Shown here piece after piece: positions 1 through 64,000 of a stretch of DNA of 64,000 bases. Below the pieces are notes generated by a model. That model did not search any database, had not been told where the DNA came from, and saw nothing but the letters and a program-made list of their open reading frames with translations. Each line of letters begins with the position of its first letter. Positions within the stretch are counted from its first letter, which is position 1. The translations under genes and the position numbers were made by a program. Source of the DNA: Porphyromonas pasteri (GTDB lineage Bacteria > Bacteroidota > Bacteroidia > Bacteroidales > Porphyromonadaceae); assembly GCF_014647755.1 (NCBI RefSeq), contig NZ_BMPU01000004.1, forward strand, positions 1-64,000, read 5' to 3'.

Positions 1-87
1 TTTCTCGTTTGTTTTTATCAAGTATGTCAATGATCGCTAAGAGGGCCGCTGGTGTTAACCTTGTGACACCCCTTTTAAGTCAATCAT
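1..87 (-). other. possible 5' end of a minus-strand gene cut by the left edge
   Basis: An ATG at 87-85 opens a minus-strand frame that stops after ten codons (MIDLKGVSQG). A second minus frame, offset by one base, is open from about position 76 to the window edge. A single extra A in the run AAAA near 75 would join the two into one continuous peptide. A minus-strand -7 box lies upstream at 200-207. This could be a frameshifted gene start, a leader peptide or chance; too little is visible to name a product. Confidence 0.2.
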
Positions 88-107
88 AAGTAAGTCACCT
101 TACTTAT
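86..107 (-). promoter_or_regulatory. 9-bp inverted repeat abutting an ATG
   Basis: ATAAGTAAG and CTTACTTAT form a perfect 9-bp inverted repeat around a 4-base centre. It ends exactly at the candidate minus-strand ATG (87-85). It could be an operator or a hairpin that hides the start site. The function is inferred from position only. Confidence 0.3.
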
Positions 108-199
108 ATCGTCTTCGCTAACGTCTGCCTTCCCTCACCTCAGCTACCCTCGCTCGGATCAGCTCTTCTTTGAGGCAGTTCGTTTCTCGTTTGCGGTTG

Positions 200-207
200 C
201 AAAGATA
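200..207 (-). promoter_or_regulatory. Bacteroidota -7 box (TATCTTTG)
   Basis: TATCTTTG read on the minus strand fits the Bacteroidota -7 consensus TAnnTTTG. It would drive leftward transcription of a gene mostly outside the window. Confidence 0.45.
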
Positions 208-453
208 GAGCAAAAACTAAATACAAACCAAATCCTACCGCAAAATATTTCCCAACACCGCCCGTTGAGTTGCATTCATTTCCCCATAAGCAAGAGAGTT
301 ACAAGGGGAGAAAAAATTTTCAGATTCTTGGGGGAGAGGGGCGCTTTTCTGGGAGAAGAAGGAGGGAGTTGAGCGGGAAAGAGGTGTGCTTGGTGGGTGA
401 ATGGAGGGTAAAGATCGCTGGGGGCGGTTGTGTAGTGATATAGGGAGGCGATG

Positions 454-583
454 CAAACCAGTAGTCATTTGCGGGTAAAGCAATAGTGGTTTGAATGCAA
501 ACAACTACTTATTCGAGTAGCAAACCAGTAGTGGTTCGCACCCCAAACCAATAGTCGTTTGACCCTAAACAACTATTGGAGTA
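454..583. repeat. palindrome array A1, six 18-bp words
   Basis: Six imperfect palindromic words related to CAAACCAnTAGTnGTTTG start at 454, 476, 498, 521, 544 and 566, a spacing of 22-23 bp. The 4-5 bp spacers are not conserved. The same word family recurs in the array at 11611-11742. No gene is visible between the left edge region and rnhB, and this array is one of three in that gap. Confidence 0.85.
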
Positions 584-720
584 CAGCACACACTCTGTAA
601 GTAGGCGTAAGAGGGCAATAAGGAGGCGGTGCATTTGCTGGGGATGAAAGGCGCGCGGGAAGGGAAAAGCTCCCGCATACTCCCCTACCCCACTCAATAC
701 ATATAGAAGGGGGTGCCATC

Positions 721-822
721 AACCTATATTGGTCAGCGGGCGAACCTATATAGGTCGGCGCTTCGACCAATATAGGTTGCTTTCGTGACCTATATAGCTT
801 CGCCCGCCGACCAATATAGAAT
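721..822. repeat. palindrome array A2, five 14-bp words at exact 22-bp spacing
   Basis: Words of the ACCTATATAGGT / ACCAATATAGGT family start at 721, 743, 765, 787 and 809. Spacing is exactly 22 bp, giving a 102-bp element. The first and fourth 8-bp spacers are reverse complementary at 7 of 8 positions. The third word (765-778) is the exact reverse complement of the first. Confidence 0.92.
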
Positions 823-876
823 CACACCACCCTACTAAAGGTAGCCTTCCCGCTATCCCTCCAAAGAGAAAAAAGC

Positions 877-979
877 AACCAGTACTGGTCACCACTCCAA
901 CCACTACTGGTTACTATCTGTGACCAGTACTACTTCGCAGTGTGACCAGTACTGCTCCGACCGCCGACCAGTACTGGTC
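877..979. repeat. palindrome array A3, ACCAGTACTGGT type
   Basis: Five words of the ACCAGTACTGGT type start at 877, 899, 922, 944 and 966 (steps 22, 23, 22, 22). The first word begins AACC; inner words mostly begin GACC. The same word recurs in the array at 49123-49225. Confidence 0.9.
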
Positions 980-1003
980 GATTTCACTACCTATAAATAG
1001 TAG

Positions 1004-1044
1004 GCGCCCCGCTGCTGGCCAGATAAAGCCAAGCAGCGGGGCGC
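1004..1044 (-). terminator. hairpin terminator downstream of rnhB
   Basis: A perfect 13-bp inverted repeat (1004-1016 and 1032-1044, GCGCCCCGCTGCT on the plus strand) with a 15-base loop lies 25 bp past the rnhB stop. It should end the sufS-rnhB transcript. Confidence 0.75.
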
Positions 1045-1068
1045 TATACATTATATATAAGGAGTGGA

Positions 1069-1683
1069 TCAGACCAAGCGGAAGGTCATTCGGTGGATGG
1101 GCGACGGGCCTAAGTCAGCGATGGCACGGCGGTGCGCTGGCGTCGGGTAGCCCTTGTGCCCTGCGAAGCCATAGCCTGGGTAGCGGGCGTCTTCGGTGAG
1201 CATCAGCTCATCACGGTGCGTCTTCGCGAGGATTGAGGCGGCAGCGATGCTTGCAAACGTGGCATCCCCCTTGACGATACACTCGTGGGGGATGTCGTGG
1301 TAGGGCTTGAAGCGGTTGCCGTCAATAAGGAGTAGCTCGGGACGAAGCGGTAGGTCATCTATTGCACGGTGCATCGCAAGGAAGGAGGCCTGCAGAATGT
1401 TGATCTCATCAATCTCCTCGGGGGAAACAATCCCGACACCCCACGCCAAAGCCGCTTCCTCGATGATCGGGCGGAGCGTGTCGCGCTGATGCTCGGAGAG
1501 CTGCTTGGAGTCGAAGAGTAGTGGATGGTAGAAGGTCGGGGGCAAGATCACAGCCGCAGCGACGACAGGGCCGGCTAAGCACCCACGCCCCGCCTCATCA
1601 CAGCCACACTCCAGACGGCCATCTTCTCCGAAGCTCACGCGCAGGGGTGCGTGTTCCTTCACTGACTTCATAGACCTACTCAT
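1069..1683 (-). CDS. rnhB: ribonuclease HII
   Basis: This 204-residue protein should be RNase HII, the cytoplasmic endonuclease that cuts RNA in RNA-DNA hybrids and starts removal of misincorporated ribonucleotides. The signature GCDEAGRG (residues 27-34) carries the first catalytic Asp and Glu. Later conserved segments, LLIDGNRF and [17 protein letters not shown], fit the family, as does the length. It follows sufS by 13 bp on the same strand, so the two are probably co-transcribed from the promoter near 2945. The start at 1683 gives the longest frame; a second Met four codons in is also possible. The family call is secure. Confidence 0.96.
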
Positions 1684-1696
1684 CGTAAGCGGGGGC

Positions 1697-2917
1697 TTAG
1701 CTCAGCATAGGGACGACGCGGTGCAGGGCGTCGAAGAAGCGGTCCACCTCCTCACGGGTGTTGTACAGCCCGAAGGAAGCGCGTGCCACCGCCTGATGTC
1801 CGTAGGACGCCAAGAGCGGTTCGGCGCAGTGATGCCCCGTGCGGATCGCGATACCCATACGGTCGAGGAGCGTCCCGAGGTCAAAGGGATGGATCTCCCC
1901 GATGCCGAAGGAGAGAATACCATCCTTATTGGGTGCTTCGCCGAGGATGAAGCTATCGGGGAATTCACTCTTGAGGCGAGCCGTAGCATAGTGCAGGAGG
2001 TCTTCCTCATGCGCTGCGATGGCTTCGATGCCCAGCTCCTTCACGAAGTCGAGCGCACGAGCAAAGGCAGTAGAGCCTACGTAGTCGGGCGTACCGGCCT
2101 CGAACTTGAAAGGCAGGCTATTATATGTAGTCTTCTCGAAGGTCACTCGCTCGATCATCTCTCCCCCACCCATGTACGGCGGCATGCGATCCAGCACCTC
2201 GGGGCGGCCATAGAGCGCACCGATACCCGTCGGCCCGTAGATCTTGTGGGCGCTGAAGGCATAGAAGTCCGCCCCGATTGCCTCGACGTCGGCTTGCGTA
2301 TGTGCGATAGCCTGCGCTCCGTCGATGAGGACGAGGGCACCTGCTTCGTGCGCCAAGCGCGTGATTTCAGCTACAGGATTGACCGTACCGAGGACGTTGC
2401 TGACGTGGGCGACGGCGACAAGGCGCGTACGCTCGCTGAGCAGAGAGCGGTAGGCATCCATATCGATCTCACCTGCGGGCGTCAAGGGGATGACACGCAG
2501 ATGCGCCCCGCGACGCTCGCACATCATCTGCCAAGGCACGATATTCGAGTGGTGCTCCATCGTGCTGATAATGACCTCGTCGCCAGCGGAGACGAAGGCT
2601 TCGCCAGCGGAAGATGCGACGAGGTTGATGGCCTCCGTAGTGCCACGGGTGAAGATAAGACCTTCGGCTGAGGGTGCTCCGATGAAGTCAGCGACACGAC
2701 GGCGCGCAGCTTCGTGGTGCTCGGTCGCGATCTGGCTGAGGTAGTGCACGCCACGATGGACGTTGGCATTGGCCGAATAATAGGCCTCCTCGATGGCCTG
2801 AATGACGCAGCGAGGCTTCTGAGTGGTCGCAGCATTGTCGAGGTAAACGAGGGGCTTACCATAGACCTCCGCTGCGAGTATAGGGAATTGGGCTCTTATA
2901 TCTTCTACAGAATACAT
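1697..2917 (-). CDS. sufS: cysteine desulfurase, SufS type
   Basis: This 406-residue PLP enzyme should convert cysteine to alanine and pass persulfide sulfur to Fe-S cluster assembly. Seen directly are the PLP Schiff-base Lys in SAHKIYG (K225), EHHSN near residue 121, and the catalytic Cys in [11 protein letters not shown] (C364). The RxGHHCA context and short active-site loop are typical of group II (SufS) rather than IscS enzymes. No other suf gene lies beside it here; its partner is rnhB, 13 bp downstream. A -7 box at 2945-2952 gives a leader of only about 20 bases. The length is normal for the family. Confidence 0.95.
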
Positions 2918-2944
2918 AATCTGATTCGTTTAAGAATTCACCTG

Positions 2945-2952
2945 CAAAAGTA
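2945..2952 (-). promoter_or_regulatory. -7 box (TACTTTTG) for sufS-rnhB
   Basis: TACTTTTG on the minus strand matches TAnnTTTG and lies 28 bp before the sufS ATG. Confidence 0.5.
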
Positions 2953-2983
2953 CGTAATAATTAGGGCGATGGCATAGAAAAGG

Positions 2984-3022
2984 CCTCGCCCCCACGGCTG
3001 CAAAGAGCACACGGAGGCGAGG
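2984..3022 (-). terminator. hairpin terminator after the DUF4876-like gene
   Basis: CCTCGCCCCC (2984-2993) pairs with GGAGGCGAGG (3013-3022) with one mismatch. It lies about 45 bp past the stop of the last gene of the 3-11 kb surface cluster. Confidence 0.5.
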
Positions 3023-3066
3023 TCGTAGAGAAAGTAGACGAGGAAGCCTATGCTTCGGAGGAGGGA

Positions 3067-4176
3067 TTACTTCTCCGATGTCGTGGGCTTCTTCAAGCCA
3101 AGAGAGGCGGGCTGGACGGTGAAGTCACTGGTCGAATTGTTGTCGTCGACAAACTTCTTCCCGTCCCACTTTCGGATAAGTGCGAGGCCAGAGTACTTCT
3201 GCCAGTCGCTCTTCGGGAGGTTCTTCGCACTGACCTCCGTGACGGCATTGTAGCCCTTATCGAAGGTATTCTTATAGGGATTGATCTTGTAGCGTCGCTT
3301 GGGGCAGACGGTGATGCAGTCCAGCGCCTTGGAGAAGGGAATCTCGATAGCGTAGAAGTCGGCGAAGAGGCTGTTGGTGACATTGATATAGTGACGGTAG
3401 CCGAGGCGCTCCTTGGTATCCTGATAGTTCTCGCGGAAGTCCTCAGGCGTCCAGGGGAGCTGTATGAGGGCGATGCCGTTCTGCCCAGAGATCTGCTTGA
3501 TACCGAAGTCCGAGTACTTCGCACCCTTCTTATCTACGCCCGTGAGGATGGGCACGAGGTCGGGGACATTGGGGTTGTTCATATGCTGGCGGTCGTAGTC
3601 ACTGTGCGTCCACTCCCAGTCGGCTTTCGTCAGGTCGATGAGGGAGTCCACGCCCTTGTAGCGCTTGGGATCTTCGCGCTCTTCGCCATAATCATCGGCC
3701 TGCTTATTGAGACGAACGAAATATTCCTTGGCGTGGTCGATGGCATACTTAGCGATGACGACCGTCTGCCCTGGCTGGATCGGATGCTCCTTCCCACTGC
3801 CAGGGAAGTAAGAGATCGTCTCGACACCGATATACTTACGGCGAAAGTCCTCCTTCCCTGCGAAGGTACGCTCGTCCGAAGGGTCGAGGGCGGTGGTGCA
3901 GAGTGCGAGACCGTCGAGGTACTTGACCTCCGAGGTGGGGTTGAAGATCGTGATGTACTGGTCGTCTTCATACCACGACTTCACGGGAGGATATCCCCAC
4001 TCTTCGGGGAAGCTCTTCGTGATGACGTGCCCGATGTAGAAGACCTCCTTGATGATGAGGTGATCGACGGAGGAGCGGGAGTTCGAGCGACGCTGGGGCG
4101 CTTCGTTGCGAGTACAGGCCATCAGCCCCGAGAGGAACACCAAGGCCAAGGCGAAGCGATATATATAAGTGCGCAT
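3067..4176 (-). CDS. DUF4876-like lipoprotein, paralogue 1
   Basis: A 369-residue predicted lipoprotein with signal segment and lipobox LSGLMAC (Cys21). The body resembles the Bacteroidota DUF4876 family, with segments IKEVFYIGH, YITIFNPTSEVKYLDGLALC and IQPGQTVVIAKYAIDHAK; the DUF assignment is from memory. It should sit on the outer membrane or in the periplasm. It is the last gene of a minus-strand cluster with a TonB receptor and three other lipoproteins, and is strongly similar throughout to the next gene (4314-5417). The role is unknown; context suggests ligand capture for the receptor at 8328-10748. Its C-terminal tail (KKPTTSEK) survives downstream of a stop codon in the paralogue. 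Confidence 0.85.
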   Translation of the reverse strand: MRTYIYRFALALVFLSGLMACTRNEAPQRRSNSRSSVDHLIIKEVFYIGHVITKSFPEEWGYPPVKSWYEDDQYITIFNPTSEVKYLDGLALCTTALDPSDERTFAGKEDFRRKYIGVETISYFPGSGKEHPIQPGQTVVIAKYAIDHAKEYFVRLNKQADDYGEEREDPKRYKGVDSLIDLTKADWEWTHSDYDRQHMNNPNVPDLVPILTGVDKKGAKYSDFGIKQISGQNGIALIQLPWTPEDFRENYQDTKERLGYRHYINVTNSLFADFYAIEIPFSKALDCITVCPKRRYKINPYKNTFDKGYNAVTEVSAKNLPKSDWQKYSGLALIRKWDGKKFVDDNNSTSDFTVQPASLGLKKPTTSEK

Positions 4177-4216
4177 AGCTGGATATAATGCTGTGAGGAG
4201 ATTAGAGGAAGCCCAT

Positions 4217-4242
4217 CCCCATGAACTTCAATAGTCATGGGG
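4217..4242 (-). terminator. small hairpin between the two DUF4876-like genes
   Basis: CCCCATGA and TCATGGGG form a perfect 8-bp stem with a 10-base loop in the 137-bp gap between the paralogues. It may end or attenuate transcription there, which would make paralogue 1 partly independent of its neighbours. Confidence 0.4.
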
Positions 4243-4313
4243 GCAAGGTCGTGAGAGGCTATAGATAAGGCTAATGAAGCCTTAATAGCAACTTACTTCT
4301 CTGAAGGAATCGG

Positions 4314-5417
4314 CTACTTAGATCCGAGCGAAGCAGGCTGTACAGCAAAGTCGCTGGTTGAGTTGTTATCGTCGACTAACTTCTTACCATCCCACTTGCG
4401 AATCAGAGCCATACCGGAGTACTTCTTCCAGTCGCTTGCTGGCGTCCTCTTATATGCCCCATCTGTGACTGCATTATAGCCCTTATCAAAGGTCGCTTTA
4501 GGCTCCTTGCTATAGGGGTTGAACTTGTATTCTTGCTTAGGGCAGATGGTGATGCAGTCTATAGCCTTGTCAAAGGGAATTTCTATGACGTGAATACGAT
4601 TGCGGTGGTGGGTAATACGAGCATTGATCGTATGTCTATAGCCACGGCGTCCCTCGGCATCTGGGTAGTTCTGGCGGAAGTCTTCAGCAGTCCAAGGGAG
4701 CTGAATCAGAGCGATACCACTCGTCTCGGTAACCTCCTTAAATCCGAAATCTACGTCATCATCCTCTTCGGCATCATACCCCGTGAAGATGGGGACGAGG
4801 TCAGGTACATTCGGGTTGTTTTTATGCTCGTCATCGGCTTGGGCATTGGTCCATTCCCAATCCACCTTTGAGAGATTCAAGAACGCTTCGATTCCCTTGT
4901 ACAGGTTGTGGTCAACAGGGGGTTCTCCATTATCGGCGAGCTCCTTATCGAGACGAGTGAAGAAGTCCTTGGCGTGGTCAATCGCATACTTAGCGATAAC
5001 TACCGTTTGCCCGGGCTGGATAGGATGCTCCTTCCCACTGCCAGGGAAGTATGAGATAGTTCCCACTCCGAGGTACTCCCGTCTGAAGTCCTTGTTCCCT
5101 TCGAATTCAAGTAAAGTAGACGGGTCAAGTGCCGTGGAGCAGAGAGCAAGACCATCGAGATACTTGACCTCTGAGGTGGGATTATAAATCGTGATGTACG
5201 CATCATCAGCATACCAATTCTGCGTCGATGGCTGGGGATACTCTTTCGGGAAATCCTGAGTATAGGCATGCCCAATATAGAAGACCTCCTTGATAACCAA
5301 GTGGTCAAGAGTAGAGCGTGAATCGGAGCGACGCTGGGGGGCTTCGTTGCGAGCGCAGGACATCAATACCGAGAGGAACAGCATCGCAAAGGCGAAGCGA
5401 TATATGTGTGTACGCAT
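4314..5417 (-). CDS. DUF4876-like lipoprotein, paralogue 2 (tail cut by a stop)
   Basis: A 367-residue lipoprotein (lipobox LSVLMSC, Cys21) that aligns end to end with the gene at 3067-4176. Both share the N-terminal signal region, the EVFYIGH and NPTSEVKYLDGLALC segments and the C-terminal KKFVDDNNSTSDF-like block. The frame stops at TAG (4316-4314). The next codons in the same frame read PIPSEK and then TAA (4295-4293), matching the PTTSEK end of paralogue 1, so this copy has lost a short tail. The function is unknown. Tandem duplication beside a TonB receptor suggests two variants of one ligand-binding or accessory part. Confidence 0.85.
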   Translation of the reverse strand: MRTHIYRFAFAMLFLSVLMSCARNEAPQRRSDSRSTLDHLVIKEVFYIGHAYTQDFPKEYPQPSTQNWYADDAYITIYNPTSEVKYLDGLALCSTALDPSTLLEFEGNKDFRREYLGVGTISYFPGSGKEHPIQPGQTVVIAKYAIDHAKDFFTRLDKELADNGEPPVDHNLYKGIEAFLNLSKVDWEWTNAQADDEHKNNPNVPDLVPIFTGYDAEEDDDVDFGFKEVTETSGIALIQLPWTAEDFRQNYPDAEGRRGYRHTINARITHHRNRIHVIEIPFDKAIDCITICPKQEYKFNPYSKEPKATFDKGYNAVTDGAYKRTPASDWKKYSGMALIRKWDGKKLVDDNNSTSDFAVQPASLGSK

Positions 5418-5448
5418 AATAGCTGAAGATTATTTAGTGAAGATATGA

Positions 5449-6867
5449 TTAGAGGAACCAGTTGCCGAAGCCCGAGCCACCACCGACGCCGTGCGTCTGG
5501 ACATTCTGCGAAGCCTCGAGAGCTTCCTCTGCTGTGAGGCCGATCTCACGGCCGAGATAATAGTAGTAGGGGTCATTGGGGTCAATGGCCGTGGGGTCGG
5601 TGTCGAAGCTGCTGCAGAAGACCTTGATAGGGATGTTGAAGCGCAGGACATCCTTCCACTGCGAGTCTGCGCCATAGTCCTTTGGCTCGTCGGGGTTGTA
5701 CCAGTCTGAGCAGATGAACTTGCTGAGGAAGACGTAGGTGGAGTGGCGTGCGAGATAAGGGTCCTTCGGGATCAGCGCCTTCTTGCCCTTCGGGCACTTC
5801 ATGACGCGCACCGAGAGGTAGAACTTCGGCAGGACGAACGAGGGGCGCGTATAGCGCCCACCCTTACCCGTCGTGGGGTCGGTACGGCGTGTGATCTCGA
5901 GCGGCCAGTCCTTGTGCTTGTCGTCATTCTCATCGGCATCGATATCGAAGTTGAAGTGTCCCTTCAGTCCTACGCGGTCTTGGTCGTAGGGAGCGACAGC
6001 CCAGTCGGCTTCCTTACGCGTGAGAGGAGGGAGGAGGCGCTGGTTGAAGAGCTCGCGCGCACCATCGCCCATCGCATCGTGGATCCACGTGTCGCGGTAG
6101 GTGTACTCGAAGATCTTCGGCGTGGCATCGGCACGCTCCTTCCACGTAGTCTTATTCGCGAAGAAGGGCGAAGGCACAGGCGTGTGGTCGATCGTACCAC
6201 CAGGCTGCCAGGTATCGTACTCGTCGTACTTAGCATGCCAAGTGCCGCGCGTATCGGTCACCTCATAGGGCTGTCCCTTGTCATCGACATCGCTCACCGT
6301 GAAGAAGATCTGGTACTCGTCGGAGTGATCCAGGATATCATCATTCATCAGACGGCCATTCTTATCGAAGAAATAGAGGCAGAGGCCCCAGCGCTTGAGG
6401 CGCCCACCGATGATGCGGATGTAGTCGGGGCCCTGCTTCTTGTCGTACTGCTCGAGGTAGGTCACCGTGCTCTGACGCTGCACCTCGACGGTGGGCCAAG
6501 AGCCAGCGTTGTTGTGGATGATGACGAACTCCTCCTGCTTCCAAGGGGCATTGGGGTAGACGAAGTTCCCGTGCATCATACCGTCACCGTGGGAGTGGCC
6601 TTCCTTGAACATCACCAGACACGTCGCCCAGTCCTTGAACGCACCCTCGGGATCGGGGTTGGCAAGGGCTTCGGTGACCTTGATCTTCGTGATACTATCG
6701 ACGTAGCGGTCGGCGCCACTGTGGGGGATGGTCTTCGTGTTGAGAGGGTTGTCGTCGTAGTTGGGATGGATATCCCCGAAGACGAACTTATCGCACGCAC
6801 TGAACGAGAAGGCGATGAGGCCAAGGACAGTGGCGCGCTTGAGATGCTTACTGATAGAAGTATTCAT
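5449..6867 (-). CDS. His-rich lipoprotein, first of a related pair
   Basis: A 472-residue predicted lipoprotein (lipobox SFSAC, Cys25). I cannot name its family with confidence. It carries a metal-ligand-like patch HSHGDGMMHG at residues 91-100. It shares order and motifs with the next gene (6883-8328): a YFFDKNGRLMND / YYDQNGMLINH block, a FEYTYRDT / FTYTYRDT block and a DRVGLKG / DRLGFKG block. The two therefore look like distant paralogues. It starts 15 bp after the stop of its upstream neighbour, so it is in the same operon. Together with the adjacent TonB receptor it may bind a metal, haem or other chelated ligand at the surface; that is inference only. Confidence 0.8.
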   Translation of the reverse strand: MNTSISKHLKRATVLGLIAFSFSACDKFVFGDIHPNYDDNPLNTKTIPHSGADRYVDSITKIKVTEALANPDPEGAFKDWATCLVMFKEGHSHGDGMMHGNFVYPNAPWKQEEFVIIHNNAGSWPTVEVQRQSTVTYLEQYDKKQGPDYIRIIGGRLKRWGLCLYFFDKNGRLMNDDILDHSDEYQIFFTVSDVDDKGQPYEVTDTRGTWHAKYDEYDTWQPGGTIDHTPVPSPFFANKTTWKERADATPKIFEYTYRDTWIHDAMGDGARELFNQRLLPPLTRKEADWAVAPYDQDRVGLKGHFNFDIDADENDDKHKDWPLEITRRTDPTTGKGGRYTRPSFVLPKFYLSVRVMKCPKGKKALIPKDPYLARHSTYVFLSKFICSDWYNPDEPKDYGADSQWKDVLRFNIPIKVFCSSFDTDPTAIDPNDPYYYYLGREIGLTAEEALEASQNVQTHGVGGGSGFGNWFL

Positions 6868-6882
6868 AGTGAGGAGTGGGCA

Positions 6883-8328
6883 TTACATGAGGACGACATT
6901 GCGACGATAGCGATAGAAGAAGGCTTCGGGGTCGGAGAGCATACGCCAGAGCTCTGAGCGCTGTACCGAGGGGTAGAAGCGGCGGACGTCCTCGTAGCAC
7001 TTCGCTTCGCCGTCCTTCGTATCGGCGATGATGCGCACGGGCAGCGGGTAGTCAATGTCGAAGCTATCCCAGCCAGGCTGGATCTGGTTGAAGTCCCAGA
7101 GGTAGCCCCCATCGGGGTTCGCGGCATTGGTGTACTTCGCAGGCTTGGCGACATCTCCCGTACGCTGCTGACCCTTGGTGAGGATATTACACAGACGCAC
7201 CTGCAGGAGGAAGGAGATCCCCGCCTGACGGAACTTTAAGATCCCCTTGAAGCCCAGTCGGTCGAGCGGCGCCCCTGCATCGAGGCTACGCTCCTGCTTC
7301 AGCAGACCCACCGTCTCGCCATAACGCTGACGGGGAGCCTCCGTCTCGGGGTCGATGAAGTCATCGTTATATGACTCGTCGAAGAGCTTACCCAGCTCCT
7401 CCTCGATGGGGTCGGTATCGCGGTAGGTATAGGTGAAGATCTCGGGGACGAGCTGATTGAGGCGCTGGTTGTCGATGCTGCGCACGAGGCGGTACATCGT
7501 ACCATTGGAGGCACGGAAGGGCTGGAGGGCATCGGGGCGACCCGTCACCTCAATAGAGCGCCACGAGAGCTCGTTGTCAAAAGGCACGGCATTGCGCCCC
7601 AGCTCGAAGCCGTCGGGTACGTAGATATTCGATGCGGAGAACTTCGTCGCAGGCTCTGCCTTGCCCCCACGCTCCATAAAGGTATAGCGGTCGATGTAGT
7701 GCGGTACATCGGCCAGCGTGCGGGGGTAAGCGAGCTGGAGCGTCTTAGCCTCATCCTTCGAGCCCTTGCTGAGGGTGAAGTGCCCGACACCGAAGAAGTG
7801 CTGGTGCATCATCAGCGTGGAGTTGTCCTCGTCAGGCTCGCTGTAGCCGTCCTTCCCCTTGACATAGGGGAAGTTCGTGAACTGGTGATTGATGAGCATC
7901 CCGTTCTGATCGTAGTACTTCAGCTCGAGGCCGTAGACGATCTTGTCCGAGGCGACGACATCGAAGTGATCACGCTCCGTCGTCACGGTCATCTGCCCAT
8001 TGTCGTCCTTGGCGATATCGATCTCCTGGACGATGGGGATGACGGTCTCTTCGCCTGCGATATGATAGGTGTTGTAGACATCGACCATCTCGTCGGCATT
8101 CGCGCCGACACCGATCTGACCCGCCTTATAGCCCATGCGCAGGATCGCATGCACGGCATAGATCTGGTCGTGACCCTTGACATCACGCTCGATCTCGGAG
8201 GGCGGAGCCTGGATGATCTTCTTGAAGAAGGCGTCTACACGCTCATTGGAGCAGCTCCCGAGGAGGCAAGCTACACCGAGAGCGGGGAGGAGGTAGTGAG
8301 ATATGATGGATTTCATAGTCGCAGTCAT
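6883..8328 (-). CDS. His-rich lipoprotein, second of a related pair
   Basis: A 481-residue predicted lipoprotein (lipobox LLGSC, Cys26; an alternative start four codons in would shorten the signal peptide). Its start overlaps the stop of the TonB receptor by one base (TAATG), evidence for translational coupling. A His/Met patch MMHQHFFGVGH lies in the first half. Motifs EIFTYTYRDT and DRLGFKG match the neighbouring lipoprotein at 5449-6867. No enzyme signature is visible. Coupling to the receptor resembles TonB receptor and lipoprotein pairs that catch ligand at the cell surface, but the substrate is unknown. Confidence 0.8.
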   Translation of the reverse strand: MTATMKSIISHYLLPALGVACLLGSCSNERVDAFFKKIIQAPPSEIERDVKGHDQIYAVHAILRMGYKAGQIGVGANADEMVDVYNTYHIAGEETVIPIVQEIDIAKDDNGQMTVTTERDHFDVVASDKIVYGLELKYYDQNGMLINHQFTNFPYVKGKDGYSEPDEDNSTLMMHQHFFGVGHFTLSKGSKDEAKTLQLAYPRTLADVPHYIDRYTFMERGGKAEPATKFSASNIYVPDGFELGRNAVPFDNELSWRSIEVTGRPDALQPFRASNGTMYRLVRSIDNQRLNQLVPEIFTYTYRDTDPIEEELGKLFDESYNDDFIDPETEAPRQRYGETVGLLKQERSLDAGAPLDRLGFKGILKFRQAGISFLLQVRLCNILTKGQQRTGDVAKPAKYTNAANPDGGYLWDFNQIQPGWDSFDIDYPLPVRIIADTKDGEAKCYEDVRRFYPSVQRSELWRMLSDPEAFFYRYRRNVVLM

Positions 8329-10748
8329 TAGAACTTATAGAGCACACGCAGCGAGAAGTTCGCGCCACGGGCGTGAGCGTAGTAGCGGAAGCGGTCGGTA
8401 TACTCCTTGTAGAGAGCGTTGAGGATATTATCCCCGACGAGCATCAGCCGTAGGGAGTGGTCGTGGGGAAGGCGCACGCCTACCTCAGCCGTACCATTGA
8501 GCAGGAAGTAAGGATCGGGCGAGTCGCTGACGAGGTCCTTATCAGGGTCGAAGCGACGCTGCTTCGTCACATAGATGCTGGAGAGCGAGACAGACGCGTG
8601 GTACTTCTTGTCCCGTGTGAGGTCGAAGTCATACGTCCCCGAGAGGCCGTAGCGGTCGGAGGGCATGAAGGGCAGCCAGTCCTGACGCGTGATATTGCGA
8701 GCGAACATCCATTCGCCCTTCCCTACGACAGCGAGCCCAGGCAGTGGGTGCACCGTAGCCTCGATATCGCCCCCATAGAGGTTGACGTCGTCTTGGTCGT
8801 AGATGAACTTCGGGTACTTCCCGCTGGGGTGGTTGTGGAAGCGGTCCTTCCCTGCACCGATATGGTCGTAGATATAGCTACTGATGCGCTGGTAGAAGGC
8901 GCTGGGCTCGATAGAGATCCAGCTATTGCGGTAGCGTGCCCCGATGACGGACTTATAGCCACGCTCGCTGGCGAGGTTACGATTCCCCTCGACCCAATAG
9001 GAGCCGTCTTGCAGCCCGATAGCGTAGAGCTCGTTGATATCGGGTGGGCGCCACGACCAGCCGATATTCGCACGCATATCCCAGTTTTGATTGATATCAT
9101 AGTGAGCGGCGAGGCTTGTGGTGAAGTTGCTATACAGCTTGAAGTCGTCGTAGTAGGTATAGTTACTCAGGCTGGTGTAGCCACTGACCGACATCACGCG
9201 GAAGTCATAGCGCATACCGAGTGCCGCCTGGAGCTTGCCCAGCTCAGCCTTGTGGAGGAAGTAGCCCCCCATCGAGAGTGCGGCGAAGTTCGGCACGAAG
9301 GCAGGCTGCTTCGTCCCAGGGTAGTTGTAGTTCGTCTGGTAGGTATTCGACGTCCCGACGTCGGTAGTCATCCCCCAGCGATTCCACTTGGCGTGCCAGA
9401 GCACGTCCGCCTTGAAGGTCTTGAGGATGAGGTCCTGCATCGGGATCCAGCTCCAGTCGGCCTTCTTACGATTCTCGAACTCCTGTCGGAGGTTCTCTTG
9501 GAACGAGGCCGTGAAGTCAATTCGGTGGTTATCGCTCAGATTCCACTTCACCTCACCCTTGAGCGTGAAGTGCTGCGACTGCTGGAAGGGTGGCTTGATA
9601 TCGTAGGAGAAGGGGCGGAAGGTCGATGAGTCAGGGCGCCCATATTCGAAGCGCTTGACGAGCTGATCGAGGTCGGAGATCTTGCTGGCGTAGTAGATAC
9701 CGCTACGCTGGTAGTAGAGGCTGGAGTAGACGGTAGCCGTCACGCGTGAGGCGTGGTAGCCGAGCGCTCCCGAGAGGCTGATGGTATTGTAGCCCGTGTT
9801 GTTGAGGATATAGTCGGCGGTGCTGTAGTCGCCACCCTTGGTGTACATCCCGTGCAGGCGAAGCCCCCACTTGCGGTAGCCCGCTTCGAGGCTTGCCGAA
9901 CCGCTGACACCTCGTGCATTGGTGTCGTAGCCGACGTTCGCCTTGCCGTGGACCTCGATCTTCTCCTTGCCAAAGGGTAGCGGCGCGTCATTCAGAAGGA
10001 CGACGCCCCCCATAGCACCGAAGCCGTAGCGGATACACTCGGCACCCTTGACGACCTCTACCATGCTCGAGCCCGTATAGTCCAGCTCGGGAGCATGGTC
10101 GGCGCCCCAGCTCTGGCTCTCGAGGCGAACGCCATTATTCATCAGCAAGATACGGCTACTGTGCATCCCCTGGATCACGGGCTTAGCAATGGTGCTACCC
10201 GAGCTAATCGAGCTGACACCAGGGACGGTCTCCAGCAGCTTGGCAAGCGAAGTAGCACCCCCTCGCTCGATAGTCTTGCGGTCGATGGTCGCCGTCTGCT
10301 GGAGGTTAGAGGTATGACGCTTCTGCGCCGTGACCTCGACCTTCGAGATGACCTGCGCATCCTCCTGCATCTGCAGGGTGATGCTGCGTGAGGCGGGGAC
10401 AGCGACCGTACGCGAGACGCGCTGATAGCCTACACAAGAGATCTCGACATGGATACTCGTGGGAGCGGAGCGGAAGCGCAGGGTGGCATGCCCCGCCTTG
10501 TCCGTCATCGTAGGACTCACCGCCGTAGCACAGCGGATGACCGCCCCGATAATGGGCTGGCGTGTGGCTTGGTCAAGGATGGTGATCGTGAGTTGCTCCC
10601 GCGCACTTTGCTCTGCGGGGGCGAGCTCCTCGGTAGTAGTAGCCCCGAGGGGATGGGGCGCGAGGGCAAGGGCTGAGGTGAGTACGAGACCGAAGAGGCC
10701 AAGACGTACCGAGCCCATAGAGTAGGGTTTACAGTTTGCTTTCCACAT
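8328..10748 (-). CDS. TonB-dependent outer-membrane receptor
   Basis: About 806 residues from the preferred ATG at 10748; the frame is open to 10838, but the first 30 codons have no signal-peptide character and overlap the leader hairpins. A hydrophobic signal segment follows, then a carboxypeptidase-regulatory-like domain (ILDQATRQPIIGAVI), a plug (VEVTAQKR; LLETVPGVS) and a barrel ending in the aromatic residue of VLYKF. The plug has the segment SQSWGADHAPELD. The receptor should import a ligand across the outer membrane using TonB energy. It is the first gene of a five-gene cluster with four lipoproteins. It has a long leader with a duplicated promoter, a small ORF and competing hairpins, suggesting regulation after initiation. 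The ligand is unknown. Confidence 0.93.
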   Translation of the reverse strand: MWKANCKPYSMGSVRLGLFGLVLTSALALAPHPLGATTTEELAPAEQSAREQLTITILDQATRQPIIGAVIRCATAVSPTMTDKAGHATLRFRSAPTSIHVEISCVGYQRVSRTVAVPASRSITLQMQEDAQVISKVEVTAQKRHTSNLQQTATIDRKTIERGGATSLAKLLETVPGVSSISSGSTIAKPVIQGMHSSRILLMNNGVRLESQSWGADHAPELDYTGSSMVEVVKGAECIRYGFGAMGGVVLLNDAPLPFGKEKIEVHGKANVGYDTNARGVSGSASLEAGYRKWGLRLHGMYTKGGDYSTADYILNNTGYNTISLSGALGYHASRVTATVYSSLYYQRSGIYYASKISDLDQLVKRFEYGRPDSSTFRPFSYDIKPPFQQSQHFTLKGEVKWNLSDNHRIDFTASFQENLRQEFENRKKADWSWIPMQDLILKTFKADVLWHAKWNRWGMTTDVGTSNTYQTNYNYPGTKQPAFVPNFAALSMGGYFLHKAELGKLQAALGMRYDFRVMSVSGYTSLSNYTYYDDFKLYSNFTTSLAAHYDINQNWDMRANIGWSWRPPDINELYAIGLQDGSYWVEGNRNLASERGYKSVIGARYRNSWISIEPSAFYQRISSYIYDHIGAGKDRFHNHPSGKYPKFIYDQDDVNLYGGDIEATVHPLPGLAVVGKGEWMFARNITRQDWLPFMPSDRYGLSGTYDFDLTRDKKYHASVSLSSIYVTKQRRFDPDKDLVSDSPDPYFLLNGTAEVGVRLPHDHSLRLMLVGDNILNALYKEYTDRFRYYAHARGANFSLRVLYKF

Positions 10749-10763
10749 AGTCGTGGGGAGGGC

Positions 10764-10795
10764 GGAGTGGTGTGTGATCACTCCTATCTTAGGAG
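10764..10795 (-). promoter_or_regulatory. two mutually exclusive hairpins before the TonB receptor
   Basis: CTCCTA and TAGGAG pair across 10781-10795 (6-bp stem, 3-base loop). GGAGTG (10764-10769) and CACTCC (10779-10784) form a second 6-bp stem. They share bases 10781-10784, so only one can form at a time. The stop codon of the small ORF at 10789-10857 lies inside the first hairpin. This is the layout of a translation-sensing switch, though the stems are short. Confidence 0.35.
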
Positions 10796-10857
10796 GGTTG
10801 GATAATAGGAAGGAGGTCGGTGAGGGCGAGCTCGTCAAGGTCGTGAGGCCGCTTCAT
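10789..10857 (-). CDS. candidate 22-residue leader peptide
   Basis: ATG at 10857 opens 22 codons (beginning MKRPHDLDEL and ending LLPIIQPS) that end in TAA inside a hairpin, 41 bases before the receptor ATG. Such an ORF could couple ribosome position to folding of the hairpins at 10764-10795. There is no conservation evidence, so it may be chance. Confidence 0.3.
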   Translation of the reverse strand: MKRPHDLDELALTDLLPIIQPS

Positions 10858-10978
10858 GGTGCGGGCATGTGGCTCGCTCACCTATTGAGATGGTAGTCAG
10901 AGATATGGCTGTGGCTTACAGCTCTTATCAGGAGGTAGAGGTTTGATTCATTCGCTATCGGCTGAGTTAGAGATCGAA

Positions 10979-11032
10979 TGTGTACTATCGGCATTGCAAA
11001 ATTAATGTGTACTATCGGCACTGCAAAATTAG
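10979..11032 (-). promoter_or_regulatory. 27-bp tandem duplication carrying two -7 boxes
   Basis: Units 10979-11005 and 11006-11032 differ at two positions. Each carries TAATTTTG on the minus strand (11004-10997 and 11031-11024), which fits the TAnnTTTG -7 consensus. The receptor operon may thus have two promoters 27 bp apart, with a leader of about 240 bases. Confidence 0.6.
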
Positions 11033-11280
11033 AGCAAACAGTGACCCATTATCCTACCATCTTGTAGGTATTTATTGCCCACCTCTACCTACCTATATGT
11101 ACCCTTCTCAGGCAAAGTGCCGTATTTAATAACCCATATACGCCCCTTATTCCCCGCAAAATCGGGCATTATGACGCGTGAGGAAAAGAAGCGTAGCTAC
11201 CCACAGAGCGACCGCTTCAATAGGCACTCTTGGCTTGATAGTATGTGGGGGCGTGACGCGAGCAATATAAGAGGAGACTA
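11033..11280. other. intergenic stretch with nothing recognised
   Basis: Short open frames occur here on both strands but none has family motifs. I see no array words or strong hairpins between the duplicated promoter and the dispersed repeat. Confidence 0.5.
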
Positions 11281-11598
11281 TTGCCGCGAGTCCTGTCCTC
11301 TATTTCGAGTGCTAAGGCATCACACGCCCAGCTCCCCGATGTACCTCTCCGAAGTGATACGCAAGCCCTTCGTCTTATCGCAAGTATTCCTCTTATCCTG
11401 CGGAGGGAAAAGCATCGTTCTCGTGAAGAAAAAAGCGCCTTCACGTAGTGGTTTTTCTGCATCTATGTACGTAGTCTTAAAGACCAGGCACGCAAATCCA
11501 AATATCCACGTACGTAGATATTAGAGCCACGTACGTAGTCCAAACTTATCTGCCACTCGTCCACAACTTTTATCCCTACGTGGAGCAACAACCTAATA
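11281..11598 (+). repeat. dispersed repeat, copy 1 (318 bp)
   Basis: This block aligns without gaps to 56340-56657, by eye about 90% identical and also 318 bp. A diverged inverted copy lies near 37560-37760. The last third holds a four-word array of CTACGTACGTAG-type palindromes. A frame running through TPSSPMYLSEV and KKKAPSRSGFS is open in the copies, but there is no conserved start codon, so I treat it as non-coding. An array of a different word (11611-11742) begins 12 bp after it. Confidence 0.85.
11463..11540. repeat. palindrome sub-array, CTACGTACGTAG type
   Basis: Word centres (GTACGT or variants) start at 11467, 11488, 11510 and 11531, steps of 21, 22 and 21. The same steps occur in the other two copies of the dispersed repeat. 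The second word is degenerate. Confidence 0.75.
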
Positions 11599-11610
11599 TG
11601 GTGAGCCTTC

Positions 11611-11742
11611 CAAAGCAATAGTGGTATGAAGTGCAAACGAGTAGTGGATGACACGCCGTACCACTATTCATTCGATGTACAAACGAATAGTAGATTGAGC
11701 ACGGAGCAATAGTCGGACGCGTGCAGAGCAGTAGTTGTTTGA
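11611..11742. repeat. palindrome array A4, six 18-bp words
   Basis: Words of the CAAACnAnTAGTnGTTTG family start at 11611, 11634, 11657, 11680, 11703 and 11725 (steps 23, 23, 23, 23, 22). It matches array A1 at 454-583 in word and unit number. It lies just upstream of mnmA. Confidence 0.82.
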
Positions 11743-11856
11743 AGGCCCGACTGCTTGAGCTTCCCCCTGCCCCTCCTGATGATATGCTCCCGATATGCCC
11801 CCTGGCTCTTGAGGAGGGCGCACGAGCTCCCCCGCCAAAGAGCACGGGAATTGCCG

Positions 11857-11864
11857 TACCTTTG
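11857..11864 (+). promoter_or_regulatory. -7 box (TACCTTTG) almost touching the mnmA start
   Basis: TACCTTTG ends only 4 bases before the mnmA ATG at 11869. Since Bacteroidota transcripts start a few bases after this box, the mRNA would have little or no leader. Confidence 0.5.
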
Positions 11865-11868
11865 TAGT

Positions 11869-13041
11869 ATGCAGAAGCAAGATCTCATAGCGCCCCTACA
11901 GGAGCGCATCCGCCGAAGTGGGCTCACCGAGCCCCGCATCGCCGCCCTCGTCTCAGGGGGGGTCGATAGCTCCGTCGTCGTCCACCTCCTCACTGAGGCG
12001 GGCTACCGCCCTACCCTCTTCTACATCCAGATCGGGATGGAGGAGAAGGGCTTCACGGACTGCTCGTGGGAGGATGATCTGGAGATCGTGCGCCATCTGG
12101 CACACCGCTATGACTGCCCTCTCGAGGTCGTCTCGCTACATGACGAGTATTGGGCGAACGTCGTCCAGTACACCATCGACACCGTGCGCCGTGGTCTCAC
12201 CCCCAACCCCGACATGATGTGCAATAAGCTCATCAAGTTCGGCTGCTTCGAGGAGAAGTGGGGCAAGGACTTCGACTTCATCGCTACGGGGCACTACGCC
12301 ACAACGACCTTCATCGGTGATCAGCTCTATCTGGCTACGGCTCCCGACCCCGTGAAGGACCAGACGGACTTCCTTGCGCAGATCAACTTCCGTCAAGTCT
12401 CCAAGCTCCTCTTCCCCACCGGTCACCTCCTCAAGAGTGAGGTACGCCGTATCGCTGAAGAGGCGCATCTGCTGAGTGCTAACCGCAAGGACAGTCAGGG
12501 CATCTGCTTCCTCGGGAAGGTGAACTACAATGAGTTCATCGAGCGCGCCCTCGGACAGAAGGAAGGGCTCATCATCGAGCGTGAGACAGGGAAGATCCTC
12601 GGCAAGCACAAGGGCTACTGGTTCCACACCATCGGTCAGCGCAAGGGCCTCGGGCTGAGTGGCGGCCCCTGGTTCGTCGTGAAGAAGAACATCCGCCGCA
12701 ATATCATCTTGGTCAGTCAGGGCTATGACCCCGCCGACCAGTACGGCGAGCACATCGGTATGGAGACCTGCGACTTCATCAGCCACGATCCTTGGCAGTA
12801 CGCAGCCGAGGTACGTGGGCTGGATGCTCCCCTCTCCCGTGAGGAGTCGGTGGAGATTACCTTCAAGGTGCGCCATACTCCCGACTTCACACGCGGGCGA
12901 CTCAGCTACGATCCCGCCTCGGGCTACCTCATCGAGAGCGAAGAGCCTATCCAAGGCATTGCCCCCGGGCAATATGCCGTGCTCTACGACACCGAGCACC
13001 GCATCTGCTTCGGTAGCGGTATGATCACTCGCGGCTTCTAA
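11869..13041 (+). CDS. mnmA: tRNA-specific 2-thiouridylase MnmA
   Basis: About 390 residues from the ATG at 11869; the open frame extends 38 codons upstream, but that part is unlike the family and overlaps the promoter box. MnmA activates U34 of Lys, Glu and Gln tRNAs with ATP and inserts sulfur. The PP-loop SGGVDSS lies about 14 residues from the start. The two catalytic cysteines are in NPDMMCNKLIKFG and SQGICFLGK, and the C-terminal EPIQGIAPGQ segment is typical. It stands alone on the plus strand and converges with the gene at 13163, separated by a strong two-way terminator. Confidence 0.95.
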   Translation: MQKQDLIAPLQERIRRSGLTEPRIAALVSGGVDSSVVVHLLTEAGYRPTLFYIQIGMEEKGFTDCSWEDDLEIVRHLAHRYDCPLEVVSLHDEYWANVVQYTIDTVRRGLTPNPDMMCNKLIKFGCFEEKWGKDFDFIATGHYATTTFIGDQLYLATAPDPVKDQTDFLAQINFRQVSKLLFPTGHLLKSEVRRIAEEAHLLSANRKDSQGICFLGKVNYNEFIERALGQKEGLIIERETGKILGKHKGYWFHTIGQRKGLGLSGGPWFVVKKNIRRNIILVSQGYDPADQYGEHIGMETCDFISHDPWQYAAEVRGLDAPLSREESVEITFKVRHTPDFTRGRLSYDPASGYLIESEEPIQGIAPGQYAVLYDTEHRICFGSGMITRGF

Positions 13042-13071
13042 GCGCCTTTTACGGCGAAGCCCACACGAAAG

Positions 13072-13124
13072 AAAAGCGGTACGGCCACCTCGAGCACGAT
13101 GCTCGAGGCGGCCGTACCGCTTTT
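13072..13124. terminator. bidirectional terminator, 25-bp stem
   Basis: Arms 13072-13096 and 13100-13124 are complementary with one mismatch and a 3-base loop. The arms begin AAAA and end TTTT on either strand, so it can end both mnmA and the converging gene at 13163. Confidence 0.85.
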
Positions 13125-13162
13125 AGCTTAGGCAAGACGCGGGGGAGATCCCCCGCATCCGC

Positions 13163-14956
13163 TTAGAAGGTGAACTGCAGACCGCCCTGCAGGAGCATAG
13201 GCTGCGACGTATAGCCGTACCAGCGCGTAGCCCCAGCGAGGATAGGTGCACGAAGCTCTGCCGTCAGGCTCAGGCGCTTCGTCAGCGAGTAGACGGCATC
13301 GGCATGGAGCAGATGGAGCTGACGCAGACGCGTGATCGAGCCATCGAGGTCGTAGCTCTTCAGTGCTGTGGCGAACTCATAGCCACCACGGACGCTGAGG
13401 TTGGGCACCATATTCAGCTCCACGAGAGCTGAAGCCGTGAAGGTAGGACGCGAGAGGATCGTAGCCGTCGTCGTATAGTGGGCATAGCCCCCACGGAGAG
13501 CTGCCGAGAAGAGACCGCGGTGGTTGTAGGCCAGCTGTACCCCGACGTTCTGCTCCTTATAGTCCACATAAGAGGGACGGAAGCGCACGGGCATGAAGTA
13601 GGCCGTCGAAGCCGCAGCACCCGAAGGCAGCGCCAGCGATGCGGGGAAGTAATCCACAGCACCCTTATGGTCGGCATAGCGGACGAAGGCTTCGAGCGAG
13701 AAGGCACTCGCGATCGTCGTAGAAGCCGTCAGCTTAGCATCGTAGACACGCTCATAGCGGCCAGCGAACGCCTCGGCATCGATGAAGGGCGACTCGAGGG
13801 GCTGAGCACGCAGGCTGTGACGCACCAGCTCGGCATCCGTCTCCAGTCTCAGACCAAAGGCCGAGCCCAGACGCAGGCGAGCATCGATCTTCGGGAAGAG
13901 GACGAAGTGGGCGTTGTAGTGGTCATTCCCCGTGAGGATACGCAGACCACCGAGCGCACGCCAAGAGAACTGATCATTAGCATCCTCTGCCAAGATATAG
14001 GGCGCACCCGTGAGGATCATACGCGAGCTGGCCGTACGGCTCTGTGGGAAGCCATAGAGGATAGGCTCCGTGCTGGTCAGACGACCCAGCGACCATGCGC
14101 CCAGCGCACCGACGCGTGCCATGCTGCTGATGCGGTAGGAAAGGTTCGCACGAAGCTCGGGGAGGAACTCCTTGAACTTATTGAGTACCACGCCTGGGGC
14201 TTCCTCGGCGACATTAGCTGCCGTGTAGTCGAAGCCAGCGGAGAAGTTATACAGCCAGTCTTCGGTGAAGTCCTCTTCGGTAGCGTAGCGAGCCGAGAGC
14301 GAGACCTCCGTGGCACGACGACGCAGATCGGGCACCGTAGCAGTCTGTGACACCCCACCACCAGCTGGAGGAGCGACGAGCGAGAGGCCGTAGTAGTTGT
14401 AACCGTGCTGACCGAAGTCCAGACCGAGTGACAGCGCAGCGTCCTCGAACTGATGACCGTAGTTCGCACCGAGGCGCCAAGCCTTCTCCCAGCCCTTGAC
14501 TCTCTGACCAAGCTCGGTCTGGATGCTGGGATTAGCAAAGTTGTAGCGCCCGTAGACATCAAGGCGGTCGGTCTTCGTAGACAGGATGCTCAGGCCCGCA
14601 CCTGCCTTGAAGCTGATGGGGATACCAGCAGAGGCGAAGGCATAGCCACGCTGCTTCGAGCGCTCAAAGCCCCCACGAGGTGCCGTCAGAGCACCTAAGG
14701 GGGAGACGCTGGGGCGCAGCGTGAAGGGGATGGGCGTATCCAGATAGGAGTGACGCACAGGGCTGAGGTTGGGAGCCGGCACCGTATAGGAGAGGTCACG
14801 GGGCTGACGTGTGGAGAGAGAGACCTCCTCCTCGGTCATCACAGTGAGCTCACGACGCAGGGTGTCGGCACGCTTCGTCTTAGCCTCCTGAGCAGAGAGT
14901 ACAGAGCTCGAGAGGAGCGCGATAGCAGCTATAGGGATGATTGCAAGCTTCTTCAT
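13163..14956 (-). CDS. predicted outer-membrane beta-barrel protein
   Basis: A 597-residue protein with a clear signal peptide (hydrophobic run, cut near SAQ), a charged segment, and a body of alternating amphipathic strands rich in Tyr, Arg, Gly and Ala that ends in LQFTF, a terminal aromatic typical of outer-membrane barrels. There is no TonB plug or enzyme motif. Its ATG overlaps the stop of the 1007-residue TPR gene by 4 bases (ATGA), so the two are translationally coupled and probably work together at the envelope. The specific function is unknown. Confidence 0.75.
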   Translation of the reverse strand: MKKLAIIPIAAIALLSSSVLSAQEAKTKRADTLRRELTVMTEEEVSLSTRQPRDLSYTVPAPNLSPVRHSYLDTPIPFTLRPSVSPLGALTAPRGGFERSKQRGYAFASAGIPISFKAGAGLSILSTKTDRLDVYGRYNFANPSIQTELGQRVKGWEKAWRLGANYGHQFEDAALSLGLDFGQHGYNYYGLSLVAPPAGGGVSQTATVPDLRRRATEVSLSARYATEEDFTEDWLYNFSAGFDYTAANVAEEAPGVVLNKFKEFLPELRANLSYRISSMARVGALGAWSLGRLTSTEPILYGFPQSRTASSRMILTGAPYILAEDANDQFSWRALGGLRILTGNDHYNAHFVLFPKIDARLRLGSAFGLRLETDAELVRHSLRAQPLESPFIDAEAFAGRYERVYDAKLTASTTIASAFSLEAFVRYADHKGAVDYFPASLALPSGAAASTAYFMPVRFRPSYVDYKEQNVGVQLAYNHRGLFSAALRGGYAHYTTTATILSRPTFTASALVELNMVPNLSVRGGYEFATALKSYDLDGSITRLRQLHLLHADAVYSLTKRLSLTAELRAPILAGATRWYGYTSQPMLLQGGLQFTF

Positions 14957-17900
14957 TTCTTATTCTGGTAGGAGGTGAGACGTTCGTTGATCATCTGAGC
15001 GATATCATCGTCAGTGCCCTTGTAGTTGTCACGCAGGCTCTCGAGATACTGCTGGGCGACATAGGTCTCACCCTGCTTGTGGTAGCAGTCGGCGAGGAGC
15101 AGGAAGGCACGTGCCAGCCAGTACTGCTGTGGCGTACCCTTGGCGATGAAGGCATCGAGCTGCTTCTTCGTCTCCTTCACCTTGCCGGCGTGGAAGAGAA
15201 GCGTGGAGTGGCGGATGTAGCCTTCAGCACCGTAGGCAGTATCGAAGTTCTTGAGCAGGGGCTCATAGGTCTTCATAGCCTTGCCGGTAGCACCCGTAGC
15301 CTCTTCGCTCTTACCCTGGATGAGGAGGAGCTCAGCCTGAGTAGCTGCGGGGAGGTCGCTACGCTTCAGGAGGCTCTCGGTCGTAGTGATCGAGCGCTTG
15401 TAGTCCTTCGCTTCGTAGGCTGCACGCGAGAGAGCAAGGCCGTAGCGCAGGTGCTGGGGAGCTTCCAGACCTTCGATAGCGTAGAGGCTGGACCAAGCAT
15501 CGAGAGCCTCACGCTTCTTACCGCCATCGTTGTAGATCTTCGTCAGAGCTTCGAGGGCGGGGATACGCAGGTCGAGGGAGCGTGCGGGAGCAGAGAGCTT
15601 CTTGTAGAGCGCCTCAGCTTCGTCGCTGCGGCCCTGCTGGGCGTAGTGACCAGCCAAGAGAAGCTCAGCACGACCGGCCTCACGGCTGGCGGGGTAGGAG
15701 CGGACGAAGGACTCGAGGTCTGCGATAGAAGCATTCTTATCCTTCTTGTAGCGGCTCTCAAGAGAGAGGTACTGCAGGTGTGCCTTCTCGCTCTCTGAGG
15801 GCGTCAGCTGCTTGCCAAGAGTAGAGGCATAGGCCGTGTACTCATCGACGCGGTCCAGACTGACGTAGATATTCTTGAGGTCAGAGAGTGCGGAGCGAGC
15901 TTCTTCACTCTCAGGGTAGCGGGCGATGAGGTCCTTGTAGGCCTTGATAGCCTCTTCGGTACGCCCATTATTGTAGGCCAGCATAGCACGCTCCATAGCA
16001 CCGAGTCGCGCATACTGCGTATCGGGATAGTCCTTGACGAGCTGGTTGAAGACAGCGGTCGCCTCTTCGGGACGTGCCTTGCTCAGCACCAGCGCACGGC
16101 CCTTGTCATAGAGGACCTCAGGCAAATGCGTGGACTCGGGGTGCGTCTTGATGATGCGGTCGAGCGTCTCGATCTGCTTCTGATACTGCCCCCAGCGACC
16201 ATAGATCGTAGCGATACGATAGAGAGCTTCGTCATTCCCTGTGGGCATACCTTCGTCGGCACGACGGTAGAGAGCCAGAGCCTCTGCGCTCTTCTTCTGG
16301 ATGAGCTGGCAGTCCCCCATGCGGGAGAGTGCATCGGCACGACGCAGAGCATCATCGCCAGAGCTTGACTGCGTGAAGGCTTCGAAGGAGCGGTAAGCCG
16401 TGGCGTACTGCTTCTGATTGTAGCGAGCGTAGCCCTGGATATAATGCGCCAGCGCAGGAGCTGCACCCGTAGCGATACTCTTCGATGCAGCAGACTCAGC
16501 AGCAGCATACTCGCCACGCTCCAGAGCACTCGAGGCAGCGAGGAGATGCGCCTGTGCAGTGTACTCGTTCTTTGTGCCGAGTGTGACAGCACGATTCAGA
16601 TAGTCATTAGCACGGGCATAGTCGCGAGAAGCCAAAGCACCTTCACCGAGACGAAGTAGGACGTACTGTTTGGCTTCGCTCAGCTCAGCACTCTTGACCT
16701 GCAGACGATCCAGCGTAGCGAGCGACTCAGCATAGTCCTTATTCGTCAGGAAGATACTCTTCATGAGCTGGAGGATCTGAGGGCGGTAGCTGGAGTTGGG
16801 GAACTCGGTGACGAAGGTCTCAGCCATGCGGACGGTCTGACCGAAGTTTGAGCGCTGCGTCTCGTCCTGCAGGAGGATCCCATTGTACAGCGCATACTCA
16901 CGTACTCGCTCGGTAGCCCCAGGGTGCTGGCCTGCACGGCTGAATGCCAAAGCAGCTTCGCTCGTGCGCTGGAGCTTGAGGCGAGCATTACCAAGGAGGA
17001 AGAGCCCCTGTGCACCGATAGCAGAGCTGCTCTCAGAGGCAGCACTCAGCGGACGAAGCGCTTCTTCGTAGCGTCCCTTAGCGTAGAGGGAAGTACCGAG
17101 GGCGTAGCTTTCCTCTGCCGTGGGCTTATAGTCCTCAAGCTCCTGTAGGGGCTGGAGAGTGCGGATAGCCTGATCATAATTGCCATCAGCATAGTAGGAC
17201 TGCCCGATGACTGACTGGAAGGAAGCACGCGAAGCCATCTCGGGATAGCGACGCTGGAGGTCACTGGCACGACGCTGAGCCGTCTTAGCATCCTCCGTAG
17301 CGAAGGAGAGCAGAGCCAGCTGATAGGCGGCCTCGGGAGCGAGGTCGCTGGAGTAATCATTGCGTGAGAAGATCGCACGAGCCTCCTGAATATCCCCGCG
17401 TGCCCAAGCCACAGAGCCGAGGTAGATGAGAGCCTGCTCCCCGATGATAGAGGAGTCTTCGCTCGCAGAGAGGAGGAGGCGCTGAGCTTCATCCAGGTCA
17501 GCTGCACTTCTCTGGTCGGCCAGGATCGTATATGCAAGAGCTAAGTCGTACTGAGCAGCCTCGCGAGGAGAGAGTGCCGAGCGCTTGACCTGCTCGAGCT
17601 GTGTACGTGCAAGAGGGAGGAGCCCCTGATCTACATATACCAGAGCGAGCAAGAGCTCTGCTGAGGGGCGATCAAGGGAGCCTGGATGCTCCTTGAGGAA
17701 GCGTGTGAGGACAGCATCGGGAGACGTCTCCTCGGTCATCAGACGAGCTACCGCCTCACGATAGGGCTGGTGCTCGGTAAGTAATGGTAAAGCACGCAGG
17801 CGGGGCAAGTCGTGCCGGAAGCCTACATAATTGCGGCTCACAAAGTCCTGCTGCAGCTGAGTCAGGATAGTCCGATCAGGACGCACCTCCAGGACCTGGC

Positions 17901-17976
17901 TTGCAAGCGGGCTTAGAGCAAGAGAAGCACACCCCAGAGAGAGGATGAGTCGCTTGATCGTCTTCTTCGTAGTCAT
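14953..17976 (-). CDS. large TPR-repeat protein, exported
   Basis: A 1007-residue protein with an N-terminal signal peptide (LILSLGCASLALSPLASQ) followed by TPR-like helical repeats across nearly the whole length (for example LARTQLEQVKR, EEALRPLSAASES, AIKAYKDLIARYPES). Repeats in the second half resemble the outer-membrane lipoprotein BamD/YfgL-style tetratricopeptides, suggesting a periplasmic scaffold. It lies 54 bp after rnz and overlaps the barrel gene downstream by 4 bases. TPR scaffold plus barrel suggests a paired envelope module for secretion, surface assembly or gliding-like machinery; this is inference. No catalytic residues are seen. Confidence 0.82.
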   Translation of the reverse strand: MTTKKTIKRLILSLGCASLALSPLASQVLEVRPDRTILTQLQQDFVSRNYVGFRHDLPRLRALPLLTEHQPYREAVARLMTEETSPDAVLTRFLKEHPGSLDRPSAELLLALVYVDQGLLPLARTQLEQVKRSALSPREAAQYDLALAYTILADQRSAADLDEAQRLLLSASEDSSIIGEQALIYLGSVAWARGDIQEARAIFSRNDYSSDLAPEAAYQLALLSFATEDAKTAQRRASDLQRRYPEMASRASFQSVIGQSYYADGNYDQAIRTLQPLQELEDYKPTAEESYALGTSLYAKGRYEEALRPLSAASESSSAIGAQGLFLLGNARLKLQRTSEAALAFSRAGQHPGATERVREYALYNGILLQDETQRSNFGQTVRMAETFVTEFPNSSYRPQILQLMKSIFLTNKDYAESLATLDRLQVKSAELSEAKQYVLLRLGEGALASRDYARANDYLNRAVTLGTKNEYTAQAHLLAASSALERGEYAAAESAASKSIATGAAPALAHYIQGYARYNQKQYATAYRSFEAFTQSSSGDDALRRADALSRMGDCQLIQKKSAEALALYRRADEGMPTGNDEALYRIATIYGRWGQYQKQIETLDRIIKTHPESTHLPEVLYDKGRALVLSKARPEEATAVFNQLVKDYPDTQYARLGAMERAMLAYNNGRTEEAIKAYKDLIARYPESEEARSALSDLKNIYVSLDRVDEYTAYASTLGKQLTPSESEKAHLQYLSLESRYKKDKNASIADLESFVRSYPASREAGRAELLLAGHYAQQGRSDEAEALYKKLSAPARSLDLRIPALEALTKIYNDGGKKREALDAWSSLYAIEGLEAPQHLRYGLALSRAAYEAKDYKRSITTTESLLKRSDLPAATQAELLLIQGKSEEATGATGKAMKTYEPLLKNFDTAYGAEGYIRHSTLLFHAGKVKETKKQLDAFIAKGTPQQYWLARAFLLLADCYHKQGETYVAQQYLESLRDNYKGTDDDIAQMINERLTSYQNKK

Positions 17977-17996
17977 ATAATTTGTATTAATTGGGG

Positions 17997-18021
17997 CTCC
18001 CAGAGATAATAAGGCTGGGAG
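17997..18021 (-). terminator. weak hairpin after rnz
   Basis: CTCCCAG and CTGGGAG form a 7-bp stem with an 11-base loop in the 54-bp gap between rnz and the TPR gene. It may only partly stop transcription. Confidence 0.3.
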
Positions 18022-18030
18022 AGATGTATA

Positions 18031-18945
18031 TCAAAGTTCGAGGATCATCCCTTCGTCCGCTGCCACGGTCTCGGGGAAGATGGCCTGAGCCTCCTCTAAG
18101 AGAGGCTGAGTATCTATATAGCGGGCCGAATAGTGGCCGATGACAAGGCGCTCGACACCCGCAGCCTGTGCGATACGCGCAGCCTGCTCAGCCGTACTAT
18201 GCGCCGTCTCCTTAGCTCGCGCCAAGCGGTCGCTGAGGAACGTCGCCTCGTGATAAAGAAGGCTCACATCCCGAAGAAGTGGCCCCAGCGAGGGCAGATA
18301 AGCCGTATCCGAGCAGTAGGCATAGCTCCGTGGAGTCTTACCCTGACGCGTCAGTCGCTCACAGGGGATAACCTTCCCCTCGTCGGTGGTGAAGTCCGCT
18401 CCCTCACGTAGCGCTGTATAATAAGAACGAGGAACGCCGTAGAAATCACACGAAGCGCGATCAATATGACGCTCAGTGACCTTCTCTCGGAAGAGGTAGC
18501 CCGTGCAGGGCGTGCGGTGCTCCAGCGGGAGCGTCGTCACCGTCACCGACCGATCCTCGTAGCAAACACTACTCGTGCGGTCATCCACGACATGCACCTC
18601 GATGTCATAGCCTAGATAGGAGCGACTCTCCTCTATGAAGGGGGCTAAGAACTTATCGATCCCACGAGGACCATATACGGGGAGTACCCTACGACGACCG
18701 AGCATCCCCATCGTAGAGAGGAGCCCGTAGAGCCCGTAGCAGTGGTCACCATGCAGATGAGAGATGAAGACGCCGACGATACGCCCGAAGTCCAGACGCT
18801 GTCGGCGTAGCTGACGCTGCGCCCCCTCCCCGCAGTCCACGACGAAGAGCTTATCACGAAGCTCCACGACCTGGGCCGTCGGGTAGTGCTGCATCGTCGG
18901 AAGAGCCGAGCCACAGCCTAAGATATGGACGCGGAAGTCCCCCAT
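18031..18945 (-). CDS. rnz: ribonuclease Z
   Basis: A 304-residue metallo-beta-lactamase-fold nuclease that should trim tRNA 3' ends. The zinc motif SHLHGDHCYG is at about residues 63-72. Further conserved parts are PLEHRTPCTGY, the YCSDTAYLP Asp region, LLYHEATFL and the C-terminal VIGHYSARY His. The length matches the short bacterial form. It follows rseP by 9 bp on the same strand and so belongs to the dxr-rseP cluster. Confidence 0.95.
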   Translation of the reverse strand: MGDFRVHILGCGSALPTMQHYPTAQVVELRDKLFVVDCGEGAQRQLRRQRLDFGRIVGVFISHLHGDHCYGLYGLLSTMGMLGRRRVLPVYGPRGIDKFLAPFIEESRSYLGYDIEVHVVDDRTSSVCYEDRSVTVTTLPLEHRTPCTGYLFREKVTERHIDRASCDFYGVPRSYYTALREGADFTTDEGKVIPCERLTRQGKTPRSYAYCSDTAYLPSLGPLLRDVSLLYHEATFLSDRLARAKETAHSTAEQAARIAQAAGVERLVIGHYSARYIDTQPLLEEAQAIFPETVAADEGMILEL

Positions 18946-18954
18946 ACGCTCTAC

Positions 18955-20277
18955 TTACTTGCCGAAGAAAGCTCGGTAGATATCATTGCCGTTCGCATAG
19001 ACCATCAGCAGGACGAGTAGCACGAGACCAATAGTCTGGATCGTGGTCATCGCCTTATCGCTAAGAGGCTTGCGACGGATCATCTCGATGATGATGAAGA
19101 GGATATGCCCCCCATCAAGTGCAGGGATAGGCAGGATATTCATCACCGCAAGGATGATAGAGAGGAAGGCCGTGATAGACCAGAAGCTCTGCCAGTCGAA
19201 GGTCGTGGGGAAGAGCTTACCCATCGTACCGAGGCCACCCATCTGCTTAGCCCCCTCCTTAGTGAACATATATTTCAGCCCACGGACATAGCCCGAGATC
19301 GTCTGACCTGCGCGGTCGATGCCTGCGGGGATAGCCGTGAAGACATTGTAGTGGACGTGCTCGATAGGATAGAGCTCTTCGATACCCTTGAGGACGACAC
19401 CGATATGCCCTGCCGTGTCCACAGGGAGCATAGTCTGCAGAGCTGTACCTGAGCGCTCAACGGTAAGCACGACATCCTTACCCTTCTTCTTATCCAGCGC
19501 CGTGATAACCTCCGTGACATCGGTGCAGGTGATGGAATCGACTGCTACGACACGGTCTCCAGAGACCAGATGCCCCTGCGCACGGCTACCTTCGGAGACA
19601 GCATCCACGACGAAGGGCATACGCAGAGAGCCAAAGCCCTCTTCAGCACGGAGGAGGCGCTGCATCATATCTTCGGGCAGGCGAATCGTCTCCACGGCAC
19701 CGCCACGACGCACCACGACTTCGTGAGCATTGATGAGCGATGACATGAAGCGGGAGTCAAGTACATTGGGAGACTGCTTGCCGTCAACGCTGAGGATCAC
19801 ATCCCCGTCGACGAAGCCAACCTCCTCAGCGGGCGTGGAGAAATTCATCCCCGCAGAGACCTGATCGCTATGAAGGACCTTCGTCCCCCAAGCGAGGGTG
19901 ATGCCAGTATATATGATGAAGGCGAGGATGACATTGAAGATCACCCCACCGGCCATGATCATCAGGCGTGCGAAAGGCTTCTTGCTACGGAACTCATCGG
20001 GCTTAGGCTCACTGGCCATCGCCTCGGTATCCAGCGATTCATCGATCATACCAGCGATCTGGCAGTAGCCACCGAGAGGGAGCCAGCCAAGGCCGTAGAC
20101 CGTACCGCTACGCTTGCTCTTCCACTTGAAGATAGAGAACCAGGGGTTAAAGAAGAGATAGAACTTCTCTACACGCGCTCCGAAGAAACGGGCCATCGAG
20201 TAATGCCCCAGCTCGTGGATGAAGACGAGGATAGAGAGTGAGAAGAGAAGCTGAAATATACGCATAGCTATATCCAT
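18955..20277 (-). CDS. rseP: site-2 zinc metalloprotease RseP
   Basis: About 440 residues from the ATG at 20277 (20265 also possible; the frame is open to 20337 but that part overlaps dxr). An inner-membrane intramembrane protease with zinc motif HELGH in the first transmembrane helix, a GYCQIAG-type loop, PDZ domain(s) in the middle (ILSVDGK; VSGDRVVAVDS) and the second active-site segment ILPIPALDGGH near the C-terminus. It should act in envelope-stress sigma signalling, although no anti-sigma gene is nearby. It overlaps or abuts the dxr stop, the common dxr-rseP order in many bacteria. Confidence 0.95.
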   Translation of the reverse strand: MDIAMRIFQLLFSLSILVFIHELGHYSMARFFGARVEKFYLFFNPWFSIFKWKSKRSGTVYGLGWLPLGGYCQIAGMIDESLDTEAMASEPKPDEFRSKKPFARLMIMAGGVIFNVILAFIIYTGITLAWGTKVLHSDQVSAGMNFSTPAEEVGFVDGDVILSVDGKQSPNVLDSRFMSSLINAHEVVVRRGGAVETIRLPEDMMQRLLRAEEGFGSLRMPFVVDAVSEGSRAQGHLVSGDRVVAVDSITCTDVTEVITALDKKKGKDVVLTVERSGTALQTMLPVDTAGHIGVVLKGIEELYPIEHVHYNVFTAIPAGIDRAGQTISGYVRGLKYMFTKEGAKQMGGLGTMGKLFPTTFDWQSFWSITAFLSIILAVMNILPIPALDGGHILFIIIEMIRRKPLSDKAMTTIQTIGLVLLVLLMVYANGNDIYRAFFGK

Positions 20278-20287
20278 TGAATTACTA

Positions 20288-21454
20288 TTATCTGATATGA
20301 TTGAGGCGCTCACGAGACTCTGCACGCACTGCGGCATCGAGCTCTGAGAGCAGCTGGAGGTCGTAGCTCCGCTCGGGGCGGTGCGCCTCCAGGGCCTGGG
20401 CGATGAGCGTGCTCATAGCACGGAAGCCCAGCTTGCCAGCGAGGAAGGCTTCTACAGCGATCTCATTGGCGGCATTGAGCACACATGGAGCGGTACCACC
20501 AAGCTCCAGCGCTCGATAGGCCAGCGCGAGGTTGGGGAAGAGCTCCATATTGGGGCGCTCAAAGGTAAAGGTCTGCTCGAGGAAGTTGAGGCGAGGATAG
20601 TCATTGCTCACACGCTCCGTAAGGCCGAGCGCATAGCTAATGGGCAGGCGCATATCGGGCTGACCCAGCTGAGCCTTGATCGAGCCATCGGCGAACTCCA
20701 CCATCGAGTGGATGATGCTCTGCGGATGTACAAGCACCTCGATCGATTCGGCAGGCGTATCGAAGAGCCATCGGGCCTCGATCATCTCCAGCCCCTTATT
20801 CATCAGCGAGGCGGAGTCAATGGTGACCTTAGCCCCCATACTCCAGTTGGGGTGACGCAGAGCAGCCTCGACCGTCACGGCCTCAAGCTCCTCTACTCGC
20901 TTATAGCTACGGAAGGGTCCTCCCGATGCCGTAAGCAGGATGCGCTCCAGCGTATTGCCTTCCTCCCCGACGAGGCACTGATAGATAGCCGAGTGCTCAG
21001 AGTCGACAGGCAGGATACGCGCTCCATGACGCGTAGCGAGCGATATGATGAGCTCGCCTGCTACGACGAGCGTCTCCTTATTCGATAGAGCGATAGTCTT
21101 CCCAGCTGTGATAGCTGCAAGTGTGGGTACTAAGCCAGAGAAGCCGACCATCGCCGTGAGGACGATATCTACATCAGGTCGGACGACCGCCTCAGCGATA
21201 GCTTCACTCCCCGTCATAACCTCGATAGAGGTATGCGATAGGGCTTGTCGGACTTCGGGATAATAGGCTTCGTCGGAGATCACGACCACAGCAGGACTGA
21301 ACTCTAAGGCCTGAGTGATCAAGAGCTCCGTCGAGCGGCGGGCCACCAGCACCGTCACCTCGAAGGCTTCACGATGGCTGCGGACGACCTCCAGGGCCTG
21401 CGTCCCGATAGAGCCCGTAGAGCCGAGGATGGCGATCCTTTTCTTCTGTATCAT
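20288..21454 (-). CDS. dxr: 1-deoxy-D-xylulose 5-phosphate reductoisomerase
   Basis: A 388-residue enzyme of the MEP isoprenoid pathway, converting DXP to MEP with NADPH. The nucleotide-binding GSTGSIGTQAL is at residues 11-21. Also seen are NKETLVVAGE, the substrate and metal region VDSEHSAI, ASGGPFR, and NKGLEMIEA, all family signatures. It begins 3 bp after the pepT stop and leads into rseP, so the order is pepT-dxr-rseP-rnz. Confidence 0.97.
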   Translation of the reverse strand: MIQKKRIAILGSTGSIGTQALEVVRSHREAFEVTVLVARRSTELLITQALEFSPAVVVISDEAYYPEVRQALSHTSIEVMTGSEAIAEAVVRPDVDIVLTAMVGFSGLVPTLAAITAGKTIALSNKETLVVAGELIISLATRHGARILPVDSEHSAIYQCLVGEEGNTLERILLTASGGPFRSYKRVEELEAVTVEAALRHPNWSMGAKVTIDSASLMNKGLEMIEARWLFDTPAESIEVLVHPQSIIHSMVEFADGSIKAQLGQPDMRLPISYALGLTERVSNDYPRLNFLEQTFTFERPNMELFPNLALAYRALELGGTAPCVLNAANEIAVEAFLAGKLGFRAMSTLIAQALEAHRPERSYDLQLLSELDAAVRAESRERLNHIR

Positions 21455-21457
21455 TAC

Positions 21458-22705
21458 TTACTCCGCAGTCTCAGTGAGGAGGTAGACAAGCGTCTCTACC
21501 GAGCGGCACATCGTGTCAAGCGAAGCATACTCATACTTCCCATGGAAGTTCGCTCCACCCGTGAAGAGGTTGGGACAAGGCAGTCCCATATAAGAGAGGC
21601 GGGCGCCATCCGTCCCGCCACGGATGGGCGAGATGCGGGGCGTGACTCCAGCACGGAGCATAGCGGCCTTAGCGCGCTCGATATACTCCTCGTGGGGTGC
21701 CACCTGCTCGTACATATTATAATAGGAGTCGCGGATCTCGACCTTGATGACCTCGCGCTTGTAAGCGGCATTGATCTCGCCTGCGACACGCTCCATCAGC
21801 GCCTTCTTCTCCTCAAAGAGCGTACGGTCGTGATCGCGGATGATGTACTCGGCTTCGGCGTACTCTACTCCACCTGTGAAGTGCATCAGGTGATAGAAGC
21901 CCTCATACCCCTCGGTGAACTCAGGACGTGCATAGTGAGGGAGCGAAGCATGCAGGAGGTAGATCACCTCGATAGCATTGATCATCTTCCCCTTAGCAGA
22001 GCCCGGGTGGATGCTACGCCCCGTAGCGACGACGCGAGCAGAGGCAGCGTTGAAGTTCTCATACTCCAGCTCGCCCTCACGGCTACCATCGACGGTGAAG
22101 GCAAAGTCCGCATCGAAGGCCTCTACATCGAAGTAGTCCACACCCTTGCCGATCTCTTCGTCAGGGGTGAAGCCGATGCAGATACGCCCGTGGGGGAGCT
22201 CGGGATGCTCGAGGATGTAGCGTACCGTCTCCATGATCTCGGCGACACCCGCCTTGTCATCCGCTCCGAGGAGCGTCGTCCCATCAGTCGTGATGAGCGT
22301 ATGCTCAAGGACCTCCAGCAGCTCGGGGAACTCCTGTACCGTGAGCATGGCATCATCACCGAGGGGGATGGGCGTACCATCATAGTACTCGATGATCTGC
22401 GGGCGGACACCACGGCCCGTGAAGTCGGGACTCGTATCGACATGCGAGATGAGCCCCAGCGCAGGACGATCCTCATAGCCTGGAGTAGCTGGGATCTGCG
22501 CCATTACATAGCCCTTCTCTTCGAGGCGTACGGAGGGCACACCGAGGGCTATCAGCTCGTCACGCAGGAGACGGAGCAGGTCAAACTGCTTCTCTGTCGA
22601 GGGGTAAGTCGTGCTATTGGGATCGCTCTCCGTATCGATCTGTACATAGCGTAGGAAGCGGTCAAGGAGGGCCTCACGCACGGAGGAGGCTATAGTTGGG
22701 TTCAT
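21458..22705 (-). CDS. pepT: peptidase T (tripeptide aminopeptidase)
   Basis: A 415-residue M20-family zinc aminopeptidase acting on tripeptides in the cytoplasm. The first metal motif is SHVDTSPD, the second LGADDKAGVAEI, and the catalytic Glu pair is in FTPDEEIGKG. The C-terminal NLFTGGANFHGKYE supplies the last His ligand. The length is typical. Its ATG overlaps the stop of the TPR gene upstream by 4 bases. In an asaccharolytic, peptide-using organism it would finish peptide breakdown. Confidence 0.95.
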   Translation of the reverse strand: MNPTIASSVREALLDRFLRYVQIDTESDPNSTTYPSTEKQFDLLRLLRDELIALGVPSVRLEEKGYVMAQIPATPGYEDRPALGLISHVDTSPDFTGRGVRPQIIEYYDGTPIPLGDDAMLTVQEFPELLEVLEHTLITTDGTTLLGADDKAGVAEIMETVRYILEHPELPHGRICIGFTPDEEIGKGVDYFDVEAFDADFAFTVDGSREGELEYENFNAASARVVATGRSIHPGSAKGKMINAIEVIYLLHASLPHYARPEFTEGYEGFYHLMHFTGGVEYAEAEYIIRDHDRTLFEEKKALMERVAGEINAAYKREVIKVEIRDSYYNMYEQVAPHEEYIERAKAAMLRAGVTPRISPIRGGTDGARLSYMGLPCPNLFTGGANFHGKYEYASLDTMCRSVETLVYLLTETAE

Positions 22706-23922
22706 TTGCTTGAAGGTTTGTCAGTGTAGAGCTCAGCATACTTCTTCTCCAGCCCCAGACGATAGTAGACATTACCGAGGAGGTCACGTACCTGATCGGG
22801 AGCGACCTTATAGGCAGCCTCAAGCTGGGGAAGCGATTGGCGGAAGTATTCCTTGGCTTTCTTCTCCTCGAGACGTGAGCTCAGCGGATTAGCCAGGATA
22901 GAGACGGCTTGGTTGTAGTAGACCTGGCCGAGGTTGAAGAGCGCATCGTAGTTGTCGGGGCTCTGGCGAAGGACCTGACGATAGACCTCGACGGCACGAT
23001 CCCACTCCTGGGCGAGGAAGTAGACATTACCGCGAAGCACCAAGAGATTGGGGTTGTCGGGGGTCACCTTCAGCGCCTTGTCAATGAGGGCGACGGCTTC
23101 CTTGTAGCGGCCTTGCGCCTGATAGATCGAGATCATCGAGCCAAAGTAGAAGGTCGTCTCAGGGTAAAGCCGGATACCTTCCTCAAGGAAGGGCATCGCA
23201 CCGACCGTATCCTGCATAGCCATATGGGACTTAGCAAGGAACTGATAGACCTCATTCTTATTGGCTGCCACATCGCGATAGAGCTCGCCGAGGCGGATCA
23301 CCTCGGGGTAAAGCTCCCCAGTGTAGGCTGACACCAGCGCATAGTAAGCGAGGTTAGCGACCGTCGTATCGGTGGGGAGCTCCTTGCGCCCTACGGGTAG
23401 AAGCAGGCGCTGGGCCTCAAGAGCCGCAGAGAAGGCAGCCGTAGACTCAGCATACTTCTTGCGGTCGAGCCAGAAGAGCCCCGCCTCATACATCTTCGGG
23501 GCATCCTCACGCACATAGTCCTGGATCTTCTTCTGATACTTCAGCACGATACGTCCTGTCGAGGGGTCGGGCTGACGCTCGATAGAGTCTGCACGACGCC
23601 AGCCGACGAGTTCGTCGATGACGTGGCGAAACATCTTCGCTGTGTCGCCCACGCTCCCCGGGGTCGTGACCTTGCGGAACTCAGTCTTATAGAGGGTATG
23701 CTCTACAAGGCCCTTGACATAGTAGGTATAGGCATCGTCCTTGGTGTCCTCATGCTCTTCGGCGAGCTTGATGAGGCGGCGGATCTCAGTGTAGTTGGGT
23801 TTATCGCTCTGTAATAGGCGATCAGCGGCACGCACATTGGAGCGCTGTGCTACCCCACTGAATGGCGTGAGGAGGCAGAGCGCCGCGATGTACCCTAAGT
23901 AACTTTTCATCTTGATCGTCAT
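22702..23922 (-). CDS. exported TPR-repeat protein
   Basis: About 406 residues from the ATG at 23922 (or 23910). The frame is open to 24093, but a -7 box at 24028-24035 lies inside that extension, so the long version is unlikely. A signal peptide (YIAALCLLTPFSGVAQ) is followed by TPR-like repeats (AVALIDKALKVTPDNPNLLV; AVEVYRQVLRQSPDNYDALF). It probably acts in the periplasm as a protein-protein scaffold. It is first in the run to pepT, with a 4-base overlap. The partner is unknown. Confidence 0.85.
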   Translation of the reverse strand: MTIKMKSYLGYIAALCLLTPFSGVAQRSNVRAADRLLQSDKPNYTEIRRLIKLAEEHEDTKDDAYTYYVKGLVEHTLYKTEFRKVTTPGSVGDTAKMFRHVIDELVGWRRADSIERQPDPSTGRIVLKYQKKIQDYVREDAPKMYEAGLFWLDRKKYAESTAAFSAALEAQRLLLPVGRKELPTDTTVANLAYYALVSAYTGELYPEVIRLGELYRDVAANKNEVYQFLAKSHMAMQDTVGAMPFLEEGIRLYPETTFYFGSMISIYQAQGRYKEAVALIDKALKVTPDNPNLLVLRGNVYFLAQEWDRAVEVYRQVLRQSPDNYDALFNLGQVYYNQAVSILANPLSSRLEEKKAKEYFRQSLPQLEAAYKVAPDQVRDLLGNVYYRLGLEKKYAELYTDKPSSK

Positions 23923-24027
23923 GTACGGGTTCGTGTAATAGGTCAGTCTCCCCCACTCTCGTGGGGTGACCACTTGCTCTAATAACGCCTTTGGGCGGGC
24001 AAATGATCGGCTAACCACTATATTAGA

Positions 24028-24035
24028 CAAAGATA
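24028..24035 (-). promoter_or_regulatory. -7 box (TATCTTTG) for the TPR-pepT-dxr run
   Basis: TATCTTTG on the minus strand fits TAnnTTTG and lies about 105 bp before the preferred TPR start. It may drive the whole minus-strand run down to 13163. Confidence 0.5.
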
Positions 24036-24161
24036 CGACATTGCCACGGATTGCGATAGCCCCTTCCCTCCCCCTCATGCGCTCGGCTTCCATCCTTCCA
24101 GAAAAGTACTACTACACACCACTTTGCGGGGACAATAGCAGCGATTTCCATCAAAACAAAA

Positions 24162-24209
24162 GCGATCCACTACGGAGCACCGAGTGAGGGTGCATCCGTA
24201 GCGGATCGC
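24162..24209 (-). terminator. hairpin terminator after yebC
   Basis: GCGATCCACTACGGA (24162-24176) pairs with 24195-24209 with one G-T type mismatch, and an inner GCACC/GGGTGC pairing extends it. It lies 45 bp past the yebC stop. Confidence 0.75.
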
Positions 24210-24253
24210 ATATCGTTGAGCTCCCCGAGGTGGGGAGCAGTGGGCCGAAGGGA

Positions 24254-24985
24254 TTAGGCTTCCTCTTCTTCCTCCTCCTGCATATTGGTGAAGACGTTCT
24301 GCACGTCCTCATCTTCCTCGAGCTTGTCGATGAGCTTAGCGAGGGTCTCACGCTGCTCAGGCGTCACAGGCTTCGTGTCGTTCGGCAGGCGGACGAACTC
24401 AGCAGAGGTGATCTCATAGCCAGCTTCTTCGAGATACGACTGGATCTGGGCATTAGCAGAGAAGGCGCCGTAGAGGATGATTTCGTTTTCGTCTTCCTCC
24501 AGCTCATCTACGCCGTAGTCGATCAGCTCCAGCTCCAGCTCTTCAAGGTCCATGCCTTCCTTCTTCACAATGTGGAAGATACACTTGTGGTCGAAGAGGA
24601 ACTCCAGCGAGCCCGAGGTACCGAGGCTACCGCCGAACTTATTGAAGTAGCTGCGGACGTTGGCCACCGTACGGGTGGTGTTGTCGGTAGCAGTCTCGAC
24701 GAAGATAGCGATACCGAAGGGGCCGTAGCCCTCGTAGTTCATCTCCTTATAGTCGGAGAAGTCCTTCGAGCTGGCCTTCTTGATGGCGCGCTCCACGTTC
24801 TCCTTAGGCATATTCTCCTTCTTGGCCGTCTGCATCAGGACGCGCAGACGTGGGTTGGTCTCGGGCTCGGGGCCCCCAGCCTTGACCGCAATGGTGATTT
24901 CCTTACCGAGCTTCGTGAAGACGCGGGCCATGTTGCCCCAGCGCTTCATCTTACGAGCTTTACGATATTCAAATGCTCTTCCCAT
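24254..24985 (-). CDS. yebC: YebC/PmpR-family DNA-binding or translation-related protein
   Basis: A 243-residue member of the YebC family. The N-terminus (MGRAFEYRKARKMKRWGNMA, then FTKLGKEI) and the KENMPKENVERAIKKAS helix are diagnostic. Family members were described as transcription regulators, and more recently as easing ribosome stalling at proline runs. An acidic tail of five consecutive Glu near the C-terminus is seen. It lies 36 bp after pheT on the same strand and may be co-transcribed with it, which fits a role in translation. Confidence 0.93.
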   Translation of the reverse strand: MGRAFEYRKARKMKRWGNMARVFTKLGKEITIAVKAGGPEPETNPRLRVLMQTAKKENMPKENVERAIKKASSKDFSDYKEMNYEGYGPFGIAIFVETATDNTTRTVANVRSYFNKFGGSLGTSGSLEFLFDHKCIFHIVKKEGMDLEELELELIDYGVDELEEDENEIILYGAFSANAQIQSYLEEAGYEITSAEFVRLPNDTKPVTPEQRETLAKLIDKLEEDEDVQNVFTNMQEEEEEEA

Positions 24986-25021
24986 AAATATTCTTTGTGA
25001 TAGTTGATTCGTCTTAGGTGG

Positions 25022-27496
25022 TTAGCGGAGGGTAGCTCCATAGGTATCCTCGATGCTCTTGCGGATCTTCGCCATAATAGCGTCGATCTGCTTGTCGCTC
25101 ATCGTGCGCTCCGTATCCTGGAGGTAGAAGGAGAGGGCATAGCTCTTCTTCCCTGCGGGGAGGTTCTTCCCCTCGTACACGTCGAAGAGGGTGACGTCAC
25201 GCAGGAGCTTCTTCTCTGCACGACGAGCGGTCTCAGCCAGCTCTGCAAAGGTAATCTTCTCGTCGAGGAGGAGCGAGAGGTCGCGACGTACGACGGGGAA
25301 CTTAGGCAGGTCAGCGATCTCGATCTTCACGCGCTCAGCGAGGCGATTGAGGTTATCCCAGTTGATCTCGGCGTAGTAGACGGGGATATCGATATCCCAC
25401 TTAGCCAAGAGGGCGGACTTGACCTGACCCATCAGCACGACAGGCTTGCCGTCATAGGTCGCATAGCTGTAGCCACGACCTGTGAAGAGGTCGCATTCGA
25501 CAAACTCAGCACGCAGGCTACGCTCACTGACACCCAGACGCTCGAGGACGTGCAGGACATGTGCCTTCAGCTCGAAGGGCGAAGCAGGCTCGTCAGCGTG
25601 TGCCCAGCTGCTCTGGATACGCGCACCAGCGACCCAGAGGCCGAGGGTCTGCGTCTCGCGGTAGCCTGCCAGCGTCGTGGCGGTAGAGCGCTCAACTTCG
25701 GGAGCAGCGGCATAGCAATTCCCCCACTCATAGTAGTAGAAGCTCTTCTGCTGACGGCGGAGGTTACGACTGATAGCGGAGAGCCCCCCGAAGAGGAGCG
25801 TCTGGCGCATCACATTCAGCTCGCCACTGAGGGGATTGACCAGCTGCACGAGCTTATCAGCGGGGCAGGAGGCAAGCCCTTCGTAGTAGGCTTCGGAGGA
25901 GAGGGAGTTATTGAGAAGCTCATTGAAGCCTGCGCCCGTCAGCTGCTCCGAGAGGAGGATGCGACGGCTGTAAGAGCGGTCGCTCGCTCCCTTGGGGCTG
26001 AGGTTAGCGTGGACGTAGCCACTGAGCTCGATATTGTTGTATCCGTAGATGCGCATGACCTCCTCGATGACGTCGGCCTCACGGGTCACGTCGACACGAT
26101 AGCGGGGCACACGCAGCTGCCAAGCGTCTTCCTCACGGGAGACGATCTCGATCTCGAGGCTCTCGAGGATGCGTGCAGCCTCGTCTCGGGGGATGAACTT
26201 ACCGATGAGTGCATCCATATGGCTGGGGCGCAGCGTCACTTCGTAGGGCTGAGCAGGCACGGGATAGTGGTCGAAGCGGCCACCATCGATATAGCTACCG
26301 GGGCAAAGCTCGAGGATGAGCGAAGCGGCACGCATCAGCGCCCAGGTCGTACGGTTGGGGTCCAGCCCACGCTCGAAGCGGAAGGAGGAGTCCGTATTCA
26401 CAGCCAGACGGCGTGCGGTCTTACGCACGGAGGTAGCGTTGAAGTTCGCTGACTCGAGGAAGATATCCGTCGTCGTCTCCGTCGTACCCGAGTCCAGACC
26501 TCCTATGACACCAGCGACGCAGAGGGGCTCACCCGTAGCCGAAGCGATGACGAGGTCACGCTCGGTGAGCTGGCCTTCGCTCTTGTCGAGGAGGACCATC
26601 TTCTCCTCTCGTGCCAGCTGCACCGAGAGGGCGCCACCCGTCTTCGCCAAGTCATAGGCGTGGAGGGGCTGACCGAATTCGTGCAGGACGTAGTTCGTCA
26701 CGTCGACGACTACGTTGATGGGGCGTAGACCCAGCGTCTCGAGCTGACGACGTAGCCAGTCGGGGCTCTCGGTGACCTTGAGTCCACGGATCACAAGCCC
26801 CTCGAAGCGAGGGCAAAGGGTCTCATCGACAGCGACCGTGACAGGCACGGGGCAAGCCGTACCAGCGGCAGGTGCGGGGAGCACCTCGGGGAGCTTAGCC
26901 TTCGTGGCCTTCCCCTGCTGCGTGAGATAAGCAGCGAGATCGCGGGCGACACCATAGTGCGAAGTAGCATCGACACGGTTCGGTGTGATATCGACCTCGA
27001 GGACGTAGTCAGAGCTGACACCGAAGTGCTCAGCAGCAGGCGTCCCAGGCTTCGTCGCAGCAGCATCGAGGAGGATGATCCCGCTATTGTCGTGCCCGAC
27101 GCCGATCTCGACCTCACTACAGAGCATACCGAAGCTCTCGACGCCACGGATCTTGCTCTTCTTGATGGTGAAGGATTCATCGCCCGAGGTGAGGACGGTA
27201 CCGATGGTAGCGACGACGACCGCCTTGCCAGCGGCTACATTGGGCGCACCACAGACGATCTGCAGGGGCGCCTCTGCACCTACATCTACTGTCGTGACGT
27301 GGAGGTGATCGGAGTTCTCATGCACGTCGCAGGTCAGCACGTGACCGATGACAAGGCCCTTGAGCCCACCGGGGATTGATTCGACTTCTTCTACACCGCC
27401 TACCTCAAGACCGATAGAGGTCAGGGCAGCAGCGACTTCATCGGGGGTCAGATCCGTCTCCACGTAGGAGCGTAGTAGATCGTAGGATATATTCAT
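25022..27496 (-). CDS. pheT: phenylalanine-tRNA ligase beta subunit
   Basis: An 824-residue subunit of the alpha2-beta2 enzyme that charges tRNA-Phe. Domains in order are an N-terminal segment, a tRNA-binding EMAP-like domain (about residues 40-150), the B3/B4 editing region, a B5 domain around residues 400-475, the catalytic-like core and a C-terminal anticodon-binding FDX-ACB domain (from about 730, starting FPVVRRDLSLLLDE). The length is usual. pheS is not in the window, so the two subunits are unlinked here. A -7 box (27552-27559) lies 56 bp upstream. yebC follows. Confidence 0.97.
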   Translation of the reverse strand: MNISYDLLRSYVETDLTPDEVAAALTSIGLEVGGVEEVESIPGGLKGLVIGHVLTCDVHENSDHLHVTTVDVGAEAPLQIVCGAPNVAAGKAVVVATIGTVLTSGDESFTIKKSKIRGVESFGMLCSEVEIGVGHDNSGIILLDAAATKPGTPAAEHFGVSSDYVLEVDITPNRVDATSHYGVARDLAAYLTQQGKATKAKLPEVLPAPAAGTACPVPVTVAVDETLCPRFEGLVIRGLKVTESPDWLRRQLETLGLRPINVVVDVTNYVLHEFGQPLHAYDLAKTGGALSVQLAREEKMVLLDKSEGQLTERDLVIASATGEPLCVAGVIGGLDSGTTETTTDIFLESANFNATSVRKTARRLAVNTDSSFRFERGLDPNRTTWALMRAASLILELCPGSYIDGGRFDHYPVPAQPYEVTLRPSHMDALIGKFIPRDEAARILESLEIEIVSREEDAWQLRVPRYRVDVTREADVIEEVMRIYGYNNIELSGYVHANLSPKGASDRSYSRRILLSEQLTGAGFNELLNNSLSSEAYYEGLASCPADKLVQLVNPLSGELNVMRQTLLFGGLSAISRNLRRQQKSFYYYEWGNCYAAAPEVERSTATTLAGYRETQTLGLWVAGARIQSSWAHADEPASPFELKAHVLHVLERLGVSERSLRAEFVECDLFTGRGYSYATYDGKPVVLMGQVKSALLAKWDIDIPVYYAEINWDNLNRLAERVKIEIADLPKFPVVRRDLSLLLDEKITFAELAETARRAEKKLLRDVTLFDVYEGKNLPAGKKSYALSFYLQDTERTMSDKQIDAIMAKIRKSIEDTYGATLR

Positions 27497-27551
27497 GTTT
27501 GTTCCGCTTAGGGGATAGCTACTATCTTACTTGATGGTTTCTTTTAGAGTA

Positions 27552-27559
27552 CAAATGTA
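27552..27559 (-). promoter_or_regulatory. -7 box (TACATTTG) for pheT
   Basis: TACATTTG on the minus strand fits the -7 consensus and sits 56 bp before the pheT ATG. Confidence 0.5.
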
Positions 27560-27760
27560 CGAAAAGCCCTCTACACACGCGCCTATGCCCATAGCACCAC
27601 GAGGCGTCATATTCTTTTGTAGCGCATTCGTTGACCAACGATCCGCCTATCTCTTTGATGAAGCCAAGATAAAATGATTACTAAATAGGAGCAAGCTCAA
27701 TAGGCCGATTCGCCAAACGACTATCACAGCATACTCGCCCCCCGATAGTCAAGCGGTATG

Positions 27761-27862
27761 AACCTATATAGGTCGTTGGGCTGACCTATATTGATCCGCA
27801 GTGCGACCTATATAGATCACGAAGCGAACCTATATTGGTCGACTCACTGACCAATATAGGTT
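27761..27862. repeat. palindrome array A5, five words at exact 22-bp spacing
   Basis: ACCTATATAGGT-family words start at 27761, 27783, 27805, 27827 and 27849. The first begins AACC and the last ends GGTT; inner words begin or end GACC/GGTC or GATC. The array lies between the pheT promoter and the stop of the M16 peptidase gene. The rest of the 400-bp gap (27560-27760) shows nothing else. Confidence 0.92.
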
Positions 27863-27902
27863 CGTCCCACCCCCTCCTATGAAGGGGATGCCTTTGCTCG
27901 CA

Positions 27903-29147
27903 TTAGCGATAGATAAGTTCGTGGAACATAGAGCGATCGAAGAGCTCCGTAGCGACCTCATGCAGCAGCTCGGGCGTGAGGGCGGAGAGGCGCTCCTGAA
28001 GCACTTCGTCCGACTCAAACGTCCCCGTATGCAGGAAGCTCTTCCCCATCGAGAGGAAGTGCTGCTCCCTTTGCTCCGAGGCGACGATCATCTGACCACG
28101 TGTCTGACGTAGGGCCTGCTCCAGGGCTCGCTGCGTCAAGGGCTCGGCGACTAAGCGTGCCAGCTCGGCATAGACCAGCTCGATAGCCTCCGCTTCGGCG
28201 CGATGCGATGAGCCGAAGTAGACGGAGAAGAGCCCCGTATCGGTGTAGGGCGTGTAGTTGCACTCGACATGATAGACCAGCCCACGCTGCTCACGCAGCT
28301 GCATATTCAGCCAGGCATTCATCCCGCTCCCGCCGAGGATACTTGAGAGGAGACTAAGCGCCAGACGCCGCGGGTCATAGAGCGAATAAGCGGCACGCCC
28401 CAGCAGCACGTGGCTCTGCGCCGTATCCCGACGACGCACCACGCGACGCGCCTCCTTATTATATATAGGTATAGGGAGTGGCTCGGGAAGTGCGCTACTT
28501 GAGATGAGTGGCTGACCTTCGCCAGGGAAGGCCCACTCCGCTGCGGCTATCAGATCATCCATATCAAGCACACCACGGGCAAAGAGCACCATACGCTCAG
28601 GGCGGTAGTAAGTGCTATGGAAGCGGCGCTGCGCCTCCACCGTGATGCGCCCCACCGAAGCCTCTGTACCGAGGATGGCATGCCCAAGGCGGTGCGGGCG
28701 GAAGACCTGATCCTCGAACTCATCGAAGATCAGCTCCGAGGGGCTATCCTCATACGAATGGATCTCATCGAGGATGACCTCCTGCTCCTTCGCCCACTCC
28801 CGCTCGGGGAACGTGCTATGGGCAGCGATATCGAGGATCATATGCAGCGAGCGCCGAGCATAGCGCGAGGGGGCGATGGCGTAGAGCATCGTCTCCTCCT
28901 TCGTCGTGTAGGCATTCAGCTCTGCCCCCACGGACTCCATACGCTCGATGATCTGGCTCGAGGAGCGCAGGCGCGTGCCCTTGAAGAGCATGTGCTCAAT
29001 GCTATGCGCCAGCCCATGCCAGCGCAGGCCTTCGTCACGAGCCCCTACGCGCACCCCAAGGCCCACGTAGCTGACTGCCGCCTCGGGCTCTACCGAAGCG
29101 ATGATCCTAAGCCCCGAAGGGAGCGTGTGCATCACACAATGAGTCAT
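27903..29147 (-). CDS. M16-family zinc peptidase (processing-peptidase type)
   Basis: A 414-residue single-lobe M16 peptidase. The inverted zinc motif HSIEH is at residues 48-52, with the third ligand Glu expected in the later EEXXLYAIAP region. The length fits the half-size PqqL/YmxG class. There is no signal peptide, so a cytoplasmic site is likely. A -7 box at 29176-29183 gives a very short leader. It is divergent from tdh. The substrate is unknown. Confidence 0.9.
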   Translation of the reverse strand: MTHCVMHTLPSGLRIIASVEPEAAVSYVGLGVRVGARDEGLRWHGLAHSIEHMLFKGTRLRSSSQIIERMESVGAELNAYTTKEETMLYAIAPSRYARRSLHMILDIAAHSTFPEREWAKEQEVILDEIHSYEDSPSELIFDEFEDQVFRPHRLGHAILGTEASVGRITVEAQRRFHSTYYRPERMVLFARGVLDMDDLIAAAEWAFPGEGQPLISSSALPEPLPIPIYNKEARRVVRRRDTAQSHVLLGRAAYSLYDPRRLALSLLSSILGGSGMNAWLNMQLREQRGLVYHVECNYTPYTDTGLFSVYFGSSHRAEAEAIELVYAELARLVAEPLTQRALEQALRQTRGQMIVASEQREQHFLSMGKSFLHTGTFESDEVLQERLSALTPELLHEVATELFDRSMFHELIYR

Positions 29148-29175
29148 CTTCTTAAAGTTCTTTCGTTAGCATAGA

Positions 29176-29183
29176 CAAAGGTA
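29176..29183 (-). promoter_or_regulatory. -7 box (TACCTTTG) for the M16 peptidase
   Basis: TACCTTTG on the minus strand, 29 bp before the ATG. It forms a divergent promoter pair with the box at 29285-29292. Confidence 0.5.
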
Positions 29184-29284
29184 TAGCGTCTCCTACACAT
29201 CTCCATAAGCACCCTACCAAGCGAATAATCAGAGCCTTATAAAGGCACTCTCCATGAAATACTGATTTTTCCAACGAGATTAAC

Positions 29285-29292
29285 TACATTTG
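29285..29292 (+). promoter_or_regulatory. -7 box (TACATTTG) for tdh-kbl
   Basis: TACATTTG lies about 115 bp before the tdh ATG. The 260-bp gap between the divergent genes holds no other feature I can support. Confidence 0.5.
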
Positions 29293-29407
29293 GCGCATAG
29301 TAAAGGGCATTTGTACGCATTTATTAGGTCCGCCTCGCACCTGCAGCGTCACCATGAAGTACCCTGCTAGCGAGCATCTCGCAAGAAAATACGTATCACA
29401 AAGAGGT

Positions 29408-30352
29408 ATGAAAAACATCCTTATCATCGGCTCTACAGGCCAGATCGGGACCGAGCTCGCCATGACGCTCCGCCGACTCTATCCCGTAGTCGTGGCAGGG
29501 TACATCCCTGCAGCTCCTCCCAAGGGCGAACTCCTCGAGACTGGTCCTTGTGAAGTGGTAGACATTACCAATCCCCAGCAGATCACCGAAGTCGTACGTC
29601 GCTACAAGATCGACACGATCTTCAATCTGGCAGCACTGCTGAGTGCTGTCGCCGAAGCCAAGCCGCAGCTGGCATGGCAGATCGGCCTCGGCGGTCTCTT
29701 CAACGTCCTCGAGGTAGCACGCGAGAATGGCTGTGCGGTCTTCACCCCCAGCTCTATCGGCTCCTTCGGTCCCGAGACACCGCGCGACATGACGCCACAA
29801 GACACCATCCAGCGCCCCAAGACCATGTACGGGGTGACGAAGGTCTCTGGCGAACTCCTCAGTGATTACTATCAGAAGCGCTTCGGCGTCGACACACGCT
29901 CCGTCCGCTTCCCTGGCCTTATCTCTAATGTTGCACCTCCGGGTGGTGGTACTACCGACTATGCTGTAGACATCTACTATGCTGCTGTACGCGAAGGTCG
30001 CTTCGCATGCCCCCTGCGCCCAGGTACCTATATGGACATGATGTATATGCCCGATGCCCTGCGCGCCTGCGTCGAACTCATGGAGGCTGACCCCACACGA
30101 CTCATTCACCGCAATTCCTTCAACATCACCTCGATGAGCTTCGACCCCGAGGGTATCGCTGCCTCTATCCGTGAGGTGATCCCTACCTTCGAGATGACCT
30201 ACGAGCTCGACGAACTCCGTCAGGGTATCGCTGACTCTTGGCCTAACTCCCTCGACGATAGCTGCGCTCGAAGCGAGTGGGACTGGAAGCCCCAGTACGA
30301 CCTGCCCGCTATGACGCGCGACATGATCGAGACCATCCGTCGCAAGGGATAG
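29408..30352 (+). CDS. tdh: L-threonine 3-dehydrogenase, SDR/epimerase type
   Basis: A 314-residue NAD-dependent short-chain dehydrogenase. The start at 29408 is chosen because an AGAGG ribosome site lies just before it and the Rossmann motif GSTGQIG begins right after; the frame is open from 29354. The catalytic YGVTK (Tyr and Lys) and the upstream Ser in TPSSIGSFG are present. The threonine dehydrogenase call rests on the next gene being kbl, 79 bp downstream. Together they convert L-threonine to 2-amino-3-ketobutyrate and then to glycine and acetyl-CoA. It belongs to the epimerase-like rather than the zinc MDR form. Confidence 0.92.
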   Translation: MKNILIIGSTGQIGTELAMTLRRLYPVVVAGYIPAAPPKGELLETGPCEVVDITNPQQITEVVRRYKIDTIFNLAALLSAVAEAKPQLAWQIGLGGLFNVLEVARENGCAVFTPSSIGSFGPETPRDMTPQDTIQRPKTMYGVTKVSGELLSDYYQKRFGVDTRSVRFPGLISNVAPPGGGTTDYAVDIYYAAVREGRFACPLRPGTYMDMMYMPDALRACVELMEADPTRLIHRNSFNITSMSFDPEGIAASIREVIPTFEMTYELDELRQGIADSWPNSLDDSCARSEWDWKPQYDLPAMTRDMIETIRRKG

Positions 30353-30431
30353 AGCCCTTCGCTCGCCCCACACGGCACCCCAGCAAGCAAAGCACACTAC
30401 TTAGCAAGCTATACACGAAGAAACAAGGACT

Positions 30432-31622
30432 ATGTTTAAGAACATGAAGAAGTACCTCGCTGAGGAACTTCAATCCATCGACGAAGCCGGCCTCTACAAG
30501 CGGGAGCGCATCATCACGACCCCTCAGACTGCCGACATCAAGATCAGCACGGGGCAGGAGGTCATCAACTTCTGTGCCAATAACTACCTCGGTCTCTCCG
30601 ACCATCCTCGTCTGGTAGCAGCCGCTAAGGCCGCCATGGACAGCCACGGCTTCGGGATGAGCTCCGTCCGCTTCATCTGCGGTACGCAGGACATCCACAA
30701 GCAGCTCGAGCAGGCCATCGCTCGCTACTTCCACACCGAAGACACCATCCTCTATGCCGCCTGCTTCGACGCTAACGGCGGGGTCTTCGAGCCCCTCTTC
30801 GGCCCTGAAGACGCTATCATCAGCGACGCGCTGAACCACGCCTCCATCATCGACGGCGTACGCCTCTGTAAGGCCCAGCGCTACCGCTACGAAAATGCGA
30901 ACATGGAAGACCTGGAGCGCGTACTCCAAGAAGCCCAGTCCGCTCGCTTCCGCATCATCGTCACCGACGGCGTCTTCTCTATGGACGGCAATGTCGCTCC
31001 GATGGATAAGATCTGCGACCTGGCGGACAAGTACGATGCACTCGTCATGGTCGACGAATGCCACTCGGCTGGTGTCGTCGGCCCCACGGGTCGCGGTGTC
31101 GCTGAGCAGTTCAACTGCTACGGCCGTATCGATCTGCACACCGGTACGCTCGGTAAGGCCTTCGGTGGTGCTATCGGTGGCTTCACCACGGGCCCCAAGG
31201 AAGTCATCGACATGCTTCGTCAGCGCTCACGCCCCTACCTCTTCAGTAACTCCATCCCTCCCGCAGTCGTCGGCGCAGGCCTCGAAGTCTTCAAGATGCT
31301 CGAGGAAAGCGATGCCCTGCACACCAAGCTGATGGAGAACGTTGAGTACTTCCGCGACAAGATGCTCGCTGCTGGCTTCGACATCAAGCCCACCCAGTCA
31401 GCTATCTGCGCCGTGATGCTCTACGATGCTAAGCTCTCGCAGGAATACGCTGCACGCCTCCTCGAAGAAGGGATCTACGTCACGGGCTTCTACTACCCCG
31501 TCGTCCCCAAGGGCCAAGCACGTATCCGCGTACAGCTCTCCGCCGCGCACGAACGCCATCACCTCGACAAGGCCATCGCTGCCTTCATCAAGGTCGGCCG
31601 TGAGCTCGGCACGCTGAAGTAG
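30432..31622 (+). CDS. kbl: glycine C-acetyltransferase (2-amino-3-ketobutyrate CoA ligase)
   Basis: A 396-residue PLP enzyme of the alpha-oxoamine synthase family. The PLP Lys is in GTLGKAFGG, with the VDECHSAG Asp/His segment before it and NYLGLSDHP near the N-terminus. It cleaves aminoketobutyrate with CoA to glycine and acetyl-CoA. Close relatives (BioF, serine palmitoyltransferase) share the fold; the adjacent tdh decides the call. Codon use is strongly biased, suggesting good expression. A long hairpin terminator follows. Confidence 0.95.
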   Translation: MFKNMKKYLAEELQSIDEAGLYKRERIITTPQTADIKISTGQEVINFCANNYLGLSDHPRLVAAAKAAMDSHGFGMSSVRFICGTQDIHKQLEQAIARYFHTEDTILYAACFDANGGVFEPLFGPEDAIISDALNHASIIDGVRLCKAQRYRYENANMEDLERVLQEAQSARFRIIVTDGVFSMDGNVAPMDKICDLADKYDALVMVDECHSAGVVGPTGRGVAEQFNCYGRIDLHTGTLGKAFGGAIGGFTTGPKEVIDMLRQRSRPYLFSNSIPPAVVGAGLEVFKMLEESDALHTKLMENVEYFRDKMLAAGFDIKPTQSAICAVMLYDAKLSQEYAARLLEEGIYVTGFYYPVVPKGQARIRVQLSAAHERHHLDKAIAAFIKVGRELGTLK

Positions 31623-31654
31623 CCGCAGGCGCTACCGCCTCCACGCAAGACAAA

Positions 31655-31701
31655 TCGTCCGCGGACTGCCCCACCCTCGGTGGGTGACAGTCCGTGGACG
31701 A
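31655..31701 (+). terminator. terminator after kbl
   Basis: TCGTCCGCGGACTG (31655-31668) pairs with 31688-31701 with one mismatch; an inner CCACCC/GGGTG pairing closes the loop. TTTTA follows shortly after. Confidence 0.8.
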
Positions 31702-31780
31702 TCGCTTTTATCTAAGTGGTAGTGTACCTTCGTCCCGCACTTCCCGCGCCAAACAACGGGCGAAAGCAGGATGCCGAACA

Positions 31781-31883
31781 GCCGTATATGCGCCGATAAA
31801 CTTGCGTATATACGGCGATTTATTTTCGTATATGCGGAAATATTTTTTCGCATATACAGAAATATATTTGTGCATATACGGAA
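31781..31883. repeat. palindrome array A6, CGTATATACG type
   Basis: Cores CGTATATGCG, CGTATATACG, CGTATATGCG, CGCATATACA and TGCATATACG start at 31783, 31805, 31827, 31849 and 31871, exactly 22 bp apart. It lies between two converging genes, after the kbl terminator and before the terminator of the C69 peptidase. Confidence 0.9.
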
Positions 31884-31948
31884 ATTCCGCCCCGCCTACA
31901 CGCTGGAGAATGTGCGCCTTAGCAAGCACCCCTCGATCCCCTTATATG

Positions 31949-31985
31949 GCTTCGCCCCCGCGCTACGAGAGCACGGGGGCGAAGC
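31949..31985 (-). terminator. terminator for the C69 dipeptidase
   Basis: GCTTCGCCCCCG (31949-31960) pairs perfectly with 31974-31985 around a 13-base loop, 22 bp past the peptidase stop. Confidence 0.75.
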
Positions 31986-32006
31986 TACTATTGGGAGGAA
32001 GTACGA

Positions 32007-33668
32007 TTACTTATCCTTCTTGGGGACCTCGAGGTGCTTGGCTTCTTCGCTCTTAGCGACCTGGTCGTAGTATTCCTGGCTGTAGCCGGGGAAGTTGGGC
32101 GAGACGATCTGGCCGTAGCCGTTCTCTTCGAACTTGCCGTCCTTCTCCTTCTTGACGTTACCGTCCATATACTTGACGAGGAGGTATTCACCGAGCTTCT
32201 TCCAGCGAGCGGTCGCCTCGTTGGCTACCTTACCGCAGACCTCCGTGAGGTAAGCGGTGGCCTGTGCGGGGCTGCTCTTCAGCAGCTCAAGAGCCTTAGC
32301 GTCGGTGTTCTTCACCAGGTCGACGTAGCTATCTTCCAGCTCCTTCTGCACGGGGCGGATGTCGCGGATCATAGGCTCATAGCGGTTGTAAGCCATGTTA
32401 GCTACCCAGTTGTGGATCCAGAAGGCAGACGTCCAGCTGAACTCCGTCATACTCCCGTTGCCACGGCGGTAGCATTCGGGGATCTCGGTGATGGAGGTGT
32501 ACATAGGCGTGAGGACAGCCGTATTGGCATCGTCGACGCCGAACCACAGGATACCACCGACAGCATCGGGCAGCCAGCTACGCATCTGAGCGATGAGCAC
32601 GAAGCCCGTCTGCTGCGTAGCGATAGCACGCTCGTTGAAGTACTCACGGCCTTCGCTCTTGAAGGTCATAGGACGCCAGCGGTAGGGGACCTTGTAGGCA
32701 CCAGCCCCGGGGTCGTTCGTCATTGAGAGCTCGGTGCCTTCGTAGTGGTTGCGCATCCCTTCGCGGACGTCAGCGAGGCTTACCTTGCGGTCGGGGATGA
32801 TGTAGAGAGGCATGGGCTCTTCGGAAGCATCACCCATGATGTGCTTCTTGTACTTGTCCATGTTCTTATCGAAGGTGCGGAAGAAGCTCCATACACGGGC
32901 TTCGCAAGCACGCAGGCCACTGAAGTCATAGGGGTTGTAAGCCTTCTGGAAGTCGAAGTCCTTATCCTTACCCTTGAACCATCCGTTCTCACGAGCTACG
33001 TTGACTACGTCCTTCTCGTACATGCAGTTCTCCTTGTCGCCGAAGGGGATCTTGTGGATACGTGCCTGATTGGCGTGAGCTGCGATAGCGTCATCGGGGA
33101 TGCGGATAGCTACCCACGTAGCGCCCTTCTTCTTGGGTCCCTTGCCGATAAGCTCCATGATCCAGACTTCGTTCTTGTCAGCGATGGTGAAGGACTCACC
33201 CGAGCTGTAGTAGCCGTGGTCACGGACAAGGTCGGTCATGACGCGGATTGCTTCGCGAGCTGAGCGGGAGCGCTGCAGTGCCACGTAGATGAGGCTACCA
33301 TAGTCCATGACGCCCGAGGGGTCGCGGAGTTCCTTGCGGCCACCCCAAGTACTCTCGGTGATGGCTACCTGATGCTCATTCATGTTCCCCACGACATTGT
33401 AGGTGACAGCGGCCTGAGGGATATAGCCAAGGGGCTTGCCCGTATCCCACTCGTGAATCTGGAGCATGAGGCCCTTGCCCCAAGCCTTAGCTGGATAATG
33501 TACGAGGTCGCCGTAGAGGGTGTGCGAGTCGGCCGAGTAGCTGATCATGACGGAGCCATCGACCGAAGCCTTCTTGCCCACGATCAGGTCGGAGCAAGCC
33601 TCAGCAGACGGAGTAGCCCAGGCCGTGACAGCCAGGGCAAAGGCTGCGAGGAGTGTCGTTTGCTTCAT
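32007..33668 (-). CDS. C69-family dipeptidase, exported
   Basis: About 553 residues from the ATG at 33668. The frame continues to 34217, but the extra part reads antisense-like across the flavodoxin gene and is discarded. A signal peptide (FALAVTAWATPSAEA) is followed at once by Cys in ACSDLIVGKKASVDGS, the N-terminal nucleophile expected of peptidase U34/C69. Such enzymes release amino acids from dipeptides, here in the periplasm. It lies downstream of flavodoxin but is separated by a strong terminator, so it is probably transcribed alone. It fits a peptide-fermenting lifestyle. Confidence 0.92.
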   Translation of the reverse strand: MKQTTLLAAFALAVTAWATPSAEACSDLIVGKKASVDGSVMISYSADSHTLYGDLVHYPAKAWGKGLMLQIHEWDTGKPLGYIPQAAVTYNVVGNMNEHQVAITESTWGGRKELRDPSGVMDYGSLIYVALQRSRSAREAIRVMTDLVRDHGYYSSGESFTIADKNEVWIMELIGKGPKKKGATWVAIRIPDDAIAAHANQARIHKIPFGDKENCMYEKDVVNVARENGWFKGKDKDFDFQKAYNPYDFSGLRACEARVWSFFRTFDKNMDKYKKHIMGDASEEPMPLYIIPDRKVSLADVREGMRNHYEGTELSMTNDPGAGAYKVPYRWRPMTFKSEGREYFNERAIATQQTGFVLIAQMRSWLPDAVGGILWFGVDDANTAVLTPMYTSITEIPECYRRGNGSMTEFSWTSAFWIHNWVANMAYNRYEPMIRDIRPVQKELEDSYVDLVKNTDAKALELLKSSPAQATAYLTEVCGKVANEATARWKKLGEYLLVKYMDGNVKKEKDGKFEENGYGQIVSPNFPGYSQEYYDQVAKSEEAKHLEVPKKDK

Positions 33669-33730
33669 AGTGTATTTGATAATGATAGTGATGAATAGCG
33701 AGCTAACTAACTGTACCATAAAGATACAAA

Positions 33731-33780
33731 AAGTTGCCCTTCGGCCGTACCCCCGTGTGGGAGACAGCCGAAGGGCAACT
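33731..33780 (-). terminator. terminator after flavodoxin
   Basis: AGTTGCCCTTCGGC (33732-33745) pairs with GCCGAAGGGCAACT (33767-33780) around a 21-base loop, 28 bp past the flavodoxin stop. Confidence 0.8.
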
Positions 33781-33807
33781 GATATTGGTCGTGCTAAGCG
33801 CTCGCTC

Positions 33808-34308
33808 TTAGAACTGCGACTGCAGCAGAGCGACCCACTTTTCGATACGTTCGTCAGTGAGGTCAGACTGGTTAGCTTCGTCGATGCAGAGACCGATGAG
33901 CTTGCCATCCTGTTCCGTTTCAGTAGCATCGTAGCTGTAGCCTTCGGGCTCATAAGCACCGATGAAGGAGCAGCCCGTACCAGCGAGGCCTTCGTGGATC
34001 TTAGCCAGAGCTTCGCAGAAGCTATCGGGATAGCTATCAGCGTCACCGCAGCCGAAGAGAGCGACCTTCTTGCCAGCGAGGCTCTGCTCAGCGAGCTTGG
34101 GAAGGAAGTCTTCCCAGTCGTCCTGAAGGTCACCGATACCCCACGTAGAGGAACCGAGGAGGAGGACATCGAAGGCAGCTGCATCAGCAGCGTCTGCGCC
34201 AGCGACATCATAGACATTAGCTTCTGCGCCGAGGGCCTTAGCCAGACGCTGTGCTACTTCGGAGGTAGAGCCCGTAGAAGAGCCGTAGAAAATACCGATC
34301 TTGCTCAT
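33808..34308 (-). CDS. fldA: flavodoxin
   Basis: A 166-residue long-chain flavodoxin, a small FMN electron carrier of the cytoplasm that can replace ferredoxin. The phosphate-binding loop YGSSTGSTSEVA is at residues 8-19. LLLGSSTWGIGDLQDDW holds the Trp stacking region, and FGCGDADSYPDSFCEAL the second FMN contact. The length matches the long-chain class. It is a single gene with its own -7 box (34354-34361) and terminator. Flavodoxins are often iron-regulated, but no operator is evident. Confidence 0.96.
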   Translation of the reverse strand: MSKIGIFYGSSTGSTSEVAQRLAKALGAEANVYDVAGADAADAAAFDVLLLGSSTWGIGDLQDDWEDFLPKLAEQSLAGKKVALFGCGDADSYPDSFCEALAKIHEGLAGTGCSFIGAYEPEGYSYDATETEQDGKLIGLCIDEANQSDLTDERIEKWVALLQSQF

Positions 34309-34353
34309 TGTGCGATAGGATATTTTGTGTTAGTAGTAATTGTGTTTACTCTA

Positions 34354-34361
34354 CAAAGATA
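34354..34361 (-). promoter_or_regulatory. -7 box (TATCTTTG) for flavodoxin
   Basis: TATCTTTG on the minus strand, 46 bp upstream of the flavodoxin ATG. Confidence 0.5.
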
Positions 34362-34395
34362 AGAGAACTATTGGACTAAGCCACTACCTCCATGA

Positions 34396-36339
34396 TTAGC
34401 TATTCACTTCGGCGAAGAACTCCTCATTATCCTTGGTGCGGAGCATGAGGTTCTTGACGTTCTCCATCGCTTCGATGGGGTTCATCTCTGAGAGGACCTT
34501 ACGCACAGACCACATACGGCTCTGAGTCGTCTGATCCTGCAGGAGGTCATCGCGACGCGTGCTGCTGGCCACGAGGTCGACGGCAGGATAGATACGCTTA
34601 TTCGCCAGACGACGGTCGAGCTGGAGCTCCATATTACCCGTGCCCTTGAACTCTTCGAAGATCACATCATCCATCTTCGAGCCCGTCTCCTGCAGGGCCG
34701 TAGCGAGGATCGTCAGGCTACCGCCACCGCGGATGTTACGCGCAGCACCGAAGAAGCGCTTGGGCTTCTGCAGGGCGTTGGCATCGACACCACCAGAGAG
34801 CACCTTACCCGAGGCAGGCTGTACCGTATTGTAGGCACGTGCCAGACGCGTGATGGAGTCGAGGAGGATGACGACATCCTGACCGCTCTCTACCATACGC
34901 TTAGCCTTGTTCAGCACGATCTCGGCGATCTTGACGTGGCGGTCAGCAGGCTCGTCGAAGGTCGAAGCGATGACCTCGGCATTGACGCTGGTCGCCATGT
35001 CGGTGACTTCCTCAGGACGCTCGTCGATGAGGAGGATGATCATATAGACCTCGGGGTGGTTGGCTGCGATAGCGTTAGCGATATTCTTCAGCAGGACGGT
35101 CTTACCCGTCTTGGGCTGTGCGACGATGAGACCACGCTGCCCCTTACCGATAGGCGCGAAGAGGTCGACGATACGCATAGCGATCTTGTCCTGCACGCCA
35201 GGATTGTGGGAAGACTCGAGGCGGAACTTCTCATCGGGGAAGATCGGCGTGAGGTGGTCGAAGGGTACGCGGTCGCGCATCTCCGAGGGGGTACGCCCAT
35301 TGACACGCGTGATCGTATCGAAGGGGAAGTACTTATCGCCATCCTGTGGAGGACGGATGAAGCCCTCGACGAGGTCGCCAGGGCGTAGGCTCCACTGCTT
35401 GATCTGATTTACCGAGAGGTAGATATCGTCAGGCGAAGGGAGGTAGTTGTAGTCCGCAGAGCGGAGGAAGCCGTAGCCATCGGGCAGGATCTCCAGTACG
35501 CCAGAGCACTCGAGGATGCCCGAGAAGTCGAACTCCTGCTGGGGGCGAGCGACGGCCTTCACAGCGGGCTGAGCCTTAGGCTCGGCAGGCTGATGTGCCT
35601 GTACCTGATGTACCTGGGGCTGAGCAGGAGCCTGGGGCTGCTGCTGACGCACCTTGGGCTGGGGCTGGGGCGTATTGAAGGTAGGCAGGATCTCGTCAAG
35701 GACAGACTTGCTATCCTTGTGGCGGAAGACCATGCGTGCGGGGCTCTGAGCAGGGGCTGCTGCGGGAGCTTCGCCTTCCTTAGTGGCTTCGGCTGCGGGA
35801 GCAGCTTCAGCGACGCGGGGCTCTACGGCGACAGCAGGGCTCTGAGCAGGCTTCGCAGCGGAGGCCGACGTACGGGCGCCACGGATGGGCTTGGGGGCGG
35901 GAGCTGCTGGCTCCTCGACAGCGATCGCTTCGGGATCCTTGGCATGCCCTTCGGAGGCCTTAGCTACGGCAGAGCGGGCTTGCTCACGTGCCAGCGCTTC
36001 AGCCTTAGAGGGGCGACCACGCTTACGCTTCGGCTGCTCTACTTCGGGAGCGTCCTCAGAGGCTTCGGGGGCGTCATCGGCGGGAGCAGAAGAGGTAGCG
36101 GGAGTGGACTTGGGCGTTCCATGGGTAGACTCTTCGGCAGAAGAGGACTTGCGAGGGCGACCAGGCTTGCGCTTGACACTCGTCGTCTCAGCGACGGTGA
36201 CAGCTTGCTGGTCCAGGATCTCGTAGATCAGTTCGCGCTTCTCGGGGAAGGCATCGGGAGAGAAGCCTATTTCTCGGGCGATCTCCTGGAGCTCCTCCAG
36301 CGTCTTGCTGGACAGCTCGGTGATATTGTATCGTTGCAT
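34396..36339 (-). CDS. rho: transcription termination factor Rho with long disordered insert
   Basis: A 647-residue hexameric RNA helicase that ends transcription. The N-terminal Rho helix domain ([20 protein letters not shown]) is followed by about 220 residues (roughly 50-270) rich in Ala, Pro, Gln, Lys and Glu, with RKPGRPRK and [11 protein letters not shown]-hook-like motifs. The RNA-binding domain ([15 protein letters not shown]), Walker A (QPKTGKT) and Walker B ([13 protein letters not shown]) come next. E. coli Rho is about 420 residues; the insert is a known Bacteroidota trait, and in Bacteroides it was reported to promote phase separation. It is transcribed alone. Confidence 0.96.
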
Positions 36340-36635
36340 ATTGATTATGAATACGTACTATCCCCCAGGGGCGGGGGCTCCTTCAGGACGGATGTCATAG
36401 GGAGACTGATCGACACAAGGACTTGGGGTAGTGGCTACGAGAGCGATGAGGGTGCGCCCTACAGACGCCCCTGACGACCCGAAGTGCTTGGGAGGGTCAG
36501 CTACCCAAGGGATAATATATCAGACTATAAATGGCAGCCAGAGGTGGCTACAGAGATGATGGCGAAGAGCCAAAAGCCAACCCCATCAAAGAGTATCTTA
36601 GTGATGTAAGGGATATTGAGTGGGGGGAGCTTGTG
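36340..36635 (-). other. non-coding leader region of rho
   Basis: About 300 bp with no convincing gene. Several complementary GC-rich stretches (for example GCCCCCGCCCCTGGGGG on the minus strand near 36367-36383) suggest a folded leader, and GTGGCTAC occurs twice (near 36431 and 36551). Rho genes are often autoregulated through their leaders; nothing more specific can be said. Confidence 0.35.
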
Positions 36636-36709
36636 TGATTGGGCTGGGATTCGAACCCAGGACCGATAGCTTAGAAGGCTATTGCTCTATCCAGCTGAGC
36701 TACCCAACC
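36636..36709 (-). tRNA. tRNA-Arg (anticodon TCT)
   Basis: A 74-base cloverleaf on the minus strand. The acceptor GGTTGGG pairs with CCCAATC (one G-U pair). The D arm is AGCTCAGCTGGATAGAGC. The anticodon stem-loop around CTTCTAA gives anticodon TCT, and the T arm CTGGG-TTCGAAT-CCCAG is perfect. CCA is not encoded. It reads AGA codons. A -7 box lies about 77 bp upstream. Confidence 0.96.
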
Positions 36710-36785
36710 AATCCATTGGAGGGGTGCGGACTCTTATGCCCTACGGCATGACTATAACGGCGCACACGTCCTCTTAATTGTGGTG

Positions 36786-36793
36786 CAAAGATA
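36786..36793 (-). promoter_or_regulatory. -7 box (TATCTTTG) upstream of tRNA-Arg
   Basis: TATCTTTG on the minus strand, about 77 bp before the tRNA 5' end. Confidence 0.45.
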
Positions 36794-36841
36794 GTCAAAT
36801 ATTTCGTTTGGCCCGTACCGCCCCCATAGGATGAGCCTCTA

Positions 36842-37135
36842 TTAGGCCTTACGGAGAATCTCGTAGAACTCCTCCGGAGTGCCTAAATGCTCGAGTAGTA
36901 CCTGCACCGCAGAGGGTGGCAGATAGTGCACCCGCGGGCGATAGCCTTGGGCACATAGCTGGGAGAGTAGCTCGGGGTCGTGGCGAATGAGCGCACGCAG
37001 AGAGCGGGAGGCTCCCGTAGCCGTCTTCTGCGGGAAGTAGAGACAGGCAAGCTCCTTGACCGTATAGGCGCGGAAGATGAGGGAGGGCACGCTGGGCTGG
37101 GCAGCGGCAGACGAAGAGATGATAGGTGTTTTCAT
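36842..37135 (-). CDS. DUF4248-like small protein
   Basis: 97 residues from the ATG at 37135; the longer frame to 37312 has no supporting features. FRAYTVKELACLYFPQ followed by ASRSLRALIRHDPELLSQL resembles the Bacteroidales DUF4248 family, small proteins with a helix-turn-helix-like look (family name from memory). The role is unknown. It stands alone between tRNA-Arg and a repeat-rich gap. Confidence 0.7.
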   Translation of the reverse strand: MKTPIISSSAAAQPSVPSLIFRAYTVKELACLYFPQKTATGASRSLRALIRHDPELLSQLCAQGYRPRVHYLPPSAVQVLLEHLGTPEEFYEILRKA

Positions 37136-37560
37136 CGTCGTGTGGTATGAATAAAATGAATAAATGTAGGCTGGAGCGCTCCGCTTCTTCCTGCCCCCTA
37201 CCCTACCAGCATACGTATATATAAGGAGGAGCTGGGCGAAGTGAAGGGTACCAAAAGAGAGCTTTGAGCAGGACTCCACGACAAAGTAAAGGCAAATACT
37301 CCGCCCCTCCAAGGCGCCGACTAAATAAATATTTTGACGAACGTAAGCACCTCGTCACCTATCACTTACACACCCCGCACCCATCTCCTCGAAGCCCCCT
37401 CTTTGGGAGCCAATCGCTAAGCCCCTATCTATACAGACGCTGACACAGCACTATACGATCAGGCGCCGCATAGCGGTACCATACAGGTGCATTTCTTCGG
37501 AGGGAAAATCTGGAAGTAGTACTGGTGTGAACCCCTACGCGTACGAGGAAAAGCTACAGA
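37136..37560. other. intergenic stretch without a recognised gene
   Basis: No supported gene here. One isolated array-like word (GTAGTACTGGTG near 37517) occurs but has no neighbours at 22 bp. The sequence leads into the diverged dispersed repeat. Confidence 0.4.
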
Positions 37561-37760
37561 CCTACGGTGGATTCATTCAGTCTACGTACGTAGATCTAAG
37601 GACTACGTGCGTGGACATTTAGATTTAGGTACCTGGCCGATAAGACTACGTACGTGGATAGAGAAATACCACTACGGGAAGCTGCATACTTCCTCGCGGG
37701 ACTGCCACTTTTTCCGCTACTGAATAAGAAAAACCGCTGTGATGGATGAAGGCCTTGCCC
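37560..37760 (-). repeat. dispersed repeat, diverged copy 3 (inverted)
   Basis: Read on the minus strand, this aligns with the second half of the 318-bp repeats at 11281-11598 and 56340-56657. The shared core includes CGTAGTGG(T/A)(T/A)TTTCT, a GACCAGG/GGCCAGG block, and ACGTACGTAG words at the same spacing. Identity is clearly lower than between copies 1 and 2, and the limits are approximate. The frame containing SRSG(F/I)S is open here too. Confidence 0.65.
37580..37659. repeat. palindrome sub-array in repeat copy 3
   Basis: CTACGTACGTAG-type words start at 37582, 37603, 37625 and 37646 (steps 21, 22, 21), the same steps as in the other copies. The third word has changed to TTAGGTACCTGG yet kept a palindromic core (AGGTACCT). 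Confidence 0.75.
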
Positions 37761-37796
37761 GTAGCATGAGGAGGAAGAAATACCTAAAAATGAGGA

Positions 37797-37827
37797 TTGC
37801 AGGAGGTGGGGAAAGCACGTACCTTTG
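37797..37827 (+). promoter_or_regulatory. promoter (TTG-N20-TACCTTTG)
   Basis: TTG at 37797-37799 and TACCTTTG at 37820-37827 are 20 bp apart, a good fit to the Bacteroidota -33/-7 promoter. It precedes the lipoprotein at 37905. Confidence 0.55.
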
Positions 37828-37904
37828 TCCCTATATGCTGGGGCTACTGAGTACCATCCCCAGTCCATCTCTCACCTGCAACGGAACGACACAACAGAAA
37901 GACG

Positions 37905-38360
37905 ATGACACGACACGCCTGCTTCCGCTCCCTCTCCCTCGGAGCGCTCGCCCTCACACTCCTATTAGGCTCATGCCAGGGAGCCCAGAAAGCCTCCACA
38001 GCTGAAGACAAACACCACCTCCAAGGCACCGAATGGTGCGACAGCACGGGTATCTTCACCCTCCACTTCAATAGTCCCGAGGACGTCGAGCTAAGCCTGA
38101 ACTACGAGGGCTCTCCTATGGGTACCCTGACATATGACATCCCCTGCCACTTCGCAGGCGACACGATTTATATCGATGACTATTCGAAGACCACGCCCTT
38201 CGGCAAGATAACGATCCTCCGCTCCTTCCGCGGTATCGTCCGTGGGACGTCCATCTCCGCAGGCTTCGTCACCTCGGATGCCGAGGTCGCTCCTGGCTCA
38301 ACCTTCCCCACCTTCACCGAGCTGCCCCTGCAGGAGGTCATCTTCAATAAGAAGTCTTAG
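37905..38360 (+). CDS. small predicted lipoprotein
   Basis: A 151-residue protein with signal peptide and lipobox LLLGSC (Cys24). The mature part, starting QGAQKAST, has a beta-rich look (TFTLHFNSPEDVELSLNYEG) resembling small Bacteroidota immunoglobulin-like or lipocalin-like lipoproteins, but no named family is recognised. It is transcribed alone, with its own promoter and terminator (38402-38438). Confidence 0.78.
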   Translation: MTRHACFRSLSLGALALTLLLGSCQGAQKASTAEDKHHLQGTEWCDSTGIFTLHFNSPEDVELSLNYEGSPMGTLTYDIPCHFAGDTIYIDDYSKTTPFGKITILRSFRGIVRGTSISAGFVTSDAEVAPGSTFPTFTELPLQEVIFNKKS

Positions 38361-38401
38361 AGCACACACCTCCCCCGCACGATCATCCAACGTATAGCAC
38401 C

Positions 38402-38438
38402 TAACCCCCGACAGCCCAGGACAGGCTATCGGGGGTTA
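38402..38438 (+). terminator. terminator after the small lipoprotein
   Basis: TAACCCCCGA (38402-38411) pairs with TCGGGGGTTA (38429-38438), with further inner pairing (CAGCC/GGCT). TTATTAC follows. Confidence 0.75.
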
Positions 38439-38485
38439 TTACTTTCCCGCCCGAGAGCAGGAAATGCGAAGGCGTGTACTATACA

Positions 38486-38518
38486 TTTGTACACTTCAAA
38501 AGAAAGTGCTTATATTTG
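38486..38518 (+). promoter_or_regulatory. promoter (TTTG-N21-TATATTTG)
   Basis: TTTG at 38486-38489 and TATATTTG at 38511-38518 with a 21-bp spacer match the Bacteroidota -33/-7 promoter well. The leader to the ATG at 38555 is about 30 bases. Confidence 0.65.
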
Positions 38519-38554
38519 CAGTGTAATACTAACCCATTACGCAAAGAACTTCTT

Positions 38555-40969
38555 ATGAAACGCCTTCATCTACTCCTCACTGCCCTCGCACTGGGCACGG
38601 GAAGCACCTTCGCTCAGAGCACAGGCGACGCACGACTCCAGGGCAGACTCCTGCGCGCAAGTGACCGCCAAGCCATCGACATGGGCAACGCGCTACTGCG
38701 CCGGCTCCCCGACAGCACCCTCGTCACGGGTGTCGTGACCGACTCCCTCGGCACCTTCTCCCTCACGGCCTCTGCTGGCACCTACCTCCTCGAGCTCCGT
38801 GCTCTGGGCTACCAAGGTCAGTACAAGACCATCACCCTCCCCGCCACAGGCCTTGACCTCGGCGAGCTCCTCCTCAGCGAAGAGACCCAGCAGCTTCGCG
38901 GCGTCGAGGTGCGTGGCCGCCGCCCCATCATCACCCGTCAGGCAGACCGCCTCGTCTTCGACGCCCAGCAGATCAGCGCTGGGGCGCAGAATGCCCTCGA
39001 CGTCCTCAAGCGCACCCCTGGGCTCAGCGTCACCGATGACGGCATCTCCATCATCGGTCGTGGTAAGGCCATCATCCTCATCAACGACAAGCGCGTACGC
39101 CTCTCGGGCGAAGCTCTCACGGGCCTGCTCCGCTCCTACAGCCAGTCCGACATCGCCGAAGTACAGGTACTCACCACCCCACCAGCCAAGTATGAGGCGG
39201 AGGGCAATGCCGGTGTGCTGAACATCGTGATGAAGAAGGCTCAGAACGACTACTTCGGTGGGAGCATCTCGGCTAATGCTTCACTCTATAAGGGGCGTAT
39301 CAGCCCCAGCCTCTCGACAGGGCTCAACTACAAGCAGGGCCGTGTATCCGCCTCGCTCAACCTCGACGGCCACCTCTCGAGTATCGTAGGGAACTTCGAC
39401 ACCTACCGTACCGCCCCCTCGACACGGCTCTATTCGGCCAGCACCTCCCTCTTCGACTACAAGGGCCGAGGCGTCAATATCAGAGGCGGACTCGACTACA
39501 CGATCAACCCCGAGCTCACCGTAGGCTTCACCGCCACCTATGCGCCAAGCAGGAAGCAGACCGACCGCACGAACGAGACACGCAACTACACCATCCGCCC
39601 CGATGGCAGCCACGACCTCCAGCTCCGCCTACCAGGAGCTGCCTCAGAGAAGGATCATGGCGCCTACACTGCACTCAACCTCCACCTCGAGAAGACCTTC
39701 GCTAAAGCCCCAGGGCGCAAGATCTCATGGGATGCCGACTACGTAGGCTCACGCGTCTCTACAGATGGTTTCTTCGCCTCCACGGGCTACCTCGCCACAG
39801 GAGCTCCAGCACCAGGCTCGGACTTCGCCTACCAGAGCAATAAGGGGCAGCGCGTACACTCCTACCTGACGAACGTCGACTTCACCCTGCCCTTAGGGAA
39901 GACCATCCTTGCCTTCGGGGCAAAGGGCACCTGGAGCCGCACGGACAATAGCAATGAGTACTTCGCCCACACGACCCTCGGCGCACGCACCGATGCCATT
40001 CTCTTCGACGAGCACGTCTATGCCCTCTATACCGACGTCACCCAGCCACTCTCAGCCAAGTGGAACCTCCGCGGGGGGCTACGTATGGAGTACACCCACA
40101 CCGATGGGAAGGTGAAGGGACAGCCTGACCTCAAGACGCGCGATTATCTGAATATCTTCCCCACGCTCTACCTCGGCTTCACGCCCAGTGAGCGTCATGC
40201 CCTGAGCCTCGAAGGGACGATCCGCCTCAATCGCCCACACTTCAGCCAGCTATCTCCCTATCCTCTGTATGAGAACCAGTACAGCACCATCGCGGGGAAG
40301 GAAGACCTGCGCCCCGAGAAGCAGGGCTCACTCACCCTCGGCTACACCCTCGACGGCTCGCTGAACTTCCAGGCCTTCGCTAACTACAACTGGGATGGCA
40401 TCACCATGGTGGCGCTGATGAATCCCGCGACGAGTGAGGTACGCTATCAGAGCGACAATGCTGAGACTCAGTATAATGTCGGGCTACTGAATAGCTACTT
40501 CTTCCACGCGCTCCCCTTCCTGCAGTGCTACATCAGCCATCAGGTCGGCTACACCATCTCCCACATTGACCACGACGGCCGACGACTCAGCTCAGACAAG
40601 GGACTCTCCTATAGTGCGAGCCTCAACGGGACGCTCTTCTTCAATCACACGAAGACCCTCACGGGGAACTTCTACCTGAACTACATGAGCCCCGAGATCT
40701 CTGGTGGCGCACGCACAGGCAGCCGCATCTACACTGGCGCCTACCTCAACTACAGCCTCCTCAGCGGACACCTTCGTCTGCTCGCTGGCCTCATGAACAT
40801 CGCTTCGCCAGACAGCCGTACGACCATGACCACCGAGGGCAATAAGATCGAGATCATCAATATGACCATGCGCAATATGCTTGTGGCTGGTCTCACCTAT
40901 ACCTTCGGCGCTCACCTCCAAGGCAAGGAAGCCAGCAAGAATGCTGAGGCGATGCGCTCCCGCTTCTAA
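38555..40969 (+). CDS. outer-membrane beta-barrel receptor, TonB-receptor family
   Basis: About 804 residues from the ATG at 38555 (the frame opens at 38474, but the promoter lies inside that part). A signal peptide (LLLTALALGTGSTFAQ), a carboxypeptidase-regulatory-like domain (RLLRASDRQAIDMGNALLRR), a plug (LDVLKRTPGLSVTDDGISI; VLTTPPAKYEAEGNAGVLNI) and a large barrel follow. It matches the Bacteroidota outer-membrane beta-barrel family with a TonB-type plug but no SusD partner. The substrate is unknown. It is a single gene between a good promoter and a terminator. The C-terminus runs past the last strand with a short polar tail (ASKNAEAMRSRF). Confidence 0.9.
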   Translation: MKRLHLLLTALALGTGSTFAQSTGDARLQGRLLRASDRQAIDMGNALLRRLPDSTLVTGVVTDSLGTFSLTASAGTYLLELRALGYQGQYKTITLPATGLDLGELLLSEETQQLRGVEVRGRRPIITRQADRLVFDAQQISAGAQNALDVLKRTPGLSVTDDGISIIGRGKAIILINDKRVRLSGEALTGLLRSYSQSDIAEVQVLTTPPAKYEAEGNAGVLNIVMKKAQNDYFGGSISANASLYKGRISPSLSTGLNYKQGRVSASLNLDGHLSSIVGNFDTYRTAPSTRLYSASTSLFDYKGRGVNIRGGLDYTINPELTVGFTATYAPSRKQTDRTNETRNYTIRPDGSHDLQLRLPGAASEKDHGAYTALNLHLEKTFAKAPGRKISWDADYVGSRVSTDGFFASTGYLATGAPAPGSDFAYQSNKGQRVHSYLTNVDFTLPLGKTILAFGAKGTWSRTDNSNEYFAHTTLGARTDAILFDEHVYALYTDVTQPLSAKWNLRGGLRMEYTHTDGKVKGQPDLKTRDYLNIFPTLYLGFTPSERHALSLEGTIRLNRPHFSQLSPYPLYENQYSTIAGKEDLRPEKQGSLTLGYTLDGSLNFQAFANYNWDGITMVALMNPATSEVRYQSDNAETQYNVGLLNSYFFHALPFLQCYISHQVGYTISHIDHDGRRLSSDKGLSYSASLNGTLFFNHTKTLTGNFYLNYMSPEISGGARTGSRIYTGAYLNYSLLSGHLRLLAGLMNIASPDSRTTMTTEGNKIEIINMTMRNMLVAGLTYTFGAHLQGKEASKNAEAMRSRF

Positions 40970-41007
40970 GCGCACAGCGCTCTCGCTCCCCATACGCCCC
41001 AAATGCA

Positions 41008-41044
41008 GCAGCCCCCGCCACTCCGATGGAGTAGCGGGGGCTGC
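41008..41044. terminator. bidirectional terminator
   Basis: GCAGCCCCCGC (41008-41018) pairs perfectly with 41034-41044, and an inner CACTCC/GGAGT stem extends it. It lies between the converging receptor gene and glnA. Confidence 0.8.
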
Positions 41045-41076
41045 CCGTTATCTGATGCTTAGACGGAGGGAGCGCC

Positions 41077-42579
41077 TTAGCAGTAGAAGTAGCGTTCGAC
41101 GAGCTCCTTGAGGAACTGAGGATCAGCCTGTGCCTTAGCACGGAGGTCAGCATCCTGATAAGCCTCGAGGTTGCGGATCAGCATATCGATCGTCGTAGGA
41201 TCGAAGACGCCGCGAGCTTCGTAGATAGCGCGGTGCTGGCGCAGACGTTCGGCCGATGCGACGCAGGAAGCAGGCAGGCTATCCAGATGAGCTACGGCAC
41301 CAGCGAACTCATCCTTGTGGATGTTCACAGCGACGTAGGTGTCCTTAGCGAGCTGCTCAGCATTGTCGATCTCGAAGCCGTGGCGTACTGCCGTACAGAT
41401 ACCAGCCAGCAGGAGGTAGAGGTTAGCCGAGCCGTCGGAGGCACGGAACTCGATCGTCTGCTTATTGGTGTAGCGCTTCTTGCTGGGCGTTTCGAGGGGG
41501 TTGATGATGCTGGACATATCGACGTCTGCACTCCAGCCGAGGGGTACACGCACGAGAGCCGAGCGGTTGCGGTCGCCCCAGCATACCGTCGTAGGAGCCT
41601 CCTGATGAGGTACGAGACGCAGGTAAGAGGTGGGGTTCGTATTACCGAAGGCAGTGAGCGAAGCCGCGAGGCTCATCATACCAGCGACAGCCTTGTGAGC
41701 AGTAGCCGTGAGTTCGCCAGCCTGGTCGACATACTGGTTGACGCCGTTCTTGTCGACGATCTTCGTGTGGACGTGCATACCGCTACCAGCCTTACCGACG
41801 ATGATCTTAGGAGCGAAGGTTACCTTGAGACCCATTCTCCAGCCGAGCTCGAAGAGGATCCACTTACCGAGCTGCAGGTGCTGTGCAGCTTCTTCGACGG
41901 GTACGGGGAGGAATTCGATTTCGTTCTGCTCGTAGTTGAGACCGTCAGCCGTGAAGTTCCCTACTTCACCGTGGCCATACTTGATCTGGCCACCGCATTC
42001 GCAGATGAGACGCATAGCCTGCGTGCGGAAGTCGATCTGCTTGCTGAAGGGGCCCATCTCATGGTAGCCACGCTGGTCGACAGCTTCGTAGCCATCTTCC
42101 TGCTCACCGATGACGTAGTACTCGAGCTCGCCCATAGCGTAGAACTCCAGACCGCCCGTCACTTCGCGGAAGGCCTGAGCAGCACGGCGCAGGATCTCAT
42201 CGGGTGCAGCTGCGAGAGGCTGACCATTCTTATCCATATAGGCGCAGAAGAAGGAGATCGTAGGCTGAGCAGCGAAGGGATCCATGAAGGCCGAGGAGAA
42301 CTTAGGCACTACATAGAGGTCAGAGGAGCCGGCTTCCATCAGACCTGGGAAGAGGCTGGAGCCGTCTACGCGCTCACCAGAGGAGAGGACTTCATCAAGA
42401 TACTCGGCATCTTGGATGACGAAGTTCAGCTCCTTGAGACGCCCATCAGCTGCCGTATAGCGGAAGTTGAGCTCGTGGATGTCGTTGTCGAGGATGTACT
42501 TGGTGATGTCTGCCTTAGTGAAGGCCTTGGGGTCCTTCCCGATAGCGCGTGCTATGGGATTGAGGGTGTACTGCTGCAT
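41077..42579 (-). CDS. glnA: glutamine synthetase, type I-like
   Basis: A 500-residue ATP-dependent ligase that makes glutamine from glutamate and ammonia. The N-terminal beta-grasp part is followed by catalytic-domain motifs: MGELEYYVIG (metal Glu), GHGEVGNF, GKAGSGMHVH (ATP/metal His), NPTSYLRLVPHQEAP (Arg and substrate flap) and KQTIEFRASDGSANLY (Arg). It is clearly shorter than the GSIII (GlnN) enzymes also common in Bacteroidota. The usual adenylylation Tyr motif (NLYDLPPEE) is not evident, so control by adenylyltransferase is unlikely. It is transcribed alone; no clear -7 box was seen. Confidence 0.94.
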   Translation of the reverse strand: MQQYTLNPIARAIGKDPKAFTKADITKYILDNDIHELNFRYTAADGRLKELNFVIQDAEYLDEVLSSGERVDGSSLFPGLMEAGSSDLYVVPKFSSAFMDPFAAQPTISFFCAYMDKNGQPLAAAPDEILRRAAQAFREVTGGLEFYAMGELEYYVIGEQEDGYEAVDQRGYHEMGPFSKQIDFRTQAMRLICECGGQIKYGHGEVGNFTADGLNYEQNEIEFLPVPVEEAAQHLQLGKWILFELGWRMGLKVTFAPKIIVGKAGSGMHVHTKIVDKNGVNQYVDQAGELTATAHKAVAGMMSLAASLTAFGNTNPTSYLRLVPHQEAPTTVCWGDRNRSALVRVPLGWSADVDMSSIINPLETPSKKRYTNKQTIEFRASDGSANLYLLLAGICTAVRHGFEIDNAEQLAKDTYVAVNIHKDEFAGAVAHLDSLPASCVASAERLRQHRAIYEARGVFDPTTIDMLIRNLEAYQDADLRAKAQADPQFLKELVERYFYC

Positions 42580-42669
42580 AGTTTTCTTAATGTAGTTGTT
42601 TGTGTACTATATAGTCGGGGGTAGTGCGCCGCTCCAGGGCTGGGGTGGTACGGCTACCCTAACTTTTCT

Positions 42670-42981
42670 CTAAGGTATCTTTCCGAGGCGCTGCTCTATG
42701 TCTTTCACGATCCCGCACAAGCCATAGAGCTGGGTGAGGAGGTCGAAGACGGCATCTTCGCTGAGGACGCCGTGGGGAAGATCTGGTGGGAGGAGTCCCT
42801 CATTGCTGGCATCGTGGTCACGCATCCAGTCAGGGGAGCTGTAGTAGGCGACGAGACGCTCAAGGCTGGGGAGATGAGTAGTCATCTCCTCAAGGAGTTC
42901 TTCTCCCTTGTTGCCGAGGTCGACCCATTTGTTGAGTGCGGTCTCCATCTCACGAATACGTGCGATGCGTCTTTCGTCCAT
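42670..42981 (-). CDS. DUF4298-like protein
   Basis: 103 residues from the ATG at 42981, chosen because the -7 box at 43006-43013 overlaps the longer frame. MDERRIARIREMETALN, LERLVAYYSSPDWMRDHD and LPPDLPHGVLSEDAVFDLL resemble the DUF4298 family (from memory). It is probably a small helical cytoplasmic protein. No function is known to me. Confidence 0.8.
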   Translation of the reverse strand: MDERRIARIREMETALNKWVDLGNKGEELLEEMTTHLPSLERLVAYYSSPDWMRDHDASNEGLLPPDLPHGVLSEDAVFDLLTQLYGLCGIVKDIEQRLGKIP

Positions 42982-43005
42982 ATGCTTTGTCGCCGTTTGT
43001 AGTAG

Positions 43006-43013
43006 CAAATATA
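43006..43013 (-). promoter_or_regulatory. -7 box (TATATTTG) for the DUF4298 gene
   Basis: TATATTTG on the minus strand, 25 bp before the preferred ATG, so the leader would be under 20 bases. Confidence 0.5.
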
Positions 43014-43230
43014 CACATTAAAGCATTACGTGATACCGCTTCGTGCACTGCAGTCCTAACACTTTGACAGCATTTACACTCAAGCACCTATACACGAACG
43101 ACTTGCCCTATCACAAGGGGCGCGAAAATCACTCTATTCTCACGCCTCCTACCCTACTGCTCCTGTAGGACAGCAAATGGCACTTCTCGGGGGAGGCAGT
43201 TGGGGGCGATCGCTACCTTATATATATGAG

Positions 43231-43265
43231 TTGCCCCCAGCTGAGGGGGGACTCAGTGGGGGCAA
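43231..43265 (-). terminator. terminator after hpf
   Basis: TTGCCCCCAGCTGAG (43231-43245) pairs with CTCAGTGGGGGCAA (43252-43265) with one bulged base. It lies 40 bp past the hpf stop. Confidence 0.65.
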
Positions 43266-43304
43266 GAGTTAGTCGTGTGTGCCCTCAAGGCGAGGGCTGG
43301 GGGC

Positions 43305-43592
43305 TTAGGCCTCCTTGTGCTTCTCGAGCTTACGCTTCAGGACGTCGATACAGAGATCGACAGATTCCTCGAAGCTGTTGCCTGTCTTGTCGACAAAGAA
43401 GTCTGCACCATTGACCTTGAGCTTGATGGAGGCTTCCTTGTTATTGGATACTTCGGGCTTGACAACCTTTAGGACGACTTCGGCGGCCTGTATATCGTCG
43501 GCGAAGCGGGTCAGCTTCTCGAGTTTCTTCTGGATAAAGGCCTTGAGCTGCTCTGTGGCATCGAAGTGGATGGCTTGAATTCGGATGTCCAT
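43305..43592 (-). CDS. hpf: ribosome hibernation-promoting factor, short form
   Basis: 95 residues from the ATG at 43592 (beginning MDIRIQAIHFDATEQL); the longer frame has no support. It is a HPF/RaiA (YfiA) fold protein that binds the 30S subunit and parks ribosomes in stationary phase. IQKKLEKLTRFADDI and the basic C-terminal helix VLKRKLEKHKEA fit the short family; the C-terminal dimerisation domain of long HPF is absent. A -7 box at 43679-43686 leaves a leader of about 80 bases. Confidence 0.9.
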   Translation of the reverse strand: MDIRIQAIHFDATEQLKAFIQKKLEKLTRFADDIQAAEVVLKVVKPEVSNNKEASIKLKVNGADFFVDKTGNSFEESVDLCIDVLKRKLEKHKEA

Positions 43593-43678
43593 AGTTGAAT
43601 AGCTTTTAGTTCCCCGAGGGGGGAGTGTGACATGAGTTATGGTAAGAGCACTAAGGGAGTCCTTCGTAACCCTCACCT

Positions 43679-43686
43679 CAAAGTTA
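43679..43686 (-). promoter_or_regulatory. -7 box (TAACTTTG) for hpf
   Basis: TAACTTTG on the minus strand matches TAnnTTTG, 87 bp upstream of the hpf ATG. Confidence 0.5.
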
Positions 43687-43865
43687 GCGAAAAAGACTTC
43701 GAATAACAATACCTTTCCGTGCTTCACTCATACACCTCGGGATATTCGTCCCCATAGCCCCTTCATTCGCCCCTCCGTACTACCCAGTCATTCCTCCAGC
43801 ACAAGTCCCTATGAATACGCCATCTACGGAGAGCGAAGTGGTAATCACTATGAAGGCGGTGAGTG

Positions 43866-43967
43866 AACCTATATTGGTCGGCGGGCTGACCTATATATCT
43901 TCGCACTCCGACCTATATTGGTCGCATCGGTGACCTATATAGGTCAGCCCGTCGACCAATATAGGTT
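43866..43967. repeat. palindrome array A7, five words at exact 22-bp spacing
   Basis: ACCTATATAGGT-family words start at 43866, 43888, 43910, 43932 and 43954. The first (AACCTATATTGGTC) and last (GACCAATATAGGTT) are exact reverse complements. Spacers 1 and 4 are reverse complementary at 7 of 8 positions. It lies between hpf and the susD terminator. Confidence 0.93.
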
Positions 43968-44000
43968 TGTATCCCTCCCCTCCCCAAGGGTATAGATACA

Positions 44001-44036
44001 ACACGCCCCCAGCGGCCGAGGCTGCTGGGGGCGTGT
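44001..44036 (-). terminator. terminator after susD
   Basis: ACACGCCCCCAGCGGC (44001-44016) pairs with 44021-44036 with one mismatch and a 4-base loop (CGAG), 33 bp past the susD stop. Confidence 0.85.
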
Positions 44037-44069
44037 CACCTTTTTCACTAACAAGTAGAGCGTGTAAGC

Positions 44070-45509
44070 CTACTGTGCGGCACGGACTACGAGGTCCGGA
44101 TTGATATTCTTCTCGCGCTCGGGGAGCTCGACGATGGTGCGCCAGTCGAGGTAGTTGACCGTACCACCCGAGACGTACTGGCTGGTGAGATTGATCTTAT
44201 TGCGCAGGAGGTCAAAGGCGCGGTGTCCTTCGCAGAAGAACTCGATACGGCGCTCATCGAGGATATCCTGCAGCGTCACCGTGGTAGCAGGCGTATAGCT
44301 GGAGAAGCGGTTGCGTCGCAGCGTATTGTAGTAGTCTACTGCCGTCTTCCCGTCGCTCGCCGTAGCCCCACGCAGGAGGGCTTCCGAAGCGATGAGGTAG
44401 AGCTCAGAGAGGCGAATGACCTTGAAGTTATTCATCGCCGTAGCGTTCGAAGCGCCATCCTGCCCCACGTACTTCGTGGTGTAGTAGGCCTTCGCTACGC
44501 CACCTGCCTTAGAGCGCTCGCTGATGAGCTGTGCGCGGACGTCATTGGAGCGGGTCGTCTGTACCCACGTGACGAAGTCGTCAGCAGCACCGAACTCAGG
44601 GTACACCCCAGGGTTGGTATAGCCCCCGAGGCTATTGAGACCTGCGTTGGACTTCTCCGTGGTGAGCACCTCGAAGAGGGACTCCGACGTCCCCTGCTTG
44701 CCCCAGACCGAGGGATAGTCTGCTACGCTGTAGAGCGTGTAGGGGCTGGAGGAGATGACTTCGCTGGCGTACTTGTAGGCGTTCTGCCAGTCACCGAGAT
44801 AGAGGTAGGTACGAGCCAAGAGGCCTGCAGCAGCCCAGTAGTTGATGTAGCCCGAGTTGAGGGCCTTATCCTTGCTCAGCCCTTCGAGGGACTTCGTCAG
44901 GTCGGCGATGACCTGCGCATAGGTCTCACGGAGCGTAGAACGCTGGAAGCGGTAGCCAACGGGATGTACGGCGGTGTTCAAGGGAATACCCGAATAGGCC
45001 GCATCCAGGTTCACGCCCGTGGTGGGGATATGGCTAAAGAGACGTGCCAGCTCCAGGTGTGCCAGGCCTCTCAGTGCGTAGAGCTGTGCTACCTGATCAT
45101 TGAACTGCGTCTTCTCGGATGAGCTGAGCGTCTTCTCCACCGAGCCTACATACTGCAGGATGTCATTGACACGGCTGGAGGTCGTGGCGAAGGCTTGGTA
45201 AGCCCCAGCCGAGAAGCCCGAAGACTTGTCGGTGAGGAACTGGTGGATAGCCGTCGAGTGATTGTAGCTCCCTACGACGATCTTCACGTCGCCACCACGT
45301 CCATCGGCGAAGATAGCGGTCTCGCCGCTGTAGCCATAGCGGGTATTGAGGCGCGAATAGACGCCACGCACGGCACTGGTCAGGCCACTCAGCGAGGAGA
45401 TAGATTGCTCAGAGGGCAGAGAGCCCGAGGGGAGCTGATTCAGTTCCTTCTCACAGGAGGTGAAGAGGACAGAGGAGGCCAGCAGGATATATAATGGGAA
45501 TCTTTTCAT
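44070..45509 (-). CDS. SusD/RagB-family nutrient-binding lipoprotein
   Basis: About 479 residues from the ATG at 45509; the longer frame overlaps susC. Lipobox LFTSCEKELNQLP (Cys19). The alpha-helical SusD body includes TPR-like pairs (ALRGLAHLELARLFSHIP; AAGLLARTYLYLGDWQNAY) and the C-terminal RRIEFFCEGHRAFDLLR segment typical of the family. It sits on the cell surface as the lid of the SusC transporter encoded just upstream (gap 19 bp). The ligand may be a glycan or peptide; no hydrolase is adjacent, which makes a peptide ligand, as for RagAB, reasonable but unproven. Confidence 0.93.
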   Translation of the reverse strand: MKRFPLYILLASSVLFTSCEKELNQLPSGSLPSEQSISSLSGLTSAVRGVYSRLNTRYGYSGETAIFADGRGGDVKIVVGSYNHSTAIHQFLTDKSSGFSAGAYQAFATTSSRVNDILQYVGSVEKTLSSSEKTQFNDQVAQLYALRGLAHLELARLFSHIPTTGVNLDAAYSGIPLNTAVHPVGYRFQRSTLRETYAQVIADLTKSLEGLSKDKALNSGYINYWAAAGLLARTYLYLGDWQNAYKYASEVISSSPYTLYSVADYPSVWGKQGTSESLFEVLTTEKSNAGLNSLGGYTNPGVYPEFGAADDFVTWVQTTRSNDVRAQLISERSKAGGVAKAYYTTKYVGQDGASNATAMNNFKVIRLSELYLIASEALLRGATASDGKTAVDYYNTLRRNRFSSYTPATTVTLQDILDERRIEFFCEGHRAFDLLRNKINLTSQYVSGGTVNYLDWRTIVELPEREKNINPDLVVRAAQ

Positions 45510-45528
45510 CTGGATACTGGGATAAGCG

Positions 45529-48500
45529 TTAGAAACCAACATTCACACCGAAGCTCACCGTGCGCAGAGCAGGGATATCGGCCGTACGGAAACCATTGAG
45601 AGGCGTCTCGAGCTCCTTATTCTTGGTAGCTGCGTAGAGATAGAAGAGGTTGTTCGCCGTCAGAGATACGCTCGCCGAATTGACGTGGAGTGCCTTGGTG
45701 AGCGAGCTGGGGAGGCGGTAGCTCAGCGCTACTTCCTTGAGGCGGACGAAGTCTGAAGACTGCAGGAAGCGCGTGGACGCCAGACGTGCACTCGAGAGCG
45801 GATTGTTCAGGATAGGCAGGGGGTTGGAGGCCGTCGTGTTGGTAGGCGTCCAGTAGTTCCCTACGAGCTCACGACTGGAGTTCACCGAGATCGTACGAGC
45901 ACCGTCCGAGATAGCGAAGGCATCGAAGTGGTCGAGGAAGTGCCCACCGAACTGGTACGTCAGGAGTGTGCTCAGCGTGAAGCCACCATAGCTGAAGGTA
46001 TTCGTCAGACCACCATAGACCTTAGGATAGGCCGACTCAGAGGGCGTGAAGGCAGCCTCCGAAGAGTAGTAGGTGAGGTTGTCAGCCGTGGCGTCCTTCG
46101 TGGGGTCGACGACGAAGCGAGCCAGACCCGTCTCCTTCTCCACGTCGTGGAACTTGCGGAGGTAGAACGTATAGATGTCTACACCTGGGCGGTAGAGGTA
46201 GTTACCAGCACCCGTGATGATGTCGCCATTGGGGAGCGCCTCGACACGAGAGCGGATCTTCGTCAGCGAGAGGTCAGCATCCCAGCGGAAGGCGTTGGAG
46301 TTAAGGATGTTCGATGCGTGAAGCTCGACTTCGATACCGCGGTTAGAGAGCTCACCTCGGTTGGCCTGATAGTTCGCTACCCCGTGGTTGTACGAGACAG
46401 GCACGGACATCAGGAGGTCGGTCGTGTACTTATTGAAGTACTCCACGCTCAGAGCGAAGCGGCGTGCGAAGGTCAGGTCAAGCCCGACATTGAGGCTGCG
46501 GCTCTTCTCCCAGCCGAGGTCGAGGTTAGCGAGCTGATTGAGGTAGATAGCAGATTCAGAGCCGTAGTTACCACCGAAGTCATAGAGCCCTCTCCAGCTG
46601 TACTCGGCGTCGGGGAGGTTACCATTCGTACCATAGGAAGCGCGGAGCTTAGCATCGGTCAGGAAGTTATTGTCCTTGAGGAAGGCTTCACGGCCAAATC
46701 TCCAGGCACCCGATACGCTGTAGAAGACACCCGAGCGCTTGTTCTTACCGAGCTTCGAGGAGATATCATCACGCAGGCTCAGACCGAGGTAGTAGCGGTT
46801 GTCATAGCTGTAGTTGACACGACCGAGGTAAGAGAGGAGGAAGCTCCCGTAGCGATTGCTTTCGCTATCGACGACCTGCCCGTTGCCGAGCTCACGGAGC
46901 TTATCCGTAGAGTACTTATTGACCGAGAAGCCGTAGCGGAGCTGGTCGAAGCTCTGAGCCTCGATACCGGCAAGAGCATCGACGTGATGCTTGGTGAAGT
47001 CGCGGTTGAAGTTCAGGACATTAGAGGTCGTCTTGACGACAAGCTCATTGGAGAAGCGAACACCCTGACCACCGATACGACGGCCGTCCTGCGTATTGGG
47101 GCTTACATACTCGAAGCTCTTGAGGAGCGTGTACTCGATCGAGTTCGTCGTCTTGAAGTTGAGGTAATCGGTGAAGGTCACCTGAGCATTGACACCACCG
47201 ATACCGCGGAGCGTACCCAGCTGATTCGTGATGTAGGTGGGGTCAAGGATCTGGAGGGGATTGTCCGTACCCTTCATAGGTGCGACATTCTGATTGTAGC
47301 TACCGTCCGCATTATATACAGGTTGGTCGGGAGCCGAGAGGAGGGTCAGGATCGTAGGCTGCGAGAGCGAGACACTGCTGCTCTGACCGGAGTTGTCACC
47401 ACTACCCTCCTGTGAAGTGTAGGATACCTGTCCCTTGAAAGAGAGATCAAGCCACTTAGTAGCCTTGTTATCGAGGTTCAGAAGACCTGAGTAGCGCTTG
47501 AAGCTACCGAAGGGCGTGACACCCGTCACATCATTGTAGCCCAGCGAAGCGAAGTAGCGGAGAGCATCATTACCACCCGAAGCGGAGAGGCTGACATCGC
47601 TCAGACGGCCCGTTTTCCCGAGGAGTACCTTGCGCCAGTCGGTAGCCGTCGTGCGGCTCTTCACCAGAAGATCTTCGTCCGTGACAGCTGCATCGGTGTA
47701 CTTCGCCTCAAGCTGCTGACGGAGCGCGGCGCGCTGAGCGTACTGCGACCCAGTGGGCAGGAGGGCATCAGCTCGGTACAGCTCGTAGTTGATGAGGGCT
47801 TCGCGCTGGTAGTCGAAGGCTTCGTTAGCGTTCATCAGCTCGAAGGAATTGGTAGCGATACGCGAGAAGCCGGTATTCGCCTTGAAGTTGAAGCTCGTCT
47901 TGCCCTGCTTACCGCGCTTGGTCGTGATCAGCACGACCCCATTAGCTGCACGTGAGCCATAGAGCGAAGCGGAAGCAGCATCCTTGAGCACTGAGACCGA
48001 CTCGATATCCTCAGGGTTGATGGAAGCCAGGATATTGGACGAATAGCCGCCGATACCATAGTTCCCCGTCGTGACAGGCACCCCGTCGACGACGTAGAGA
48101 GGCTCGGTAGTCCCGTTGATACTCCCTACCCCACGGATCTGGACCGTCCCAGCTGACCCAGGGTTACCTGTCTGTGAAGCGACGCGGATACCCGAGACCT
48201 TACCCGAGAGGGCCTTATCGATGGACTCTACCTTGGCATTTGCCAGGTCTGCGGCCTTGATGCTGGAGGTAGCGCCCGTGAGGGAGGACTTGCGCTGGAC
48301 ACCGTAGGCCGATACGACCAGTGGGTCAAGCGTCTTCTCCGTGCTCTTGAGCTGGACGCGAAGCTCCTTACCTGCTACGACGGCGACCGTCTCGGCGCCA
48401 TAACCAATATAGGAGATACGCAGGGTCTTCGCTCCCTCGGGCAGACGAAGGGTGAACTTTCCCTTCGCGTCGGTGAGGGCCCCGCTGCGGGGGTGCTCAA

Positions 48501-48639
48501 CGCAGATGACCGAAGCACCTTCGATCGGTTCATTGTTCTCAGCCGCAACGACTATCCCAGTCACGGCTACCTGCTTCTGCGCCCAGGTAAGTCCTACGGA
48601 GAGAACCAGGAGCAACAGGCTTAGTAAACTCTTTCTCAT
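45529..48639 (-). CDS. SusC/RagA-family TonB-linked outer-membrane transporter
   Basis: 1036 residues from the ATG at 48639 (the open frame to 48753 covers leader hairpins). A signal peptide (LLSLLLLVLSVGLTWAQ), a carboxypeptidase-regulatory-like domain (VTGIVVAAENNEPIEGASV), the SusC plug (VVSAYGVQRKSSLTGATSS; SIDKALSGKVSGIRV; IRGVGSINGTTEPLYVVDG) and a barrel ending in SFGVNVGF. It imports the ligand captured by the SusD-like lipoprotein. The leader of about 285 bases holds a Met-rich small ORF and a 14-bp hairpin, so expression may be controlled by attenuation. No ECF sigma or anti-sigma gene is adjacent. Confidence 0.96.
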   Translation of the reverse strand: MRKSLLSLLLLVLSVGLTWAQKQVAVTGIVVAAENNEPIEGASVICVEHPRSGALTDAKGKFTLRLPEGAKTLRISYIGYGAETVAVVAGKELRVQLKSTEKTLDPLVVSAYGVQRKSSLTGATSSIKAADLANAKVESIDKALSGKVSGIRVASQTGNPGSAGTVQIRGVGSINGTTEPLYVVDGVPVTTGNYGIGGYSSNILASINPEDIESVSVLKDAASASLYGSRAANGVVLITTKRGKQGKTSFNFKANTGFSRIATNSFELMNANEAFDYQREALINYELYRADALLPTGSQYAQRAALRQQLEAKYTDAAVTDEDLLVKSRTTATDWRKVLLGKTGRLSDVSLSASGGNDALRYFASLGYNDVTGVTPFGSFKRYSGLLNLDNKATKWLDLSFKGQVSYTSQEGSGDNSGQSSSVSLSQPTILTLLSAPDQPVYNADGSYNQNVAPMKGTDNPLQILDPTYITNQLGTLRGIGGVNAQVTFTDYLNFKTTNSIEYTLLKSFEYVSPNTQDGRRIGGQGVRFSNELVVKTTSNVLNFNRDFTKHHVDALAGIEAQSFDQLRYGFSVNKYSTDKLRELGNGQVVDSESNRYGSFLLSYLGRVNYSYDNRYYLGLSLRDDISSKLGKNKRSGVFYSVSGAWRFGREAFLKDNNFLTDAKLRASYGTNGNLPDAEYSWRGLYDFGGNYGSESAIYLNQLANLDLGWEKSRSLNVGLDLTFARRFALSVEYFNKYTTDLLMSVPVSYNHGVANYQANRGELSNRGIEVELHASNILNSNAFRWDADLSLTKIRSRVEALPNGDIITGAGNYLYRPGVDIYTFYLRKFHDVEKETGLARFVVDPTKDATADNLTYYSSEAAFTPSESAYPKVYGGLTNTFSYGGFTLSTLLTYQFGGHFLDHFDAFAISDGARTISVNSSRELVGNYWTPTNTTASNPLPILNNPLSSARLASTRFLQSSDFVRLKEVALSYRLPSSLTKALHVNSASVSLTANNLFYLYAATKNKELETPLNGFRTADIPALRTVSFGVNVGF

Positions 48640-48677
48640 TAGCGAATTGGTGAATTTGGAGGTGAATATATACAACG

Positions 48678-48717
48678 AAGAAGCGCTTCTCGAGGAAATC
48701 CAGGAGAAGCGCTTCTT
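48678..48717 (-). promoter_or_regulatory. strong hairpin in the susC leader
   Basis: AAGAAGCGCTTCTC (48678-48691) and GAGAAGCGCTTCTT (48704-48717) form a perfect 14-bp stem with a 12-base loop, 39 bp before the susC ATG. No U-run follows on the minus strand, so it may block translation or be processed rather than act as a simple terminator. Confidence 0.6.
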
Positions 48718-48746
48718 ACAAACTCTTTGTATAGGTATGCTATATA

Positions 48747-48839
48747 CTAACAAGTATACAACAAGCTGCTTCGCCTATGGATATGCGTCATCGTGCTGAG
48801 CCACATCATCGTGTCAGCATACATTCGCATAATCATCAT
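48747..48839 (-). CDS. candidate 30-residue Met-rich leader peptide
   Basis: ATG at 48839 opens 30 codons ending in TAG (48749-48747). Seven of the first 17 residues are Met (begins MMIMRMYADTMMW). It lies after the promoter at 48935 and 30 bases before the strong hairpin on the transcript. Runs of one amino acid before a hairpin are the hallmark of attenuation control. No conservation evidence is available, so confidence is modest. Confidence 0.35.
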   Translation of the reverse strand: MMIMRMYADTMMWLSTMTHIHRRSSLLYTC

Positions 48840-48934
48840 AGACTGGACTTGTTGCATATAGCTATTAGTCTTCTTTTCTTTTGAGTGAAGGGAGGAAGGT
48901 GAATTATCCACTACGGACGTCCTTCCGATTGGTG

Positions 48935-48965
48935 CAAAGGTAAAGCAGTTTTTGAAAACTCCAAA
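48935..48965 (-). promoter_or_regulatory. susC promoter (TTTG-N19-TACCTTTG)
   Basis: On the minus strand TTTG (48965-48962) is followed after 19 bp by TACCTTTG (48942-48935), a full Bacteroidota -33/-7 match. Transcription should begin near 48928. Confidence 0.65.
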
Positions 48966-49122
48966 TCACGCCCCTCAAAAACACCCGCACGGCACCCCTC
49001 AATGGAGGGCTATCCAACCGAGCGAAGAGAAAGCACTACACCATCATACACAGCGACTTACCCCACCACACAGAAACATCCTGCCACGCTCAAAAAAAAT
49101 TTCTCGCTGAGGGTGAAAAACG

Positions 49123-49225
49123 AACCAGTACTGGTCGACGAAGTGACCAGTACTGGTCACGACGCGAAGTAGTACTGGTCAATAATAGCCACCAGTACTG
49201 GTCACTTCGTCGACCAGTACTGGTT
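49123..49225. repeat. palindrome array A8 with perfect 22-bp terminal inverted repeats
   Basis: ACCAGTACTGGT-type cores start at 49124, 49146, 49168, 49191 and 49213 (steps 22, 22, 23, 22). The first word plus its spacer (49123-49144) is the exact reverse complement of the last spacer plus word (49204-49225). The array lies between the susC promoter region and the terminator of the recF operon. Confidence 0.93.
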
Positions 49226-49270
49226 CGCATCCCCCCTCCCGTGAGGTCACAGACGAGAGCACATAACAAA

Positions 49271-49296
49271 GGCTGACCTACCGCAGTAGATCAGCC
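49271..49296 (-). terminator. terminator of the rlmN-recF-DUF721 operon
   Basis: GGCTGACCTAC (49271-49281) pairs with GTAGATCAGCC (49286-49296) with one mismatch and a 4-base loop, 35 bp past the last stop. Confidence 0.6.
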
Positions 49297-49330
49297 GAAG
49301 AGCTTAGGGAGGAAGTGATCGCCTCGCCCC

Positions 49331-49621
49331 TTAGTAAATCTGAATGAAGCGCACGAGCTCGGCACCGAGGTGGGCGTTGATCTTGCGCTGGATCTCGGCT
49401 TGCTGGAAGCCCAGTTCCTGCCGTACCGCAGGCGAGGAGACCTGCAGGCGGAGTACCCCTTCGTCGAAGCGTACCTCCTGAAGCCAGCGGTACATCGGCC
49501 CTAAGAGCTCAGGCAGGTAGTCGCGTAGACGATGCACTAAGAGCTGCTCATACATATCGGGGTCGTCGTCCCACAGCGAGGCGATGGCTTCGCCGAGGAG
49601 CACGGTCTTACTCTGCTTCAT
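49331..49621 (-). CDS. DUF721 (DciA-like) protein
   Basis: 96 residues from the ATG at 49621, overlapping the recF stop by 14 bp. LRDYLPELLGPMYRWLQEVRFDEGVLRLQVSSPAVRQ fits the DUF721/DciA domain, a KH-like fold. DciA is proposed to load the replicative helicase in bacteria that lack DnaC. Position next to recF, common in many phyla, supports a replication or repair role. The longer frame upstream is antisense-like within recF and is discarded. Confidence 0.85.
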   Translation of the reverse strand: MKQSKTVLLGEAIASLWDDDPDMYEQLLVHRLRDYLPELLGPMYRWLQEVRFDEGVLRLQVSSPAVRQELGFQQAEIQRKINAHLGAELVRFIQIY

Positions 49622-50729
49622 AGGTGGAGTCGATAGAGCGCACTTCGCCCGAGGATACTTCGAAGAGGCGATAGTCTTCGCCCCAGCTTGTGACGATCTC
49701 GTCGAGGTGCTTGCGGTTCGTATCCGTGATGAAGATCTGCCCGAAGTCACTCCCTCCGACCAGACGGATGATGCGCTCCACACGCTCAGCATCGAGCTTG
49801 TCGAAGATATCATCCAAGAGGAGAAGCGGGCGCTCGGGGTTGGTCGCAGAGAGCAGTGCGTACTGGGCGAACTTCAGCGCGATGAGGAAGGTCTTATTCT
49901 GCCCCTCACTCCCGACCTTACGGATGAGCTCTTCGCCGAGGAGCATCTGCAGGTCGTCCTTGTGCAGCCCCATAGTTGTGTAGCCCATAAGGCGGTCACG
50001 CTGACGGGCCTCACGCAGGAGCTCGAGGCAATGCCCCTCGTACTCAGCGAGCGACGACGTATAGACGAGGCTCACACGATCCTGCCCGCCACTGATAGCG
50101 GTATAGTACTGCTGGAAGAGGGGAATGAAGTCACGCACGAAGGCCGCACGACGCTCGTAGAGGAGCGGGCTGACCTGCTCGAGCTGTAGATCGAGGACTT
50201 CGAGGACGGCATCATCGGCACGCTGGCTCTTCAGGAGCACATTGCGCTGCTCGAGGATGCGGTGGTACTGTGCGAGTGCCGCCATGTAGACGCTATCCTG
50301 CTGGGAGAGCTGCTTGTCGACGAAGCGGCGACGCTCGTCGCTCCCCCCGAGGATGAGCTGGTAGTCTTGTGGCGAGACGATGACCAGCGGGAAGGCACCG
50401 ATATGATCGCTGAGCTTAGGGTACTCCTTCTTGTTGCGCTTGAGCACCTTGCGATGCCTGGGGCGGATCTGCAAGAGCAGCTGACGCTCGTCGCCGAAGT
50501 CGCTTCGGTAGACGGCATCAAGCACGGCAGCCTCCTGCCCGTATTGCACGGCGAGGCTGTCGGTGATCGAGAGGTGGCTCTTGGTGAAGGAGAGATAGTG
50601 CAGTGCATCCAGCAGATTGGTCTTCCCCATCCCATTGAGGCCAATGAAGCAATTGACCTTGGGGGAGAAGGTGCAGGAGGCCGAGGCGATGCTCTTGAAG
50701 TGCAGGAGGTGCAGACGCTGGAGGATCAC
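49608..50729 (-). CDS. recF: DNA replication and repair protein RecF
   Basis: A 373-residue SMC-like ATPase that helps load RecA at gaps. Walker A GLNGMGKTNLLDALHYLSF is at about residues 33-51. The signature and Walker B region are in ERPLLLLDDIFDKLD, with the D-loop Asp and the H-loop region TDTNRKHLDE after it. The length is typical. It follows rlmN by 12 bp and overlaps the DUF721 gene by 14 bp, so the three are one operon. Confidence 0.96.
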   Translation of the reverse strand: MILQRLHLLHFKSIASASCTFSPKVNCFIGLNGMGKTNLLDALHYLSFTKSHLSITDSLAVQYGQEAAVLDAVYRSDFGDERQLLLQIRPRHRKVLKRNKKEYPKLSDHIGAFPLVIVSPQDYQLILGGSDERRRFVDKQLSQQDSVYMAALAQYHRILEQRNVLLKSQRADDAVLEVLDLQLEQVSPLLYERRAAFVRDFIPLFQQYYTAISGGQDRVSLVYTSSLAEYEGHCLELLREARQRDRLMGYTTMGLHKDDLQMLLGEELIRKVGSEGQNKTFLIALKFAQYALLSATNPERPLLLLDDIFDKLDAERVERIIRLVGGSDFGQIFITDTNRKHLDEIVTSWGEDYRLFEVSSGEVRSIDSTYEAE

Positions 50730-50741
50730 AGTCGGGAGGGA

Positions 50742-51791
50742 TTAGCGTGGTGCAGAGCCGCCACGAGCCATCTGCTCCTTGGTCGAGAGCATACCGCAGG
50801 CAGCGGAGATATCTTCACCGCGGGAGGTGCGGATCGTCGTGGTGTAGCCGCGCGACTCAAGCTGGTGCTTGAAGTGCTCCATCTTATCTCGCGAGAGCGG
50901 ACGCAGGGGCACATCAGGGATTTGGTGGAAGGGGATGAGGTTGATACGGCAAGGGATCCCACGCAGGAGGCGAGCAAGCTCCGCAGCGTGCTCATCGCTA
51001 TCATTCACCCCATCGAAGACGATGTACTCGAAGGAGACGCGGCGCTGCCCCGTGAAGTCGGCTTCGCGGATCATCTGCAGCGTGTCCTCCAGCGGTAGCC
51101 CTCCCTCGGCAGGCATCAGCTCCAGACGCCCCTCGTGGAAGGGATTGTGCAGGCTGACTGCCAGATGGCAGGTCGTCTCGCTGAGGAAGCGCTCGAGACC
51201 ACGGCGTACACCTACCGTAGAGAGCGTGACGCGCTTAGGCGACCAGCCCAAGCCCCACGCAGAGGTCAGGACGGAGATGCTCTTCAGTACGTTCGTCGCA
51301 TTATCGAGCGGCTCGCCCATACCCATATAGACGACGTTAGTCAGCGAGGCGGATTCCTCGACGGAGAGGACTTGGTTGATGATCTCACCCGAGGATAAGT
51401 TCCCCTTGAAGCCCTGCTTACCCGTCATACAGAAGAGGCAGTCCATCTTACAGCCCACCTGCGAAGAGATGCAGAGCGTAGCGCGGTCCTTATCGGGGAT
51501 AAAGACTGCTTCGACAAGCCCCCCCGTGGAGACGGCGAAGAGATACTTGCGCGTGCCGTCCTTCGACAGCTGGCTCATCACGGGAGCCGTACGACCGACG
51601 GTATAGCGCTCAGCGAGGAGCGTGCGATTGGCTTTGGAGAGGTTCGTCATCTCATCGATGGAGGTGACGCGCTTGTCATAAAGCCACTGGGCTATCTGCT
51701 TGCCCGTGAAGCGGGGCATGCCCAGGGAGGTGACCAGCTCGGTAAGCTCATCGAGGGTGCGACCAAGGAGTATTTCTTTGCCTTCTGGCAT
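50742..51791 (-). CDS. rlmN: 23S rRNA/tRNA adenine-C2 methyltransferase RlmN
   Basis: A 349-residue radical-SAM enzyme that methylates C2 of A2503 in 23S rRNA and A37 in some tRNAs. The [4Fe-4S] motif CKMDCLFC (CxxxCxxC) is in GCKMDCLFCMTGKQG. GMGEPLDN and the second catalytic Cys in DISAACGML are present. The length is normal. It heads the recF operon; an independent terminator (51824-51858) separates it from the foldase gene upstream. Confidence 0.97.
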   Translation of the reverse strand: MPEGKEILLGRTLDELTELVTSLGMPRFTGKQIAQWLYDKRVTSIDEMTNLSKANRTLLAERYTVGRTAPVMSQLSKDGTRKYLFAVSTGGLVEAVFIPDKDRATLCISSQVGCKMDCLFCMTGKQGFKGNLSSGEIINQVLSVEESASLTNVVYMGMGEPLDNATNVLKSISVLTSAWGLGWSPKRVTLSTVGVRRGLERFLSETTCHLAVSLHNPFHEGRLELMPAEGGLPLEDTLQMIREADFTGQRRVSFEYIVFDGVNDSDEHAAELARLLRGIPCRINLIPFHQIPDVPLRPLSRDKMEHFKHQLESRGYTTTIRTSRGEDISAACGMLSTKEQMARGGSAPR

Positions 51792-51823
51792 CGTATGCGG
51801 ATAAATCGAGGGATGAATGAATA

Positions 51824-51858
51824 AGGCTGCCCGCAGAGTGTCTTCATGCGGGCAGCCT
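51824..51858 (-). terminator. terminator after the PpiD/SurA-like gene
   Basis: AGGCTGCCCGCA (51824-51835) pairs perfectly with 51847-51858 around an 11-base loop. Confidence 0.8.
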
Positions 51859-51922
51859 ATTTAATAACTGATATCAGTGGCAAAGGGTTGTCCCGATGCC
51901 CCGATAGATGGGGAGCCGGCTA

Positions 51923-54082
51923 CTAATAGAAGCGAGCGCGGTTGTCCTGAATCTTCATCTTCTGGATGAAGTCCGTGAAGACACGGTAGCTGTACTGACG
52001 AGCCAGACCGAGCTCCTGCTGCTTGACCTGTGCAGCGACAGCTGCGGGATCGTTAGGCGTAGCAGCGACAGGCTGAAGGACCATGACTTCGGCGTTGCTT
52101 GCAGCGAAGGGCTTAGAGATCTTACCCATAGGGGTCGTCATAGCTACGCCGTTGAAGGTAGCAGGCTCGCTACCACGGACGAGGTAGTTGACATCGACGA
52201 GGGTATCGACCTTCGTCTGGAGCTCCGTAGCGTAAGCATCGAGAGAAGCGAGGTTCTTGCCTTCGAGGTTCTTAGCGAGAGTCTCGGCCTTCTTCTTGCT
52301 GGTGAGGTAAGCTACGATCTCTTCCTTGACAGCGGAGAGAGGAGCTACGCCAGCAGGAGTGTGCTTGACGACTGCAGGGATGACGAGGTAGTCCGTACCG
52401 CAGGTGTAGAGCTTCTGGCTGACTTCGCCGTCCTTAGCACCGATAGCCCAGCTGATGACCTGACGCGAGCTGGGGATCTGCCCGAGAGCAGCCGTCTGCG
52501 TCGTCACAGGGATGTTGCGAGCTACGCTGAAGCCTTCCTTCTCAGCCTTCTTAGCCATAGCATCGAAGCCACCGCCACCACCGAGGATGCGGTTCATAGC
52601 AGCGTACTTTGCGTTGTAGGTCTCAGGAGAGAACGTAGCGGGTACCGAGAGGAATGCTATCTGATAAGCATCTACTGCAGGCTGGGGGTTCTCAGCACGT
52701 ACGAGGACGGAGAGAGGAGCCTGGCCGAGGCGAACGACCGTACCGAAGGGCACCTTGTAGAGCGTATCGAGGTTGAGAGCTGAGCCCTGAGAGAGCTGTA
52801 CCAGCTGTGATTCGGTGAAGGTACTATCGACCGAGCCGTAGCGGTTAGGCATCTGGATGAGGCCACCCGTAGCCGACGTAGAGGGGTCGATGCTGTGCTT
52901 CTTAGCGAGCTCAGCAAAGCTGGCACCCGACTGAAGCTGTGCGAGCAGGCTGTCTGCCTGACCCTTGACGCTGTCGTTGAGGACGATCATACGGACAGAG
53001 ACGCCTGCAGGGACCATCTTCTTACCGACGAGCTTGATGATATCGTAGCGGTCGCTGACGAGCTGAGGATCGCTGACAGCACCAGCCTCAGCACCCTTGA
53101 TGAAGGCGATCTGCTCAGCACCGAGGCCCAGCGCATCGAGCTCAGCACCGGTGAGGTAGCTCTTGGAGAAGAACTTGCTAGAGGTAGCGAAGCCACGGAG
53201 TACAGACTCGACGTTAGCGGCATTTGCATTGCGAAGCTCAGCGACAGCCTTCTCCTTCTCAGCAGCAGCGTTCTTATAGTCTTCCTGCGAAGGAGTGACC
53301 TGCAGGCTGATGTAGCTCACCTCGGTGAGAGGGTACTGCATCTTGTAGAAGTCCTTGTGCTCGTCGTAGTACTTCTTCACCTCGCTATCGCTGGGCTTAG
53401 CAGCCTCGTCTGCGATCTGAGCAGCAGAGGTGCGCACGAGAGCGATGCTACGGCTTTCCTTACCGACAGAGAGCTCACGGTCTACATCGTTGATCTTATA
53501 GGTACGAGCGAGCAGCGTAGAGAGCTTCTGCTGGAGACGCTGAGACTTGATCTGCTTCTGGAGCTGCTCGAACTGGCTCTTAGCCTGCAGGAGCTGGCCA
53601 CGCTGCTCAGCAGGAGCTGCCTGGATCTGCTTATCAGAAAGCTGCTTAATGATCTCGTTGATCTGCTTCTCATCTGCCGAGCCGAAGAACTGTGCAGCCA
53701 ATGGCGAGGGAGCGATCCCCTTACCCACGAGGAGGGCATAGAGTTCGTCGTCAGATACGCCGAGGCCGACCTTTGAGGTCACCTCATTGAGGGCATACTC
53801 CGAGATATACTCTTGGGCCAGTTGGTTATTCAGCTGCATGCGTTGCTCATCGGAGAGCTGCTGGCCCTGGGCCTGAGCCTGGTCTTCGAGCTCCTTGAGG
53901 CGCATGCTATACTCTTCGATCGAGACATCTTTGCCATCGATGGAGAGAGCCGTACGCTCATTCTTGCTCCAGAAGGTGCGCCCACTGGTGAAGAGGTCAC
54001 CGATGACAAAGCCCGCCAGGGCGATCCCGATGACCACGACCAGCAGTACCGAATGACTTCGGATCTTCTCTAATACTGCCAT
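51923..54082 (-). CDS. peptidyl-prolyl isomerase, PpiD/SurA-like
   Basis: A 719-residue envelope foldase. One N-terminal transmembrane helix (VLLVVVIGIALAGFVIG) anchors a SurA_N-like region in the periplasm (RMQLNNQLAQEYISEYALNE). A parvulin domain follows at roughly residues 340-440 (FAELAKKHSIDPSTSATGG), then a long C-terminal part. The layout matches PpiD, and the length suits the larger Bacteroidota form. It is transcribed alone from a -7 box at 54135-54142. It should help outer-membrane proteins, abundant in this window, to fold. Confidence 0.92.
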   Translation of the reverse strand: MAVLEKIRSHSVLLVVVIGIALAGFVIGDLFTSGRTFWSKNERTALSIDGKDVSIEEYSMRLKELEDQAQAQGQQLSDEQRMQLNNQLAQEYISEYALNEVTSKVGLGVSDDELYALLVGKGIAPSPLAAQFFGSADEKQINEIIKQLSDKQIQAAPAEQRGQLLQAKSQFEQLQKQIKSQRLQQKLSTLLARTYKINDVDRELSVGKESRSIALVRTSAAQIADEAAKPSDSEVKKYYDEHKDFYKMQYPLTEVSYISLQVTPSQEDYKNAAAEKEKAVAELRNANAANVESVLRGFATSSKFFSKSYLTGAELDALGLGAEQIAFIKGAEAGAVSDPQLVSDRYDIIKLVGKKMVPAGVSVRMIVLNDSVKGQADSLLAQLQSGASFAELAKKHSIDPSTSATGGLIQMPNRYGSVDSTFTESQLVQLSQGSALNLDTLYKVPFGTVVRLGQAPLSVLVRAENPQPAVDAYQIAFLSVPATFSPETYNAKYAAMNRILGGGGGFDAMAKKAEKEGFSVARNIPVTTQTAALGQIPSSRQVISWAIGAKDGEVSQKLYTCGTDYLVIPAVVKHTPAGVAPLSAVKEEIVAYLTSKKKAETLAKNLEGKNLASLDAYATELQTKVDTLVDVNYLVRGSEPATFNGVAMTTPMGKISKPFAASNAEVMVLQPVAATPNDPAAVAAQVKQQELGLARQYSYRVFTDFIQKMKIQDNRARFY

Positions 54083-54134
54083 TGTTTGTTTTTACCTATG
54101 GATGAATAGTGTTTATATTTCAGTCTTTGAGGAA

Positions 54135-54142
54135 CAAAGATA
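54135..54142 (-). promoter_or_regulatory. -7 box (TATCTTTG) for the PpiD-like gene
   Basis: TATCTTTG on the minus strand, 53 bp upstream of the ATG. Confidence 0.5.
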
Positions 54143-54189
54143 CAAACACTCCGACGAATACTCAAATACAAAGGGCCTTCTCAGAAGGA

Positions 54190-54225
54190 AGTGGGATAAG
54201 GGAAGCTCACTTCCCCTATCCCACT
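54190..54225 (-). terminator. terminator after the psd-pssA-DUF4834 operon
   Basis: AGTGGGATA (54190-54198) pairs with TATCCCACT (54217-54225); an inner AGGGAAG/TTCCCCT pairing extends the stem. Confidence 0.75.
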
Positions 54226-54277
54226 GCTTCGGATAGCGTATGTAAATACGGTGTATGGAGTACGCGCAGAGCGCTAC

Positions 54278-54580
54278 TTAGTCCCGTGGAAGCTCCTCGA
54301 AGTCAACGTACTCGTCACTTGAGGGGCGGGTGAACTTGCGAGCCTCGATATCATCGAGCTCCTGCTTCTGGCGGCTGTCCGAGCTCTCTGCCGTGCCTTC
54401 ACGGCGCTCGGAGGATGCCCCTGGGGCACCGTAGCCACGATTGCGGTAAGCCTCACCACCGGCCGCCTCGGTCATACGACGCTGCAGGCGCTGGAGGAGC
54501 TTCACGGCCAGCCAAGCTTGGATCGTAGGCCAGTAGAGGTAGAGGAGGACACCGATGAGGATTATTATCAGGAGGCTCAT
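54278..54580 (-). CDS. DUF4834-like small membrane protein
   Basis: A 100-residue protein with one N-terminal transmembrane helix (LLIIILIGVLLYLYWPTI) and a polar tail ending YVDFEELPRD, matching the DUF4834 family of Bacteroidota (from memory). It lies 74 bp after pssA. Its steady place behind phospholipid genes hints at an inner-membrane role. The function is unknown. Confidence 0.85.
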   Translation of the reverse strand: MSLLIIILIGVLLYLYWPTIQAWLAVKLLQRLQRRMTEAAGGEAYRNRGYGAPGASSERREGTAESSDSRQKQELDDIEARKFTRPSSDEYVDFEELPRD

Positions 54581-54654
54581 ATCGAATTCTGATTTATCTA
54601 ATACATACTATGTGACAAAGCTCCTCAGTCAAAGAGCGTGCCAAAGCACTCCGC

Positions 54655-55353
54655 TTAGGCCTTCTCGCCCTTCTGCTGAGGGAGGAGTGACAGCAGGAGG
54701 TAGGCGATGATCGTCACACTGCAGCCGAACCAGCCCAGCCACACGACCGACCCGATAGCCACCACGATGAGCACCAGCTGAGGCCACTTGTGGCTCAGGG
54801 GCTCCTTCGAGAGCTTGAAGGAGAACATCGGCAGCTCGCTGACCATCAGCAGAGACAGCACGAGCGTCAGCACCAGATAAGTGATGAGCGTAGCCGAAGC
54901 ACCGATGGACAGCCCGAAGGAAGGAATGGCAGCCGCAGCACCGATCCAGAAGAGCGCGTTCGAGGGGACGGGAAGTCCGAGGAACGAGGTCGACTGGCGC
55001 GTGTCGTTGTTGAACTTCGCCAGGCGCAGTGCAGCAAATGCCACGACGATGAAGACGCCATAGTTCAGATAATTCCCTGCATCCAAGCCCTCCAGTCCAC
55101 GGAAGACAAGGGTAGCGGGAGCCAAGCCAAAGCTCACGACGTCGGCCAGCGAGTCGAGATCCTTCCCGATCGGAGAGGACACACCCAGCAGGCGCGCTAC
55201 CATCCCATCGAAGAAGTCAAAGACAGCCGAGAGGACGATGAGCCACATGGCGATATCGGGGCGACCTGCATAGAGCGTGAAGACGATAGCCATCACACCC
55301 GAGAGGAGGTTCCCCGCGGTCAGCATATTAGGTATATGCTTCTTGATATTCAT
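54655..55353 (-). CDS. pssA: CDP-diacylglycerol-serine O-phosphatidyltransferase
   Basis: A 232-residue inner-membrane enzyme that makes phosphatidylserine from CDP-diacylglycerol and serine. The CDP-alcohol phosphotransferase motif DG..AR........G...D...D is seen in FFDGMVARLLG and GKDLDSLADVVSFG. Several hydrophobic helices follow. It is 42 bp after psd, which decarboxylates its product to phosphatidylethanolamine, so the two form a two-step pathway in one operon. Confidence 0.95.
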   Translation of the reverse strand: MNIKKHIPNMLTAGNLLSGVMAIVFTLYAGRPDIAMWLIVLSAVFDFFDGMVARLLGVSSPIGKDLDSLADVVSFGLAPATLVFRGLEGLDAGNYLNYGVFIVVAFAALRLAKFNNDTRQSTSFLGLPVPSNALFWIGAAAAIPSFGLSIGASATLITYLVLTLVLSLLMVSELPMFSFKLSKEPLSHKWPQLVLIVVAIGSVVWLGWFGCSVTIIAYLLLSLLPQQKGEKA

Positions 55354-55395
55354 TCCTACTATTATATATATGTATAAGGAGGGGTGCTGTACTGC

Positions 55396-56052
55396 TTAGC
55401 GAGGCAGCGTAGCGATGTCGGTGATATTCCCCTGGACCTTCTGCCCGACCTTGACGTGCACCTTCGTGCCGAGGGGGAGGTAGAGGTCGACGCGGGAGCC
55501 GAACTTAATGAAGCCGAGGTTCTGGTTGATATCTACGCGCTGACCGACCTCAGGATAGGTGACGATACGGCGTGCGATAGCCCCAGCAACCTGACGGACG
55601 AGGATGCGATCGCCACCCTCCGTGCGGATGATGACAGCTGAGCGCTCGTTGTCCGTGCTGCTCTTAGGCAGGTGAGCCGAGAGGAAGCGACCATCGGTGT
55701 GCGAGACATGCTCGACGATCCCATTACAAGGGATCCAGTTGACGTGCATATCAAAGACGCTCATGAAGACGGATACCTGCAGGCAGCGGCAGCCAAGCAG
55801 CTCCGTCTCCTCCGTCTCCTCGACGACGACGACACGACCGTCAGCAGGGCACACGATCTCCTGCGGGCCATCGCTGTGCTTGCGAGGCTCGTAGCGGAAG
55901 AAGTTAATGACAGCCAGATAGAAGAGGATCGAGATAGCCAGGAAGATGTAGCTAAACGTCCCTCCCGCAAAGAGAGCAATGAAGGCATTCAGCCCGATAA
56001 GAGTGATAGCAAAGCCAATGAGCGGGCCGCGCCCTTCTTTGTGAAGTAACAT
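55396..56052 (-). CDS. psd: phosphatidylserine decarboxylase family protein
   Basis: A 218-residue short-form phosphatidylserine decarboxylase. An N-terminal hydrophobic hairpin (ITLIGLNAFIALFAGG; IFLAISILFYLAVI) anchors it. VDIQN-like and KFGSRVDLYLP segments follow; the GS pair in FGSRVD is the site of self-cleavage that makes the pyruvoyl group. VFMSVFDMHVNW is another family block. It heads the psd-pssA-DUF4834 operon, with a -7 box at 56099-56106. Confidence 0.95.
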   Translation of the reverse strand: MLLHKEGRGPLIGFAITLIGLNAFIALFAGGTFSYIFLAISILFYLAVINFFRYEPRKHSDGPQEIVCPADGRVVVVEETEETELLGCRCLQVSVFMSVFDMHVNWIPCNGIVEHVSHTDGRFLSAHLPKSSTDNERSAVIIRTEGGDRILVRQVAGAIARRIVTYPEVGQRVDINQNLGFIKFGSRVDLYLPLGTKVHVKVGQKVQGNITDIATLPR

Positions 56053-56098
56053 AGGGGTCTATTGAGTGGACACTTTATGACATGGGTAATATATCGTG

Positions 56099-56106
56099 CA
56101 AATATA
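56099..56106 (-). promoter_or_regulatory. -7 box (TATATTTG) for psd-pssA
   Basis: TATATTTG on the minus strand, 47 bp upstream of the psd ATG. Confidence 0.5.
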
Positions 56107-56277
56107 CTTAAAAAAGCCTATACCTCAGACAAAAGAGAGACAGCTCCGCGGCAAGCACCTGACATTATGCCATACCGACACGGCCTTATCCTCCCCTTCT
56201 TTCCCCCACTTTTCAGCCCTCGTATATAGCTCCTTCCCCGCGGATATCGGAAGTCCATCTCCGAGAGGGATTAAGTG

Positions 56278-56313
56278 GCCTCATATAGGTTGCCTCAGCG
56301 ACCAATATAGGAT
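56278..56313. repeat. remnant palindrome array, two words
   Basis: A degenerate word ending ATATAGGTT (56278-56291) and GACCAATATAGGAT (56300-56313) are 22 bp apart. They look like the left-over end of an ACCTATATAGGT-type array. The 318-bp dispersed repeat starts 26 bp later. Confidence 0.6.
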
Positions 56314-56339
56314 CATACCTCATACTACTATTGAGACTG

Positions 56340-56657
56340 TTGCCGCGAGTCCTACCCTCTATTTAGAGTGCTAAGGTATCGCACGCCCAGCTCCCCGATA
56401 TACCTCTCCGAAGTGACCAGCAAGCCCTTCATCCCTTCGCGAGCATTCCTCTTATTCAGCGGAGGGAAAATTATCCTTCTCGTGAAGAAAAAAGCGCCTT
56501 CACGTAGTGGGTTTTCTCTATCTATGCACGTAGATTTAAAGACCAGGTACGTCAATCCAAATATCCACGTACGTAGATATTAGAGCCACGTACGTAGACC
56601 AAACTTATCTGCCACTCGTCCGCAACTTTAATCCCTACGCGGAGCAACAACCTAATA
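56340..56657 (+). repeat. dispersed repeat, copy 2 (318 bp)
   Basis: It aligns without gaps to 11281-11598. Both copies sit upstream of a plus-strand gene and are followed within 12-14 bp by a palindrome array of another word. A four-word CTACGTACGTAG sub-array lies at 56522-56599. The long open frame shared with copy 1 lacks a common start and is judged non-coding. Confidence 0.85.
56522..56599. repeat. palindrome sub-array in repeat copy 2
   Basis: Word centres start at 56526, 56547, 56569 and 56590 (steps 21, 22, 21). Words 3 and 4 are CCACGTACGTAG; words 1 and 2 are degenerate. Confidence 0.75.
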
Positions 56658-56671
56658 GAGATCACTTCACA

Positions 56672-56773
56672 AAGCTATATAGCTTCGCACCGAATGCTAT
56701 ATAGGAATCCAAGCAAAGCTATATAGGAATCAGTCCAAAGCTATATAGCTTTCTTCACCATCCTATATAGCTC
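56672..56773. repeat. palindrome array A9, AAGCTATATAGCTT type
   Basis: Five words start at 56672, 56694, 56716, 56738 and 56760, exactly 22 bp apart. The first and fourth are the perfect palindrome AAGCTATATAGCTT. It lies 84 bp upstream of the -7 box of the large M16 peptidase. Confidence 0.93.
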
Positions 56774-56856
56774 TACTCACGCACCCATATACCTATATAT
56801 AGATACCTGCGCGCGTGAGGTATCTCATATAGTAGATACACACCAAAGAATTATCG

Positions 56857-56864
56857 TACATTTG
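56857..56864 (+). promoter_or_regulatory. -7 box (TACATTTG) for the large M16 peptidase
   Basis: TACATTTG, 52 bp before the ATG at 56916. Confidence 0.5.
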
Positions 56865-56915
56865 CGGTATAGTGAACTATAAATATCTTTTCACCTCTTA
56901 AACCACAAACAAGCG

Positions 56916-59768
56916 ATGAGGCTCAAGAAAATCATCTTATCCCTCCTCTCGGCGCTCTTCGTAGGCACCACACTGGGTCTGCCTTCGGCTGCTCAAGCCC
57001 AAGCCCCCAGCGAAATGCCACCACTCCCCATAGACACCGCCGTCCGTATCGGAAAGCTCCCCAATGGTCTGACCTACTTCATTCGTCACAATGAAGAGCC
57101 CAAGGGTAGAGCAGAATTCTATATCGCCCAGAAGGTAGGCTCGATGCAGGAAGAAGACTCGCAGCAGGGTCTGGCTCACTTCCTCGAGCATATCGCCTTC
57201 AACGGCACAAAGAACTTCCCAGGCAAGGGAATCATCAACTTCCTCGAGAGCATCGGTGCCAGCTTTGGTGGCAACATCAATGCTTACACGAGCTTTGACA
57301 AGACGGTCTACACGCTGATGAAGATCCCCGTCCCACGCAAGAGCATCATCGATAGCTGTATCCTCGTACTCCACGACTGGAGTAGCTTCATCAGCCTCGA
57401 GGATAAGGAGATCGATGCTGAGCGTGGTGTCATCGAAGAAGAATGGCGCCGCAGCAATAGCGGGGATATGCGCAATATGGAGAAGCTCCTCGACTTTGCC
57501 TTCCCTGGCAACAAGTACGGTAAGCGCCTCCCCATCGGTAAGATGGAGATCGTACGCAGCTTCCCCTATCAGGTCCTGCGCGACTACTACAAGAAGTGGT
57601 ACCGCCCCGACCTGCAGGCAGTCATCATCGTCGGTGACGTCGACGTCAACTACACGGAGGCTCAGATCAAGAAGATCTTCGCCGACATCCCCGCTCCAGT
57701 GAATGCAGCTGAGCGTGTCTACATCCCTGTCGAAGACAACGACAAGCCCATCGTAGGTATCGCTGCTGACAAGGAAGCTACGCAGAACTCGATCAACATC
57801 TCTTACAAGGCCGACGTCACGCCTCCAAATATCCGCGCTACCCTAATGGGCCCCCTCGAAGACTACATCAAAAGTGTCGTCACTTCGATGATCGCCCAGC
57901 GCTTCAGCGACATCGTCAAGAAGCCTAACGCTCCCTTCGTCAACGCCTCCGTGGACTTCGGCAACTACGTCGTCGCTAAGACCAAGGATGCTGCCAACTT
58001 CGACGCTACCTTCAAGGAAGGTCAGTGGGAGCCTGCTCTCAAGGCTCTCGTAGCTGAGATCGTACGTCTCAAGAAGTACGGCTTCACTCCTGGTGAATAC
58101 AGCCGCGCCAAGAAGGACTACCTCGTCAGCATGAAGAACTTCTACAACGAGCGTGACAAGCGTACCAGCGACGCTTGGGCGAACGTCTATGTAGACTACT
58201 TCGAAGACGGTGGTTACCTCCTCGATATCCCCACGCACTACCAGCTCATCCAGGGCATCGCAGAGCAGTTCCCCCTCGAGCAGATCAATGCTATGGTCCA
58301 GCAGCTTGACCTCGATAAGAATGTACTCGTCGCTCTGACCAGCGTAGAGAAGCCCAGCGTCAAGCTCCCCAGCATCGACGAGCTCACGAAGAAGTACCTC
58401 GACTATACCAAGCAGCAGGTCGAAGCTCCTAAGGACGAGGTCAGCAACGAGAAGCTCATCGACAAGCTCCCCATGAAGGGTAAGATCGTCAAGACCGAGA
58501 AGAACGGTCAGTACGGCTCTACCATCTGGACGCTCTCCAACGGTACGAAGGTCTACATCAAGAAGACCGACTACAAGGAAGATGAGATTCTCTTCAAGGG
58601 TCGCCGTGATGGTGGGTACTACAACTTCACCAAGCCCAGCGCTACGGAGCTGAAGGTCCTCAACAGCCTCCCCACCATCGGTGGTCTCGGCAAGTTCGAT
58701 GAGTCAGCTCTCGAAAAGGCCCTCAGCGGTCGCATCGCTTCTGTCTCTGCGACGGTCTCCAACATCAGCGATGATGTAGCAGGTAGCACGACGAAGGAAG
58801 ACCTCGAGACGATGCTCCAGCTCCTCTATCTCAACTTCACTGCTGTACGCGCTGACAAGGACGCCTTCCAGGCATGGCAGGAGCGTACCATCAGCCAGAT
58901 CGAGGCAAGCAAGGCTAACCCTCTCTCCTTCCTCGGCGACTCCGTCACGCGCTACATCTTCCCCAACAACCCTGAACGCTACCCACTCAGCGTCGAAGAA
59001 GTCAAGAGCGTGAACTACGATCGTGTGCTCCAGCTCTTCCGTAGCCGCTTCGCTAACGCTCGTGGCTTCGAATTCTACTTCGTAGGTAATGTCGACGAAG
59101 CAGCCCTCCGCCCTCTCGTAGAGCAGTACATCGCTTCACTCCCCGCGCAGAAGGTCTACACCGACAAGGCTCACACGAACCGCGTCCCCGTAGAGCGCCT
59201 CGGCACGAACAAGAAGGAGTACAGCGCTCCTATGGAGACGCCCATGGGTATCGTCATCGACGGCCTCTCCGCACCTACGACCTACAGCCAGCAGGAAGGT
59301 CTGACGAGCGCTGTGCTTGAGTCTATCCTCGACCAGCTCTACACGAAGACGATCCGCGAAGATGCAGGCGGTGCCTACAGCGTCGGTGTCCTCGCTGACG
59401 TATCACGCTTCCCCAGCCCACGCACGAACGTCACCGTCCAGTTCCAGACCGACCCCGCTAAGGCCGTAGCTATGAACGAGCTCGTCTTCAAGGGTCTCGA
59501 AGGCATCGTCAAGAACGGCCCCTCTGCTGAGTACTTCGACAAGGCTGTCAAGAACCTCAAGAAGGCTCACGGCGAAAGCCTCCGCAAGAACAGCTACTGG
59601 CTCGGCCAGCTCGCTCGCTTCTACGGTCAGGGCTTCGACTTCGTGACGAACTACGACAAGCTCCTCGACGCTGTCACGCCTCAGTCTGTACAGGCTCTCG
59701 CTAAGAAGCTCTACGAGTCTAAGGACCGTACGGAGATCCTCTTCCGCTCTACGGAAGCTAAGAAGTAA
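56916..59768 (+). CDS. large exported M16 zinc peptidase (pitrilysin-like)
   Basis: A 950-residue two-lobe M16 peptidase. A signal peptide (IILSLLSALFVGTTLGLPSA) precedes the catalytic lobe, where the inverted zinc motif HFLEH is in GLAHFLEHIAFNGT (about residues 88-101) and the third ligand in the EIDAERGVIEEEWRR region. The second lobe carries the R..Y-like RIREDAGGAYSVGV segment that helps substrate binding. It probably degrades peptides in the periplasm. Codon use is strongly biased to C-ending codons, like kbl and thioredoxin, suggesting high expression. It is transcribed alone with a clear terminator. Confidence 0.93.
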   Translation: MRLKKIILSLLSALFVGTTLGLPSAAQAQAPSEMPPLPIDTAVRIGKLPNGLTYFIRHNEEPKGRAEFYIAQKVGSMQEEDSQQGLAHFLEHIAFNGTKNFPGKGIINFLESIGASFGGNINAYTSFDKTVYTLMKIPVPRKSIIDSCILVLHDWSSFISLEDKEIDAERGVIEEEWRRSNSGDMRNMEKLLDFAFPGNKYGKRLPIGKMEIVRSFPYQVLRDYYKKWYRPDLQAVIIVGDVDVNYTEAQIKKIFADIPAPVNAAERVYIPVEDNDKPIVGIAADKEATQNSINISYKADVTPPNIRATLMGPLEDYIKSVVTSMIAQRFSDIVKKPNAPFVNASVDFGNYVVAKTKDAANFDATFKEGQWEPALKALVAEIVRLKKYGFTPGEYSRAKKDYLVSMKNFYNERDKRTSDAWANVYVDYFEDGGYLLDIPTHYQLIQGIAEQFPLEQINAMVQQLDLDKNVLVALTSVEKPSVKLPSIDELTKKYLDYTKQQVEAPKDEVSNEKLIDKLPMKGKIVKTEKNGQYGSTIWTLSNGTKVYIKKTDYKEDEILFKGRRDGGYYNFTKPSATELKVLNSLPTIGGLGKFDESALEKALSGRIASVSATVSNISDDVAGSTTKEDLETMLQLLYLNFTAVRADKDAFQAWQERTISQIEASKANPLSFLGDSVTRYIFPNNPERYPLSVEEVKSVNYDRVLQLFRSRFANARGFEFYFVGNVDEAALRPLVEQYIASLPAQKVYTDKAHTNRVPVERLGTNKKEYSAPMETPMGIVIDGLSAPTTYSQQEGLTSAVLESILDQLYTKTIREDAGGAYSVGVLADVSRFPSPRTNVTVQFQTDPAKAVAMNELVFKGLEGIVKNGPSAEYFDKAVKNLKKAHGESLRKNSYWLGQLARFYGQGFDFVTNYDKLLDAVTPQSVQALAKKLYESKDRTEILFRSTEAKK

Positions 59769-59799
59769 GCGCTTCACAGCCCTCCCCCACTTCATATAG

Positions 59800-59838
59800 C
59801 AAGCCGGGCACCCTCCCCATCTGAGGATGCCCGGCTTG
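59800..59838 (+). terminator. terminator after the large M16 peptidase
   Basis: CAAGCCGGGCA (59800-59810) pairs perfectly with TGCCCGGCTTG (59828-59838). Confidence 0.8.
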
Positions 59839-59921
59839 TCGCTTAATGAACAATTCGCCCCATCTCACGCTTATCATACCAACGAGCAGTATTCTATCAC
59901 CTCGTAGCAACTAACTGAATA

Positions 59922-60446
59922 ATGAAGAAAGTCATCCTCAGCCTCGCCCTCATCTCCGCAGGTCTCTTCTCGAGCTATGCCTGCACGGCCAAGGCTTCGA
60001 GCAACGCTGCTTCTGCCTCCACCGAGACGACTGCAGCTGCCCCCAGCGAAGAAGCTGCTGCCGACGATAAGGCCGCAGAAGGCGCTATCAAGCACATCGA
60101 CGCAGCCTACCTGCGCAAGTACATCTGGGACTACAAGGAAGAGCCCTCGAAGTTCGTCTTCAAGGGCAGCCGTCCCGCTATCCTCGACTTCTACGCCGAC
60201 TGGTGCGGTCCCTGCCGTAAGCTCAGCCCCAAGCTCGAAGCTATCGCTAAGAAGTATGCGGGTAAGATCGACGTCTACAAGATCGATGTCGACAAGGAAG
60301 CTGATCTGGCCAATATCTTCGGTGTGAAGAGCATCCCTATGTGCCTCTTCATCCCTATGCAGGGTACGCCCATCCAGACAGTAGGCGATCTCACTCCCGA
60401 TCAGATCGAGGAGACCATCAAGCAGATCTACTCCGACGCTAAGTAA
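59922..60446 (+). CDS. exported thioredoxin-like protein
   Basis: A 174-residue protein with an N-terminal signal segment that ends near SSYAC, then an Ala/Ser/Glu-rich linker (about residues 25-55), then a thioredoxin domain with active site WCGPC in DFYADWCGPCRKL and the cis-Pro in GVKSIPMCLF. It should act as a periplasmic or membrane-linked thiol oxidoreductase. A lipobox is only weakly matched. Whether it reduces or oxidises partners cannot be told from sequence. It converges with serS; a perfect 25-bp terminator lies between. Confidence 0.92.
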   Translation: MKKVILSLALISAGLFSSYACTAKASSNAASASTETTAAAPSEEAAADDKAAEGAIKHIDAAYLRKYIWDYKEEPSKFVFKGSRPAILDFYADWCGPCRKLSPKLEAIAKKYAGKIDVYKIDVDKEADLANIFGVKSIPMCLFIPMQGTPIQTVGDLTPDQIEETIKQIYSDAK

Positions 60447-60466
60447 GCCCAGCGAGTCATTCGCAT

Positions 60467-60528
60467 CTACAATAAAAGCTCATCCCCACACCGCCTGATG
60501 GCAGTGTGGGGATGAGCTTTTATTGTAG
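60467..60528. terminator. bidirectional terminator, perfect 25-bp stem
   Basis: Arms 60467-60491 and 60504-60528 are perfectly complementary around a 12-base loop, with AATAAAA / TTTTATT at the outer ends. It serves both the thioredoxin gene and the converging serS. Confidence 0.9.
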
Positions 60529-60548
60529 CGTCCGAGTGAGGAAGTCGC

Positions 60549-61835
60549 TTACTTCTTCGTAGGACGGGGGATGAAGTCAAAGCCCGTGTAAGGACGAAGA
60601 GCCTCGGGGATGCGGATACCTTCAGGCGTCTGGTTGTTCTCCAGCAGCGCTGCGACGATACGGGGCAGAGCCAGTGCACTACCATTGAGCGTGTGCACGA
60701 GCTGGACACCCTGCTCAGCGTCACGATAGCGGCAGCGCAGGCGGTTGGCCTGATAGCTCTCGAAGTTGGACACAGAGCTGACCTCAAGCCAACGCTTCTG
60801 TGCAGCAGAGAAGACCTCGAAGTCATAGGTCAGTGCGCTGGTGAAGCTCATATCGCCACCGCTCAGACGCAGGATGCGCCAGGGCAGCTCAAGCTTCGTG
60901 ACGAGCGTCTCTACGTAGGCGACCATCTCATCGAGGCGCTGATAGCTGCGCTCGGGCTTGTCAATGCAGACGATCTCGACCTTGTCGAACTGGTGGAGGC
61001 GGTTCAGACCACGCACATCCTTACCATACGACCCAGCTTCGCGGCGGAAGCAGGCGGAGTAAGCTGTGTTGCGCACGGGCAGGTCCTTCTCCTCGAGGAT
61101 GACGTCACGATAGATATTCGTCACAGGCACCTCAGCCGTAGGGATGAGATAGAGGTTGTCCACCGTAGCGTGGTACATCTGCCCTTCCTTGTCGGGGAGC
61201 TGACCCGTGCCGTAGCCAGAGTCTTCGTTGACGACGTAGGGAGGCTGTACCTCGAGGTAACCAGCTTCACGAGCATTGTCGAGGAAGAAGTTGATGAGCG
61301 CGCGCTGCAGGCGAGCTCCATAACCCTTATAGACGGGGAAGCCAGCACCCGAGATCTTCACACCCAGCTCGAAGTCAATGAGGTCATAGTCCTTCGCCAG
61401 CTCCCAGTGGGGCTCGGCGGTAGCATCGAGTGCGGGCATCTCGCCACCAGTCTTGACGCAGACGTTGTCCTCAGCCGTAGCGCCTTCGGGCACGATGTCA
61501 GCGGGGAGGTTAGGTACAGAGAGCAGGATCTCACGGATCTTAGCTTCGGCCTCGGCCTTCTTCTCCTCAAGGCTCTTGCTTGCCTCCTTGAGCAGTGCCA
61601 CCTGAGAGCGGATGCTCTCAGCCTGCTCCTTGGCGCCCTGCTTCATCAGATCACCGATCTCCTTAGCGAGGGCCTTCTGACGAGAGAGGCTGGCATCGAG
61701 CTCCTGCTGAGAGCGACGGCGGATCTCATCGAAGTTCAGGACTTCGGTGATCGCTTCGCGTGCCTCGAATTGCTTCTTGCGGAGGCGCTCAATGACCGCC
61801 TCGGTATTCTCCTTGATTTGCTTGAGTGTAAGCAT
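60549..61835 (-). CDS. serS: serine-tRNA ligase
   Basis: A 428-residue class II synthetase. The N-terminal coiled coil that grips tRNA-Ser spans about residues 30-105 (SRQKALAKEIGDLMKQGA). The catalytic motifs are TAEVPVTNIYRD, motif 2 in FRREAGSYGKDVRGLNRLHQF, and motif 3 with LNGSALALPRIVAALLE. It is the third gene after rplU and rpmA on the same strand (gap 101 bp), a common Bacteroidota order. Confidence 0.97.
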   Translation of the reverse strand: MLTLKQIKENTEAVIERLRKKQFEAREAITEVLNFDEIRRRSQQELDASLSRQKALAKEIGDLMKQGAKEQAESIRSQVALLKEASKSLEEKKAEAEAKIREILLSVPNLPADIVPEGATAEDNVCVKTGGEMPALDATAEPHWELAKDYDLIDFELGVKISGAGFPVYKGYGARLQRALINFFLDNAREAGYLEVQPPYVVNEDSGYGTGQLPDKEGQMYHATVDNLYLIPTAEVPVTNIYRDVILEEKDLPVRNTAYSACFRREAGSYGKDVRGLNRLHQFDKVEIVCIDKPERSYQRLDEMVAYVETLVTKLELPWRILRLSGGDMSFTSALTYDFEVFSAAQKRWLEVSSVSNFESYQANRLRCRYRDAEQGVQLVHTLNGSALALPRIVAALLENNQTPEGIRIPEALRPYTGFDFIPRPTKK

Positions 61836-61936
61836 AATATCTCGTGTGGGGTATAATGAGAGGAGGTCGCTCCCTCCGGGCTGTGTAGACCCTTCTGGAG
61901 CAACCTCCGGTTGACTTGTCTGACGTGTGCTCCGTC

Positions 61937-62194
61937 TTAGGCCTCAGCCGAGATGGAGACGTACGAGCGGTCGTTCTTCTTGCGAGTGAAGACCACCTTA
62001 CCGTCGATCAGTGCATAGAGCGTGTGGTCCTTACCGATACCTACGCCTGCACCTGGGTGATGCTGCGTGCCACGCTGGCGGACGATGATGTTACCAGCCT
62101 TAGCGTGCTGACCACCGAAGAGCTTTACTCCGAGTCGCTTACTTTCTGATTCGCGTCCGTTCTTGGAGCTACCTACACCTTTTTTATGTGCCAT
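61937..62194 (-). CDS. rpmA: 50S ribosomal protein L27
   Basis: An 85-residue ribosomal protein. It begins [16 protein letters not shown], so there is no cleavable N-terminal extension of the Firmicutes type. [15 protein letters not shown] and the GKVVFTRKK tail are diagnostic. It reaches the peptidyl-transferase centre of the ribosome. It lies 36 bp after rplU in one operon. Confidence 0.98.
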
Positions 62195-62230
62195 TGTCTT
62201 ATGTCTAAACTAATGCGGTGATACAATTAC

Positions 62231-62548
62231 TTACGCTACGATTTCCTTGACGAGGACTTCGCTGAACTGCTGGCGGTGGCCATTGAGCTTGCGATAGCCC
62301 TTACGGCGCTTCTTGTGGAAGACGAGTACCTTGTCGCCCTTTACAAGAGGCGTGATGATTTCGCACACGACCTTAGCACCAGCCACTACAGGCGTACCTA
62401 CAGTGACAGCACCATCCTTGTCTACGAGGAGGACCTTGTCGAATTCTACTACTGCGCCACTCTCTGCACCCTTGACGTGGTGAATGAAGAGGCGACGGCC
62501 CTGTTCTACATTGAACTGCTGGCCCTGAATGTCTACGATGACGTACAT
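62231..62548 (-). CDS. rplU: 50S ribosomal protein L21
   Basis: A 105-residue ribosomal protein. It begins [18 protein letters not shown] and contains the basic C-terminal [16 protein letters not shown], both typical. It heads the rplU-rpmA-serS operon. A structured leader (62577-62629) and a -7 box (62646-62653) lie upstream, so feedback control at the leader is possible. Confidence 0.98.
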
Positions 62549-62576
62549 TATCGTTGATAACTAAAAAGTTAGCCCC

Positions 62577-62629
62577 GTAGGGTGCCACCCGCTCCACGAC
62601 GGAGGGATAGACTTCTTCTCCTACCCTAC
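62577..62629 (-). promoter_or_regulatory. folded leader of rplU
   Basis: GTAGGGT (62577-62583) pairs with ACCCTAC (62623-62629) and encloses an inner hairpin CTCC-ACGAC-GGAG (62592-62604). The layout resembles ribosomal-protein leaders that bind their own product, but no known leader class is recognised. Confidence 0.4.
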
Positions 62630-62645
62630 ATAGGAAATTCGGTCA

Positions 62646-62653
62646 CAAAGATA
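62646..62653 (-). promoter_or_regulatory. -7 box (TATCTTTG) for rplU-rpmA
   Basis: TATCTTTG on the minus strand, about 98 bp before the rplU ATG. Confidence 0.55.
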
Positions 62654-62814
62654 CAAAAATATCTGATAAAACACCTTGCACACCCTTGACTTTCACCGAA
62701 GAAACATCCTCAGTCCGAGCTCTTCCCCTACCCCACGCAAGGCAACATCTCCCTCCACCAAAGAAGCCCCCACTACAGCCTGCCGCACCACGGAGTCCCA
62801 CAGTAAGGGCTATG

Positions 62815-62916
62815 AACCTATATTGGTCACTGCTCCGACCTATATTGGTCAGCGCACGAACCTATATTGGTCGTCACGCCGACCTATATAGATCCACCCG
62901 ACGACCAATATAGGTT
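62815..62916. repeat. palindrome array A10, five words at exact 22-bp spacing
   Basis: ACCTATATAGGT-family words start at 62815, 62837, 62859, 62881 and 62903. The first (AACCTATATTGGTC) and last (GACCAATATAGGTT) are exact reverse complements, as in A7. It lies between the divergent rplU promoter and the nuclease-like gene. The remaining gap (62917-63103) shows nothing else. Confidence 0.93.
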
Positions 62917-63103
62917 GCAAAAGCCCCTTCACACCGAGACAACATAACACCATAAGGGCAAACCACTTACGAAACACATAGAAATGCTATCCAAACTCCT
63001 TTATCATTCTAGAAACCAAGCGACCGCTATACCTCCGACAGCCTCACCCAGATGAAGTCACACGCAGCGCACAGGATCCCGCGCCCTATCCTATCGAAAC
63101 TCG

Positions 63104-63111
63104 TACATTTG
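63104..63111 (+). promoter_or_regulatory. -7 box (TACATTTG) for the nuclease-like gene
   Basis: TACATTTG, about 120 bp upstream of the ATG at 63233. Confidence 0.45.
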
Positions 63112-63232
63112 CAGCCAGAGGGTATTGCAAATACAGGTAAGCGAACCCATCGAGTAGGAGTCTGCACCCCGCCCCCCCCTCTGGCTGAGCAAGGATATCA
63201 GACTTAGACAATCATCACAACACAAAATAAGT

Positions 63233-64000
63233 ATGGATACAGAGCTGGATATACAGCGATTCTTTCAAGAGGTAGCGAGCATCTGCGCCTTAGGACAAGC
63301 ACAGCAGGAGGAGCGAAATCGCAAAGGCGAAAACTACAATCTCTTTAGCATCCTTAGCATAGAGCGCTACGAATTAAAGCACTCCGCCCTAATCGCTAAT
63401 CTACTCGACCCCAAGGGAAGCCACGGATGCGGCGACGCCTTCCTAAGAGCTTTCTTTGAGATCGCACTGAAGGATCTCGCCTACCCTTTCGAGGACTGTA
63501 CACTCCCGCATAGCTATACAGAGTATTATACAGGCCCCATATCAGGCGACACCGGCGGGCGCATTGACATCCTCGTGAAAAGTAGCCGCTACGGACTCAT
63601 CATAGAGAACAAGATTTACGCTGGAGATCAAGACAAGCAACTGACTCGCTACGACAACTATGGCAGGGAGACTTTTGGTGCAGACGGATATCTCTTGGTT
63701 TATCTCACACTCTATGGATATGATGCCAGCAAAGAGAGCACAGCCACGAAAAACGCTGAGGAAGTAGGCTACTTTCGCCTATCGTACGCGGAAGACATCC
63801 TTCGCTGGCTGGAGCAATGCGTGCGACTGGCCGACAACAAGCCCCTCGTCCGAGAGTCTCTCAATCAGTATATCCGAACTATCAAGCAACTCACCTATCA
63901 AGATATGAATCAAGAGGACATCCAAAAAATCATTGATCTCGCAGTTGATCACCCCGAAGTAGTGGCCACGCTATCAAGCAAACGTGATGCAATCGCTCAG
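63233..64000 (+). CDS. PD-(D/E)XK nuclease-superfamily protein, 3' end beyond the window
   Basis: 256 codons are visible and the frame is still open at the edge. IERYELKHSALIANLLDPKG matches the start of the PDDEXK_4-type proteins of the superfamily. The catalytic core is GGRIDILV (Asp) followed by LIIENKIYAGDQDKQL (Glu-x-Lys), the hallmark arrangement. LVYLTLYG and the later helix fit too. Such proteins are often found with defence or mobile genes, but the actual activity is unproven. Codon use looks different from its neighbours (more AGA, TTA, AAT and ATA, lower GC), which suggests later acquisition. Confidence 0.85.
   Translation, partial: MDTELDIQRFFQEVASICALGQAQQEERNRKGENYNLFSILSIERYELKHSALIANLLDPKGSHGCGDAFLRAFFEIALKDLAYPFEDCTLPHSYTEYYTGPISGDTGGRIDILVKSSRYGLIIENKIYAGDQDKQLTRYDNYGRETFGADGYLLVYLTLYGYDASKESTATKNAEEVGYFRLSYAEDILRWLEQCVRLADNKPLVRESLNQYIRTIKQLTYQDMNQEDIQKIIDLAVDHPEVVATLSSKRDAIAQ

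What the first reader, a model, noticed from the sequence alone, without database searches (positions are those of the whole stretch)
454..62916. Family of intergenic arrays of short palindromes set at 22 bp, one word per array
Seen directly: at least thirteen arrays plus one remnant lie in gaps between genes and none in a gene. Most are 102-103 bp: five 14-bp palindromic words with unique 8-bp spacers. Word starts are exactly 22 bp apart in A2, A5, A6, A7, A9 and A10; A3 and A8 have one 23-bp step, A1 and A4 steps of 22-23, and the three sub-arrays steps of 21, 22, 21. Each array repeats its own word, and six word families are used. Words sit on one face of the helix (two turns apart), which points to cooperative binding of a dimeric protein, or of a family whose members read different words. 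Iteron-like, nucleoid-anchor and regulator-array roles all fit. Direct repeats near 22 bp have, as far as I recall, been noted in Porphyromonas gingivalis; whether these are the same is unchecked.
Basis: partly seen in the sequence, partly recalled or inferred. Interest (0 to 1): 0.9.

Follow-up and report, generated by a model that had tools for sequence, protein, structure and literature searches.

The report
Species-specific palindrome arrays upstream of promoters
Porphyromonas bacteria carry many short DNA arrays upstream of their promoters, built mostly from four or five copies of one palindromic word at a fixed spacing, and each of four species examined uses its own word, which suggests an unknown DNA-binding protein whose target changes from species to species.

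Summary
The arrays are real. An unbiased scan finds 57 in 464 kb of this genome (about 270 if uniform), none in a gene of 80 aa or more and none in a shuffle. The commonest class, 5 x RACC(W/A)NT half-site palindromes at 22 bp, occurs only in arrays (91 of 91 words) and sits mostly 90-300 bp upstream of promoter-like TAnnTTTG motifs. The phenomenon extends across Porphyromonas, and the words are species-exclusive. Strict two-word patterns give 377 matches in P. catoniae and 74 in G016, none elsewhere in the genus; 217 here against 0-4 elsewhere. Oral taxon 278 has 263 copies of its own word; three other genomes have none. The invariant is an 8-bp gap: 14-bp words step by 22, 15-bp words by 23. 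Orthologous genes such as pheT carry arrays upstream with different words in four species, although the neighbouring gene differs. Departures from symmetry show no strand bias (G.T 30: A.C 29), so selection acts on double-stranded DNA, not RNA hairpins. Best reading: cooperative binding platforms for dimeric protein(s) at promoter boundaries, with a species-specific dialect. REP/RAYT, CRISPR and RNA-terminator readings fail tests. P. gingivalis BrickBuilt is a partial relative.

The parts
455..584 (.). degenerate array of about six AAACCANTANTGGTTT words, steps 22-23
721..822 (.). five-word TATA-type array (AACCTATATTGGTC ...), steps 22
877..979 (.). five-word AGTACT-type array, spacers 8,9,8,8
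11436..11600 (+). copy of a dispersed repeat (32 listed copies in this genome, nearly all 92-96% identical) carrying TCTACGTACGTAGA words at 43 and 21 bp (words 11462-11539)
11612..11742 (.). degenerate array of about six AAACNANTANTNGTTT words next to the dispersed repeat
   Evidence: read directly
27761..27862 (.). five-word TATA-type array between pheT (start 27496, minus) and its upstream neighbour; orthologous pheT genes in three other species have arrays with other words
27550..27570 (-). pheT promoter-like motif TACATTTG, 63 bp upstream of the start codon, between array and gene
31781..31882 (.). five-word CGTATATACG array in a convergent intergenic region
37582..37681 (-). degraded (80% identical) copy of the dispersed repeat: the 'remnant'
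43866..43967 (.). five-word TATA-type array upstream of the hibernation-promoting-factor gene (43305-43592, minus); the oral taxon 278 orthologue also has an array with its own word
49123..49225 (.). five-word AGTACT-type array; outer spacers are exact reverse complements (gacgaagt / acttcgtc)
56495..56657 (+). second copy of the dispersed repeat (92% identical), words 56521-56598
56672..56773 (.). five-word AGCTATATAGCT array at the right end of the dispersed repeat
62815..62916 (.). five-word TATA-type array in the divergent region upstream of rplU (L21, 62231-62548, minus)

Best explanation
Each array is a row of operator-like sites on double-stranded DNA. A dimeric protein binds each palindromic word through two 6-bp half-sites, and neighbouring dimers touch across the constant 8-bp gap, so that a set of four or five dimers forms one cooperative complex. 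The complexes stand upstream of promoters, between one transcription unit and the next. Their most likely job is to mark and insulate the upstream boundary of the promoter, as a roadblock to read-through or a supercoil barrier, or to act on the promoter from a distance. The protein differs in specificity between species, and the word in the arrays of a genome has followed it. Shown here: architecture, exclusivity of words, intergenic and promoter-upstream placement, strand symmetry, sharing of arrays by orthologous genes. Inferred: that a protein reads them, cooperativity, boundary function. Not found: the protein.
For: Words occur almost only as arrays: 91/91 here and 42/42 in P. catoniae have a neighbour at 20-25 bp, and 0 of 252 in four species lie in genes. 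Counts are nearly fixed: five in this species (18 of 26) and P. catoniae (11 of 12), four in G016 (25 of 28). The gap is 8 bp whether the word is 14 bp (step 22) or 15 bp (step 23). Departures from symmetry fall on fixed half-site positions and are strand-neutral: G.T 30 vs A.C 29 here, 20 vs 18 in P. catoniae. TAnnTTTG lies between array and start codon in 31 of 38 genes, inside an array in none, beyond it within 150 bp in 2. RACC arrays are tandem or divergent, never convergent. Word exclusivity. Orthologues share arrays more than expected (15 pairs; Fisher p 0.006 to 1e-6 by intergenic cut-off, pairs not independent), while the upstream neighbour is never the orthologue (0 of 12), so arrays go with the downstream promoter. 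Downstream genes identified include pheT, rplU, HPF, tkt, a methylmalonyl-CoA mutase gene and feoB: no obvious regulon.
Against: No reader protein was found. The conserved TetR has an identical recognition helix in all four species, and the HTH_3 hits compared gave no candidate (ParB; others without counterparts). Array-promoter distance varies widely (about 55 to 700 bp). Outer spacers and outer flanks have consensus and some spacers recur, which binding of the words alone does not explain. It is not obvious how hundreds of sites change word together.
Confidence: 0.5

Rival explanations
1. The arrays are non-autonomous mobile or recombining repeats (MITE- or BIME-like) that spread into intergenic regions. 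Their regular structure is the binding site of a transposase or recombinase, and they drive gene-order change.
For: A dispersed repeat of about 340 bp with 32 listed copies (nearly all 92-96% identical) in this genome carries ACGTACGT words and ends in a variable AGCTATATAG array. P. gingivalis BrickBuilt, published as a MITE (PMC4596501), contains the palindrome TCTCATATGAGA at 23 bp. Outer flanks are symmetric and outer spacers inverted copies in some arrays. Gene order is broken at every array tested (0 of 41 syntenic, against 8 of 41 for array-less gaps of 300 bp or more).
Against: Main-class arrays have diverged spacers but intact words, near-fixed word number, and arrays at orthologous promoters with different words; moving copies should share spacers. 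RAYT transposases are absent from this genome, HOT278 and P. catoniae. Breaks at long array-less gaps (500 bp or more) are nearly as common (26 of 27).
Confidence: 0.27
2. The arrays are transcribed and act as RNA hairpins, terminators or processing signals.
For: Words are palindromes; several arrays lie 30-110 bp beyond a stop codon; in HOT278 some end words are followed by T-runs.
Against: No strand bias of G.T over A.C; systematic T.T, A.A, C.C and G.G departures that RNA cannot pair; frequent in divergent regions, where no 3' end exists; no Rfam match at the arrays.
Confidence: 0.05
3. The arrays are a species watermark read by DNA uptake, segregation or nucleoid machinery rather than a promoter element, comparable to DUS dialects in Neisseriaceae.
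For: Species-exclusive words at many dispersed sites; no functional theme among neighbouring genes.
Against: Strict multi-word architecture, total absence from coding sequence, and tie to promoters are not needed for a watermark.
Confidence: 0.13

Closest known systems
BrickBuilt MITE/minisatellite of Porphyromonas gingivalis (PMC4596501)
   Same: same genus, intergenic, repeat period 23 bp; its repeat holds a 12-bp palindrome TCTCATATGAGA (seen here, not named as such in the paper)
   Different: spacer conserved ('lacking spacer regions' in the paper), 1-22.8 repeats, leader and tail with transposon-like ends, 19 copies; consensus absent from this genome
REP/BIME elements with RAYT transposases (PMC2817692)
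   Same: extragenic palindromes, >100 copies, species-specific, sometimes regularly spaced
   Different: RAYT domain absent from three of the four array-rich genomes; fixed gap and count; promoter-upstream placement; no strand bias
Cooperative operator rows such as MetJ met boxes or the phage 434/lambda operators (own knowledge)
   Same: short palindromic sites in a row read by cooperating dimers; 434 operators are also 14 bp
   Different: very many arrays per genome, and species-exclusive words
DNA uptake sequence dialects of Neisseriaceae (PMC3630211, abstract only)
   Same: a species-level dialect of a short word at very many sites
   Different: these are strict tandem arrays confined to intergenic regions

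Membership tests
REP/BIME with RAYT | a RAYT (Y1 tyrosine transposase) in the genome | tested here: not met
   PF01797: none in G000, G012, G002; one in G016
REP/BIME with RAYT | extragenic, palindromic, abundant, species-specific | tested here: met
BrickBuilt MITE | 23-nt repeat AGAYCATARTATCCTCTCRTRTG | tested here: not met
   0 in window and genome at up to 3 mismatches; found in G006 and G008 only
BrickBuilt MITE | palindromic word repeated at 22-23 bp in intergenic DNA | tested here: met
   TCTCATATGAGA at 23 bp in G006; the window's arrays share this architecture
BrickBuilt MITE | leader/tail with terminal inverted repeats | tested here: inconclusive
   main arrays have only weak symmetric outer flanks; the dispersed repeat has a leader but its ends were not defined
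CRISPR | repeats of roughly 21-50 bp with spacers of similar length (own knowledge) | tested here: not met
   14-bp words with 8-bp gaps
CRISPR | adjacent cas genes | not tested
   not searched
RNA hairpin/terminator array | strand-specific G.U-compatible pairing | tested here: not met
   G.T 30 vs A.C 29; 20 vs 18
Cooperative operator array | bound by a sequence-specific dimeric protein | not testable with these tools
   needs pull-down or footprinting; the conserved TetR is an unlikely reader given its identical recognition helix
Cooperative operator array | sites at constant spacing next to promoters | tested here: met
   8-bp gap in four species; TAnnTTTG between array and gene in 31/38

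The most novel reading that the evidence does not exclude
A genus-wide promoter-boundary system in which one rapidly evolving DNA-binding protein (or paralogue set) and well over a hundred cooperative arrays per genome change their recognition word together between species, so that every species has a private dialect at orthologous promoters.
Probability: 0.4. Interest if true: 0.92.

Novelty: new variant of a known kind. Interest (0 to 1): 0.8.

Why it matters
Binding sites of global regulators are usually conserved between related species because many sites must change together. Here each of four species has its own exclusive word in a very large number of arrays, with arrays at orthologous promoters. 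That makes the co-evolution of a reader and its sites directly testable in a cultured genus that includes P. gingivalis, and it suggests an unrecognised layer of promoter or chromosome organisation in Porphyromonas.

Tried and rejected
Rfam: only a tRNA in the window. RNA-hairpin reading: rejected by strand symmetry. REP/RAYT: RAYT absent. BrickBuilt as the same element: its repeat is absent here. TetR and HTH_3 proteins as reader: the one TetR shared by all four species has an identical recognition helix; the HTH_3 hits compared were ParB or had no matching counterpart (one search failed on orientation and was repeated). Search for orthologues with one hypervariable window among sampled genes: no DNA-binding candidate. 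Whole array as one long hairpin: the inner spacers are not complementary. The 77-bp inverted repeat of the P. gingivalis capsule locus: oligonucleotides in PMC3969353 show no 22-bp array. Literature searches for 22-bp or palindromic arrays in the genus found only BrickBuilt.

Full report
WHAT WAS CHECKED. The window is contig C4:1-64000 of a 2.17-Mb Porphyromonas genome, 99.8% complete. Its nearest named relatives by pheT are Porphyromonas sp. oral taxon 278 (84%) and P. catoniae (74%). It finds none in 20 shuffles of the window. In 464 kb of the genome, including the window, it finds 57 arrays against 0 in a shuffle, and none overlaps a predicted gene of 80 aa or more.

ANATOMY. The commonest class in this genome has half-sites RACCTAT, RACCAAT, RACCAGT or RACCACT, joined head to head. 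TATA-type arrays are mostly five words with gaps 8,8,8,8. AGTACT-type arrays are five words with gaps 8,9,8,8 or 8,8,9,8, the 9-bp gap being AT-rich. Outer words prefer AACC on the outside. The outer gaps have a consensus of their own, and in 4 of 25 arrays gap 1 is the exact reverse complement of gap 4 (7 of 8 bases in 2 more); gaps 2 and 3 never are. Symmetric flank consensus continues about 20 bp beyond both ends. At least seven other word types occur, e.g. CGTATATACG, GTGCGCAC, AGCTATATAGCT and TTATACGTATAA. CGTATATACG arrays lie mainly in convergent regions (3 of 4), RACC arrays in none of 25.

RELATIVES. The same architecture recurs with other words. P. catoniae: five 15-bp words GASTTA-NNN-TAASTC at 23 bp. 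Oral taxon 278: GACCTAC-N-GTAGGTC at 23 bp. G016: four GAGGGATATCCCTC words at 22 bp, often with GACGTC centres inside. The gap is 8 bp in all, so the step follows the word length. Strict two-word patterns are exclusive or nearly so among 26 genomes: 217 in this genome and 0-4 in the others, those few being visibly different sequences, 377 only in P. catoniae, 74 only in G016. The oral taxon 278 word counts 263 in that genome and 0 in three others searched. P. gingivalis (G006: its length of 2,354,886 bp matches what I recall for ATCC 33277, and it carries BrickBuilt) has 19 arrays in 420 kb, none in a shuffle. Five of them are BrickBuilt; the others use ATTTATATATAAAT, AAACTATATAGTTT, AACTACTAGTGGTT, GACYCCTNAGGGGTC and further words. 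Weaker hits occur in several other congeners. In 1.39 Mb of other Bacteroidota only 6 irregular chains appear against 2 in a shuffle.

PLACE. For 38 genes with a five-word array upstream (this species and P. catoniae), the Bacteroidetes promoter motif TAnnTTTG lies between array and start codon in 31, inside an array in none, and upstream of it within 150 bp in 2. Downstream genes that were identified include pheT, rplU, a hibernation-promoting factor, transketolase, a methylmalonyl-CoA mutase gene and feoB. Near-exact words (252 in four species) include none in genes, and all 91 here and 42 in P. catoniae have a neighbour at 20-25 bp. In oral taxon 278 and G016 a minority (15 of 84 and 8 of 35) had no such neighbour at the thresholds used, some beside N-gaps.

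CONSERVATION. Among orthologous genes in the sampled regions, arrays are shared in 15 species pairs (17 and 13 one-sided). Fisher p ranges from 1e-6 (all orthologues) to 0.006 (long intergenic regions only). The pairs are not independent, since pheT supplies six of the fifteen. The upstream neighbour is never the orthologue in the 12 pairs where it is known. This means the array goes with the downstream promoter. It also means arrays stand at gene-order breaks: 0 of 41 syntenic against 8 of 41 for array-less gaps of 300 bp or more. Long array-less gaps are nearly all broken too, so causation is open.

DNA OR RNA. Oriented by the flanking tandem genes, asymmetric pairs in the words are G.T 30 and A.C 29 here, 20 and 18 in P. 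catoniae. T.T/A.A and C.C/G.G departures fall at fixed positions in balanced numbers. Selection therefore acts on the double helix through a degenerate half-site, which is what a dimeric protein would read.

RELATED REPEAT. A repeat of about 340 bp, with 32 listed copies in this genome (nearly all 92-96% identical) and none in 25 congeners, carries TCTACGTACGTAGA words. Most copies end in an AGCTATATAG array of variable length; some carry RACC words there instead. BrickBuilt (PMC4596501) is similar in kind: its 23-nt unit contains the perfect palindrome TCTCATATGAGA. Some array classes are thus spread as repeats, while the main class keeps only its words and gaps.

VERDICT. A cooperative protein-bound boundary element with a species-specific word is the best reading (0.5). 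A mobile or recombining repeat family is the main rival (0.27). The reader protein was not found: the one TetR shared by all four species has the same recognition helix in each. The label 'new variant of a known kind' is a cautious choice, because extragenic palindromic repeat families that differ between species are known (REP/RAYT, PMC2817692), although that family's transposase is missing here.

Noticed in passing
window 11436-11600, 56495-56657, 37582-37681: Dispersed repeat of about 340 bp, 32 listed copies in this genome (nearly all 92-96% identical) and none in 25 congeners; left ends truncated variably, right end an AGCTATATAG or RACC array.
   Followed up: partly
window 49123-49225, 43866-43967, 721-822 and own loci L135:10138, L137:4941, L139:18292: Outer spacers of these arrays are reverse complements (8 of 8 or 7 of 8), giving inverted repeats of about 36 bp at the two ends; inner spacers are not.
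   Followed up: partly
G006 (P. gingivalis), e.g. C1:218449-218739: The published BrickBuilt 23-nt repeat contains an unremarked perfect palindrome TCTCATATGAGA, repeated at 23 bp.
   Followed up: partly
orthologous genes in G000, G012, G016, G002: Gene order is broken at every array-bearing promoter compared between species.
   Followed up: partly
L007:4208-4330 and L003:1499-1578: 3'-side arrays in P. catoniae (convergent genes) and G013 with ACCCTATATTGGGT words and GC-NNNN-GC spacers, where adjacent words can form long hairpins; a different class from the promoter-side arrays.
   Followed up: no
L049:5855-5938: Array-like chain of four GTACAATATATGTAC words (steps 22, 25, 22) in an uncultured Bacteroidetes MAG; the most convincing chain seen outside Porphyromonas.
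   Followed up: no
window 10977-11030: Two tandem 27-bp repeats AATGTGTACTATCGGCAYTGCAAAATT upstream of a TonB-dependent receptor gene.
   Followed up: no
G012 arrays (e.g. C36:299076-299159): Oral taxon 278 arrays often carry one A-tract spacer (TCGAAAAAA) and A/T runs at both outer edges; some of the assembly's N-gaps fall inside arrays.
   Followed up: no

Follow-up and report, generated by a model that had tools for sequence, protein, structure and literature searches.

A 323-bp MITE of Porphyromonas pasteri that inserts into arrays of palindromic words and has probably captured one of them as cargo

The window studied here, a stretch of 64,000 nucleotides of the Porphyromonas pasteri genome (contig NZ_BMPU01000004.1, positions 1 to 64,000), holds two full copies of a dispersed repeat, and as seen already in the preliminary description, the sequences at 11281-11598 and 56340-56657 align without gaps; their identity is 89.6%. 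The repeats are real, and their ends are corrected here to 11274-11595 (copy 1) and 56333-56654 (copy 2), both on the plus strand, since in both the TIR GAGACTRTTGC starts 7 bp ahead of the position originally given. Copy 1 runs from TIR to TIR (GAGACTATTGC ... GCAACAACCTA), its ends being set from an alignment of 93 copies and from the 5-bp duplications of other copies; neither window copy has a clean target duplication of its own (2/5 in the flanks of copy 1). Each copy contains an internal array of four words at steps of 21, 22 and 21 bp, located in copy 1 at 11463-11538 (words at 11463, 11484, 11506 and 11527, plus strand) and in copy 2 at 56522-56597 (56522, 56543, 56565 and 56586, plus strand), with an offset of 45059 between the two. 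These steps, described earlier and confirmed by direct reading, also appear in the consensus of 54 full-length copies, where four CCACGTACGTAG-type words begin at positions 183, 204, 226 and 247 with a conservation of 0.93-0.98, versus an average of 0.916 over the whole element. The diverged inverted copy that had been placed near 37560-37760 is found as a decayed relic at 37582-37758 on the minus strand, which covers consensus positions 81-258 with 72% identity (BLAST, E 5e-20). Two further observations concern the same window: two 27-bp tandem copies (AATGTGTACTATCGGCACTGCAAAATT) lie at 10977-11031, about 240 bp upstream of copy 1, and the adjacent paralogous ORFs at 3067-4176 and 4314-5417 (3067-5417 as a whole), with 74-80% DNA identity over long blocks, represent a tandem gene duplication.

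Behind each full copy, at a distance of no more than about 20 bp, stands an array of another word with a step of about 22 bp, as had been claimed for two of the copies. The array entered by copy 1 extends over 11596-11745 on the plus strand and consists of AATAGTGGT/GAGTAGTGG-type words; its first word is split as GAGCAATAT / ATATGGTG, and the next words stand at 11614 and 11637, the word after the insertion resuming in register at 11614. Copy 2 is the left arm of a composite unit, and the shared right extension behind it holds AAGCTATATAG words at 22-bp steps (56655-56791, plus strand; TRF rows 56670-56791).

The repeat of 318 bp makes up the body of a non-autonomous MITE, here called MITE-A, with a length of 322-323 bp, the TIR GAGACTGTTGC and a 5-bp duplication. 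A genome-wide search, proposed in the preliminary description along with a check of ends, terminal repeats and target duplications, detected at least 83 copies in the 2.17-Mb genome (9 contigs) by a 28-base pattern (reversed control: 0), and BLAST over the stretches examined, which include contigs C4 and C5 whole, found no fewer than 93 copies or fragments. The mean pairwise divergence among copies is 12%, and for the 20 matches on the two complete contigs the overlap with a called gene never exceeds 60 bp. No MITE-A match was obtained in any of 25 congener genomes, nor did the exact pattern match in a wider contig collection. In the aligned copies the left end is GAGACTGTTGC, and the right end is GCAACAGTCTC or the decayed GCAACAACCTA, decay of the right TIR being frequent. 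For the 58 copies with a left TIR, the 5-bp sequences that precede it and that follow each candidate right TIR were compared, and exact duplications were found at 10 copies, compared with less than one expected by chance. Five of them are A-only units of 322-323 bp (C3_53793 CTACG, C6_98172 CAGTA, C1_883638 ATATT, C1_426662 TATTG and C3_121412 ATATA), and five are composites (C1_360829 AATAT, C1_435129 AAATG, C1_302234 ATAAG, C1_733495 AATAT and C2_254743 AAGGG). Moreover in congeners, MITEs of 174-188 bp with the same TIR class and other bodies show exact 5-bp duplications in 12 of 14 cases. Because such duplications flank units of both kinds, and given these congener MITEs with the same TIRs, both the 323-bp element and the larger composite have transposed. 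The sizes (322-323 and 526-666 bp), the number of non-coding copies (at least 93), the TIRs and the constant 5-bp target-site duplications are all those of a MITE. Rather than ragged ends without any link to arrays elsewhere, the copies have ends defined by TIRs and duplications, and the link with arrays recurs throughout the genome. In one congener (G011; loci L195-L198), the sampled sequence contains about nine 187-bp MITEs with the TIR GAGACTGTTGC per 100 kb; 5-bp duplications accompany nearly all of them, and by extrapolation this density would mean more than 200 in that genome.

The composite consists of MITE-A, a 22-bp minisatellite and a 130-bp tail B ending in GCAATGGTCTC, and it moves as one unit of 526-666 bp. 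Of the 86 MITE-A copies that have a right end, 48 run on into one and the same AAGCTATATAG minisatellite, in which the number of words ranges from two to about nine; copy 2 in the window has this composite layout, but its tail is not recognisable. As for tail B, 77 bp match the right end of a resident IS at 91% identity and 47 bp are the same end inverted, so that it is an internal-deletion derivative of this 1323-bp IS5-family element; 17 of the 18 B copies outside the IS adjoin MITE-A. The IS is present in two full copies, 93% identical (C2:287572-288894 and C3:247356-248680), the former of which sits inside an array word (acctatat / tatatagc). It encodes an IS5-family DDE transposase that passes the family model NCBIfam NF033581 with 233 bits against a cut-off of 140 (E 3e-69), matches Pfam DDE_Tnp_1 and DUF772, and is 97% identical to a transposase of P. 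catoniae ATCC 51270. Between MITE-A and the resident IS no shared body was found, the TIR alone being in common, and the IS TIR GAGACCATTGC differs from the MITE-A left TIR at two positions. Both units are probably mobilised by the IS transposase or by a relative whose TIR is nearly identical. Elsewhere in the genome, a transposase pseudogene of another type (L063, C1:501190-501888; DDE_Tnp_1) has two in-frame stops and lacks GAGAC-type TIRs.

How is MITE-A connected with the arrays? In 18 of 58 copies (31%) the left junction falls in a half-word, for example ACCAATAT / AATATAGGT and ACCAGTA / CAGTAGTGGT, versus 3.1% of intergenic positions. Array words are a preferred target of MITE-A, and the preference is only partial because 40 of the 58 junctions lie outside any recognisable half-word. 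It had been suggested earlier that repeat and arrays are either parts of one element or share a type of insertion site, and both options are supported, in different copies: the former by the layout of copy 2 and the five composites with exact 5-bp duplications, and the latter by copy 1, inserted in the first word of an array, and by the excess of half-word junctions. Regarding the origin of the cargo, arrays of the AAGCTATATAG type are present without MITE in three other species (G002, G006 and G012), from which MITE-A is absent. In P. pasteri itself, a MITE-free AAGCTATATAG array at C1:511127-511313 (L264) is orthologous to one in G002 (L270, G002:C24:176699-176838), with flanking genes 94% and 68% identical. 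Since this type of array exists in three other species that lack the MITE, in one case at an orthologous locus, it probably predates the MITE and was hence captured. That conserved array lies between the genes of an HU-like DNA-binding protein and a TIR-domain-like protein, both named by eye, and its lengths in the two species differ by whole units.

The composite resembles BrickBuilt of P. gingivalis, in which leader, minisatellite and tail are likewise bounded by IS5-type TIRs starting GAGAC, and which shares with it the variable repeat number, the intergenic placement and the predicted stem-loops (Klein et al. 2015, PMC4596501). In our case this anatomy of leader, tandem repeat, tail and GAGAC-type TIRs comes with duplications. 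The sequences are not the same, no MITE-A nucleotide match being found in G006, which carries BrickBuilt-like 23-bp arrays and is probably P. gingivalis. Further differences are the unit, 22 bp in the composite versus 23 bp with another word in BrickBuilt, the copy number (more than 90 versus 19), the existence of A-only units for MITE-A, and the duplications, consistently 5 bp here and of variable length as reported for BrickBuilt (PMC4596501). Compared by TIRs alone, MITE464/PgRS and ISPg4 of the same paper are close to MITE-A, its left end being equal to the TIR GAGACTGTTGCA of MITE464 and ISPg4, while GAGACCATTGCA, the TIR of ISPg1 and ISPg9, is that of the resident IS and tail B; PgRS carries 41-nt repeats (PMC4596501). 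How the minisatellite came inside the MITE was left open in the BrickBuilt paper.

For the P. pasteri composite, the account that is very likely as a whole is that MITE-A, which transposes and often lands in array words, acquired an array as cargo in a composite with an IS-derived tail, a unit that has itself transposed. In the order of events as we reconstruct it, MITE-A would have landed in a AAGCTATATAG array, and B would have landed downstream in the same array; the inner right TIR of MITE-A would have decayed from GCAACAGTCTC to GCAACAACCTA; and the transposase would then have used the left end of A with the right end of B, by which the array became cargo. In another history the BrickBuilt-like composite would be ancestral, and the A-only copies of 323 bp would have arisen from it later through use of an internal TIR-like sequence. 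The frequency of the minisatellite (48 of 86 copies having a right end) agrees with such a history, and so does P. gingivalis, where BrickBuilt is without any full-length leader or tail lacking repeats (PMC4596501). However, it appears improbable in that A-only copies can have an intact GCAACAGTCTC with exact duplications whereas composites carry the decayed GCAACAACCTA there, the cargo array type exists MITE-free in other species, and MITE-A has no homology to the IS that gave tail B. Still less probable is a joint spread of repeat and array by homologous recombination or gene conversion between arrays in place of composite transposition: in several copies the common right extension does break off at a word (CCTATATAGG), and what follows is array sequence of the locus, but recombination would not create the exact 5-bp duplications around the left TIR and the B right TIR in five composites. 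Word-junction exchange may nevertheless be behind some truncated right sides. The proposed capture by transposition is directly testable, with the A-only MITE, the IS-derived MITE, the free array and the duplicated composite all in one genome, and the case of MITE-A offers a route to BrickBuilt-like MITEs.

Arrays occur also apart from the MITE, in the window and beyond it. Stand-alone arrays of the ACCTATATWGGT type lie at 720-820 (step 22), 27762-27861 (five words), 43867-43967 and 62814-62915 (five words), those of the ACCAGTACTGGT type at 875-980, paired with 720-820, and at 49122-49226 (five words), and one of the GTATATACGGAAATWTATTTTC type, which recurs in other Porphyromonas species, at 31783-31886. 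Arrays of the first two types are often neighbours, about 50-120 bp apart, in a higher-order arrangement (window 720-820 and 875-980, C5:951-1214, C5:7219-7481 and C5:128223-128573, for example). A census of similar 12-mers at a fixed lag, with three or more copies, gave 49 arrays at lag 22 in 432 kb of P. pasteri sequence, compared with none at lag 20 and one at lag 24; strict chains of palindrome centres were abandoned as a criterion, being too strict for words whose centres are often imperfect. Genome-wide, ACCTATATWGGT- and ACCAGTACTGGT-like words form 470 pairs at 22 bp, with none in the control. The commonest size is five words, and in stand-alone arrays adjacent words are 85% identical and adjacent spacers 28%. 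With genes called by a simple codon-score script, 52 of 57 arrays fall between genes, and 19 of these 52 have divergent neighbours, an enrichment over the 24 of 148 among gaps of 100 bp or longer.

Arrays of 3-10 palindromic words at steps of 21-23 bp occur in eight or more Porphyromonas species, and the words differ by species, for instance TCCACGTGGA and CTTCGGAGG (G001, G025), TTTCCACTAGTGGAAA (G006), TGAGGGAYRTCCCTCA (G016), GACCTACNGTAGGTC (G012), and GAGTTACCATAACTC, TTACCACCTAGGTGGTAA and others (G002); there are many word families, each at many loci. The samples were stretches of genomes, with one genome per species: in 663 kb from congeners, lags 21, 22 and 23 yield 20, 23 and 7 arrays, versus at most one at lags 20 and 24-26, and in 261 kb from other families of the order the same three lags yield one array each, none of which looks palindromic. 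Some 21-bp arrays in G001 and G025 were rejected as a different thing, namely non-palindromic heptamer repeats; such intergenic repeats of TCTAATC/TCTAACC (L157, L187, L206) show lags of 14, 21 and 28. The GTATATACGGAAATWTATTTTC type is found in 7 of 26 genomes, P. pasteri included, and its words and spacers are common to several Porphyromonas species (window 31783-31886; L163 2760-2840); in Porphyromonas sp. COT-290 such an array borders directly on the end of an IS related to the resident one. The GAGTTA family of G002 comprises 20 arrays in 406 kb, 18 of which have exactly five words, and all 80 of 80 steps are exactly 23 bp. About 25 bp outside many of these five-word arrays (L276-L289, L145, L290-L292) lie imperfect inverted motifs, TAGATAYA..AGG on the left and CCTTTATATA on the right, as possible ends of a small dispersed element. 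The arrays are also gained or lost over time, because four orthologous gaps hold an array in G002 (347-468 bp) and none in P. pasteri (-4 to 111 bp). An array is shared between these two species at one of the five orthologous gaps with an array in either, a weak number with only five gaps comparable because synteny is low.

Among known systems, REP/BIME (PMC1525189; IS1397-type insertion) are likewise palindromes scattered through intergenic DNA and favoured as insertion sites, whereas the targets here are arrays with a fixed 21-23-bp step and many unrelated words. A RAYT/REPIN system was rejected, no Y1 (RAYT/IS200-type) transposase being detected and PF01797 being without a match in P. pasteri or G002. 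CRISPR arrays have near-identical repeats of about 23-47 bp, unique spacers of similar length, and cas genes; they were rejected on repeat structure, for the words here are of 12-16 bp and vary within arrays, the spacers are of 8-10 bp, and the short arrays number hundreds. BOX elements of Streptococcus pneumoniae are modular small mobile elements with a variable number of internal repeats; the composite shares this modular layout and differs in organism and sequence. With Rfam covariance models at the gathering threshold, only a tRNA was matched in the window, and MITE-A and the arrays gave no match. No description of palindrome arrays with a 21-23-bp step was found in the open-access literature, and they look undescribed.

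As to what the arrays may do, they could be rows of dyad protein-binding sites on one helix face, about two turns apart; such phased binding is favoured because the spacing is fixed, the spacers are near random and compensatory pairing is absent. Tentatively, they might form a genus-wide phased dyad-binding platform, of which the geometry would be conserved and the words freely replaced between species and between word families within a genome, with a fast-evolving DNA-binding or structure-reading protein as putative reader, and which IS5-type elements would use as landing site and cargo. It is possible, too, that the arrays are dispersed selfish elements that do nothing for the host, and that their constant spacing was left behind by the machinery of their own transposition; the four gaps occupied in G002 alone, the many families with many loci each, and the slightly higher identity of same-index spacers (0.52 versus 0.47) are in line with this. 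Yet the persistence of words and step beside near-random spacers points to continuing constraint, and the invariant 23-bp step of the GAGTTA family likewise speaks against it. Rather doubtful is the reading that the arrays act as RNA, in which adjacent words form hairpins that terminate transcription or protect transcripts, the palindromy of the words being a sign of this role. Array transcripts are predicted to fold much more stably than shuffled controls (mean z -7.3), and ACCAGTACTGGT arrays often have A-runs on their left side and T-runs on their right; however, such fold strength is a trivial result of self-complementary words, the spacers have no complementarity beyond the type consensus, and hairpins do not need a fixed step. 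Moreover, the variable G/C position of the 20 G002 GAGTTA arrays is uncompensated (0.43 within the word versus 0.51 expected, and 0.39 across the spacer), and divergent genes flank one third of the intergenic arrays. A long hairpin in which the first spacer pairs with the last fits single arrays (49124, C5:74119), but it was rejected with no excess over shuffled partners.

The larger question raised by the arrays is why, in eight or more Porphyromonas species, palindromic words that have nothing in common retain a step of 21-23 bp. For a genus to which major oral bacteria belong, such arrays would matter for gene regulation, chromosome organisation and the targeting of mobile elements.
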